A DNA stretch of 24,717 bases. Origin: a virus. Shown here piece after piece: positions 1 to 24,717 of the stretch (position 1 is its first letter; every line of letters begins with the position of its first letter). A program made the position numbers and the translations under genes. The stretch is from positions 1 through 24,717 of IMG/VR virus record IMGVR_UViG_3300010155_004294; one strand, 5' to 3'. Under the pieces are notes generated by a model, which was not told where the DNA came from, did no database searches, and saw nothing but the letters and a program-made list of their open reading frames with translations.

Positions 1-735
1 AACTTGCACGTATCTCGTATCTGAACCTTCCATTCCAGTAACCGTTAATCCCGATACTGTTGGGTCCTGAGCATTTGATAAAATCTGATCATAGGTAACA
101 CCCTTTAATGCTTCCGAACCAGTACGACCTAAAACCGAATTTTCACCTACGATTGTCGCTGTAGGTGGTCCTGAAGTTATAGTTGCATTTGCTAATACCG
201 TATATTCATCAATATCTGCAATTGTTGATAAACTAATTTCCCCTATATTAATCGAATTTCCATCCCACACCAAAGGGTTGGTAGCTACTGTTGGGTCACC
301 GGCAAGATCTACTATTGTTGCATCACCACTAGTAGTAAGACCCTTTCCGATGATAATACCGCTACTTAAAGCATCAAAATCTTCTGAATTTAGAAGATCG
401 GTTCCTGTACCAGATATTAAATTTCTTGCATAAAGTGTACCGTTATCTGAATAAAAAATAAGATCACCCGGTTGTGCGTTTAAACTTGTAACATCGTTGT
501 TCGAAGTGTTACCTAAATATTTGTTACCTGTTACAGAACCACCTGCATTGTTGTTACCTATAAATAGCCTACCAGGGTTGGTTTGTACTTCATCTTTAAG
601 AAAAGTAGAAGGTCCTAAATCAGTAACAAAGCCTAATTCACCCTGTGCTAAAGTAACGTTTTGTCGTTCAGCATTAGTCCCTTTCCTTACAAGACTTCTT
701 ACTACCGTATTTTCATTAATTTCAATAGTTGCCAT
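1..735 (-). CDS. Tail-fibre-like protein, C-terminus cut by window edge
   Basis: The frame is open for 245 codons from the ATG at 735 to the window start, with no stop, so the C-terminal part is missing. The N-terminus resembles the adaptor-like module of the neighbouring fibre protein at 737-2926: a basic stretch (VRSLVRKGTNAERQ), then QGELGF and a short GRLFIGNN segment. That layout is common at the N-terminus of phage tail-fibre or receptor-binding proteins, including the Mtd-type N-terminal domain. The rest is rich in Thr, Ser, Gly, Asn and Asp, as in beta-structured fibres. The start lies 1 nt after the upstream stop, so it is probably co-transcribed. No Shine-Dalgarno sequence is visible. 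A structural role is inferred from composition, the N-terminal module and position; the receptor is unknown. Confidence 0.7.
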   Translation of the reverse strand, partial: MATIEINENTVVRSLVRKGTNAERQNVTLAQGELGFVTDLGPSTFLKDEVQTNPGRLFIGNNNAGGSVTGNKYLGNTSNNDVTSLNAQPGDLIFYSDNGTLYARNLISGTGTDLLNSEDFDALSSGIIIGKGLTTSGDATIVDLAGDPTVATNPLVWDGNSINIGEISLSTIADIDEYTVLANATITSGPPTATIVGENSVLGRTGSEALKGVTYDQILSNAQDPTVSGLTVTGMEGSDTRYVQV

Positions 736-736
736 T

Positions 737-2926
737 TTATCTAAATTTTAAAAGTGATGCACAATTTACTGAGTCAACAGCAGTGTCGGGTAAAGTAACA
801 TCATAAAACAGTGATGGTCCTGCGTCATTATATTGAGGTAAGACAAAAGTCTCTCGTGTTAATAAATCTGTAGCAGTTGACCCACTTTCATATGTATTAT
901 AAAAGGCTCCTAACAGTGCTGATGAATTTGGTTCACCGGAGAGCCCTAATATATTAGTAATAAATTCTATTGGTGTTGCTGCAGGTGCAATACAACCAGG
1001 AAACACCCCTTGTCTTTTTATAACACCATCAGTCCAACCAACAGCAGCCGATTCAAATGTCATTGTAGGTGTAGCATATGTTACAGTATAAACAGAATTA
1101 AAATAATCATTAAGTTCTAAAGCATCTTTTGTTGCGGTAGCTAATTGATCTGATGTATCGGTTGATGTATATTCAACCATAATCATTTCTGTTTTTCTTC
1201 CTCTGTGTGTTGGGTTTGTAGAAATATCTGGAACCACTATAGAACCAGAAGAAGTCTCATAGTAATAAACACATACCCTATTCCAATTAGTATCGTAAAG
1301 TAAAAAGTATTCACCGTTCGTACACTCTGCAGCCGTCGGAAATTGGGCTACGGTATGTTTAGCTTTAAATCCGGTGCAACATAAAGTTTGTTGAAAAGTA
1401 GTATCATCTTGCGCATTTAAATTAACCCACCCGTACATTCCCGCTCCAATTTTACCTGAAGAATTGGTACCAGCATTGTCGCCTGAACCACCAGCAGTTG
1501 TTAAAGAGGTATCTGCATTTGCCCAAACAGGGTCTGTGCCGGACCCCAATGCAACTCTATAAGTAGCATTTAAATTTGTTTGTGCAAAAGCTGTACCATA
1601 TGTAGGTGTTTTGCCTTTTACGAGCCCTTGAATATAAACTGTAGGATCAGTGGCATCTAATTTTTCCCAAGCATCAAAAATTCTTTCACCGTTACTATTT
1701 ACAAAACCATTAATAGCTGCTATTATAGCTGCTCGAGTACCACTATCACTAGATACGTCATAAGCAGCACTAGCCCATGTTACCTGAGGATATAATTCTT
1801 CTACGGTGGCAAAAGTAGGGCCTGTATTCAAAACAAAAATTCCATATATTACACCGTTACCACCCGGAAGTAAAAATCCTTTGTCTTCCCAATCGCCTAT
1901 AGTTGCACAAACATTGGTTATAGAGAAATTTGCATAATTACCAACGTTATCTATATTAGCATTAGGAATTGCTGTACGCATTACTGTACCGGGAAAATCT
2001 TCTCTATTAAAGAAGTTACTCGGTGTCATCATGTCTACTGCAGAAATATTAGAAGTAGTTGATGATTGGCCTACTACTTTCTTTAATGCATTAGAACTTT
2101 GAACTGTGGAAGTAATAGTTGATGATGCAAAATCTACTCTTGCACCATTAATTTGTTGAGTTCCGACATTAATAAAAGAAATAGTTCTATTACCAGCTCC
2201 CTCATCAGTAATAGCTGCATCAGCATTCTTTCCAACACCCGGGGTTCCGGTACCCGACCAATCAGGGGCATAATAGCACTTATCTGCATAAGCCCTGCTC
2301 ATAAAACCATCTGCAGGACCACCATCATCTGTTGCTATTGCTAATGTATGTAATAAAGTCCCAGGACCCGGTATTTCAAATCCAAGACCACCATGGGAAT
2401 TAACAGTTAATGCATTATCACTCACCGTCAGTTTACCAGCAGGATCAGCTGCTATTGTAAAAAATGTAGTGGTGTTCGTGTCGGAACCATAATCAACACT
2501 TACTTCATTTCCTGAAACGGTAATACTATCACCACCTGTTACTGTTGCACCACTTGCAAGTGCTAAATTACCATCTGTATTATACTCAATTGTAGTATTA
2601 TCTACTCCGGGGCTAAGTTGTGTCCAAGCTACATCTCCAAGAGCAGCATCACCTGTAAGTGAATATAAGAGGGTGGCATCAGCACCATTATTATCAAATA
2701 TTAAATCTCCTGTTTCTGCTTTTTGCTGAACTGTACCGCTACTTCTTTGATCTGACCCAAAATTATACACACTTGTTGGCGAACCACCGAGTGATGTACC
2801 ATTACCGACATATACCCTATTAGTATCTATTGTGTACCCTAACTCGCCCTGATCTAAAATAATTAATTTTCTATCTGAGTTAGAACCTCGTCTTACTTTA
2901 ATCTTTGCTACATCGACCGTCGGCAT
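737..2926 (-). CDS. Large tail-fibre / receptor-binding-like structural protein (729 aa)
   Basis: Residues 1-50 form a compact module (KIKVRRGSN, then QGELGYTIDTNRVYVGNGT) typical of the N-terminal attachment domain of phage fibre proteins; the gene downstream carries a diverged copy. The remainder is Thr/Ser/Gly/Asn-rich with no enzymatic motif that I recognise, consistent with an elongated beta-structured virion protein. The gene has its own T4-type late promoter octamer ending 6 nt before the ATG, which supports late expression. There is no Shine-Dalgarno sequence in that short gap. Alternative roles are baseplate wedge, whisker or capsid decoration protein. The family-level call rests on the N-terminal module, size, composition and promoter; exact virion position is unknown. 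Confidence 0.7.
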   Translation of the reverse strand: MPTVDVAKIKVRRGSNSDRKLIILDQGELGYTIDTNRVYVGNGTSLGGSPTSVYNFGSDQRSSGTVQQKAETGDLIFDNNGADATLLYSLTGDAALGDVAWTQLSPGVDNTTIEYNTDGNLALASGATVTGGDSITVSGNEVSVDYGSDTNTTTFFTIAADPAGKLTVSDNALTVNSHGGLGFEIPGPGTLLHTLAIATDDGGPADGFMSRAYADKCYYAPDWSGTGTPGVGKNADAAITDEGAGNRTISFINVGTQQINGARVDFASSTITSTVQSSNALKKVVGQSSTTSNISAVDMMTPSNFFNREDFPGTVMRTAIPNANIDNVGNYANFSITNVCATIGDWEDKGFLLPGGNGVIYGIFVLNTGPTFATVEELYPQVTWASAAYDVSSDSGTRAAIIAAINGFVNSNGERIFDAWEKLDATDPTVYIQGLVKGKTPTYGTAFAQTNLNATYRVALGSGTDPVWANADTSLTTAGGSGDNAGTNSSGKIGAGMYGWVNLNAQDDTTFQQTLCCTGFKAKHTVAQFPTAAECTNGEYFLLYDTNWNRVCVYYYETSSGSIVVPDISTNPTHRGRKTEMIMVEYTSTDTSDQLATATKDALELNDYFNSVYTVTYATPTMTFESAAVGWTDGVIKRQGVFPGCIAPAATPIEFITNILGLSGEPNSSALLGAFYNTYESGSTATDLLTRETFVLPQYNDAGPSLFYDVTLPDTAVDSVNCASLLKFR

Positions 2927-2932
2927 ATGAAA

Positions 2933-2940
2933 TATTTATT
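2933..2940 (-). promoter_or_regulatory. T4-type late promoter box AATAAATA
   Basis: AATAAATA on the minus strand matches the T4-like late consensus (TATAAATA in T4, NATAAATA in marine relatives). It ends 6 nt before the ATG of the 729-aa fibre gene. In T4 the box spans about -13 to -6, so the predicted start falls within 1-2 nt of the ATG and the message would be essentially leaderless. Confidence 0.65.
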
Positions 2941-2948
2941 CTTATATG

Positions 2949-3176
2949 TCAATCTAAAGATAAAGTTTTGGTAAAATCGTATTCATCTATAGATTTACTA
3001 ATAAGGTTCTTTTGAAGTTTTACCGTTTTATTTATCTTTTTAGGATCTTCTTCGTTATATATGCATATACCATGGATGTAAGATTTTGTTTCTTTAGTAA
3101 CAGCAATAATACGTTTACTTTTTTTGTTTTTATTTAGAATGTAATATTTTATGTTGTGGCCGTTAATTTCAGACAT
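2949..3176 (-). CDS. Small Lys-rich protein of unknown function (75 aa)
   Basis: I do not recognise the family. It is a basic, Lys/Ile/Asn-rich 75-residue protein with no signal peptide or transmembrane segment. Its start overlaps the end of the upstream 217-aa gene by 8 nt, a translational-coupling arrangement that supports it being real. It sits between the portal region and the fibre genes, so it could be a small virion or assembly protein, but nothing in the sequence proves that. The fibre-gene late promoter lies just past its stop. Confidence 0.6.
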   Translation of the reverse strand: MSEINGHNIKYYILNKNKKSKRIIAVTKETKSYIHGICIYNEEDPKKINKTVKLQKNLISKSIDEYDFTKTLSLD

Positions 3177-3822
3177 TTTGAATTAATATTTCGTCTGGTT
3201 TTCCTTGTCTCTCCGTGTTAGTGCCTCCCAAAATAGTGCCTTCTTTTTTATCATAAGGCCCATCCCAATGGTATAGTACAACATGTTGATTATATTTAAT
3301 ATTTTTGTCAACCCCCGTATCCAAATATGCTGTTATAGCTTCTCCACCTACCTGTACCCGCAACCCGTAACCATTCATACAAAATATTTCATCTTCATTA
3401 GGCGTTACAACATTTACGGCAGGTTCGCTTTCTACTACTACAGGAGAATTTTCTACCTTTTCTACAACCTCTGTCTCTACTTTAACAAACGGTGTGTTAA
3501 TTAATTCTGCAGTTTCATAAAAATTTACACTACCTGCAATAGTTGTTACTTTTTTAATTTGTACAGGGGGTGGTTCGCTCACAAAAGATGTATCAATTGG
3601 TTTGTATTCATGTTTTGTATCAGAAGGTTTTTCGTATTTTTTACTATAAGGTGAAGATCTAAATCCTGTTTGAGTTTTAAGTTTATTTTTTACAGCTGTA
3701 ACCGTGTGTTCGGTAATAGATTCTGTCTTAATAATGTGTGTGTCATCCACCTTCTTTTTCTTTTTGAAGAACGAAAAGAATTTTAAAAACCATCGACGTA
3801 GCATACTACTATTTAAAATCAT
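3169..3822 (-). CDS. Unknown protein with basic N-terminus and conserved-looking C-terminal domain (217 aa)
   Basis: Residues 1-25 are hydrophobic and aromatic followed by a run of lysines (FFKKKKK), which might be a membrane-anchoring or positively charged tether. Residues about 26-145 are low in order, rich in Lys, Glu, Val, Thr and Pro. The last ~70 residues (from CMNGYGLRVQVGG onward) look like a compact beta-rich domain with HVVLYHWDG and GTILGG. I do not recognise the family. The ATG at 3822 is preferred because an AAGG Shine-Dalgarno-like sequence lies 4-5 nt upstream, unusual here since most starts lack one; Met7 is an alternative. Its position between portal and fibres suggests a virion or morphogenesis role, by inference only. 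Confidence 0.65.
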   Translation of the reverse strand: MILNSSMLRRWFLKFFSFFKKKKKVDDTHIIKTESITEHTVTAVKNKLKTQTGFRSSPYSKKYEKPSDTKHEYKPIDTSFVSEPPPVQIKKVTTIAGSVNFYETAELINTPFVKVETEVVEKVENSPVVVESEPAVNVVTPNEDEIFCMNGYGLRVQVGGEAITAYLDTGVDKNIKYNQHVVLYHWDGPYDKKEGTILGGTNTERQGKPDEILIQNV

Positions 3823-3830
3823 AAACCTTA

Positions 3831-3848
3831 TTAATCAACTATGATTAA
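3831..3848. repeat. Inverted repeat (7-bp stem, 4-nt loop) between genes
   Basis: TTAATCA at 3831-3837 and TGATTAA at 3842-3848 form a perfect 7-bp AT-rich stem with a 4-nt loop. It lies in the 32-nt gap between the 91-aa gene and the 217-aa gene, just upstream of the latter's AAGG ribosome-binding-like site. It has no clear U-tract, so it is a weak candidate for a terminator or a structured leader. Confidence 0.35.
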
Positions 3849-3854
3849 AAGATT

Positions 3855-4130
3855 TTAAACTATATTAGTAATAATTCCGTTGGTGATAGTTAAGACTACA
3901 TTCCCCGATGTGGTGCTAAGAGTTAAAGATTGGGTCGATCCCATTTTGGTGTCAATGTATAATTCTCCAGCGCTTAAAGAAACGGTACTAAGATTAGCGA
4001 AACCGGTTTCATTACCAATACCTGACGTGGCGTTATAAGATGAATCAATGAAATCGTTAAAATTGCTTTGTGAAGGAACATCGCCTTGCTCAAAGTAACC
4101 TTTTATTGTGCCTATTGGTTGTCTTGCCAT
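3855..4130 (-). CDS. Small virion-type protein, fibre/baseplate-like (91 aa)
   Basis: The N-terminal third (IGTIKGYFEQGDVPSQSNF followed by NDFIDSSYN) resembles a segment seen near the N-terminus of many phage fibre and tail-associated proteins, where a phrase of the form P(T/S)xxxFxDFIDS precedes a fibre. The rest is Ser/Thr/Gly/Leu-rich and beta-like, ending in a valine- and isoleucine-rich strand. Its own late-type box 7 nt before the ATG supports a structural role. It starts 10 nt after the portal stop. It could be a short fibre, a head-decoration protein or a trimerising tip; no specific homologue is named. Confidence 0.6.
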   Translation of the reverse strand: MARQPIGTIKGYFEQGDVPSQSNFNDFIDSSYNATSGIGNETGFANLSTVSLSAGELYIDTKMGSTQSLTLSTTSGNVVLTITNGIITNIV

Positions 4131-4137
4131 TTTATAT

Positions 4138-4145
4138 TATTTATG
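4138..4145 (-). promoter_or_regulatory. T4-type late promoter box CATAAATA
   Basis: CATAAATA on the minus strand overlaps the portal stop codon and ends 7 nt before the ATG of the 91-aa gene. The predicted transcription start is about 2 nt upstream of that ATG. Confidence 0.55.
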
Positions 4146-5940
4146 TAACACCTGCTTCTGCACCTGGGGCTACAGGAACATCTCCTTCACCACCGGTTAC
4201 CATAGGGCCACCGCCTTCTGGTGGCGGACCAAATTCTGGTGGTGTTTGTGGGTTTGGTATAGCGCTTCCCCCACCACCTAAATCGGCACCCATGTCACCA
4301 CCACCTTCAGCTGCTTCACCTGCAGCATTAGTCATTTGCTCTCTCCAATTAGGACCAGCTTGCTCAATTTGCATTAACTCCCATTGAAGTTCTTTATCTT
4401 TTCTTAAAAATTCTCTATTAGCTTTTACTTCTATATCTGTCCAATCTAAATATCTCTTTTGTGCCCATGTGTTAGAAACAAACTCACTAGCAGCTAAATT
4501 GTTATAATTGTTTGCTCTCAATTCTAACTTCTGCTGTTCTCTCATTTCAAAGAAATTAGTTGGAACATTAAATTCTAGATCAAGTTGCATCTCTTTGAGC
4601 TCGTATTTTTCCCAAATCTTTTTCAATTTTAGATGCGTTATAAAACCATTCTTTAAACCTGCAGCAAAATGCTGTTGCATACGAATTATAAATCTTGCAA
4701 ACTTAAGCTCTTCTCTTAATATTTCTGTACCATCCTGAAATGCCTGTTCTGGGTTTAATCTTGTTACAGGTACTTTTAACGACTTGTACAATTTCTTTAA
4801 GAAATACATTAAGTCTTCCAACTCCCCTAAGTTCTGACCACCAGCTAGTGTATTAACGCTCGTACCTTCACTTCCTGCTCTCTTAGCAAACCAAAATGAA
4901 TCAAGCATAGATTGAGGTGAAAATTTCTGCACTGTCCCGCTTTCGTCGGTATCGTACGTGTGTCTACTCCAATATTTTTGTTGAAGATTTCTTAGATATG
5001 CTTCAGCCTTGGGTGGTGACATATTCCCAACATCAACATTGAAAACTAACTTTTCAGGAGCTCTGACTAATCGATAAATTACAATTGCATCTTCGATTAA
5101 AGATAGTTGTCTATAAGCTCTTCTTGCATTTTCTAAAAACGGAAGTCTAATTGTTTTATTATCATTCCAAATTCCCGAATTAATATATGTGACTTGATTC
5201 TTATCCATTGGAATCAATTGCATATCTTCTATCTTTGTAGGATTAGATTCATTAAAAACAGGTTTTCTTAAAAGGTATCCTTGAACTATTGAATTTTGAA
5301 TGTTACCAAAAATTGGATCAATTAATTCTGTAGGTATTTGGACTACACCTAAAATACCTTCTTTAGGGTGGTCCTTATGAATAACATGCTCCCAATAAAC
5401 TTCTCCTTCAGTTAATAATGATCTGAAATATTCCCACCCTTTGTGGTCTAAATCAAAATATTGAACAAACTTTTGAAATTCTCCTTGAATCTCTTTTTGC
5501 TCGTGTGGTTTAAATTCCCTATCTCTAAAAAGTAATCTTACAATTCTACCTTCGTGATCAGTATTAATAATTTCATCACAAATTTCATCTAATGCATCAC
5601 CGACTTCAGCAAAGGCTGCCATAACCCTATAGTCTCTAATTCTTGCACCTTTATCCTGTTGGATATTTGCGTACATGAACTCCTGAAACCCTTTGTCCAT
5701 TGCAATATCACCAATAGCATTATTATTGATAATAGTAGAAGAAGAAATAGATTGTCTTTGAAGAGCATCTTCTCTATTACTTCCTTGATGTTGAAAAAGC
5801 TTATATTTCGGGTTTACCTCTGATAACGTATCTAATGTTTCGTAAGATTGATAAGGTAACCTACTCTGCACGAACTTCATTAAAGAACGTCCAAACGTGC
5901 CTTGATTACCTTTACCTTCTTGTATTACTTCTTTTGCCAT
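4141..5940 (-). CDS. 20: Portal vertex protein, T4 gp20 family
   Basis: This is the dodecameric portal at the DNA-packaging vertex of the capsid, which nucleates head assembly and is the channel for DNA entry and exit. T4 gp20 hallmarks are clear: RDYRVMAAFAEVGDALDEI at about 102-120, the RSLLTEGEVYWEHVIHKD segment at 173-190, the VIYRLVRAPEKLVFNVDVGN block at 287-306, and the FWFAKRAGSEGT and AGGQNLGELEDLMYF blocks at 349-380 followed by KKLYKSLKVPVTRL. At 599 aa it is longer than T4 gp20 (524 aa), mainly through a Gly/Pro/Ala-rich C-terminal tail from about residue 540. The ATG lies 1 nt after the stop of the upstream Thr-Pro protein, and no promoter is visible in that gap, so it is probably read from the late box at 6661-6668. 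Confidence 0.95.
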   Translation of the reverse strand: MAKEVIQEGKGNQGTFGRSLMKFVQSRLPYQSYETLDTLSEVNPKYKLFQHQGSNREDALQRQSISSSTIINNNAIGDIAMDKGFQEFMYANIQQDKGARIRDYRVMAAFAEVGDALDEICDEIINTDHEGRIVRLLFRDREFKPHEQKEIQGEFQKFVQYFDLDHKGWEYFRSLLTEGEVYWEHVIHKDHPKEGILGVVQIPTELIDPIFGNIQNSIVQGYLLRKPVFNESNPTKIEDMQLIPMDKNQVTYINSGIWNDNKTIRLPFLENARRAYRQLSLIEDAIVIYRLVRAPEKLVFNVDVGNMSPPKAEAYLRNLQQKYWSRHTYDTDESGTVQKFSPQSMLDSFWFAKRAGSEGTSVNTLAGGQNLGELEDLMYFLKKLYKSLKVPVTRLNPEQAFQDGTEILREELKFARFIIRMQQHFAAGLKNGFITHLKLKKIWEKYELKEMQLDLEFNVPTNFFEMREQQKLELRANNYNNLAASEFVSNTWAQKRYLDWTDIEVKANREFLRKDKELQWELMQIEQAGPNWREQMTNAAGEAAEGGGDMGADLGGGGSAIPNPQTPPEFGPPPEGGGPMVTGGEGDVPVAPGAEAGVT

Positions 5941-5941
5941 A

Positions 5942-6655
5942 TTATGTTGTTGATTTGGATGGTGAAATTGACACTGTTATCGATTTGGTCCTTGTTCTTG
6001 TATTTGTTTTTGTTCTGGTTTGTGTCCATGTTGGTGTTGGTGTCACAACAACGTTTGAAACCGTATTTGTATATGTTGGTGTCCTTGTTTGTGTTGGTGT
6101 CGAAGATCTTGTTTGTGTTGGTGTTGGTGTGAGTGGATCTGTGTTAGACGCCGTTATTGTGTGTGTCTGAGTTTGTGTTCTAGTTTGTGTTGGTGTTCTA
6201 GTTTGTGTTGGTGACTGAGTAATGCTCTTTGTAGGGGTAGGATAATTACTAGGAGATTGGGTAATAGATGTTGTTCTTGTCGGTGTCTGGGTTTGTGTTC
6301 TCGACATTGTTGGTGTTTGTGATCTAGTCTGTGTTTGGGTTGGTGATTGTGTAGTAGTATTGCTTGGTGTTCGAGATCTAGTTACGGTTCGTGTTGGTGT
6401 TACTGGTGGTGTTTGTGATCTAGTAACTGTATATGTAGGCGTTCTTGTTCCTGTAGGTGTTTGAGTTACTGATTTTGTTCTGGTTTTTGTAGGCGAAGGT
6501 GTAGGGGTTTGTGTAGGTGAAGGGGTTGGAGTTATTGTTCTTGTAGGTGTAGGCCATGGATAACCTTCAATATTAATTTTAGACCACTCAGTCCCTATTT
6601 CTGGACCAGTATTTTGACGTCTAATCAGGTCTCTAAATGTTGGAATACCCGCCAC
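5942..6655 (-). CDS. Thr-Pro repeat protein, probable virion fibre or extended linker (237 aa)
   Basis: Only about 35 N-terminal residues (MAGIPTFRDLIRRQ through EGYPWP) are of normal composition. The rest to the C-terminus is Thr, Pro, Gln, Arg and Ser in a degenerate hexapeptide rhythm of the PTQTRT type. Such chains are extended and often surface-exposed. The GTG at 6655 is chosen as start because a late box ends 5 nt before it and no ATG lies upstream in frame. It sits between the other Thr-Pro protein and the portal. No enzymatic motif is present. A virion role is inferred from the late box and neighbours; Thr-rich repeats are plausible O-glycosylation targets, which is speculative. Confidence 0.7.
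   Translation of the reverse strand: MAGIPTFRDLIRRQNTGPEIGTEWSKINIEGYPWPTPTRTITPTPSPTQTPTPSPTKTRTKSVTQTPTGTRTPTYTVTRSQTPPVTPTRTVTRSRTPSNTTTQSPTQTQTRSQTPTMSRTQTQTPTRTTSITQSPSNYPTPTKSITQSPTQTRTPTQTRTQTQTHTITASNTDPLTPTPTQTRSSTPTQTRTPTYTNTVSNVVVTPTPTWTQTRTKTNTRTRTKSITVSISPSKSTT
5945..6565 (-). repeat. Degenerate 18-bp coding repeat (Thr-Pro-Gln-Thr-Arg-Thr type)
   Basis: The coding strand repeats 6-bp and 18-bp units encoding PT, QT and RT dipeptides, making the top strand almost entirely G and T. Unit boundaries are imperfect, with insertions such as TTSITQSPSNYP. Slippage or recombination could change its length. Confidence 0.8.
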
Positions 6656-6660
6656 AATAT

Positions 6661-6668
6661 TATTTATT
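6661..6668 (-). promoter_or_regulatory. T4-type late promoter box AATAAATA
   Basis: AATAAATA ends 5 nt before the GTG start of the 237-aa Thr-Pro protein, placing the predicted +1 at the start codon itself. It lies in the 80-nt gap 6656-6735, the largest non-coding gap here; the rest of that gap shows only a 17-codon ORF that I do not consider a gene. The box probably also serves the portal gene. Confidence 0.65.
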
Positions 6669-6735
6669 CACTTCACTCAATGGTCAATAATATATTTAGA
6701 CATCATCAGCTTGCCAATTAGTTTTACCATATATA

Positions 6736-7758
6736 TCACGCTATTGTTGGTGTTGGTGTTGGCGTTTGTGTCGGTGTTTGAGTTTGTGTAGCAGTTCGAG
6801 AAACTGTTCTTGATGGTGTTCTTGTAGGTGAAGCACCTCGCGTTTTAGTTTGGGTTTGGGTTCTAGTTTGTGTTGGTGTTTGTGTCGGTGTTTGTGTTTG
6901 TGTCGGAGTTTGGCTTGATGTACGTGTTCTAGTTCTAGTCTGTGTAGGTGTTCTTGTAGGAGAAGCTGTTTGGCTTGGTGTTTGTGTTCTTGTAGAAGTA
7001 ACAGTTTTGGTATATGTTTGAGTACGAGTCTGTGTTGGTGTCTGCGTTGGTGTTCTAGTTTGTGTTGGTGTGCGTGTCTGTGTTGGTGTTTGTGATCTTG
7101 TCCGCGTTACACCAATAGTGGGTGTTTGCGTTTGTGTTGGTGTTCTAGTTTGTGTTGGTGTTTGAGTTTTTGTTGATGTATTTGTTACATTTAGAGTAGT
7201 GGTTGGTGTGGGTGTTCTAGTTTGTGTTGATGTTCTAGTTTGCGTCGGTGTAGGTGTAGGTGTCCTTGGTACTAATCTAGATTGAACATAAAAAGGCGGT
7301 GCATTTGGATCTGTATTATAACCATAAGCACAACCTGGAAATTCCGTTTGGCCACCGGGTGATGTTATAATAATTTTAAATGGGCCGGTTGCTTTACCCG
7401 ATAACGCTGTTAGGTCTATACTAATTGTCTGCTTAGAATAATTTTTTAATACACCACCACCAAAATCTATCACGTTAAAACCACTAAACGCTGGGAATCT
7501 TGCCGATAAAGCTCTGTTAGTGGCAAAATAATTTACACTACTTAACGGGGTTGAAGATAAAGAACCTGAAAAGAAATCCGACGGGTTACCTGCACTTAAA
7601 AATGCTTGATAATATTTTGTAAGGCCTTTAACACCAGCTGATTTTAACCAAGGAGAATCAAATTCAAACACAGTGCGGTTTTCACTAAAAATAAGCTGAC
7701 CGCCATGTTGACCCGAAAGCGCATAATTAACTAATAAAGGTATTCTTTTTCTCACCAT
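6736..7758 (-). CDS. Virion-type protein: unique N-terminal domain plus long Thr-Pro repeat tail (340 aa)
   Basis: Residues 1 to about 165 look globular and beta-rich (for example SGQHGGQLIFSENRTVFEF and a later FKIIITSPGGQTEF). I do not recognise the family. Residues about 165-340 are a Thr/Pro/Gln/Arg repeat of PTQTRT type like that in the downstream gene, ending in TPTPTPTIA. The architecture of a small head plus long extended tail fits a fibre or whisker. The start overlaps the gp15-like gene by 7 nt, so it is probably translated from the late transcript started at 8565-8572. In T4, genes 16 to 19 lie between 15 and 20; here the two Thr-Pro genes occupy that place. Confidence 0.7.
   Translation of the reverse strand: MVRKRIPLLVNYALSGQHGGQLIFSENRTVFEFDSPWLKSAGVKGLTKYYQAFLSAGNPSDFFSGSLSSTPLSSVNYFATNRALSARFPAFSGFNVIDFGGGVLKNYSKQTISIDLTALSGKATGPFKIIITSPGGQTEFPGCAYGYNTDPNAPPFYVQSRLVPRTPTPTPTQTRTSTQTRTPTPTTTLNVTNTSTKTQTPTQTRTPTQTQTPTIGVTRTRSQTPTQTRTPTQTRTPTQTPTQTRTQTYTKTVTSTRTQTPSQTASPTRTPTQTRTRTRTSSQTPTQTQTPTQTPTQTRTQTQTKTRGASPTRTPSRTVSRTATQTQTPTQTPTPTPTIA
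6739..7262 (-). repeat. Degenerate 18-bp coding repeat, second copy region
   Basis: This is the same PTQTRT-type coding repeat as at 5945-6565, separated from it by the 80-nt gap and a short unique N-terminus. The top strand repeatedly reads like TGTGTTGGTGTTCTAGTT, an 18-bp unit. Two neighbouring genes with near-identical units could recombine. Confidence 0.8.
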
Positions 7759-8558
7759 TGGTCTTGCGTTTTTTTAAATATTTGTATTTCATCTGGGAAC
7801 GCCGATACGGTAATTGTATCCATATCAGCACTACCAGACAATTGTGATTTTAAAGTTGGGTAATTCGAATTTAAATTCGTACCTGAACTGACAGCATAAA
7901 AATTAGAATCAACCTTATAAATGTTATCAACCGCTGTTTCTGAAGCAGGAAATATCCAGCCCTTAATTGTAAATTTCGTATCAGCAACTACTCTAGCTTT
8001 CTGGCTTGCAGCCAATTCTATAGGATATGATAAATTTATATTCCCATCCCATAAAACTTCACTTCTTATTTCTTGAGCTTGAACTAAACTAACAAGATCT
8101 TTAGGAACAGGCCAACTTATAATTACATAAGGGTTAGTATAAGGTATAAAATTACTAAGAATTTGATCCATGTCCATCTGATATCGAGTTAAAACGGTAA
8201 AATTGACTGATATGTTAACGGGTGTTGGAGCATTATATTTACTATGAGCAAATTGTTCTTGATAATAAAAACCATTACCGCTTCCGCTTTGTCCTACAGC
8301 AGGTAATTTATTAAAAACTCTATCATTATCACGAGCAATGCCGTTTATATTAATAGCAACTACGGGGAAAGTTATTGTTTTTGCTTTATTAATAATATCA
8401 TACAACACTCTCTGCTTGGGAGAATACAAATACCTTACAAATATTCTATCTTTCTGAACCCTATTTTTATTATATCTTCCTATGACAATGGAATCAAAAG
8501 CATTCGCAAATTGAATGATTAAATCTTGTATCTCAAAATAGTTTGACTTCCAACGCAT
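7752..8558 (-). CDS. 15: Tail sheath stabiliser / tail completion protein, T4 gp15-like
   Basis: At 268 aa it is close to T4 gp15 (272 aa), the ring that caps the tail and sheath and joins the head. The recognised pattern of marine gp15 proteins is present in order: an N-terminal FAN-FDSIVIGRYN strand, a RYLYSPKQRVL segment near residue 43, TFPVVAININGI near 64, YNAPTPVNISVNFTVLTRY at about 109-127, MDQILSNFIPYTNPYVIISW next, and a C-terminal WDGNINLSYPIE followed by TKFTIKGWIFP. A late box ends 6 nt before the ATG. It lies one gene before the Thr-Pro proteins and the portal. The assignment is from recalled family pattern, not an alignment. Confidence 0.8.
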   Translation of the reverse strand: MRWKSNYFEIQDLIIQFANAFDSIVIGRYNKNRVQKDRIFVRYLYSPKQRVLYDIINKAKTITFPVVAININGIARDNDRVFNKLPAVGQSGSGNGFYYQEQFAHSKYNAPTPVNISVNFTVLTRYQMDMDQILSNFIPYTNPYVIISWPVPKDLVSLVQAQEIRSEVLWDGNINLSYPIELAASQKARVVADTKFTIKGWIFPASETAVDNIYKVDSNFYAVSSGTNLNSNYPTLKSQLSGSADMDTITVSAFPDEIQIFKKTQDQW

Positions 8559-8564
8559 TTCAAA

Positions 8565-8572
8565 TATTTATT
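8565..8572 (-). promoter_or_regulatory. T4-type late promoter box AATAAATA
   Basis: AATAAATA touches the helicase stop codon and ends 6 nt before the gp15-like ATG. The predicted +1 is 1 nt upstream of the ATG. It marks the boundary between the replication-type and virion-type halves of the window. Confidence 0.65.
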
Positions 8573-10200
8573 CAAACCAAACGTTCAATGAAATGTTTAG
8601 GTAGTTTGTTTTTATTTTGAGATATTAATGTTCTCGCTTTACCATCTAGTACATACGTTACTGCATAGTCTGTTTTAGATCTAGTACAACGGCCTGTAGT
8701 TTGTACTAATGTACATAACGCCTTATTTGCATACCAGTCTTTGTCCATATCAAACATCTTTTTAATTCTTTTATTTGATAAAGGTGGGTATGGCGTTTTA
8801 ACAATAATTTGGAATCTTCCCTTATCGTCAATTAAATCTGTACCAAAAGATAAAGAAGGTGAAACCAGAACCGTTGGTTCTGAACTACTAAAATGTTCTT
8901 TTAGTATTTGTTCATTAGTTGCAGTTTGTTCTCTAAATAAAAACCTATCACCAGTTAACCTGTTCTTTAAGTAATTGCATATTTCTAATGAATGGGTATG
9001 TACTATACCTTTTTCTCCTTTATGATGATCACATAAATCTTGAACATTCTTTGCTATAATTGGTAAAAACTTTTGTAGATTTTGATAATTAAGTACCGGT
9101 TTAGCAGAAAGATAAACCGGAGACTTACTCGGATCAAATACTGAAGGTGATTCTATATATTTGTATTTTTTAATACCTAAAACCTTAGCATACTGTTCGT
9201 GGTCTGTAATAGTAGCAGACATTAGTAAAATGTTATCACCATAGTCAAAAATATGCTTACTCAAATTGTCTATCTTAAGGGGTGTAAAACTAACTCCATC
9301 TGATTTTCGGTCAACAACGTACTCACATTTATGCCACGTTTGTTCAACAGTACTTAAATTACCATGTAAAGATTTTAAATATCTTAATTTTGAAACTTCA
9401 GGTAAAGACAAATTTATAACTTTATTGGTGCTTCTATTTGTGAGCTCATTTACTTTCTCACTTACTGAAAATATTAAACTAATAAGCCACCTATATTGTA
9501 TATCATACTTATCTGATTTTAATTTCGAAAAATCTATGTTGTTGAGCTCCAACCGTTTATAATCAACATCAGCACTAAATCTTCTAACCAATTCTTCTTC
9601 TAATTCAGAAGCTTCGTCACATACTAAAAAATTTTTACGCTTAACGTGCCCGGGTAGACTTAAAAACATTTTGTAATTAAGTACCGCAAAAGGGCTCGAT
9701 AGAGAAGTGTTTCTATTAGAAAAATAAGGACAACAATTTTTTTCCCAACACTCGTTTTTTAATTTAGGGGTAGTTACACAAGGAGCTGTCTCAACATCAT
9801 ATGTTTCATCTACACTACAAATATAATTTTGTTTGCCTTTTAATATTTCAATATCGTCAAATAATTTTTTATATTGATCTTGTAATTGCTTCGTGATGGT
9901 TAAAGCAAATGTACCCGATGCGGGTTCACCTAAACAGTCTGTTTCAAAAATATAATTACCGTGTTGGTCTTTTCGAAAAGCATTATAGGAATTAATTAGA
10001 CCTTTAAAATGGTCAGTAGGTGGTGTACCTACATTACCTAATGTTCTAGGAATAAAACTCTTACCGGTTCCAGTCGGTGCAGAAACAATTACAAATTTAT
10101 ACCCGTCATTAAACGCCTTTTCTACTTCTTTAAGAAGTTTAGTTTGAGAATTAGACGGGCTATAACCATCAGGAAACTTAGCAATATATTTGCTGAACAT
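8572..10200 (-). CDS. DinG/XPD-type superfamily 2 DNA helicase with Fe-S cluster cysteines (542 aa)
   Basis: Motif I (Walker A) is APTGTGKS at 41-48 and motif II is DEAS at 195-198, a DEAH-box variant. Between them Cys128, Cys141, Cys151 and Cys156 or 157 (the last just before PYF) match the four-cysteine Fe-S domain of XPD/DinG/FancJ helicases, which unwind DNA 5' to 3'. Motif III is SAT in LLMSATITD; motif V resembles SFGTDLIDDKGR and motif VI is QTTGRCTRSKTDYAVTYVLD with the catalytic arginines. The combination is specific to the Rad3/XPD/DinG group rather than the T4 UvsW or Dda helicases. It is preceded by a good sigma70-type promoter, suggesting early expression. It probably acts in phage DNA replication or repair. 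Confidence 0.85.
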   Translation of the reverse strand: MFSKYIAKFPDGYSPSNSQTKLLKEVEKAFNDGYKFVIVSAPTGTGKSFIPRTLGNVGTPPTDHFKGLINSYNAFRKDQHGNYIFETDCLGEPASGTFALTITKQLQDQYKKLFDDIEILKGKQNYICSVDETYDVETAPCVTTPKLKNECWEKNCCPYFSNRNTSLSSPFAVLNYKMFLSLPGHVKRKNFLVCDEASELEEELVRRFSADVDYKRLELNNIDFSKLKSDKYDIQYRWLISLIFSVSEKVNELTNRSTNKVINLSLPEVSKLRYLKSLHGNLSTVEQTWHKCEYVVDRKSDGVSFTPLKIDNLSKHIFDYGDNILLMSATITDHEQYAKVLGIKKYKYIESPSVFDPSKSPVYLSAKPVLNYQNLQKFLPIIAKNVQDLCDHHKGEKGIVHTHSLEICNYLKNRLTGDRFLFREQTATNEQILKEHFSSSEPTVLVSPSLSFGTDLIDDKGRFQIIVKTPYPPLSNKRIKKMFDMDKDWYANKALCTLVQTTGRCTRSKTDYAVTYVLDGKARTLISQNKNKLPKHFIERLV

Positions 10201-10207
10201 ATTTGTA

Positions 10208-10235
10208 ATTATATATTAATACAATAAGCAGTCAA
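10208..10235 (-). promoter_or_regulatory. Sigma70-type promoter, leaderless geometry, for the helicase gene
   Basis: TTGACT at 10230-10235 and TATAAT at 10208-10213 (minus strand) are separated by 16 bp. The -10 ends exactly 7 nt before the helicase ATG, so +1 should fall at or next to the ATG. The region is the 35-nt gap after the preceding gene's stop. Confidence 0.7.
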
Positions 10236-10577
10236 CTATTCTGAATCATACACTTCATCAATTATCTCATCGAAACTGCTTTTTTTAGTATGCATTTGGA
10301 TATCTTCAACTTGGTGTTGTGCCATCTCCGATAACAAGTCATCAGTTGCATTTCTTAAAACGCACCGGCAAACATCATAGTGACCTGACTGCGAATTTCT
10401 ACCAGTGAACCCCCTACCGTGACACCGTTTGCAGCTGTCTTTTGGTTGATCTGTTATTTTTAACTGGCCACAATCTAGGTAGCCAGTATACTGTTCATCT
10501 AAATCGTATACCTCACCGCTAAAAACGCTAAAATATTTTACTGTCTTGTCAGAAGTCTCGAAGATATCAATTTTCAT
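10236..10577 (-). CDS. Small protein with a Cys-rich zinc-binding-like motif (113 aa)
   Basis: I do not recognise the family. Residues about 49-72 carry CKRCHGRGF and, further on, CRC, a DnaJ-type or rubredoxin-like four-cysteine arrangement likely to bind zinc. The C-terminal ~35 residues are acidic. It overlaps the upstream gene by the classic ATGA and is followed by the helicase promoter. A zinc-dependent adaptor or DNA/RNA-binding regulator is possible, but the function is not shown. Confidence 0.65.
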   Translation of the reverse strand: MKIDIFETSDKTVKYFSVFSGEVYDLDEQYTGYLDCGQLKITDQPKDSCKRCHGRGFTGRNSQSGHYDVCRCVLRNATDDLLSEMAQHQVEDIQMHTKKSSFDEIIDEVYDSE

Positions 10578-10921
10578 AATTTATTCAATGACATTACTAC
10601 ATCATAAAATTTGGAATTCTTTTTTGGCTTAATCCTTCTTACTTTTGCTAATTTAACTATATCATTAAAAACAAATTTTTCTAATTTATAATCAAATTTG
10701 ATGCTGTCTTTTGTATCTATAAGTTCAAAAGGATACGGTACCTCAAATGTAGTAATTCCCCCTTTTTGTACTTCAAGCTTGAATATAATAAAAAACTCTT
10801 TTATGTTAGCGTTCAGTAATTTTCCTTTTTTAATTACTTTATCGTTAACAACAAAATTAATATCATTCAGAAAAAATTTTTGAAATTTTTCTTCTACTTC
10901 TTCTATTAGCTTTACAACCAT
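10574..10921 (-). CDS. Unknown basic protein (115 aa)
   Basis: I do not recognise the family. It is Lys-, Phe- and Ile-rich with no transmembrane segment or known motif; the middle (GGITTFEVPYPFEL) is beta-like and the end is basic (KVRRIKPKKNSKF). Its ATG overlaps the stop of the upstream gene by 1 nt (TAATG), and its stop overlaps the next start, so it is firmly embedded in a co-translated group with the helicase region. Confidence 0.6.
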   Translation of the reverse strand: MVVKLIEEVEEKFQKFFLNDINFVVNDKVIKKGKLLNANIKEFFIIFKLEVQKGGITTFEVPYPFELIDTKDSIKFDYKLEKFVFNDIVKLAKVRRIKPKKNSKFYDVVMSLNKL

Positions 10922-11298
10922 TACGTATTTTGAAAATTAACTTTTTGTTGTGTCGTTAAGTCTTGTAAATTTTTAACATAATATTCCCAAAACTCATCTG
11001 TAGCAGGTATCGTTTCAAGTAATTCAACATTGTCACAATTAATCTGACGATAATTCTGCATAAAAATATCCCAAACTATAATAAGATTTTTTACAGCTGG
11101 GTTATAATCTTGAAATCTAGAAGTGGGTCTAAAATTCAAAGTCAACCTACCATTAACACTATTCAGTAAAGTAAAGCTATTAGTGCAGAACATTCGTCTA
11201 GTGGGTGGTGCTCCTGGTTTAAAAACTCTTCTAACAAATTTTACTTCACAAACGTTATTTTTTAGAAGAGTTAATAGTTGTGATCTACCTACTCTCAA
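10921..11298 (-). CDS. Small SH3-like / WYL_2-type phage protein (125 aa), TTG start
   Basis: The N-terminal part (SQLLTLLKNNVCEVKFVRR, followed by a short loop and TRRMFCTN) resembles the Sm-like SH3 beta-barrel (WYL_2, formerly DUF2693) proteins common in T4-like phages, whose shared pattern is a helix, then VxxVxFTK-type strand, then RxMxCT. That is recalled similarity and not certain. The only start in the open frame that keeps this region is TTG at 11298; upstream an in-frame stop lies 2 codons away. It overlaps the GroES-like gene by 14 nt. Its role is unknown; such proteins may bind nucleic acid or protein. Confidence 0.55.
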   Translation of the reverse strand: MRVGRSQLLTLLKNNVCEVKFVRRVFKPGAPPTRRMFCTNSFTLLNSVNGRLTLNFRPTSRFQDYNPAVKNLIIVWDIFMQNYRQINCDNVELLETIPATDEFWEYYVKNLQDLTTQQKVNFQNT

Positions 11299-11695
11299 AA
11301 GGTTTTACTATTCCAAAAATTCTACTTTCATTAAGAAAAAGGCCCTTTTTAACTTTACCAATATCCTGAACTTCAAGGTTGGCTATAGGGATACCCAAGT
11401 TATTAGGAAAACAAATATGATCACCAATTTCAACATATTCACATTGACCCCCTGCTAGTAATACTTCCCCAATACGCCATGCTTTTGTATCAGCGTTTAA
11501 AGGAATATGAATACCGTTTCTTATAAGAGCCTGACCATCTTCTGTTTCATCTTTGTACTTACATAGAATGACGTCTTCCATTAACCTACACATTTGATAG
11601 CCGATGATTGCAGAATCAAATGAACCCTCGGTGGGTACTGAAAGATCAATAAGGCTTCTTTTAGGTGTTAATAAATCTATACTTTTTTGTGGCAT
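11285..11695 (-). CDS. GroES-like co-chaperonin, functional analogue of T4 gp31 (136 aa)
   Basis: Residues 35-105 follow the Cpn10 pattern: a start strand at CRLMEDVILCKYKDE, the mobile-loop and following strand at DGQALIRNGIHIP, then WRIGEVLLAGG at 73-83 and VEIGDHICFPNNLGIPI at 88-104, the counterpart of GroES 'VKVGDxVxFxxxxG'. T4 gp31 replaces host GroES so that GroEL can fold the large capsid protein; a virion-folding role is the likely one here. The N-terminal ~30 residues extend beyond GroES. No clear promoter is visible in the 24-nt gap upstream. The family is fairly clear in pattern, but identity is low and an alignment would settle it. Confidence 0.6.
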   Translation of the reverse strand: MPQKSIDLLTPKRSLIDLSVPTEGSFDSAIIGYQMCRLMEDVILCKYKDETEDGQALIRNGIHIPLNADTKAWRIGEVLLAGGQCEYVEIGDHICFPNNLGIPIANLEVQDIGKVKKGLFLNESRIFGIVKPFESR

Positions 11696-11719
11696 GTAAA
11701 GACTTAATAAATTAATATA

Positions 11720-12121
11720 CTATTTCAATGCTGTTTTAATGTTAGATATATCTACTTGTCCGCTATCAATATACTGCTGCACTTCTCTTTTTGAAATTTC
11801 AAATCTTTTAGCTAAAAATTTTACTATTTCATCGTAATTATCAATATCTTTACGTTTTTCTTTTTTGATATAATTTATCTTACCCGGTGAACCTCTTGGT
11901 ATTATTTTAACTAGATATTCATACCATTCTTTTTTCGAATCAAAAACGTTATAATACTTGTTTGTGGTTTCATTTATAATTTTTGCATTTTCTGGGGAGT
12001 ACATACTAACCCAACGATCAACCAAGTAACCGTTAAACTGGTCTTCATCTTCAACATTTTCAATAATAGTGCCTTTTTTACCAAAAATTATATCGTTTAT
12101 AAATGTGAAAATATTAATCAT
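11720..12121 (-). CDS. 62: Sliding-clamp loader small subunit, T4 gp62-like (133 aa)
   Basis: The gp44-gp62 complex loads the gp45 sliding clamp on DNA for replication and late transcription. The protein matches the shape of marine gp62 proteins: an N-terminal FxF-type helix, a FNGYLVDRWVSMYSPEN segment at 29-45, then KIIPRG at 72-77 and KFLAKRFEISKREVQQYID at 101-119, equivalent to T4's AVPRG and KLLAKRYQV segments. It is shorter than T4 gp62 (187 aa), as are the marine ones that I recall. It overlaps the GT2-like gene by 8 nt and lies outside the expected 44-62 neighbourhood, since no gp44 gene is adjacent here. It implies that a gp45 clamp exists elsewhere, consistent with the late promoters. 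Confidence 0.75.
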   Translation of the reverse strand: MINIFTFINDIIFGKKGTIIENVEDEDQFNGYLVDRWVSMYSPENAKIINETTNKYYNVFDSKKEWYEYLVKIIPRGSPGKINYIKKEKRKDIDNYDEIVKFLAKRFEISKREVQQYIDSGQVDISNIKTALK

Positions 12122-12917
12122 CTAAATTTAAAAGTTCTTTTTTTCTTGTATAATCATTGTACCATTTTATATTTGAATCCATATCTTTCAAGTGGTTTTC
12201 GTAATGGAAACCATGATGTGTTTTTTTAGCATATTCTTTAGTACGTTTACTTTTTTCTGTATTTATATGGCGGAAATAATCTACACCTAAGTATCTAAAA
12301 GACAAATTATGTATAACGGTATCGTCCCAAAATACATCCCCCTTAGATTGAGCAGTATGGCAACCAAAATCGTATCGTATATCGACCTTTGATGGATTAA
12401 AGATTAAATTTTTATCTAAAGTAATATCGCGCATACCTTCTAGTGTATAATTATCCAAAATATCCTCACAAGTAAATTTTGTTTCTGGAACACTATCCAT
12501 AACTACATCATACCCCTTCATTTTAAAAATTGTGGTGTCAGAATCTTTTTTCGAATCTAATATTTCGATCAACCGTCTGTTAAATAAAAATTCATCTATA
12601 TCTACAATAAACACCCAATCATAGTTTGATTCGTCAGCTGGATTAGAAAATTGCTTATAATAATGATTTCTAAACAACATCAATACATCTTCTCTATGTT
12701 CTTTTGTGTCGCAATGAATTAAAGAAACGTTTGGGTTTTGAGCACTAAAAGATTGTATTAATTCAACAGAAGAATCATCACTCCCAAAATCTATATAAAT
12801 TAGATTGCTTTCTTTATTTTTTTGTAAATCAATCAGATAGTTATAGTAATGAAAGTGAAAAGGTAGCAACCGTTCTTCATTATAAACAGGGCTGATTATT
12901 AATAATTTACTTTCCAT
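12114..12917 (-). CDS. GT-A fold glycosyltransferase, GT2/GT92-like (267 aa)
   Basis: The N-terminus (LLIISPVYNEERLLPF, residues 5-20) and the DID at 106-108 in WVFIVDIDEFLF form the usual GT-A nucleotide-sugar and metal-binding set. A C-terminal histidine-rich segment (HTAQSKG, later HHGFHY) follows, as in GT92-type and Glyco_tranf_2_4-type enzymes. It most likely transfers a sugar from a nucleotide donor in the cytoplasm; donor and acceptor are unknown. It is co-translated with its neighbours, overlapping the 49-aa gene by 11 nt and gp62 by 8 nt. Confidence 0.8.
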   Translation of the reverse strand: MESKLLIISPVYNEERLLPFHFHYYNYLIDLQKNKESNLIYIDFGSDDSSVELIQSFSAQNPNVSLIHCDTKEHREDVLMLFRNHYYKQFSNPADESNYDWVFIVDIDEFLFNRRLIEILDSKKDSDTTIFKMKGYDVVMDSVPETKFTCEDILDNYTLEGMRDITLDKNLIFNPSKVDIRYDFGCHTAQSKGDVFWDDTVIHNLSFRYLGVDYFRHINTEKSKRTKEYAKKTHHGFHYENHLKDMDSNIKWYNDYTRKKELLNLDD

Positions 12918-13056
12918 CTTTTAGATCGGTACCTAAGAGTTTAGCACCACCTAACTTGGCTTCATACTCATATAAGTGTTTTTTCCAAGTATGGTATTCG
13001 TATAATTCTCTCAAATATCTAAACCAATTTATTATCATCATAAACCTATATTTCAT
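12907..13056 (-). CDS. Small basic aromatic protein (49 aa)
   Basis: A complete 49-codon frame runs from the ATG at 13056 to TAA at 12907, starting 4 nt after the DUF366-like stop and ending inside the start of the glycosyltransferase. The N-terminal half (MKYRFMMIINWFRYLRELYE) is amphipathic and aromatic; the C-terminal half includes EAKLGGAKLLGTDLKDGK. No family is recognised. It fills what would otherwise be a 140-nt gap in a densely coupled operon, which supports a real gene; with no homologue shown, the call is moderate. Confidence 0.6.
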   Translation of the reverse strand: MKYRFMMIINWFRYLRELYEYHTWKKHLYEYEAKLGGAKLLGTDLKDGK

Positions 13057-13060
13057 AATA

Positions 13061-13654
13061 TTACTTAATTATTACTTTCGACGTCGCAATGAACATATCA
13101 TCATTCAATTCATAAAAAATTTTCTGTACATCTTTCATAAACTCTTCTGCTACTTCGTCATTAAATTCTGTACTAAATGCAAATGCAGGAGCCTTCTTAC
13201 CAGCTTTTATATTAAGAGCAGTATGACCTAAAGCAACACCAGATTTAACATAAGTGATGCTCACACTTACTTTGCCTTCTTGCTGAGTAACACCACCTTG
13301 TGTAAATTCTTTTTCTACCATAATATCATCACCATCCATCCTTACAGGACAATTCAAATATTTCGCACTACTTAGAAGATTAGCAATATGGGTGTTTAAA
13401 AGTCTTTGATATGCAACCGCACCAAATGCATTGTCTAAAATTGGAATCTCCCATAGAAAGTTTATTGCATCATCACTCCAAATAAATTCTTGTCGATCAA
13501 TATCTTCTTGATCAATCATTCCGTCTGCTAATACCTCCATTGGAGCTCTAAAACAAAGAATATTACCTATAGGTAATACTTTATCTTTAAAGAACTTATA
13601 TGCAAATCTGCCGTGAAGTAAGTTACCGTCGTATTTATCGATATTAAATTCCAT
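13061..13654 (-). CDS. DUF366-like phage protein of unknown function (197 aa)
   Basis: The arrangement RAPMEVLADGMIDQEDI at about 36-52, IWSDDAINFLWEIP next, then AVAYQRLLNTHIANLL, MDGDDIMV and KVSVSITYVKSGVALGHTALNI follows the DUF366 pattern, with conserved acidic clusters (DQEDI, SDDAINF) and the KVSVSI strand. Family members in bacteria and T4-like marine phages have no proved activity. The gene begins with a TATAAT 7 nt upstream, inside a palindrome, so it may open a sub-operon with the 49-aa protein, a glycosyltransferase and gp62. Confidence 0.6.
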   Translation of the reverse strand: MEFNIDKYDGNLLHGRFAYKFFKDKVLPIGNILCFRAPMEVLADGMIDQEDIDRQEFIWSDDAINFLWEIPILDNAFGAVAYQRLLNTHIANLLSSAKYLNCPVRMDGDDIMVEKEFTQGGVTQQEGKVSVSITYVKSGVALGHTALNIKAGKKAPAFAFSTEFNDEVAEEFMKDVQKIFYELNDDMFIATSKVIIK

Positions 13655-13656
13655 AT

Positions 13657-13671
13657 GATCTATTATAGATC
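13657..13671. repeat. Perfect 6-bp inverted repeat over the -10 box
   Basis: GATCTA at 13657-13662 and TAGATC at 13666-13671 are separated by 3 nt. The palindrome covers the TATAAT of the promoter at 13662-13689 and ends 2 nt from the start codon of the DUF366-like gene. It could be an operator or a methylation-sensitive GATC pair; both are untested ideas. Confidence 0.4.
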
Positions 13672-13689
13672 AAGCTACTCAGAATTCAA
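13662..13689 (-). promoter_or_regulatory. Sigma70-type promoter, leaderless geometry, for DUF366-like gene
   Basis: TTGAAT at 13684-13689 and TATAAT at 13662-13667 are 16 bp apart. The -10 ends 7 nt before the ATG at 13654, the same spacing as at the helicase gene. It lies at the end of the pyrophosphatase gene. Confidence 0.6.
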
Positions 13690-14205
13690 TTTATTTTTCC
13701 ACCTTTTGTGTGCCGTGTTAATTATTTTTTTGGCTTCAGATTTGTTTAACCATCCATTAACAATAGAGATTTTATCCTTTTCTAGATCTTTATAATGAGT
13801 AAAAAATTGCAAAGTAGTTGCTAACCAATGAGGATCTAAATCTTTCAAATTTTTATAGTCTTTAATATGCGAAGTGGGTACACCAACTACTTTATAATCT
13901 TTTTTACCTGTATCATCCATGTCCAAAACACCAATCGGTTTGACTTCTACTAGAGTACTTGTGCGTAATGGTACGTTATTGTATATCAATATATCCAATG
14001 GGTCGTCGTCTAAAGCATAAGTTTGAGGAATAAATCCATACGAGCACGTATATCTCATACTACTATACAAACATCTACTAAGTCTAAATATATTAAGCTC
14101 TTCTACGTATTCATATTTTGAATTGCTGTCTTTTTCTACTTCCACTACTGCATTAACTACTAGTGGGTAATCTTGCCCTATTGGTATATCATTTACTAGA
14201 TTCAT
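13675..14205 (-). CDS. ppa: Inorganic pyrophosphatase, family I (176 aa)
   Basis: Soluble family I enzymes hydrolyse PPi to two phosphates, pulling forward polymerase and nucleotide-sugar reactions. The length (176 aa) equals the E. coli enzyme. Recalled E. coli active-site residues have counterparts here: KYE at 30-32 (K29), Arg44 (R43), SYGF with Tyr56 (Y55), DDDPLD with Asp66, Asp68, Asp71 (D65, D67, D70), Asp98 and Asp103 (D97, D102), Lys105 (K104), and HYKDLEK with Tyr138 and Lys139 (Y141, K142). An active enzyme is therefore expected. It overlaps the methyltransferase-like gene by 17 nt in the sugar operon, suggesting co-translation. It is an auxiliary metabolic gene by context; its benefit to glycosylation or DNA synthesis is inferred. 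Confidence 0.92.
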   Translation of the reverse strand: MNLVNDIPIGQDYPLVVNAVVEVEKDSNSKYEYVEELNIFRLSRCLYSSMRYTCSYGFIPQTYALDDDPLDILIYNNVPLRTSTLVEVKPIGVLDMDDTGKKDYKVVGVPTSHIKDYKNLKDLDPHWLATTLQFFTHYKDLEKDKISIVNGWLNKSEAKKIINTAHKRWKNKLNSE

Positions 14206-14833
14206 TTTTAAAAGCCTTTGGTTTTGTAACTAAATATCCTTGATGTTTGTACACTTTTTGAAAATCGTGTGTGTCTTTAAATTTATCATACAAAAAAGAT
14301 AAATCTTTTCCTTTTACGATTTCTTCTCTTGTAACATTATGGTTGTTCATTTTACAGTGTTCATTAAACCCCACACCTTTTATTTTTATGTCCTCATATA
14401 GCCAAAGATCATCACTAACTATAATATCGTTATATTTTCCTATTCTTTTACTAATTAAATCTATCTCTCTTTCTAGAGGCAGATTAGTATCTTGTTCCAT
14501 TTTTAGACATTCTTCATACTTTACTAAGTGAGCGTCAGCACCCGGAAAATGTGCATCAAGCCAAAAAAATGCATCTCTGTTTATAGTAGGTAATATTTCT
14601 TCTAAAACATTAAATGAATTACCTTCATAAATCGATACATAAGGGTAACCAGCAAATTTTTCTTTAGCTTTTTTAGCTAACGTGGGTTCTATTTCTATTG
14701 AGTGTATATCATAAAACCCTGCTCTATGTGCTTCAAGTATACCATGACCATATAAAGTACCGGTTTCAATAAACGTACCAATTCCGGTATTTCTACGAAT
14801 ATTTTTTAAATCAAAATCTCCTATCGTACCCAT
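14189..14833 (-). CDS. Class I SAM-dependent methyltransferase-like protein (214 aa)
   Basis: Residues 21-31 (FIETGTLYGHG) form a motif I-like glycine loop, followed by SIEIEPTLAKKA with the acidic residues that usually contact the cofactor ribose, and FFWLDAHF where motif IV is expected. This pattern fits the class I SAM methyltransferase fold of the small FkbM/MTF24-like type. Substrate is unknown; in a sugar operon, O-methylation of a sugar is plausible. A bare TATAAT lies 7 nt upstream of the ATG. A non-methylating or degenerate enzyme is possible, since the GxGxG is not classical. Confidence 0.6.
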   Translation of the reverse strand: MGTIGDFDLKNIRRNTGIGTFIETGTLYGHGILEAHRAGFYDIHSIEIEPTLAKKAKEKFAGYPYVSIYEGNSFNVLEEILPTINRDAFFWLDAHFPGADAHLVKYEECLKMEQDTNLPLEREIDLISKRIGKYNDIIVSDDLWLYEDIKIKGVGFNEHCKMNNHNVTREEIVKGKDLSFLYDKFKDTHDFQKVYKHQGYLVTKPKAFKNESSK

Positions 14834-14840
14834 GACCTAT

Positions 14841-14846
14841 ATTATA
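14841..14846 (-). promoter_or_regulatory. TATAAT -10 element 7 nt upstream of the methyltransferase-like ATG
   Basis: A perfect TATAAT lies 7 nt before the ATG at 14833. No convincing -35 is seen at 16-17 bp. The spacing matches the two full sigma70-type promoters in this window, so it is listed with lower confidence. A weak AGG (ATAGGTC) also sits just before the ATG. Confidence 0.45.
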
Positions 14847-14847
14847 C

Positions 14848-15576
14848 TCACCAGTCACAAAAATCCCATTTAACTTTTTTAGGAATATAACCAACGTGTC
14901 CCCAAAAAGTAGGTTGCCATTTACTGTGTAAATTTAAAACTTTTGCTTTTAAATTTAACTTTTCTAAAATATAAATAAAGCACGTTTCAATCATATGGAT
15001 CTCTGATGCATTTTCAAAAATCCAACACCAATCAAATACACTGAACCCCCTGTATGGTTTTAATTTAATGATTTTTTTATCACCATCGTAGGGAACGTTT
15101 CTGGTAGTGTGATTTGGAAACGTACCGTATGTATCACTCACTACAACAAAATCATCACCGTCTTTAATTCTAAGAAAATCTTTTAACTCTTTTTCCTTTT
15201 CTTGATCTCTTCTAAAATTAAAATATAAATCCCAATCTTCAAACCCTTCTTGCATATTACAAAAATAATATTTTGCTTTCATTACAGACATATTAGTATA
15301 AATTTGATCTGAATGTTGTAACGGTACGTATAAAATGTCATCCTTTTTTACAATTTGATTTATATCAGTATTATATAATTCTGATGTATCTTTAAAATTA
15401 GATAAAGGAATGAAATTAATATTTTTCGCATCTAAATAATCATTAAGACAAGCACAATATTGGTCTTCAACTGGCCAACAAACTTCATCAACGGTACCTT
15501 CTAATAACTTTTTTACAATCTTTTGAGTATAAAAAACATCACCTATACCACCTGGTTGCCGTATTAAACATTTCAT
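14848..15576 (-). CDS. GT-B glycosyltransferase, GT9/heptosyltransferase-like (242 aa)
   Basis: The N-terminal motif IRQPGGIGDVFYTQKIV (residues 5-21) is the hallmark of ADP-heptose/GT9-type enzymes (RxxGxGDxLxxxP), and the C-terminal half holds the glycine- and acid-rich helix-strand layout (ENASEIHMIETCFIYILEKL) of the GT-B donor-binding domain. At 242 aa it is shorter than classic heptosyltransferases. A GTG at 15591 opens the frame 5 codons earlier, but the ATG at 15576 overlaps the previous stop as TAATG and gives the natural N-terminus. Donor and acceptor are unknown. Confidence 0.65.
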   Translation of the reverse strand: MKCLIRQPGGIGDVFYTQKIVKKLLEGTVDEVCWPVEDQYCACLNDYLDAKNINFIPLSNFKDTSELYNTDINQIVKKDDILYVPLQHSDQIYTNMSVMKAKYYFCNMQEGFEDWDLYFNFRRDQEKEKELKDFLRIKDGDDFVVVSDTYGTFPNHTTRNVPYDGDKKIIKLKPYRGFSVFDWCWIFENASEIHMIETCFIYILEKLNLKAKVLNLHSKWQPTFWGHVGYIPKKVKWDFCDW

Positions 15577-16367
15577 TATATTTCTAACCACTTAGGGTCA
15601 ATCAAATCTTGAGCTGGGGGCCCTTTTGGGCCAAACCATTTTTTAGGACAAGTTACAATTTCTTTTTCTTTACCTAAATATGCCCCCCATGATGAAAAAG
15701 AACTATTTCCCATTATAACCGAATCACACTCAGATAAAACACACATATCCATCAATTCATCAGACCCATTAGCTAAAACATTTTTACTATCGAACTTAAA
15801 TTCTTTTCTAACTTGAGTTTCATCATCGGTACAATACAAAAACAATGCATCTTTATCAAAATTTTCTTTAGCTTTATTATAATAATCGCTCCCTAAAATA
15901 GGAAATATCTGAGGATTTTTATAATAATCACCTCTTCTAATATGCACACCCACTACTTCAGTAGCTTGATATTTTTCTTTTAGTTTTCGTATAGCTTGCT
16001 TAGTTTTGGTTACACAATCAACATTAAATGTAAAAATATTATTCAATTCATCTCTATCTAAATTTTTAAAATATTTCCAGCTTTGAAAATAACCATCATA
16101 CACCACGTCGTGTTCAATACCCAAAAATGGTAATTTTTTATATTTGAAAGAAGGTTCTCTACATGCAATATGAAAAGGTAAATTTATTGTTTCTAAATTT
16201 TTGTATAAGCTCTTCTTATATGTTTTAGGGTGGTGACCTTGCATTGCACCAAACTCTAAACTATAGTTAATAACAAATTTTACATTATACTCTTTAGCAT
16301 GTGCATAAATTGTTGCAATTTGATATAACTGATTTCCTAACCCGCCTTTTAATTGTACTGTAATCAT
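15576..16367 (-). CDS. GT11-type alpha-1,2-fucosyltransferase-like protein (263 aa)
   Basis: GT11 enzymes transfer fucose from GDP-fucose. The hallmarks are present: GGLGNQLYQIA at 8-18, DGYFQSWKYF at 91-100, HIRRGDYY at 142-149 (the GDP-fucose-binding HxRRxD), and CDSVIMGNSSFSSWGAYLG at 214-232. Length (263 aa) is in the family range. The ATG at 16367 is chosen over an upstream Met in the same frame because it overlaps the preceding stop (TAATG) and leaves a clean N-terminus. In bacteria the enzyme adds terminal fucose to O-antigen or other glycans. Acceptor here is unknown; a lectin-like activity or another 6-deoxyhexose is possible. Confidence 0.88.
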   Translation of the reverse strand: MITVQLKGGLGNQLYQIATIYAHAKEYNVKFVINYSLEFGAMQGHHPKTYKKSLYKNLETINLPFHIACREPSFKYKKLPFLGIEHDVVYDGYFQSWKYFKNLDRDELNNIFTFNVDCVTKTKQAIRKLKEKYQATEVVGVHIRRGDYYKNPQIFPILGSDYYNKAKENFDKDALFLYCTDDETQVRKEFKFDSKNVLANGSDELMDMCVLSECDSVIMGNSSFSSWGAYLGKEKEIVTCPKKWFGPKGPPAQDLIDPKWLEI

Positions 16368-17194
16368 TAATCGAATAAAAATGGATACTCTTTGTATATC
16401 CAATCTTCAGGAACTCTAAATTCCTCTACTTTGTTAAAATTTTCTTCTACCGCGTCAAGCCTATAAGCATAAAAATCAATATCTATTTTATCGACTATGT
16501 CATCAAGCTCTTCAATAGTATCAAAATATATTATACCTTCCGGATTAAAAAATTTATTAACTGAAAATTTGTCACCGTAGTAAATAGGTATTGTTTTTGT
16601 AGCAAAAGCATCTAATAATTTTTCTGTCCAATAACCTCTAACAATTGCATTTTCAATAGTAACAGAAAAATAATATGGATTGAGACCGTCTTCTTTTTTT
16701 TCTAAAACATTCTCTGCGTACTTTCCATAACAATCCATTTTATCAGTAGTTTTATATCTATCTACTATCATATGTCTTAATCTATGACCTAAAGTGAATG
16801 CTTTATCAGAAGCAAAAATACTACAAAATTTTGATTTACTATCAATTCCTTCGTAATTATGAATCCAACATCTACCGTGAGGGTAATACAAATAATTTTC
16901 CCCCTTATCAATAAGTTTTTGATCAAAAGTTAAAACAAAATCATAAAGCCTATTGTTTTGTTCAATCCAATTATACATATGCGGACTAATACTTCTAGGT
17001 TCTAATAGCCAGGCCACTTTACGTTTCACACCACCTGCTTTATTTACATCTTCTAAACACAAATCAGTAATAAAACAACTTTTACTGACGGGTGCATTAT
17101 CAGCAACCCACTCAACAAATTTATTTTGTGCTAGATGGCATGATGACTTATCATACCCAATAAAATTTTTATCTCGTATATTTGCTTTTACCAT
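16367..17194 (-). CDS. GT10-type alpha-1,3-fucosyltransferase-like protein (275 aa)
   Basis: The C-terminal block from about residue 175 (FSVTIENAIVRGYWTEKLLDAF followed by TKTIPIYYG, ending near 207) is the signature of GT10 fucosyltransferases, in which FxxxxENxxxxxYxTEKxxxAxxxGxVPxYxG lines the GDP-fucose site. The N-terminal half is divergent, with KRKVAWLLEPRSISP at 58-71. It sits next to the GT11-like gene with a 1-nt overlap, so two potential fucosyltransferases are co-translated. The donor could be GDP-fucose or a related GDP-6-deoxy sugar; no donor-synthesis gene lies in this window. Confidence 0.82.
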   Translation of the reverse strand: MVKANIRDKNFIGYDKSSCHLAQNKFVEWVADNAPVSKSCFITDLCLEDVNKAGGVKRKVAWLLEPRSISPHMYNWIEQNNRLYDFVLTFDQKLIDKGENYLYYPHGRCWIHNYEGIDSKSKFCSIFASDKAFTLGHRLRHMIVDRYKTTDKMDCYGKYAENVLEKKEDGLNPYYFSVTIENAIVRGYWTEKLLDAFATKTIPIYYGDKFSVNKFFNPEGIIYFDTIEELDDIVDKIDIDFYAYRLDAVEENFNKVEEFRVPEDWIYKEYPFLFD

Positions 17195-18069
17195 TCCCAG
17201 CCTTTAATATGTTTCCACAACTCTTGCTCAGTCATTTCTTCTATTTTAGTACATTCCTTTTGATTTTCAAGATAAGGATCAAAAGTGTCTGGTCCACCAT
17301 CATATTTGGTAGTTTCTGCATCTGTCACAGTAGTATTTGTGTGAGGAAAATGATATAAAAAATCTAATCTCTGATTACATTTATGAATGTCGTATCCTAA
17401 AATTCTCATACGACTTACCATTTCACTATCTTCATAACCCCAGCCTACAAATTTTTCATTAAACCCTTTTATTTTTTTAAAATCTTTTCTTAACCCCAAC
17501 AAACAACCACCAACCGCCGTGCAGCCCATTACTTTACAGTATTCATAATCCATACGATCAGGCCATGAAGGGAACCCTCTTTTATAATTTTCTAAAGCCA
17601 TAGAAATCATTTTTAAATCAGGGCAAAACGTGTCAAGAGTTTTTATTGATTGTTGATTTCTAAAAATCTCCTTTGCTTTATAATTCAAATATAACGGCAT
17701 GCCGTTATAACACACACCAAAACCTGGTTCTTTCTTTAAAGTATCTTTTATTTTTATAATTTGTTCCGGTTTTGCAACACAATCTAAATCTAAACACAAT
17801 ATAAATTTTCTACTTGCTTCTCTTATACCTTTATTATATGAAGCGCACTTTTTAAAATGCAAGTCATTATATGAGTGTATTATTTTATCTTCTTCACATA
17901 AAGGTATGTATTGAGACAATACAGGGGTAATAGAATCTTCTACATAAATAAATCTACTATTTTTTGTGTGTTGTTTAAAAAACGCATAGGATAAAAAAGC
18001 ATTAATTGCTCTTTCGTGGTTATCTATCCTAGATGCTACAACTATATCAATGTCTTTAAAATCTATCAT
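17188..18069 (-). CDS. GT-A glycosyltransferase with GWGYED motif, GT2/GT7-like (293 aa)
   Basis: The N-terminal DIVVASRIDNHERA and the DLD at 94-96 in LCLDLDCVAKP give the nucleotide-sugar and metal site. FNEKFVGWGYEDSEM at about 203-217 is the acceptor/divalent-metal region seen in GT7 and the chondroitin-polymerase-type GT2 enzymes (GWGxED). The gene at 19005-19859 has the same motifs at the same residue numbers and is a tandem paralogue. Acceptor is unknown. It overlaps the GT10-like gene by 7 nt. Confidence 0.8.
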   Translation of the reverse strand: MIDFKDIDIVVASRIDNHERAINAFLSYAFFKQHTKNSRFIYVEDSITPVLSQYIPLCEEDKIIHSYNDLHFKKCASYNKGIREASRKFILCLDLDCVAKPEQIIKIKDTLKKEPGFGVCYNGMPLYLNYKAKEIFRNQQSIKTLDTFCPDLKMISMALENYKRGFPSWPDRMDYEYCKVMGCTAVGGCLLGLRKDFKKIKGFNEKFVGWGYEDSEMVSRMRILGYDIHKCNQRLDFLYHFPHTNTTVTDAETTKYDGGPDTFDPYLENQKECTKIEEMTEQELWKHIKGWEW

Positions 18070-18072
18070 ATA

Positions 18073-19005
18073 TTATTCTAAAAAGTTAGGTATACCGAGT
18101 TCTTGTCTTAGTAGCTTTACAGAATGAGACCCGTCACCGATATAACGATTGTCAAGTATAGTGTAAAACCAAGTATTGGGGTCAATTTTTTCTCTGTCTT
18201 CTCCCACTAGAAGCTTTTCTCTAACTATTCTATCAGCGTGGTATTTCAAATCACTTTCTTTTGTTGCAAAATCTCTAAACGGTACTATATCATTAAAAGC
18301 TTCTGTACGTCTTTGCAAAACGTCTACACCTGATCGATGATATAAAAAATCTCTTCCAGGGGTATATATATCATCAAAAGTAACATGTAGACTTTTGTCA
18401 TATAAATCAAACCCACCTTCTGGTTGACCCAAATTTGTATGCATGTGGCACTCAACTATTTCTTTATCGTAGTGACCTATCCTATCTTTTCCCGGGCCTT
18501 TAATTTTAATACGACGTTTAAATTCTTTTTTATTATTCGTATACATGTCATTAATCAAATGATTAAGAACTTCATTATCCGCAAAGCCAGGATATGCCAT
18601 CTTAGGAGCTAACTCAATAATTTGATCTACTATCCTTGCTGTTGTTTCATCATTTTTCCAAAATCCGTGTCCTGATGCACAATTAGGTAAAGGTGAACCT
18701 AATTGTTGATCTAAAATAAGAGAGTATTTGTTATCAATATAATCTTCAAACTTTTTATAAAAGTTCATTACCAGACAATCAGCATCTATCCAAAAAATCC
18801 AATCGTAATTAGGTAAATGTTTTTTTATGAAAGGGTATCTAGCAAAAAAAGATTTACCCTCTTCTTGATGAACACCATCAACATTAGAAGTAAAAAAGTG
18901 TATATCGTAATTGTGTTTTAAACAATATTGCTGCAAAATAGGCAACGTTATATTCAATAAATTTAACTGTTTTTCATCAGCCCCAGTTAATACCCCAATT
19001 TTCAT
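18073..19005 (-). CDS. GT34-like / DxD glycosyltransferase (310 aa)
   Basis: The N-terminus (MKIGVLTGADEKQ) and the run KKHLPNYDWIFWIDADCLVMN with the DAD at 74-76 match the galactosyltransferase/alpha-1,6-mannosyltransferase (GT34, GMA12/MNN10) arrangement, including a later histidine- and aspartate-bearing block (CHMHTNLG, then HVTFDDIY). GT34 members are retaining, so a different linkage from the GT2-type enzymes is expected. Met5 of the longest frame is taken as start, at 19005, because it overlaps the preceding stop as TAATG. The specific sugar is unknown. Confidence 0.7.
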   Translation of the reverse strand: MKIGVLTGADEKQLNLLNITLPILQQYCLKHNYDIHFFTSNVDGVHQEEGKSFFARYPFIKKHLPNYDWIFWIDADCLVMNFYKKFEDYIDNKYSLILDQQLGSPLPNCASGHGFWKNDETTARIVDQIIELAPKMAYPGFADNEVLNHLINDMYTNNKKEFKRRIKIKGPGKDRIGHYDKEIVECHMHTNLGQPEGGFDLYDKSLHVTFDDIYTPGRDFLYHRSGVDVLQRRTEAFNDIVPFRDFATKESDLKYHADRIVREKLLVGEDREKIDPNTWFYTILDNRYIGDGSHSVKLLRQELGIPNFLE

Positions 19006-19859
19006 TACATTACCCAACTTCTTGTATATTCTTTTAACTCGTCAGAAGAAGAAGTTTCAACATGAGTCATAATTTTTTTATTTTCTTTATAAAAGGGTTG
19101 TTTTTCCTTTTCTGAACCAGTGCCGTCAAAATGATGTAAATGCCATATAACTTTACCTTCACCTTCAATTCTACCTACACCATAACCTAACTTCGCCATT
19201 CTATAGGGGGCTTCATCGTCCTCATATCCCCAACCTAAAAAATTAGGATTATATCCATTACATCTAATCATATTATCTCTTCTACCCATTACACAACCAC
19301 CTTTACTTGATACGTGGCCAATCATAACGCCTTCATACACATTATCAATATAACTAAACAGGGTTTCTAATGAACTATCTCTAGATCCGATATATGTTTT
19401 AAATTTTTCTGGTATTTTTAAATCACCATAATCTAAAGACGAACAAAATTTATCTTTTAATTCTTTTTCAGCACATAAAAACAACCCGTTATATGGATAT
19501 AACAAACAACTATTTTTATCTTTAGATAAAAGGTTTGAAGTTTCTAAAATTTGCTTTGGGTGAATTATTACATCAACGTCAATAAGATTTAAAATATTTG
19601 TTTTGGCTAATTTAATTCCTTTATTGAACCCTTCACCTTTTCGCCATTCGGTATCACTTTTAGAAAATATACATACGTCATCTTTATGCAAATCTAATAA
19701 AACGGGTACCTTACATTCACTATCATCTTCTATAAAAATATGAATATAATTTTTACATGTTTTTCTATAATAGCCATGCATAGCTTTTAAATTGTTTTTT
19801 CGTTCTTCGTTGTCTATTCTAACAAAGGTTAAAAAAGTTATACCTTTTAAGTCATACAT
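19005..19859 (-). CDS. GT-A glycosyltransferase with GWGYED motif, tandem paralogue (284 aa)
   Basis: It has the same layout as the gene at 17188-18069: an N-terminal strand ending in RIDNEERKNN, DVD at 94-96, a Gly-Gly-Cys pair at about 187-189 and NPNFLGWGYEDDE at about 204-216. It is likely a duplicated, diverged sugar transferase acting at a different step. It overlaps the GT2-like gene upstream by 8 nt and the GT34-like gene downstream by 1 nt. Confidence 0.8.
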   Translation of the reverse strand: MYDLKGITFLTFVRIDNEERKNNLKAMHGYYRKTCKNYIHIFIEDDSECKVPVLLDLHKDDVCIFSKSDTEWRKGEGFNKGIKLAKTNILNLIDVDVIIHPKQILETSNLLSKDKNSCLLYPYNGLFLCAEKELKDKFCSSLDYGDLKIPEKFKTYIGSRDSSLETLFSYIDNVYEGVMIGHVSSKGGCVMGRRDNMIRCNGYNPNFLGWGYEDDEAPYRMAKLGYGVGRIEGEGKVIWHLHHFDGTGSEKEKQPFYKENKKIMTHVETSSSDELKEYTRSWVM

Positions 19860-20874
19860 TGTTTTTTATACCTTTCAATATTTTACAAACATCTTCAAAC
19901 AATAAATCAGGAACCGGTTTGTCGTAAGCAGGCTTATAACCGTGTTTGTCTAAAAATATCTCAACAGCTTCCCATATATTTTTTTCCCAATCTGGTCGAC
20001 CTCTAATAGTGCTGTTATCTTCACTACAGGCCAGTTCATCTAGATAATCATAACTATTAGCTACGTCAGCCCACCACCAATAAGGAGTAGACATTTTTTC
20101 TTTTGCTAACATATATGAATGATCAACGTGTTCAAAAGCATTAATATAGCGGTTATCAAACAAACCAACCTTTTCAAAACAACTCCTATGATAATATGTA
20201 AAAGCACCCACACAATGTCTATTAAGAGCAATTGAGACACCATCACCATAATCAACTATTTTTCTTGGAGAAGGTTTGCCATTTCTTTTATTAGCTGGTC
20301 CATGGTAACCATACATTAAATGTTTTAACCCTGTTTTCTTACTTACTTCAATATACTTTTCAAAAACGTTCTCATCTTTGATTATAATATCGTCTTCCAT
20401 TATAAACATATGATCTACACCTTGTTTATCACCCGGCCAATTCTGCAATTCTTGAGAATGACCAGTTTTTAGCAGTTCTGTAAATGCCCAGTTTTTAGCA
20501 AAACCAACACCTCTATTACCGCCAGTATAAAAATAATTACCACAAAGGCCGTTTTTACTATATACAAACCTTCTTGGGCCATGATCTGATTTATCTTTAA
20601 AATCTGCACTATCACCATCATTAATAAGAACGATATAATCAATTTTATGTCTAGGTATAGAATCTAATACTTTTTTTAAAAAATCTTCTCGATTACAAGT
20701 AACAATACCTAACCCTACGGTATCTTTAAGGGGGGGAGGTTTCCAAGATGGTATTGTCCCCATCCAGTCCCAATATGCAGAGCGCGCTGCGATCGCGGCC
20801 GGTCTTTCAGCATTAATACCAACCAGTTTCCCTTGACCGTTTAGTATCTGTTGAGGTGACTTAGAAATTGCCAT
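19852..20874 (-). CDS. GT2-like glycosyltransferase heading the sugar operon (340 aa)
   Basis: TVGLGIVTCNREDFLKKVLDSI (52-73), the GGNRGVGFAKN motif (118-128) and MEDDI with the EDD at 160-162 form a GT2 GT-A fold. A preceding, atypical ~50-residue N-terminal region (MAISKSPQQILNGQ) is unlike most GT2 members. The frame is open to an ATG at 20895, but a full sigma70-type promoter has its -10 at 20886-20891, downstream of that ATG. The start is therefore placed at 20874, giving a leader of about 4-5 nt. It is the promoter-proximal gene of a coupled run ending at 14848 or further. Confidence 0.78.
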   Translation of the reverse strand: MAISKSPQQILNGQGKLVGINAERPAAIAARSAYWDWMGTIPSWKPPPLKDTVGLGIVTCNREDFLKKVLDSIPRHKIDYIVLINDGDSADFKDKSDHGPRRFVYSKNGLCGNYFYTGGNRGVGFAKNWAFTELLKTGHSQELQNWPGDKQGVDHMFIMEDDIIIKDENVFEKYIEVSKKTGLKHLMYGYHGPANKRNGKPSPRKIVDYGDGVSIALNRHCVGAFTYYHRSCFEKVGLFDNRYINAFEHVDHSYMLAKEKMSTPYWWWADVANSYDYLDELACSEDNSTIRGRPDWEKNIWEAVEIFLDKHGYKPAYDKPVPDLLFEDVCKILKGIKNNV

Positions 20875-20878
20875 TGTA

Positions 20879-20886
20879 CATAAATA
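20879..20886 (+). promoter_or_regulatory. Second late-type CATAAATA box, tandem with 20893
   Basis: CATAAATA on the plus strand, 14 bp upstream of the box at 20893-20900. Its predicted start (near 20892) would give a 15-nt leader for the plus gene. It overlaps the minus-strand early -10 by 1 bp. It may be a chance match or a real tandem site. Confidence 0.35.
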
Positions 20887-20913
20887 TTTTAGCATAAATA
20901 ATTAAAATGTCAA
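20886..20913 (-). promoter_or_regulatory. Sigma70-type promoter for the sugar-transfer operon
   Basis: TTGACA (perfect) at 20908-20913 and TAAAAT (5 of 6) at 20886-20891, 16 bp apart, on the minus strand. The -35 lies over the first codons of the plus-strand gene. The predicted +1 falls near 20879, a few nt before the ATG at 20874. It is interleaved with the plus late box. Confidence 0.65.
20893..20900 (+). promoter_or_regulatory. T4-type late promoter box CATAAATA for the plus-strand gene
   Basis: CATAAATA ends 6 nt before the ATG at 20907, placing the predicted +1 1 nt upstream of the start codon. It is the only late box serving a plus-strand gene and lies inside the spacer of the minus-strand early promoter. 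Confidence 0.65.
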
Positions 20914-22019
20914 TTGGTAACACTAATTTTATCACACTAGACAGTATTGCAGAGATACAAGATATCGCAGATGGGGATTATGTATTTACTGTATCGAATG
21001 GTGTAATATATAAACTAGATTTTCAAAATTTTGTTATTCCTTTACAAAATGTAGACTTTGCTACAACAATAGAGTCAATGTCTGCTCAACTAGTTTCTCT
21101 TACCAATGCATTCAGCGCTGTAAATACGACAGTAAATGCGCTTGTCTCCCTTGAATTCATGCCTGCATTATCTGCAAATTGGACCAGTACATGGCAAACA
21201 GTTAACACGTTAAGTGCTACTAACTGGTTACCAGATATTGATAAAGTATCACCAGGGAGTGTAGTATATTATGAGGGAGGCAATTCTGGGTGGAAATACA
21301 CACAACAAGGAAAAGAAGGTAACGTATTAACAGTAAAAAACGCTGTACCAACTTTCGCTGGTTCATCAACATTTACAGGTGTAAATTCTCAATCAATTAC
21401 GTATCAATATACAGATACAAACAGCACCGACTACCCTATAATTGAAACAATGTCCTTTTCTACACAGCAAGAATATGCAGCTTTACAGATAAATTGGGAC
21501 GTTTCATGGACAGATGGGGCGTTAACAAATATTTTCAGGAGTGGTAAAAAATATGCTTCAACGATTAAAAATCTATCAAGATTGTATATAAAGTATGATC
21601 CAACAGCAGAAGTTCCAGACACGGTTCATCAATCCGGTTTAGTGTACCTTCCGGCCGGTACCAATGGACCTGATCCGGTACAATTTATGGTGATACCGCA
21701 ATTGGAAGTTACTCTAACTGAGGACCCGAACGACCCGGGGGCGGATCTACGAACTTCGTATCTTGTTGGTGAAGCTACATCATTAGGAAACACAGGTAAT
21801 GGTGAGACTAGGTGGCAAGAAACAGACCCTGCTATTATTGACTCTGTTATAGACGGTGTGATACCAGGCGGTCTACCGTCAACGAATAGTAATATTCCTT
21901 ACCATTGGAACTTTAACACAGGTAAGAATTTGGATGCTGGAAGTGTAATTAGGAATTTTGGTCAAGATGGGCCCGTTTATAATAAATGTACTGTTACTCT
22001 AAGCATTCAAGGGCGTTAA
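20907..22019 (+). CDS. Lone plus-strand fibre-like structural protein (370 aa)
   Basis: The only plus-strand gene. It is rich in Thr, Ser, Asn, Val and Gly, has no enzymatic motif that I recognise, and has hydrophilic beta-like patterns. A short N-terminal segment (TLDSIAEIQDIADGDYVFTV) could be an attachment or trimerisation helix. A late promoter 6 nt before the ATG suggests a late virion protein such as a fibre or decoration protein. Its stop overlaps the stop of the minus-strand ATPase gene by 4 nt, so there is no intergenic terminator. The neighbourhood suggests an inserted cassette. Function beyond structural is not shown. Confidence 0.65.
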   Translation: MSIGNTNFITLDSIAEIQDIADGDYVFTVSNGVIYKLDFQNFVIPLQNVDFATTIESMSAQLVSLTNAFSAVNTTVNALVSLEFMPALSANWTSTWQTVNTLSATNWLPDIDKVSPGSVVYYEGGNSGWKYTQQGKEGNVLTVKNAVPTFAGSSTFTGVNSQSITYQYTDTNSTDYPIIETMSFSTQQEYAALQINWDVSWTDGALTNIFRSGKKYASTIKNLSRLYIKYDPTAEVPDTVHQSGLVYLPAGTNGPDPVQFMVIPQLEVTLTEDPNDPGADLRTSYLVGEATSLGNTGNGETRWQETDPAIIDSVIDGVIPGGLPSTNSNIPYHWNFNTGKNLDAGSVIRNFGQDGPVYNKCTVTLSIQGR

Positions 22020-22768
22020 TATCTTCGCGAATCTTGAATCATTTTGTATATATTATCTGAATATATTTTTTCTTTAGCTATTTCCATTTGCTGATCTCTT
22101 AGAATATTTTCCATGTCTGTTACTTCTTCAGGATCCAAAATAGTCGAATTATTATCACCTAACAAATCACCCTCAGCATCTATATATTGTCTTGCTAAAT
22201 GAACTCGTTCTTTCTGATTACCAAATATTTCTACAATTGCTGGGCAATCATCATAAGGTAAGAATGGAGAACCTTTAAGATTTTGAAAATATTGCTGTTC
22301 CATTCCTTTAAAAATATTATCTATTTCTTCTATATGTTCTTTGTTTACTGATCTGGTACCATCATCAACTAAATCAACAGGACCGACTTTAGTAATAGGT
22401 GTAAAAAATATAACATCTAAAAACTTTAAGCTTTCACGCACTACAGGAATACACTTATCTATAAATTCTTTATCTATATCATTTATACTCTTTTCATGAG
22501 CCCATAGTGAATAAACAATATTATCTAGAGGACATCTATCAAAAATAACTTTATCACCCTTTTCATATTCCATGAGAGTATCCACACAGTTATTCAAAAT
22601 ACCCCATTGTGCATCTTTATTTGTATTATCACTAAGAGGTAAATTATTTTCTTCTATATATTCTCTATAAGTCTTTTCCGGGGTCGAATACATTGGCCAC
22701 TCTTTTATGAAATCTTGTATAAAAGTAGTTTTACCTTGACAAGCTGATCCTGATACTGCGATTCGCAT
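22016..22768 (-). CDS. P-loop ATPase/kinase-like protein, AAA_28/NadR-type (250 aa)
   Basis: Residues 3-16 (IAVSGSACQGKTTF) hold a Walker A, GSACQGKT. KVIFDRCPLDNIVYS at about 72-87 is the DRxPLDN-type region typical of AAA_28/NadR and deoxynucleoside-kinase-like P-loop families. It may phosphorylate a nucleotide or nucleoside. The C-terminal 60 residues are acidic and look helical. It follows the nucleotide-hydrolase-like gene by 4 nt and may work with it in precursor metabolism, by inference. It ends convergent with the plus-strand gene. Confidence 0.72.
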   Translation of the reverse strand: MRIAVSGSACQGKTTFIQDFIKEWPMYSTPEKTYREYIEENNLPLSDNTNKDAQWGILNNCVDTLMEYEKGDKVIFDRCPLDNIVYSLWAHEKSINDIDKEFIDKCIPVVRESLKFLDVIFFTPITKVGPVDLVDDGTRSVNKEHIEEIDNIFKGMEQQYFQNLKGSPFLPYDDCPAIVEIFGNQKERVHLARQYIDAEGDLLGDNNSTILDPEEVTDMENILRDQQMEIAKEKIYSDNIYKMIQDSRRY

Positions 22769-22772
22769 ATTA

Positions 22773-23111
22773 TTAATTAGGGTAATTTACTCTGTCATCC
22801 AGATTAGAATCATTATTTTTTTCTTCATGCATTAAAGCAAAGATATTCCAAACAGCTGCAGCTAGATGATCTTCGTTAATTTCCTCATTCCAAAATGCCA
22901 TTAAATGTCTCATTGCACTATCATAATATACAGAATATTGCATACCTTTCATCCAATTGTTCTCACCATATGTACTAGCACCATCTAAGTATCTTTTCAT
23001 TACCCGTTCAAGAGGTTCGTGAGGTAAAAGAGAGAAGCGCAATTTACCCTTTCTATCATCTCTTTGAGCGCCAGTGGAGAATTGAGTGTTTTCTTCACTT
23101 TGTTTTTGCAT
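22773..23111 (-). CDS. dATP/dGTP diphosphohydrolase-family protein (DUF5664-like, 112 aa)
   Basis: The arrangement FSTGAQRDDRKGKLRFSLLP, then LERVMKRYLDGASTYGENNWMKG, YYDSAMRHLMAFW and EDHLAAAVWNIFALMHEE is the all-helical phage domain described as dATP/dGTP diphosphohydrolase N-terminal (DUF5664), common in phages; related MazG-like enzymes trim dNTP pools. Active-site acids (EDH, and the E at the end) are present. Full catalytic competence is not shown. Followed by the P-loop ATPase 4 nt later. Confidence 0.7.
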   Translation of the reverse strand: MQKQSEENTQFSTGAQRDDRKGKLRFSLLPHEPLERVMKRYLDGASTYGENNWMKGMQYSVYYDSAMRHLMAFWNEEINEDHLAAAVWNIFALMHEEKNNDSNLDDRVNYPN

Positions 23112-23142
23112 GAATTAATATTAGTATGTAACTAAAGAAGTT

Positions 23143-23886
23143 CTACTGTCTATACAACATACCATGTTTATCTAAAACTGCTATAGCTTCAGGATTGAAC
23201 ATGCCGGTTCCGCTCCCGGGTTGACCGTATATAATATTTACAGCATCTTTATAACTATATTTACCCCCTGATAAAAAGGCCGACATTTGATCTAGAACGA
23301 TATTAGCAAAATGGTGTGCATCTTTATATACACCAGTGCCTTTCGGATTATGAAAATTCACTAAATCAAAAAGTTGACCCCGATCTACTGCATCAATATA
23401 AGTAGTATATTCAGGGCTATATGTTACTTCGCCGGTTAACTTATTCTTTCTTCCCGTCCCGCGTGGTGGTGCTTTTCCGGGATCATTCAAAATTACAGCA
23501 ACTTCGGTGTTTATTGTGTTACCCGCCGGCATGCCCGGGCCAGCCGGTGGTTCATTCTTGCTAGTGTAAATTTTAGCAATTTTACGACGAAAAGCATCAA
23601 ATTCTGCTGTATCTGCAGATACATCACCTTGCAATCTTTTTGTGAACCGGTCGATCGAATCGGCAGCTTTACCAATTACATTACCCTTTGCATATGGATT
23701 AACTTTTTGTGCAATCCGCCCGGCTTTTTTCATAGCATCCCAACCCATGTCGTCGTATGCCCCGGTTCCAAATTTCGATTTAACTTCTCTTCCTTTAGCT
23801 GCAGCCTTGTCATACCCTTTTGCCACAGTAGGCATATAATCACGCCAACCTTCTTTTAAGTTATAATATTCTTTAAAAGAGTTCAT
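23143..23886 (-). CDS. Putative internal capsid protein with T4-like capsid-targeting N-terminus (247 aa)
   Basis: The N-terminus MNSFKEYYNLKEG resembles the capsid-targeting peptide of T4 internal proteins (MKTYQEFIAEA), and LKE|G fits the T4 prohead protease consensus (I/L)xE|(A/G), with cleavage after Glu12. The remainder is basic in the first ~100 residues and has a later beta/helical region (EYTTYIDAVDRGQLFDLVNFH). Such proteins are packed in the head and ejected with DNA; roles include host takeover. The family is unknown. It overlaps the upstream gene by ATGA and has no late box of its own. Confidence in function is modest; in the gene itself it is high. Confidence 0.6.
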   Translation of the reverse strand: MNSFKEYYNLKEGWRDYMPTVAKGYDKAAAKGREVKSKFGTGAYDDMGWDAMKKAGRIAQKVNPYAKGNVIGKAADSIDRFTKRLQGDVSADTAEFDAFRRKIAKIYTSKNEPPAGPGMPAGNTINTEVAVILNDPGKAPPRGTGRKNKLTGEVTYSPEYTTYIDAVDRGQLFDLVNFHNPKGTGVYKDAHHFANIVLDQMSAFLSGGKYSYKDAVNIIYGQPGSGTGMFNPEAIAVLDKHGMLYRQ

Positions 23887-24717
23887 CGACCTCTTCTAGC
23901 AAGTTGCATCAATTTACCGCCGCCTTTTTGACTACCCCTAGCAGGATTAATTGCTGATTGCGTGTCTCTTGGGGGTGGTAAAGGCTCCCCGGTGTTAGGA
24001 TTTATCTGAACATCTGTATCAACTTCAACTTCTTCTGGTGCTGGTGCTGGTGCTGGTGCAGGGGTCATCTGTTGTGTAGTTGCTGCAACTTCAGGACTTA
24101 CTGCATCAGCTGTATCACTATAATCACCACCAGCTCCACCCTCACCTGGTAGATCTACTTCAGTATCAACATCAATATCTTCACCGCCACCACCACCAGC
24201 ACCTGCGAGACCACCCAAAGCACCGATTGCCGCTCCAGTGGCTAAATCTTTACCAACCGGGACTTGTCCTGCTGCTTTTAATCTTGCACCTAAACCACCT
24301 TTTTGTCTAAGCCCTGCTTGTACACCTCTACCCAATGCTTTTCCTGCTGCACCTCCTGCCATCGCGCCTGGAAGACCACCCATTGCTCCACCTAACATTG
24401 TACCACCAATTGCTCCGGCTGTAGGCGCTATTGCTTCAGCACCTCTCTTAATCGCGCCACCCATTCTGGACAACATCCCCGGTTTCTTTGCTGGTACCTC
24501 TTCAACATCTATTGTATCATCTATTACAGGTGGAACCGGGCCACCACCAGGGGCAGCAACATCAGTTGTTATATCTACTTCTGGTGCAGGTGCTGGTGCT
24601 GGTGCAGGAGCGGGTGCTGGTGCTGGGGCTGGTGCTGGGGCTGGTGTCGTTGTAACATCAGTAGTAGAAGTAACCGTTTCTTCGGCTCCTGGGGCAGCTG
24701 CCGTTCTACCTTCTCTA
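23883..24717 (-). CDS. Ala/Pro/Gly-rich protein with glycine zipper, N-terminus beyond window
   Basis: The frame stays open to the window's right edge; the Met at 24476 is internal, so the N-terminal part is missing. In translation order: an acidic region, a 21-residue Pro-Ala run (24582-24644), a Gly-Pro linker, a glycine-zipper stretch (GAIGGTMLGGAMGG and GAMAGGAAGKA, about 24320-24425), GlyAla-rich segments, a short Ala-Pro run, and a basic end (GGGKLMQLARRGR). Glycine zippers pack in membranes, so it may insert in or cross one. It lies next to the putative internal protein, suggesting a virion or ejection role; that is speculative. Confidence 0.65.
   Translation of the reverse strand, partial: REGRTAAAPGAEETVTSTTDVTTTPAPAPAPAPAPAPAPAPAPAPEVDITTDVAAPGGGPVPPVIDDTIDVEEVPAKKPGMLSRMGGAIKRGAEAIAPTAGAIGGTMLGGAMGGLPGAMAGGAAGKALGRGVQAGLRQKGGLGARLKAAGQVPVGKDLATGAAIGALGGLAGAGGGGGEDIDVDTEVDLPGEGGAGGDYSDTADAVSPEVAATTQQMTPAPAPAPAPEEVEVDTDVQINPNTGEPLPPPRDTQSAINPARGSQKGGGKLMQLARRGR
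24582..24644 (-). repeat. Pro-Ala dipeptide run (21 residues)
   Basis: Alternating Pro and Ala codons, with the top strand repeating GGTGCT-type units. Such runs form stiff extended hinges, like those in the periplasm-spanning TonB and other linkers. Length may vary by slippage. Confidence 0.7.

Follow-up and report, generated by a model that had tools for sequence, protein, structure and literature searches.

The analysed window is a 24.7-kb fragment of viral DNA with a GC content of 34%, in which ATAAATA boxes stand a few nucleotides before start codons on either strand and sigma70-type -10 elements take a comparable position before other genes. The relevant genes and elements are the following.

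737..2926, minus strand: 729-aa protein with an Mtd_N N-terminal domain (tail-fibre/receptor-binding; Pfam PF18454, E 5e-10); predicted leaderless
2933..2939, minus strand: putative late-promoter box ATAAATA, 6-nt gap to the start at 2926
3855..4130, minus strand: 91-aa protein without informative family match, directly after gp20; predicted near-leaderless
4138..4144, minus strand: putative late-promoter box ATAAATA, 7-nt gap to the start at 4130, sharing bases with the gp20 stop codon
4141..5940, minus strand: gp20 portal protein (phrog_213, E 8e-105)
5942..6655, minus strand: 237-aa protein of phrog_15511 (unknown function) with a GTG start; predicted leaderless
6661..6667, minus strand: putative late-promoter box ATAAATA, 5-nt gap to the GTG start at 6655
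7752..8558, minus strand: gp15 tail sheath stabilizer/terminator (phrog_227, E 6.5e-15; T4 gp15 profile); predicted leaderless
8565..8571, minus strand: putative late-promoter box ATAAATA, 6-nt gap to the start at 8558
8572..10200, minus strand: early-type gene for a DNA helicase (phrog_2488, E 1e-92); sigma70 promoter, mRNA predicted to be leaderless
10208..10213, minus strand: sigma70-type -10 element TATAAT, 7-nt gap to the start at 10200
10230-10235, minus strand: -35 element TTGACT, 16-bp spacer to the TATAAT at 10208..10213
13061..13654, minus strand: DUF366 protein (Pfam PF04017, E 7e-19); predicted leaderless, from a sigma70 promoter
13662..13667, minus strand: sigma70-type -10 element TATAAT, 7-nt gap to the start at 13654
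13684-13689, minus strand: -35 element TTGAAT, upstream of the TATAAT at 13662..13667
14841..14846, minus strand: candidate -10 element TATAAT without clear -35, 7-nt gap to the start at 14833
20880..20886, plus strand: second ATAAATA, 14 nt upstream of the next box, 20-nt gap to the start at 20907
20894..20900, plus strand: putative late-promoter box ATAAATA, 6-nt gap to the start at 20907
20907..22019, plus strand: 370-aa protein without informative family match; predicted leaderless

The initial annotation had described five boxes at distances of 6, 7, 5, 6 and 6 nt from the starts at 2926, 4130, 6655, 8558 and 20907, all of which were reproduced. The motif occurs 12 times on both strands of the window compared to 17.9 occurrences expected from dinucleotide shuffles; hence, its placement and not its frequency is the unusual feature. 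Five of these copies lie 5-7 nt before a start, and a sixth (20880-20886) is the one found 20 nt before the start at 20907. When the 40-nt upstream stretches were shuffled gene by gene, the mean number of boxes in register was 0.056 and at least five were reached in 0 of 20,000 shuffles, in agreement with the earlier view that such a register is very unlikely to arise by chance. It had also been stated that no Shine-Dalgarno (SD) sequence fits between box and start, and the motifs GGAG, GAGG, AGGA and AAGG were absent within 25 nt upstream of the five starts. In each of these boxes the core follows A or C and never T, which assigns them to the cyanophage-like NATAAATA type.

The description of all five genes as virion-type applies to gp15 (7752-8558) and to the Mtd_N protein (737-2926), while no informative family match was obtained for the genes with starts at 4130, 6655 and 20907. 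Orthologues were compared with their N-termini aligned at the start codon. The box is retained in all orthologues of the genes starting at 4130 (7/7) and 6655 (8/8), every one of the latter having GTG. Before the start at 2926 it is found at a gap of 4-8 nt in 6/11 orthologues, and TAAATA occurs at the same gap in 42/52 gp15 orthologues and in three relatives of the gene 20907..22019. The gp20 start has no exact box in the window, and 28/63 of its orthologues carry TAAATA at a gap of 4-8 nt. A gp62-like gene is also present in the window, beside gp20 and gp15.

The count of box-to-start distances over related genomes had been expected to peak at 5-7 nt, and a sharp peak was found both in the main sample of 12 contigs (1.12 Mb) and in 68 other loci. 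In the former, ATAAATA occurs 97, 51 and 26 times at 5, 6 and 7 nt, respectively, compared to about 0.6 times per position at 25-70 nt; in the latter the corresponding counts are 87, 44 and 14. Eleven relatives contain 169 boxes in register versus 5.7 in shuffled sequences (maximum 13), and no other permutation of five A and two T gave a comparable sharp peak, save motifs overlapping the box. The peak survives the removal of genes with a close upstream neighbour, hence overlap with stop codons is not its source. Non-ATG (GTG) starts are more common at the 5-nt gap (27/97) than at 7 nt (0/26; Fisher test, 0.001). A TAAATA-type late box precedes 57/100 virion core genes versus 4/81 early core genes (Fisher test, 8e-15), and the late-box class shows no TTGA peak at -35. 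The other 43/100 late core genes lack an exact TAAATA box at the start, which counts against a leaderless reading. Box-less genes are mostly operon-internal, and 40% of them overlap the preceding gene versus 3-7% of boxed genes. SD-like motifs are found on 3-10% of the genes of the clade versus a background of 4-16%, and on 28-55% in T4, P-SSM4, phiN3, F371, ValKK3 and HTVC008M.

The major capsid gene gp23, for which a particularly high late expression would be expected, also counts against this reading: in most relatives its start is not adjoined by a box, and a conserved, structured leader of some 70-110 nt is present instead. Neither the window nor the surroundings of the gp23 leaders gave an Rfam match.

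The early genes show a second class of start-adjacent elements. Gaps between TATAAT and the start codon peak at 6 nt (41 versus a background of 2.1), as do those of TATACT (14 versus 1.0), and 56 of 105 -10 boxes at gaps of 5-8 nt have TTGA 17-19 nt upstream. Early genes use a host-type sigma70 design consisting of TTGA, about 16 bp, TATAAT, 6 nt and ATG. Among helicase orthologues a -10-like box is found at a gap of 5-8 nt in 34/35 and the late box in 0/35; 26/31 DUF366 orthologues have a -10-like box. The Bacteroidota-type promoter TAnnTTTG is not enriched near starts (0-2 per position versus a background of 1.26), which argues against a Bacteroidota-type sigma factor at early genes, despite published host predictions for Far-T4 phages favouring Flavobacteriales (PMC7198788, PMC13037479). 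Two other attempts regarding the host gave no information: scans of genome contigs, for which the portal protein and a portal alignment of 22 rows served as queries, yielded no related contig, and the comparison of the pyrophosphatase with solved structures was uninformative.

The late sigma factor gp55 (phrog_234) is encoded on all four contigs above 150 kb, with matches at E values of 1e-26 to 1e-28 in G006, G009, G014, G015 and G017; the contig of the window lacks it because it is a fragment. In G006 the called gp55 gene, which the T4 gp55 profile finds, is an uninterrupted reading frame of 198 codons, although the phrog_234 match there was flagged for internal stops. The sigma2-like region of gp55 is conserved, and the C-termini lack LDFL, the clamp-binding motif of T4. 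Neither gp45 nor gp33 was detected in the relatives (phrog_223 in 0/6, phrog_254 without credible match), although the profiles could miss a diverged clamp. Hence, T4-like activation cannot be assumed, and the machinery appears altered.

The -10 element of sigma70 promoters occupies positions -12 to -7, and the distance from box to +1 is fixed by the RNA polymerase active site with a variation of only about 1-2 nt. The T4 late box occupies -13 to -6 (PMC2988020). By analogy with these two geometries, both modal gaps (5 nt for the late box, 6 nt for the -10 element) would place +1 on the start codon. Collectively, the peaks, their conservation among orthologues, the late/early specificity, the absence of SD sites and the presence of gp55 in relatives make it very probable that the boxes are gp55-type late promoters and that promoter-proximal early and late genes are expressed from leaderless or near-leaderless (0-2 nt) mRNAs without SD sites. 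With a 5-nt gap, +1 would coincide with the initial base of the start codon (for the start at 6655, the G of GTG), and with gaps of 6-7 nt it would lie one or two bases ahead of it; the ribosome would then pick the 5'-terminal start codon without an SD site, and box-less operon-internal genes would presumably be translated by coupling. The earlier reading of the boxes is thus supported, and the late peak, its conservation and its late-gene specificity speak for the proposed leaderless late programme, which nevertheless needs changes in two respects. It is not restricted to late genes, as sigma70-type early promoters adjoin starts likewise, and it does not cover the whole late set, as operon-internal genes are box-less and gp23 has a leader. 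Since the early promoters abut starts too, SD initiation may be absent throughout the phage and perhaps from its host as well, so that leaderless initiation would be the default of the phage, probably matching the host. It might even be possible, albeit we put this forward tentatively and with some doubt, that SD initiation was lost clade-wide for early and late genes alike, that each promoter sets the translation start and gp55 hence chooses transcript and start codon together, without clamp coupling, and that gp23 with its structured leader stands apart.

Three other explanations have to be considered. First, the boxes could be late promoters from which a diverged holoenzyme starts elsewhere, giving leaders of several nucleotides or an intragenic start, as the missing clamp-binding motif and the undetected gp45 and gp33 might suggest. 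This appears very unlikely, because the box-to-+1 distance is known to vary so little, the sigma2-like region is conserved, the independent sigma70 class indicates the same base, and T4 gp55 with a C-terminal truncation still initiates basal transcription normally (PMC7892883). Second, ATAAATA could be an A/U-rich translation-initiation element of the S1 or Bacteroidota type, with transcription beginning further upstream. In favour of this are the A-rich regions known before starts in Bacteroidota, the published Flavobacteriales predictions, and the lack of SD sites in the clade, as in non-SD bacteria. However, the box is specific for virion genes and nearly absent on early genes, which also need translation and carry TATAAT with TTGA at promoter spacing instead; moreover, box-less genes are mostly operon-internal and the sequence equals the known T4/cyanophage late box, which makes a translation element very unlikely. 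Third, the probability that AT-rich DNA, upstream TAA stops and wrong starts created the register is practically negligible: the GC content and the gp20 stop codon inside box 4138-4144 could favour it, but chance and stop-codon overlap are rejected by the shuffles of window and relatives and by the neighbour-free genes, orthologue N-termini share the start position, and the gene caller took the longest open reading frames, blind to boxes.

Hence, leaderless or near-leaderless mRNAs remain our preferred explanation. T4 late transcription is the textbook case of a separation of promoter and ribosome-binding site, while a widespread and abundant uncultured aquatic clade appears to merge promoter and translation start in two promoter classes with differing geometries. 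The host is predicted to have ribosomes that readily start on leaderless mRNA, which would constrain its identity. Counting 5 nt from the box could furthermore serve as a gene-start rule for genomes of the clade.

With regard to affiliation, the relatives form a clade that is monophyletic, has a long branch and falls outside every isolate sampled, with the position of Rhodothermus phage RM378 unsure. The relatives possess the T4-superfamily core (gp17, 18, 20, 21, 23, 25, 43, 46, 47, 41, 61, uvsX, uvsW and 32). The Far-T4 phages are an uncultured aquatic T4-superfamily clade beyond near-T4 and cyano-T4 (Roux et al. 2015, PMC4360716, a paper whose text does not contain the word promoter); about 33% GC, T4-like gp17, gp20 and gp23 and replication genes are shared features. 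The clade belongs to the T4 superfamily and is probably Far-T4-like within it. RM378 resembles it in not using SD sites but has a different motif, TTATTTAA, for which a distance of 7 nt from the start predominates, hence it was rejected as a cultured model of the same promoter.

The late promoters of T4 (TATAAATA, recognized by gp55-RNA polymerase) resemble those of the clade in the core box, the lack of a -35 element and the use for virion genes on either strand. However, the distance from box to start is about 12-30 nt in T4, whose genes have SD sites, compared to 5-7 nt without SD in the clade, and T4 gp55 has the clamp-binding tail; T4, ValKK3 and phiN3 have no boxes at 5-7 nt and use SD sites. 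Marine cyanomyoviruses such as S-PM2, Syn9 and P-SSM4 have NATAAATA late promoters in which the first base can be any (PMC2984593). In P-SSM4 most boxes are situated 19-30 nt upstream together with SD sites and three at 5-6 nt. The early TATAAT class resembles the 'TA-led' genes of Actinobacteria and others, where a -10 element stands at a fixed short distance without SD (PMC12340547, PMC3160421), but the TA-led genes are cellular and depend on the housekeeping sigma factor, whereas the clade combines the box of an alternative phage sigma factor with a sigma70 class having a clear -35. The leaderless design is thus known from some bacteria, and in line with the initial annotation no description for T4-type phages was found among open-licence papers. 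Finally, late-type boxes at exactly 5 nt occur in the pelagimyophages HTVC008M (10) and Mosig (6) and in the methylophage Melnitz (3); in these isolates the 5-nt mode is a minority, the remaining boxes are more distant from the starts and SD sites precede 45-49% of the genes, and such cultured phages allow a direct test of gp55-driven leaderless mRNA and its translation.

The initial annotation had placed late-promoter boxes (core ATAAATA) directly before the start codons at 2926, 4130, 6655 and 8558 on the minus strand and 20907 on the plus strand, and all five were found as described, ending 6, 7, 5, 6 and 6 nt upstream. The window, a virus fragment of 24,717 bp with 34% GC, carries most of its genes on the minus strand:

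737-2926, minus strand, gene with a tail-fibre-type Mtd_N domain (domain match)
3855-4130, minus strand, 91-aa gene
4141-5940, minus strand, gp20 portal (phrog_213)
5942-6655, minus strand, 237-aa gene with GTG start
7752-8558, minus strand, gp15 (phrog family and T4 profile)
8572-10200, minus strand, helicase
12114-20895, island of metabolic and glycosylation genes that separates the helicase from the structural genes, with glycosyltransferases, DUF366 and an inorganic pyrophosphatase

ATAAATA is not in overall excess in the window (12 seen, 17.9 expected); the unusual feature of the boxes is their register, not their abundance. That five in register are unlikely by chance was borne out when the own 40 nt upstream of each gene were shuffled, because none of 20,000 trials gave five (mean 0.056 boxes).

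The distance count over relatives that had been proposed as a check gave a sharp peak at 5-7 nt. In 12 contigs including the window (1.12 Mb), with longest ORFs called blind to the box, ATAAATA ended 5, 6 and 7 nt before 97, 51 and 26 starts, compared with 1-3 per position at 0-4 nt and about 0.6 at 25-70 nt, while the other A5T2 permutations gave nothing beyond displaced echoes from motifs that share bases with the box. The 11 relatives held 169 in-register boxes versus 5.7 in shuffles, and the peak recurred in 68 loci outside the fetched genomes (87, 44 and 14), these gap counts being partly non-independent since scanned sequences are akin (contigs G002 and G004 have an identical portal). 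For this reason orthologues, with up to half of their residues different, served as a further measure of conservation: the box is kept in 42 of 52 for gp15, 7 of 7 for the 91-aa gene and 8 of 8 for the 237-aa gene, and their N-termini align at the start. In T4, ValKK3 and phiN3 no box was found at 5-7 nt, and most lie about 12-34 nt before starts. An SD-like motif is found upstream of 28-55% of genes in T4, P-SSM4, phiN3, F371, ValKK3 and HTVC008M, whereas in the clade of uncultured T4-superfamily phages related to the window the figure is only 3-10%, equal to background. T4 combines more distant boxes with SD sites, in contrast to the clade.

The window portal shares at most about 34% identity with cultured phages, and closer portal relatives are encoded on hundreds of uncultured contigs. 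Profiles made from T4 plus five more isolates detected a broad T4 core in the relatives, and portal and capsid trees give a fully supported, long-branched clade outside T4, ValKK3, P-SSM4, HTVC008M, phiN3 and F371. It probably corresponds to the Far-T4 phages, because these share its tree position, habitat and GC by published description (PMC4360716, PMC7198788).

The boxes serve as late-gene promoters. Of 100 virion core genes, 57 have one of the TAAATA type adjoining the start codon, versus 4 of 81 early core genes (Fisher 8e-15). The late sigma factor gp55 is encoded in G006 as well as in each of the four contigs longer than 150 kb, and its sigma2-like region is conserved in relatives. As in T4 (PMC2988020), a -35 signal is absent, none being found for the late-box class in the 12 contigs. 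Profile searches of six contigs gave no credible match to gp45 or gp33, and gp55 of contigs G006, G009, G014, G015 and G017 has a C-terminus without the T4 clamp-binding motif. Late transcription in the clade may be uncoupled from the clamp, and late boxes can function without it because basal transcription persists with a truncated form of T4 gp55 (PMC7892883). In the same five contigs the C-terminus of gp43 is a Q(T/A)DLFELL-like sequence (resembling QTDLFELL or QADLFELL). We take these ends, as a lead only, to resemble bacterial beta-clamp-binding motifs, unlike the SLDFLF of T4, and a bacterial-type clamp may be used.

Once late boxes had been taken out, TATAAT 6 nt before starts stood out most among the remaining signals, with TTGA 17-19 nt upstream of the -10 box in 56 of 105 cases. 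This class marks uvsX, gp43, gp41, gp61 and, in the window, the helicase and the DUF366 gene (13061-13654, minus strand). A run of short early genes at G014:C1:1-8100, all of them behind almost the same promoter (CTTGAA-TTCC...TTCC-TATACT-6 nt-ATG), likely represents a repeated early promoter cassette. TAnnTTTG was not enriched near starts in the 12 contigs. Together with the sigma70-like early promoters this is hard to reconcile with the Flavobacteriales hosts predicted for Far-T4 phages (PMC7198788, PMC13037479), unless early transcription is modified. Ribosomal protein bS21 is encoded by G009, G010, G014, G015 and G016 and could alter which phage mRNA the ribosome chooses.

The sigma70 -10 box ends at -7. 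The T4 late box ends at -6 (PMC2988020), and with modal gaps of 6 and 5 nt, respectively, transcription is therefore predicted to begin at the first nucleotide of the start codon in both classes. Leaderless mRNA is argued for most strongly by two unrelated promoter geometries that would meet at one position. The share of non-ATG starts, 27 of 97 at 5 nt, 7 of 51 at 6 nt and 0 of 26 at 7 nt, is consistent with this prediction. Collectively, the analysis supports leaderless mRNAs for promoter-adjacent genes of both classes: the original proposal for late genes is supported and widens to early ones, whose TATAAT boxes abut starts too, but it would not cover every late gene, as the major capsid gene gp23 has a conserved leader. 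This leader, common to 22 distinct sequences, has a small hairpin, TTGAGGG-loop-CCCTGAA(C/T)AG, backed by compensatory changes (9 double-changed cells versus 3.4 in shuffles) and followed, some 30 nt ahead of the start codon, by an AGGTCGA motif (AAGGTCGACA). It matched no Rfam family, and a second sub-clade (L032, L112, L097) carries a variant. Examples are:

Loci L121, L140, L079, L070 and L033, gp23 leader
Contig G009, about 124870-124942, gp23 leader

Most genes lacking a box lie inside operons: 40% of the box-less genes overlap their upstream neighbour versus 3-7% of boxed genes, and this overlap suggests translation by coupling.

Phage transcripts in general are said to be often leaderless (PMC5312081), and bacterial leaderless genes with an adjoining -10 box, as in the early class of the clade, are already known (PMC12340547, PMC3160421). 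In agreement with the initial remark that the design is not known to be described for T4-type phages, the open-licence papers searched held no account of it at gp55-type late promoters. In Rhodothermus phage RM378 (loci L219-L221) SD is likewise unused, but the box is distinct: TTATTTAA most often ends 7 nt before starts, possibly another leaderless promoter class, for example at:

4414-5055, RM378 example
29547-29996, RM378 example
54965-56341, RM378 example

Late-type boxes at exactly 5 nt also occur in the cultured marine phages HTVC008M (NC_020484; 10 boxes, Poisson 9e-12), Mosig (MT647606; 6, 8e-6) and Melnitz (MZ577097; 3, 0.006), and for eight HTVC008M genes within the annotated stretch the GenBank starts equal those used here. 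These phages make 5'-end mapping feasible; they combine the 5-nt boxes seen in the clade with others that belong to leadered genes bearing SD.

Follow-up and report, generated by a model that had tools for sequence, protein, structure and literature searches.

In an uncultured phage related to T4, and across its lineage, promoter-like boxes of two kinds stand directly before start codons, and it is very probable that host-type early promoters and gp55-type late promoters place their +1 on, or immediately beside, the start codon and thereby produce leaderless mRNAs. This reading draws on box positions, -35 spacing, conservation, the absence of Shine-Dalgarno (SD) motifs, association with gene families and clade. 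Three TATAAT hexamers would be the -10 elements of sigma70-like, host-type promoters, with transcription starting on the start codon or 1-2 nt before it; the mRNA would carry neither leader nor SD and would presumably be translated via recognition of its 5'-terminal AUG. The word 'leaderless' is used on the basis of promoter-box geometry, and since the box-to-start distance runs from 5 to 9 nt, some mRNAs may have a leader of 1-3 nt. The class TTGA-N16-TATAAT-N6-8-ATG extends across a deep lineage of the T4 superfamily, in which late genes would use a gp55-type TATA box (TAAATA) that stands likewise close, 5-7 nt upstream of the start codon, and operon-internal genes would probably be reached through coupled translation. 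T4 is the textbook case of timed promoters and SD-led translation. If the reading is true, an entire T4-type programme can run on leaderless mRNAs, the phage group is one in which leaderless gene expression can be put to the test, and a sequence rule becomes available by which the promoters and genuine start codons of such uncultured phages can be found.

The window, meaning the whole stretch of DNA analysed, comprises 24,717 nt of IMG/VR record IMGVR_UViG_3300010155_004294 and is known here from sequence alone. It encodes a gp20-type portal (PF07230, 1.4e-104), which identifies a T4-superfamily myovirus, and gp15 (PF16724, 7.1e-17, Pfam). One portal clade holds all 21 metagenomic records, and gp43, UvsX, UvsY and gp32 are present in related records. 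Five of the 13 records encode a gp55 homologue (E values between 2e-25 and 1e-21); none was found in the window, itself a fragment. Isolate-built profiles for gp45 and gp33 matched nothing in the records, perhaps because these proteins are too divergent. Genes of records and isolates alike were called with a simple longest-ORF caller (at least 70 aa, first ATG within 50 codons), families were built from blastp matches by single linkage, and class counts refer to 398 gene families from 13 related records. T4, S-PM2, Syn9 and Mosig were each represented by 100 kb rather than by the whole genome. One of the 31 called window genes, 497-751 (+), is a spurious ORF opposite a gene cut by the window end.

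Table 1. Candidate promoter elements and associated genes in the window
Feature	Position	Strand	Remarks
-10 box TATAAT, helicase	10208..10213	-	7 nt before start codon
-35-like TTGACT, helicase	10230..10235	-	16 bp above -10 box
DinG/Rad3-type helicase gene (Helicase_C_2)	8572..10200	-	Pfam PF13307, 1.8e-17
-10 box TATAAT, DUF366	13662..13667	-	7 nt before start codon
-35-like TTGAAT, DUF366	13684..13689	-	16 bp above -10 box; within 3' end of upstream pyrophosphatase gene
DUF366 gene	13061..13654	-	Pfam PF04017, 6.8e-19
-10 box TATAAT, methyltransferase-like gene	14841..14846	-	7 nt before start codon, inside 14-nt intergenic gap
Gene named methyltransferase-like	14189..14833	-	Name from the sequence-only reading
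Late box TAAATA (in AATAAATA)	8565..8570	-	6 nt before gp15 (tail sheath stabiliser) start
Late box TAAATA	2933..2938	-	6 nt before start, gene 737-2926
Late box TAAATA	4138..4143	-	7 nt before start, gene 3855-4130; overlaps portal stop codon
Late box TAAATA	6661..6666	-	5 nt before GTG, gene 5942-6655
Late box TAAATA	20895..20900	+	6 nt before start, gene 20907-22019

A sequence-only reading of the window had reported that three genes, helicase, DUF366 and methyltransferase-like, each have a TATAAT whose end is 7 nt from the ATG. TATAAT-N7-ATG is indeed exact at all three (minus strand, 10198-10213, 13652-13667 and 14831-14846), with an ORF start at each. The -35-like hexamers that it reported 16 bp further up at the helicase (TTGACT) and DUF366 (TTGAAT) genes are both present, which fits the -10 of a sigma70-type promoter at all three sites and the -35, expected about 16-18 bp upstream, at these two; such promoters start transcription 6-9 nt below the -10. 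The box count among orthologues started from the full sets of 79 DUF366 loci and 37 helicase loci, from which 8 and 2, respectively, were dropped where the start was cut off or the match began late. All 35 helicase orthologues examined have TATAAT or TATACT 5-9 nt before the start, and in several with differing flanks, for example L042, the TTGA stays at 16 bp. Within the same 5-9 nt, the 71 DUF366 loci examined have TATAAT in 51 cases, TATACT in one, only TANNNT in 15 and none of these in four. Codon-wise conservation starts at the called ATG in both families, which rules out a misplaced start codon for helicase and DUF366. A T4 middle promoter, which has a MotA box TGCTT(T)A near -30, was also rejected: the window helicase has TGCTTA, as do the genes most closely related to it, but in others it is replaced while TTGA remains. 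NCBIfam matches of the helicase are far under the cut-offs, and Pfam and NCBIfam gave no match for the methyltransferase-like gene. Alignments displayed 24 of the 79 DUF366 and 14 of the 27 methyltransferase loci; among these 14 listed relatives the methyltransferase-like box is kept in three, all 96-100% identical. With no -35 hexamer and a box kept in near-identical relatives only, this is the weakest of the three candidate promoters.

That the sites are accidents of AT-rich intergenic DNA, picked out afterwards, is extremely improbable. The window holds five TATAAT-N7-ATG strings against 0.98 expected, a pattern that is moderately unusual window-wide because two of the five, on the plus strand at 20634 and 21437, lie away from gene starts, and these two speak for chance. 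TATAAT stands at a distance (d) of 7 nt in 3 of the 31 called window genes, and when the 40 nt before the window genes were dinucleotide-shuffled 1000 times, three or more TATAAT at any single distance never arose. Across the lineage, 32 of 398 families carry TATAAT 6-8 nt upstream (shuffle mean 6.1, maximum 14), and its 39 family-by-distance matches at d6-8 compare with a median of 8 over 20 letter permutations, the runner-up of which, TTAAAT with 34, belongs to the late boxes; a first pass over 49 loci had given a like picture. A TTGA at a spacer of 15-18 bp accompanies 21 of the 32 TATAAT families at d6-8, 17 of them at exactly 16 bp, compared with 4/38 for TATAAT at d10+ and 51/823 for all plus-strand TATAAT. 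Taken together, the shuffles and letter permutations, the conservation among orthologues and the accompanying -35 refute chance for the class as such; chance could still account for the methyltransferase-like site taken singly.

Families of the TATAAT class are mostly replication, nucleotide and 7-deazaguanine genes, the named ones being replication or metabolic, and large families belong to it in part (DNA polymerase 1/4, UvsW-like helicase 1/5). The T4-late box TAAATA lies 5-7 nt upstream of 93 other families (shuffle mean 7.3, maximum 15), of which the named ones are mostly tail or lysis. The proposal of a second, host-type promoter class with geometry like that of the late boxes is thereby supported, as both boxes adjoin the start and mark different families, and the -10 enrichment before first genes of other operons, on whose presence that proposal had been made to depend, is found. 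Distances peak at d=6 for TATAAT and d=5 for ATAAATA, both of which would make the start codon the +1; if the A of ATG were the initiator, a pyrimidine would be preferred at -1, and this preference is a trend only (p 0.07). Bacteroidetes-type promoters have TAnnTTTG as their -7 box and a TTG upstream of it. This type was rejected, since in 865 upstream regions TTG-N19-TAnnTTTG occurs once and TTG-N18-21-TAnnTTTG twice, against 35 occurrences of TTG-N19-TATAAT up to 60 nt upstream, 33 of them at d5-8.

SD motifs precede 16 of 367 lineage genes, against 30 of 367 in a control window, and none of 60 TATAAT-class genes. Few genes have a downstream in-frame start with an SD before it: 5/112 for E/e, where 'e' denotes TTGA-N15-18-TANNNT and was counted without a shuffle control, 14/189 for L and 50/564 for other genes. 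Boxes follow the upstream gap, being present at 79 of 115 genes with a gap of 5-14 nt and at 29 of 353 with less than 5 nt; neither box occurs at 194 of 384 genes with a gap of at least 15 nt. Operon-internal genes overlap or abut the preceding gene and have few boxes and no SD. The chances seem about even that a deep lineage of the T4 superfamily dropped SD motifs and leaders, with early and late mRNAs leaderless throughout infection, the promoter defining the start codon, and control or shut-off of host mRNAs possibly bypassed.

The boxes could be promoters from which RNA polymerase starts elsewhere, with ordinary leaders and a close spacing that reflects compact gaps. Intergenic gaps are short, and T4-type phages read through operons, both of which count for this account. 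We consider it unlikely, because either box lies this close in none of 127 T4, 110 S-PM2 and 80 Syn9 genes; in those phages TAAATA is mostly at least 20 nt before the start and SD is common (26-57% across T4, S-PM2, Syn9, HTVC008M and Mosig), whereas the lineage has boxes that abut the start codon, has no SD to serve a leader, and shows peaks of both box classes where the +1 would be the start codon. Alternatively, TATAAT could be a translation signal and not a promoter, in a region that is AT-rich, binds S1 or lacks structure and serves initiation without SD. A lineage without SD motifs would suit such a role, as would the AT-rich signals upstream of genes that PMC3160421 describes for Bacteroidetes and other groups. 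This reading is very unlikely, however: a TTGA in -35 position, exactly 16 bp up, goes with the box, TATAAT exceeds its letter permutations at d6-8, two distinct boxes mark distinct families, and boxes are rare before operon-internal genes, though those need translation too.

The T4 late promoter is given as TATAAATA, with gp55, and its cyanophage form as NATAAATA, in the accounts of PMC2988020 and PMC2984593. As TATAAT is similar to TATAAATA and identically placed, it could be a variant of the T4-type late box read by gp55, not by host sigma70. This is as improbable as a translation signal: T4 late promoters, as PMC2988020 describes them, have no conserved -35, whereas TTGA at spacer 15-18 goes with 21/32 TATAAT families as against 12/93 TAAATA families, and the named families are replication/metabolic in one class and mostly tail/lysis in the other.

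The proposed host-type and gp55-type promoters next to start codons have close counterparts in known systems. In bacterial leaderless genes, the start codon is preceded at about 10-12 bp by a -10 box (Zheng et al. 2011, PMC3160421; Deinococcus-Thermus, PMC12340547), and for Deinococcus PMC12340547 describes experimental tests of leaderless-type promoters. The lineage shares with these genes, in the features that the two sources describe, a TATAAT/TANNNT directly before the start, at about 10-12 bp, and no SD. Unlike cellular leaderless genes, the genes considered here, as read from their DNA, belong to T4-superfamily phages, miss SD in all gene classes and have a second (late) box likewise placed. 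Likeness to the T4 late promoter, as far as published descriptions of it go, lies in a TATA-type box without -35, mostly before virion genes, and in the gp55 homologue of some records. Among the Pelagibacter phages, TAAATA 4-8 nt before the start in 15/176 HTVC008M and 6/111 Mosig genes makes a minority resemble the lineage, but SD is common (43% and 45%) and TATAAT is this close in 1/176 and 0/111. The cultured Far-T4 Rhodothermus phage RM378 has 146 annotated starts, 21 of them with TATTTA 7-11 nt upstream, and a weak SD signal (26/146 vs 13 in the control), and differs from the lineage in its box sequence TATTTAAA and in having no TATAAT class; this similar late-box placement in a cultured phage makes the idea testable now. 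Portal identity to the lineage is about 25-26% for RM378 and about 31-33% for HTVC008M, identities that settle nothing on Far-T4 membership, since according to PMC4360716 RM378 stands far from the other Far-T4 phages.

The promoter pattern would constrain the host to an RNA polymerase reading TTGA-N16-TATAAT and to ribosomes that do not need SD. Among genome contigs, the helicase had no match, and the DUF366 profile had a single match, 53% identical, on a 5.8-kb contig of a Gammaproteobacteria bin; no host is claimed, because that contig is probably a phage fragment itself. In the phages collection, DUF366 had no match and the window no near match. Rfam returned nothing in the window, which also holds no tRNA, and a few tRNAs are present in related records G003 and G004.

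The sequence-only reading had placed a perfect TATAAT 7 nt before the ATG of the helicase, DUF366 and methyltransferase-like genes, with -35-like hexamers at the first two, and this arrangement was found as described: TATAAT-N7-ATG stands at all three on the minus strand, with TTGACT (helicase) and TTGAAT (DUF366) each 16 bp above the box. Over the whole window, TATAAT-N7-ATG occurs 5 times versus 0.98 expected, a modest excess in which 2 of the 5 lie away from genes, while three sites at any single distance from gene starts arose in 0 of 1000 shuffles. The placement of TATAAT at gene starts in the window is not chance. The window, 24,717 bases of viral sequence, also encodes T4-type portal and tail-sheath stabiliser genes; the best isolate matches of its portal are all from cyanophages at ~32-34% identity, and no near match to the window was found among phage records.

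Features of the window discussed in the text
Feature	Positions	Remark
Pair of proteins carrying long Pro/Thr-rich repeats (TPTQTRTPTQT type)	5942-6655, 6736-7758	adjoin late genes
Helicase gene	8572-10200	minus strand
Block of glycosyltransferase-like and other genes	12114-20895	flanked by late genes
DUF366 gene	13061-13654	minus strand
Near-perfect 17-nt palindrome, TGATCTATAATAGATCA	13656-13672	contains the DUF366 -10 box
Inorganic pyrophosphatase gene	13675-14205	within the 12114-20895 block
Methyltransferase-like gene	14189-14833	minus strand

Enrichment of the -10 box before other gene starts, which the same reading had proposed as its test, is present across the lineage. In the window and 12 related records (865 called genes in 398 families, one ORF caller), 53 of 105 TATAAT occurrences within 40 nt upstream of starts end 6-8 nt from the start codon, and 104 of 135 ATAAATA occurrences, the T4-type late box, end at 5-7 nt. 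Counted by family, TATAAT at 6-8 nt is found in 32 (mean 6.1 and maximum 14 over 100 shuffles) and TAAATA at 5-7 nt in 93 (mean 7.3, maximum 15). A k-mer scan with no preset motif returned TAAATA, TATAAT and TTGATT positions among its top signals. TTGA at a spacer of 15-18 bp accompanies 21 of the 32 TATAAT families, 17 of these at exactly 16 bp, versus 4/38 for TATAAT at 10 nt or more and 51/823 for plus-strand TATAAT in the records; of 35 TTG-N19-TATAAT occurrences within 60 nt before a start codon, 33 end at 5-8 nt.

Conservation was followed in IMG/VR relatives, for which 37 helicase, 79 DUF366 and 27 methyltransferase-like loci were fetched. The start was usable at 35 helicase loci, which carry TATAAT (16) or TATACT (19) at 5-9 nt; 71 DUF366 loci carry TATAAT (51), TATACT (1), only TANNNT (15) or none of these (4). 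The box is retained despite altered flanks, for example at helicase loci L019, L021 and L042 (together with TTGA) and DUF366 loci L048 and L053; L042, at 46% protein identity, reads TTGACT-N16-TATAAT-N6-GTG. For the methyltransferase-like gene, the box is present in 3 of 14 relatives compared, all three nearly identical, and absent from the other 11, which are distant. Substitutions relative to the window (16 helicase and 9 DUF366 loci) fall mainly in third codon positions from codon 2 onward with no such pattern upstream, and the helicase and DUF366 start codons are therefore correct. The palindrome around the DUF366 -10 box, which could be an operator, is retained in the closest relatives and absent from L019, L048 and L053.

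Shine-Dalgarno motifs (AGGA/GGAG/GAGG at -17 to -4; control at -57 to -44; same caller throughout) precede 16 of 367 genes in the window's nearest records versus 30 in the control, and 13/287, 6/116 and 0/95 in the remaining related records (controls 20, 8 and 4). Among lineage genes with an upstream gap of 5-80 nt, the count is 4/375. The isolates gave 63/127 for T4 (two 50-kb pieces), 29/110 for S-PM2 and 23/80 for Syn9, none of which has a gene with TATAAT at 5-9 nt or TAAATA at 4-8 nt. Unlike the window lineage, the Pelagibacter phages HTVC008M (NC_020484; 76/176) and Mosig (MT647606; 50/111) keep these sites; like it, they have abutting late boxes, with TAAATA 4-8 nt upstream, mostly at exactly 5 nt, in 15/176 and 6/111 genes. 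RM378 (NC_004735), a Rhodothermus phage described as the sole cultured Far-T4 phage (PMC7198788, PMC13037479), has a different, late-box-like TATTTA abutting the start codon, 7-11 nt before 21/146 annotated starts. Late boxes abutting the start codon thus extend beyond the window lineage; the TATAAT class and full loss of Shine-Dalgarno sites were seen in this lineage only, versus the six isolates examined. In a portal tree, 21 metagenomic records form one clade (100/100) separate from five isolates, with a root made unsure by long branches, that of T4 most. All 21 have low Shine-Dalgarno counts and at least one late box; one or more TATAAT boxes occur in 20 of them, all but the fragment L105.

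By box, the 865 genes divide into TATAAT (60), a weaker TTGA/TANNNT match (52), TAAATA (189) and none (564). Exclusivity at the gene level tells little because two boxes hardly fit one place; consistency within families means more, and only two families with at least two members (f10 and f47) are mixed. The 18 TATAAT-class families scanned, several with the box in some members only, comprise 11 of replication, recombination, nucleotide or metabolic function (DNA polymerase, UvsX, UvsY, UvsW-like helicase, gp32, exonuclease, QueD, QueE, GTP cyclohydrolase, transaldolase, dehydrogenase), one weak excisionase match, six of no assigned function and no named virion protein. The 12 TAAATA-class families scanned comprise two tail, one holin, one PhoH, one of no assigned function and seven without a match. 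A homologue of the late sigma factor gp55 is found in 5/13 records. Box occurrence tracks operon layout: a box precedes 79/115 genes that lie 5-14 nt from the gene upstream, versus 29/353 that lie closer than 5 nt or overlap it. QueD, QueE and GTP cyclohydrolase belong to the 7-deazaguanine pathway (in related records, for example L134:12130-12972, L144:9604-10365 and L160:13644-14453), with which DUF366 may be grouped. GC skew is reversed at the Pro/Thr-rich repeat genes.

At sigma70 promoters, +1 lies ~6-8 nt downstream of the -10 box. In T4 late promoters, a TATA box about one turn above +1 replaces the -10, without a -35 (PMC2988020). The commonest distances here, 6 nt for TATAAT and 5 nt for ATAAATA, would both bring +1 onto the initial base of the start codon or right beside it. 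Most simply, host RNA polymerase would read TTGA-N16-TATAAT at replication and metabolic genes and gp55-RNA polymerase TAAATA at late genes, both promoter kinds producing mRNAs that start at or within ~2 nt of the start codon, a placement that would lead to leaderless translation. The same placement in cellular genomes has been interpreted as marking leaderless genes (Zheng et al., PMC3160421), and a Deinococcus study put such boxes to test (PMC12340547). A weak point of the mechanism is the pyrimidine expected at -1 under the proposed start, which is a mere trend (26/36 TATAAT families versus 164/295 others, p 0.07).

Leaderless phage mRNA as such is already known, since the AR9 paper remarks that leaderless transcripts are frequent in phages (PMC5312081). 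In the open full-text literature searched, no paper was found that presents promoters of the leaderless type as a general feature of a T4-type phage. The words promoter, Shine and leaderless do not occur in the body of the paper on Far-T4 genomes, late-promoter prediction is reported to have failed in pelagimyophage genomes (PMC7029224), and the passages on late promoters in Sullivan 2010 and in a review of cyanophages make no mention of leaderless genes (PMC3037559, PMC2984593).

Bacteroidetes or Flavobacteriales hosts have been proposed for Far-T4 phages (PMC7198788, PMC13037479), and a Bacteroidetes host would explain the missing Shine-Dalgarno sites. A Bacteroidetes-type promoter was ruled out as a match for the TATAAT/TTGA promoters. 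A DUF366 gene 53% identical to that of the phage lies on a 5.8-kb contig (JAUHZG010000131.1, L184) of a Gammaproteobacteria bin; the contig is probably a phage fragment inside the bin.

Follow-up and report, generated by a model that had tools for sequence, protein, structure and literature searches.

The window analyzed here is the whole 24,717-nucleotide stretch of IMG/VR record IMGVR_UViG_3300010155_004294. It is part of the genome of a T4-like phage that has not been cultured and whose portal protein shows 32-34% identity to the nearest cultured portals. A block of genes, all on the minus strand, encodes eight glycosyltransferases (GT) together with a methyltransferase-like protein, an inorganic pyrophosphatase and a DUF366 protein (Table 1; genes are designated below by their first coordinate). 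The DUF366 gene sits within the block and was missing from the original prediction, which described genes joined by overlaps of 1-17 nt. The junctions are indeed tight, except for one gap of 143 nt, but the six overlaps (7, 8, 13, 16, 17 and 37 nt) extend beyond that range and the other junctions are gaps of 3, 14 and 20 nt. Gene 12114 also overlaps the gp62-like gene by 8 nt, indicating that the operon continues past the GT block.

Table 1. Features of the glycosyltransferase block, its borders and the candidate acceptor proteins
Feature	Coordinates	Strand	Evidence
Second mucin-like Thr/Pro protein, candidate acceptor	5942..6655	-	TP fraction 0.48
Mucin-like Thr/Pro protein, folded N-terminal domain, candidate acceptor	6736..7758	-	TP fraction 0.36
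Clamp-loader gp62-like gene, 3' border	11720..12121	-	PHROG 225 1e-7
GT2-like glycosyltransferase, last in block	12114..12917	-	PF13704 (Glyco_tranf_2_4) 5.3e-8
DUF366 protein, conserved 3' border of cassette	13061..13654	-	PF04017 6.8e-19
Inorganic pyrophosphatase	13675..14205	-	PF00719 5e-48
Methyltransferase-like protein	14189..14833	-	Weak PHROG methyltransferase 0.045
GT9-like (GT-B) glycosyltransferase	14848..15591	-	AlphaFold model, Foldseek, VIA
GT11 family glycosyltransferase	15576..16403	-	PF01531 5.5e-22, PHROG 2644 1.4e-43
GT10 family glycosyltransferase	16367..17194	-	PF00852 2.3e-9; relatives in cyanophages
GT7C/GT2-like glycosyltransferase with GWGYED	17188..18069	-	PF02709 3.3e-15
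GT34-like glycosyltransferase	18073..19017	-	PF05637 2.3e-10
GT7C/GT2-like glycosyltransferase with GWGYED, paralogue of 17188	19005..19859	-	PF02709 1.7e-10
GT2-like (GT-A) glycosyltransferase	19852..20895	-	PHROG 2456 7e-16, AlphaFold GT-A
Divergent, putative fibre-like protein bordering block	20907..22019	+	Conserved N-terminus, variable C-terminus
dNMP-kinase-like gene, 5' border	22016..22768	-	PF13521 3.8e-10, PHROG 2107

All eight predicted glycosyltransferases proved to be real. The family search and structure prediction that had been suggested for each of them gave Pfam or PHROG support for seven, the eighth (14848) being identified by its AlphaFold fold. Scores lie above the Pfam cut-offs for GT2 in 12114 (33.7 bits against 27.5), GT11 in 15576 (78.8 against 23.9), GT10 in 16367 (37.6 against a curated 23.9), GT34 in 18073 (41 against 23, with the match confined to profile positions 23-100 of 238) and the GT7 C-terminal domain in 17188 and 19005 (55.9 and 40.8 against 23). 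The last two had been called GWGYED paralogues, a relationship borne out by the presence of the motif in both and by a phmmer E-value of 1e-30; the 17188 profile further matches beta-1,4-GalT and chondroitin synthase. GT11 enzymes carry an HxRRxD-type signature motif, and the orthologue alignment of 15576 shows HIRRGDY; likewise, D78 and D80 of the 18073 DXD motif and an EDD motif in 19852 are invariant among orthologues.

The two remaining assignments draw on predicted structures. The product of 19852 scores below the PF00535 (GT2) cut-off (13.6 bits, E 0.065, against 23.3), but its orthologue L097:6660-7475 passes at 25.9 bits and its model adopts a GT-A fold, suggesting that it works like a GT2 enzyme. 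Its Foldseek matches (POMGNT1, GalNAc-transferases and others) reflect generic GT-A similarity and were discarded as evidence of a protein acceptor. The gene has an alternative start at 20874, a relative with 24.5% identity in phage Myrna and, in a single GTDB scan, distant homologues in Pseudomonas, Lysobacteraceae and Ignavibacteria. For 14848 we obtained no useful Pfam match, with no GT9 model among matches up to E 1, and its GT9-like profile found nothing among PDB sequences. GT9 heptosyltransferases nevertheless rank first for its AlphaFold model (pLDDT 73.7), with a Foldseek match to WaaC (E 2e-3, probability 0.98) and VIA Z-scores of 9.9 for WaaF (rmsd 5.1 over 212 residues), 9.5 for the GT9 structure 3tov and 8.8 for TibC, so that a GT9-like activity is suggested by this modelled GT-B fold. 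The two models also support the anticipated mix of GT-A and GT-B enzymes. Among the companion genes, a profile of eight 14189 orthologues matches PDB 3ntv (E 0.015) and its ETGTLYG and WLDAHF motifs are invariant, while the DUF366 protein matches PDB 2ddz (5e-5) and is found at the cassette border in relatives.

Comparison of the 19 contigs of this lineage that hold both a 19852 orthologue and DUF366 reveals a slot, between the fibre-like gene and DUF366/gp62, containing 4-20 genes per contig. Its content is exchanged among relatives and includes GT2, GT10, GT11, GT47, FkbM methyltransferases and epimerases, and in 18 of the 19 contigs the fibre-like gene is the divergent neighbour of 19852. 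Among the 138 proteins of 13 wider cassettes, each of which may match several families, we found GT2 (24), GT11 (10), RXYLT1_C (8), GT47 (7), FkbM (7), Methyltransf_24 (7), GDP-mannose dehydratase (5) and GT10 (5); the G009 cassette carries epimerases, a sulfotransferase and a GT34-methyltransferase fusion. Six contigs (the window, G002, L105, L106, L107 and L108) share one order of the nine genes that start with 19852 and finish with the pyrophosphatase. Orthologues of 12114 are limited to the window and G004, a contig nearly identical to it. Omega values of 0.09-0.30 for the seven GTs common to the window and L105 indicate purifying selection, and this conservation argues that the block comprises more than chance open reading frames. 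Pairwise identities also point to mosaic GT alleles: L105 and G002 share 93% identity in 19005 and 54-83% in the following five GTs, whereas G002 and L106 share 69% in 19005 and 89-98% in the same five. The fibre-like gene does not track these alleles, being 95% identical between G002 and L106 against 81% and 69% for the first two GTs. It was accordingly rejected as a proven acceptor, and this lack of covariation was counted against a virion target, as was the G005 contig, where the slot is present and the 19852 orthologue absent.

The window cassette contains neither donor-synthesis genes nor a flippase, as originally noted, and the proposed stepwise building of an oligosaccharide from host donors is therefore likely, in keeping with the mix of folds; related cassettes do carry donor-modifying genes of the epimerase and GDP-mannose-dehydratase type. 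Cassettes for Gtr O-antigen conversion encode multi-spanning GtrA/GtrC membrane proteins beside GtrB. No multi-spanning membrane protein occurs among the 192 proteins of the window block and the other cassettes, which sets them apart from the Gtr type, and the initiating phosphoglycosyltransferase PF02397 is absent from all 26 records. The glycans are thus probably not assembled and flipped through a phage-encoded lipid pathway.

We propose that the block is a lineage-specific, exchangeable cytosolic cassette that builds an oligosaccharide, most likely on virion surface proteins, and assign this reading a probability of about 0.5; that the product is a sugar chain on either the phage particle or the host surface is probable. 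During infection of a bacterium, the eight GTs would add sugars singly from host nucleotide sugars, with the methyltransferase-like protein possibly capping or decorating one of them and the pyrophosphatase possibly pulling the synthesis of donors. The 19852 enzyme, which is encoded beside the fibre-like gene and is the most constant member of the cassette, would probably attach the first sugar. Gene and allele swaps would then alter the particle coat, as bacterial serotype loci do. Consistent with a virion target, the nearest solved relative of the GT34 profile is the PBCV-1 enzyme 2p6w (7e-6), which glycosylates the chlorovirus capsid protein.

The original prediction had left the target open among virion, host surface and DNA, and sequence does not separate the first two. 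In the host-surface alternative, which we hold to be a tentative but serious one, the GTs would act on cytoplasmic lipid-linked O-antigen or LPS-core intermediates and mask receptors against competing phages. This role has been proposed for the GT islands of pelagimyophages, whose authors favour modification of the host O-chain (PMC7029224), and the sugar cluster of cyanophage S-SM2 combines a GT10 relative with a capsular-polysaccharide gene. Two further observations favour it and were counted against a virion target: the modelled 14848 fold lies near the LPS enzymes WaaC and WaaF, and a 19852 homologue lies inside an Ignavibacterium polysaccharide cluster (L234). Against it stands the lack of a flippase, polymerase, initiating enzyme or GtrA-like protein in the protein and record sets described above, an absence that is not decisive because LPS-core GTs that are soluble can work without a membrane helix. 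That phage DNA is hypermodified with an oligosaccharide against restriction, as in T4 and its relatives, appears improbable. The phage is T4-like, dNMP-kinase-like and dNTP-diphosphohydrolase-like genes adjoin the block, and viral GTs that hypermodify DNA with diverse glycans have been published (cited in PMC12619734), but PF00303 (thymidylate synthase/dCMP hydroxymethylase) was found in none of 15 records, which span 42-209 kb and are not known to be complete; this lowers the DNA option, and the extensive swapping and the sulfotransferase/FkbM/GT47 repertoire would fit surface glycans better. PF12851 (Tet_JBP) had no match in the records, nor in the controls, so that its absence carries no weight. 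A loose collection of acquired genes with no joint product, suggested by the strongly varying gene content, is very unlikely given the shared nine-gene order and the purifying selection on the GTs.

If the chain is built on virion proteins, plausible acceptors in the close clade are the two Thr/Pro mucin-like proteins encoded between gp15 and the portal. Their genes occur in 11 of 11 close relatives, and in wider relatives the equivalent slot encodes a short protein akin to the N-terminal domain of the 6736 product. A small gp15-portal protein might thus have grown Thr/Pro tandem-repeat tails that the cassette O-glycosylates with a strain-specific oligosaccharide, yielding a phage-made mucin coat, a scenario we regard as rather unlikely; the G009 mucin-like protein reaches a whole length of up to 2075 aa. 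No mucin-like gene was found in any of the 52 wider loci with a readable gp15-portal slot, and all 13 wider cassettes belong to phages with none in that slot. Since the cassette persists in wider relatives that lack them, the mucin-like proteins cannot be its ancestral target, and their absence was also counted against the virion reading. Outside the lineage, in 17 contigs whose fetched stretch lacked this lineage's portal, gp15 and helicase, mucin-like proteins mostly occur without detected GTs, with no clear link between the two (GT2 in 4/17 against 2/28 random contigs; GT10 in 1/17 against 1/28); on these counts, together with the wider loci, a strict mucin-GT coupling was rejected. A literature search gave no phage paper that pairs mucin-like or Thr/Pro-repeat proteins with GTs; if such a coat exists, bacteriophages would possess true mucin-like, serotype-switching glycoproteins.

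GT-rich islands in marine T4-like phages have already been published, and the window cassette is a variant of them. It resembles the pelagimyophage host recognition cluster, a hypervariable GT-rich island described as lying between VrlC and gp14 with tail fibres and with GT8 as its most represented family (PMC7029224), but is bordered instead by the dNMP-kinase-like/fibre-like pair and DUF366/gp62 and draws on GT2, GT7, GT9-like, GT10, GT11 and GT34 families. T4-like cyanophage S-SM2 (GU071095) also has many sugar genes in a row, among them a GT10 relative (35%), yet that cluster is rich in donor-synthesis genes and has other neighbours; no product in the S-SM2 stretch examined is named DUF366 or mucin-like. 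Chlorovirus PBCV-1 similarly encodes multiple GTs, with at least eight putative enzymes acting outside the ER/Golgi pathway and GT34-like rhamnosyltransferase (A064R), fucosyltransferase and methyltransferase functions, but it is a eukaryotic virus with a glycan N-linked to its major capsid protein (PMC7019647). Mycobacteriophages, an unrelated phage type to which the Myrna relative of 19852 provides a parallel, glycosylate capsid and tail tube with phage-encoded functions (Freeman 2023, via PMC12619734).

If virions are the target, the known range of phage virion glycosylation would come to include oligosaccharides that are programmed and exchangeable, here in a T4-like lineage from the environment, and that bear comparison with the capsid glycans of chloroviruses and the serotype loci of bacteria. 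A host target would make the cassette a multi-enzyme superinfection-exclusion device. With either target, the slot is fixed, so that cassettes can be gathered and set side by side, and a phage glycan pathway could be rebuilt in vitro from the defined set of nine genes. As regards expression, a late-promoter reading of TATAAATA was dropped (3 matches against 5.3 expected by chance), and sigma-70-like sites show no enrichment in this region, with 57 seen where 66.7 are expected; one such site, matching at 11 of 12 positions, spans 20913-20886 and points into the block.

The glycosyltransferase (GT) genes of the window lie in a slot that is fixed among related metagenomic contigs and whose content is exchanged. 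An orthologue of 19852, the gene that leads this cassette, and the border gene DUF366 were found together in 20 rows, representing 19 distinct contigs, since L108 and L116 are one. Across these 19, between 4 and 20 genes run from 19852 up to DUF366, and in 18 the gene beyond 19852 is on the opposite strand and either has the N-terminus of the fibre-like gene 20907-22019 or occupies its place; contig G016 is the single exception. Six contigs (the window, G002, L105, L106, L107 and L108) share an identical nine-gene order. G005 presents the slot without a 19852 orthologue and with another gene set, and the cassette of G009, cut by the contig end, holds two epimerase/dehydratases, a sulfotransferase, methyltransferases and a GT34-methyltransferase fusion. 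For 138 proteins from 13 wider cassettes (ORFs below 120 aa excluded; one protein may match several families), the commonest matches among the first 25 of 74 Pfam families are GT2 (24), GT11 (10), RXYLT1_C (8), GT47, FkbM and Methyltransf_24 (7 each), and GDP-mannose dehydratase and GT10 (5 each).

Genes of the window cassette, named by start coordinate, in order of transcription
Gene	Assignment	Strand	Order	Remark
19852	GT2-like, GT-A	minus	1st	
19005	GT7C	minus	2nd	
18073	GT34	minus	3rd	
17188	GT7C	minus	4th	
16367	GT10	minus	5th	
15576	GT11	minus	6th	
14848	GT9-like	minus	7th	
14189	methyltransferase-like	minus	8th	
13675	pyrophosphatase	minus	9th	
13061-13654	DUF366	minus	10th	
12114	GT2	minus	11th	gp62 comes after

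Cassette genes overlap by 7, 8, 13, 16, 17 or 37 nt or are separated by gaps of 3, 14, 20 or 143 nt. The model of 19852 (pLDDT 78.1) adopts a GT-A fold; its active-site EDD motif is kept across orthologues, as is the active-site DXD of 18073 and of the GT7C pair. For 14848 (mean pLDDT 73.7), the top Foldseek match was WaaC (E 2e-3, probability 0.98), and a second structural alignment returned E. coli heptosyltransferase II (Z 9.9, rmsd 5.1, 212 aligned), Veillonella GT9 (Z 9.5) and TibC (Z 8.8); since plant NDH subunits score Z 9.2-9.4 in the same alignment, the fold alone is no proof of GT9. Orthologues of 12114 occur, among the records compared, only in the near-identical G004, and in L108 the DUF366-gp62 interval is occupied by 18017-18829, which has weak GIY-YIG/NUMOD3 matches; such different occupants make the interval look like an insertion point. 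An 11-of-12 sigma-70-like site with TG (20886-20913) is directed into the GT block and overlaps the divergent start of 20907; sites of this kind show no enrichment over chance in the region.

Between the window and L105, omega is 0.09-0.30 across seven shared GTs, 0.08 in the portal and 0.58 in the methyltransferase-like gene, the last with a dS of only 0.04. The first two GTs have synonymous distances of 0.89 and 0.95, a jump from 0.14-0.43 in the others. Protein identity between L105 and G002 falls from 93% in 19005 to 65% and 55% in the two GTs that follow; for G002 and L106 the values are 69%, 95% and 89%. These identities show that relatives have exchanged single GT alleles, and the jump in synonymous distance and the allele identities thus mark the part beside the fibre-like gene as the most exchanged in this clade.

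This 24.7-kb IMG/VR virus record also encodes a T4-type portal (PHROG 213, 8e-105), a gp15-like tail sheath stabiliser, a helicase, a gp62-like clamp loader and a GroES-like protein. The best cultured matches of the portal are marine T4-like cyanophages (32-34% identity), and neither megablast of the window nor a search with DUF366, the constant border gene of the cassettes, gave a match in 50,697 phage records; the lineage is therefore known only from metagenomes within the collections searched. GT-rich variable islands in marine T4-like phages (passages of PMC7029224; cyanophage S-SM2 is another case) and phage virion glycosylation (passages of PMC12619734) are already known. To our knowledge, what is new lies in the lineage itself, in a fixed slot whose content is exchanged, in the set of enzymes and in their occurrence together with mucin-like proteins; we found no open-access paper on such a combination.

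We rank virion proteins first as acceptors, at about even odds, because of a parallel with chloroviruses, the lack of membrane machinery and the position beside the fibre-like gene. A profile search with 18073 matched PDB 2p6w (7e-6), a protein annotated as taking part in glycosylation of the major capsid protein of PBCV-1, and the G009 fusion is reminiscent of PBCV-1 A064R, in which two rhamnosyltransferases and a methyltransferase are joined (an excerpt of PMC7019647). Among 192 cassette proteins (138 from the wider cassettes and 54 from six records) no protein reaches two hydrophobic segments, and 5 show a single marginal one; in a yardstick Ignavibacterium polysaccharide cluster, 2 of 10 proteins have 12-13. 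PF02397 was absent in 26/26 records, its control matching in 9 of 14 genomes. Modification of the host surface by the cassette, which the pelagimyophage authors favour for their own GT islands (passages of PMC7029224), is a tentative second reading. Glycosylation of phage DNA by these GTs seems improbable. The expected base-synthesis gene is absent in 15/15 records, none known to be complete; the Tet_JBP profile had no match even in the controls and so has no bearing either way. Genes resembling dNMP kinase and dATP/dGTP diphosphohydrolase (22016-23111) adjoin the cassette and could hint at altered nucleotides.

Thr/Pro tandem repeats resemble O-glycosylation substrates, and two tandem-repeat proteins lie between gp15 and the portal in the window, with Thr+Pro fractions of 0.36 (6736-7758) and 0.48 (5942-6655). 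Evidence that the cassette acts on these mucin-like proteins is mixed: lineage contigs seen with both regions all have the cassette, which also occurs without mucin-like proteins, and their absence from cassette-bearing wider relatives counts against them as the target. A comparison was also made between 28 random contigs and 17 that show the mucin pattern but have no portal, gp15 or helicase of this lineage in the stretch fetched: GT2 was found in 4 of the 17 and GT10 in 1, versus 2 and 1 of the 28, and a clear association with GTs is absent. In a stretch of the 58-kb phage contig L142 that lacks the backbone genes of this lineage, GT7C-like and GT10-like genes lie a few genes away from one for a Thr/Pro protein (1623-3770 and 7110-8750).

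At a fixed threshold, mucin-like genes occur in 11/11 close relatives (portal identity 81% or more), and L071 is the only one of the remaining 69 loci to have them; none of the 52 wider loci listed with a readable gp15-portal slot has one there. In 13 of those 52 a protein of 109-153 aa fills the slot, and a profile comparison of ten such proteins with the N-terminal part of 6736-7758, a folded domain, gave an hhalign probability of 97.8 (E 1e-12, single comparison), a kinship from which we infer that a small old protein probably acquired a Thr/Pro tail in this clade. Outside the close clade, the tandem-repeat pair between gp15 and portal is seen in just one other T4-like group; in the further T4-like contigs L136, L147, L154 and L156 this interval holds two or three large Thr/Pro proteins. 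The G009 protein of this kind has 2075 aa (L012 1464-7691); Thr/Pro blocks alternate in it with Gly-rich modules, and it is possibly a long adhesin.
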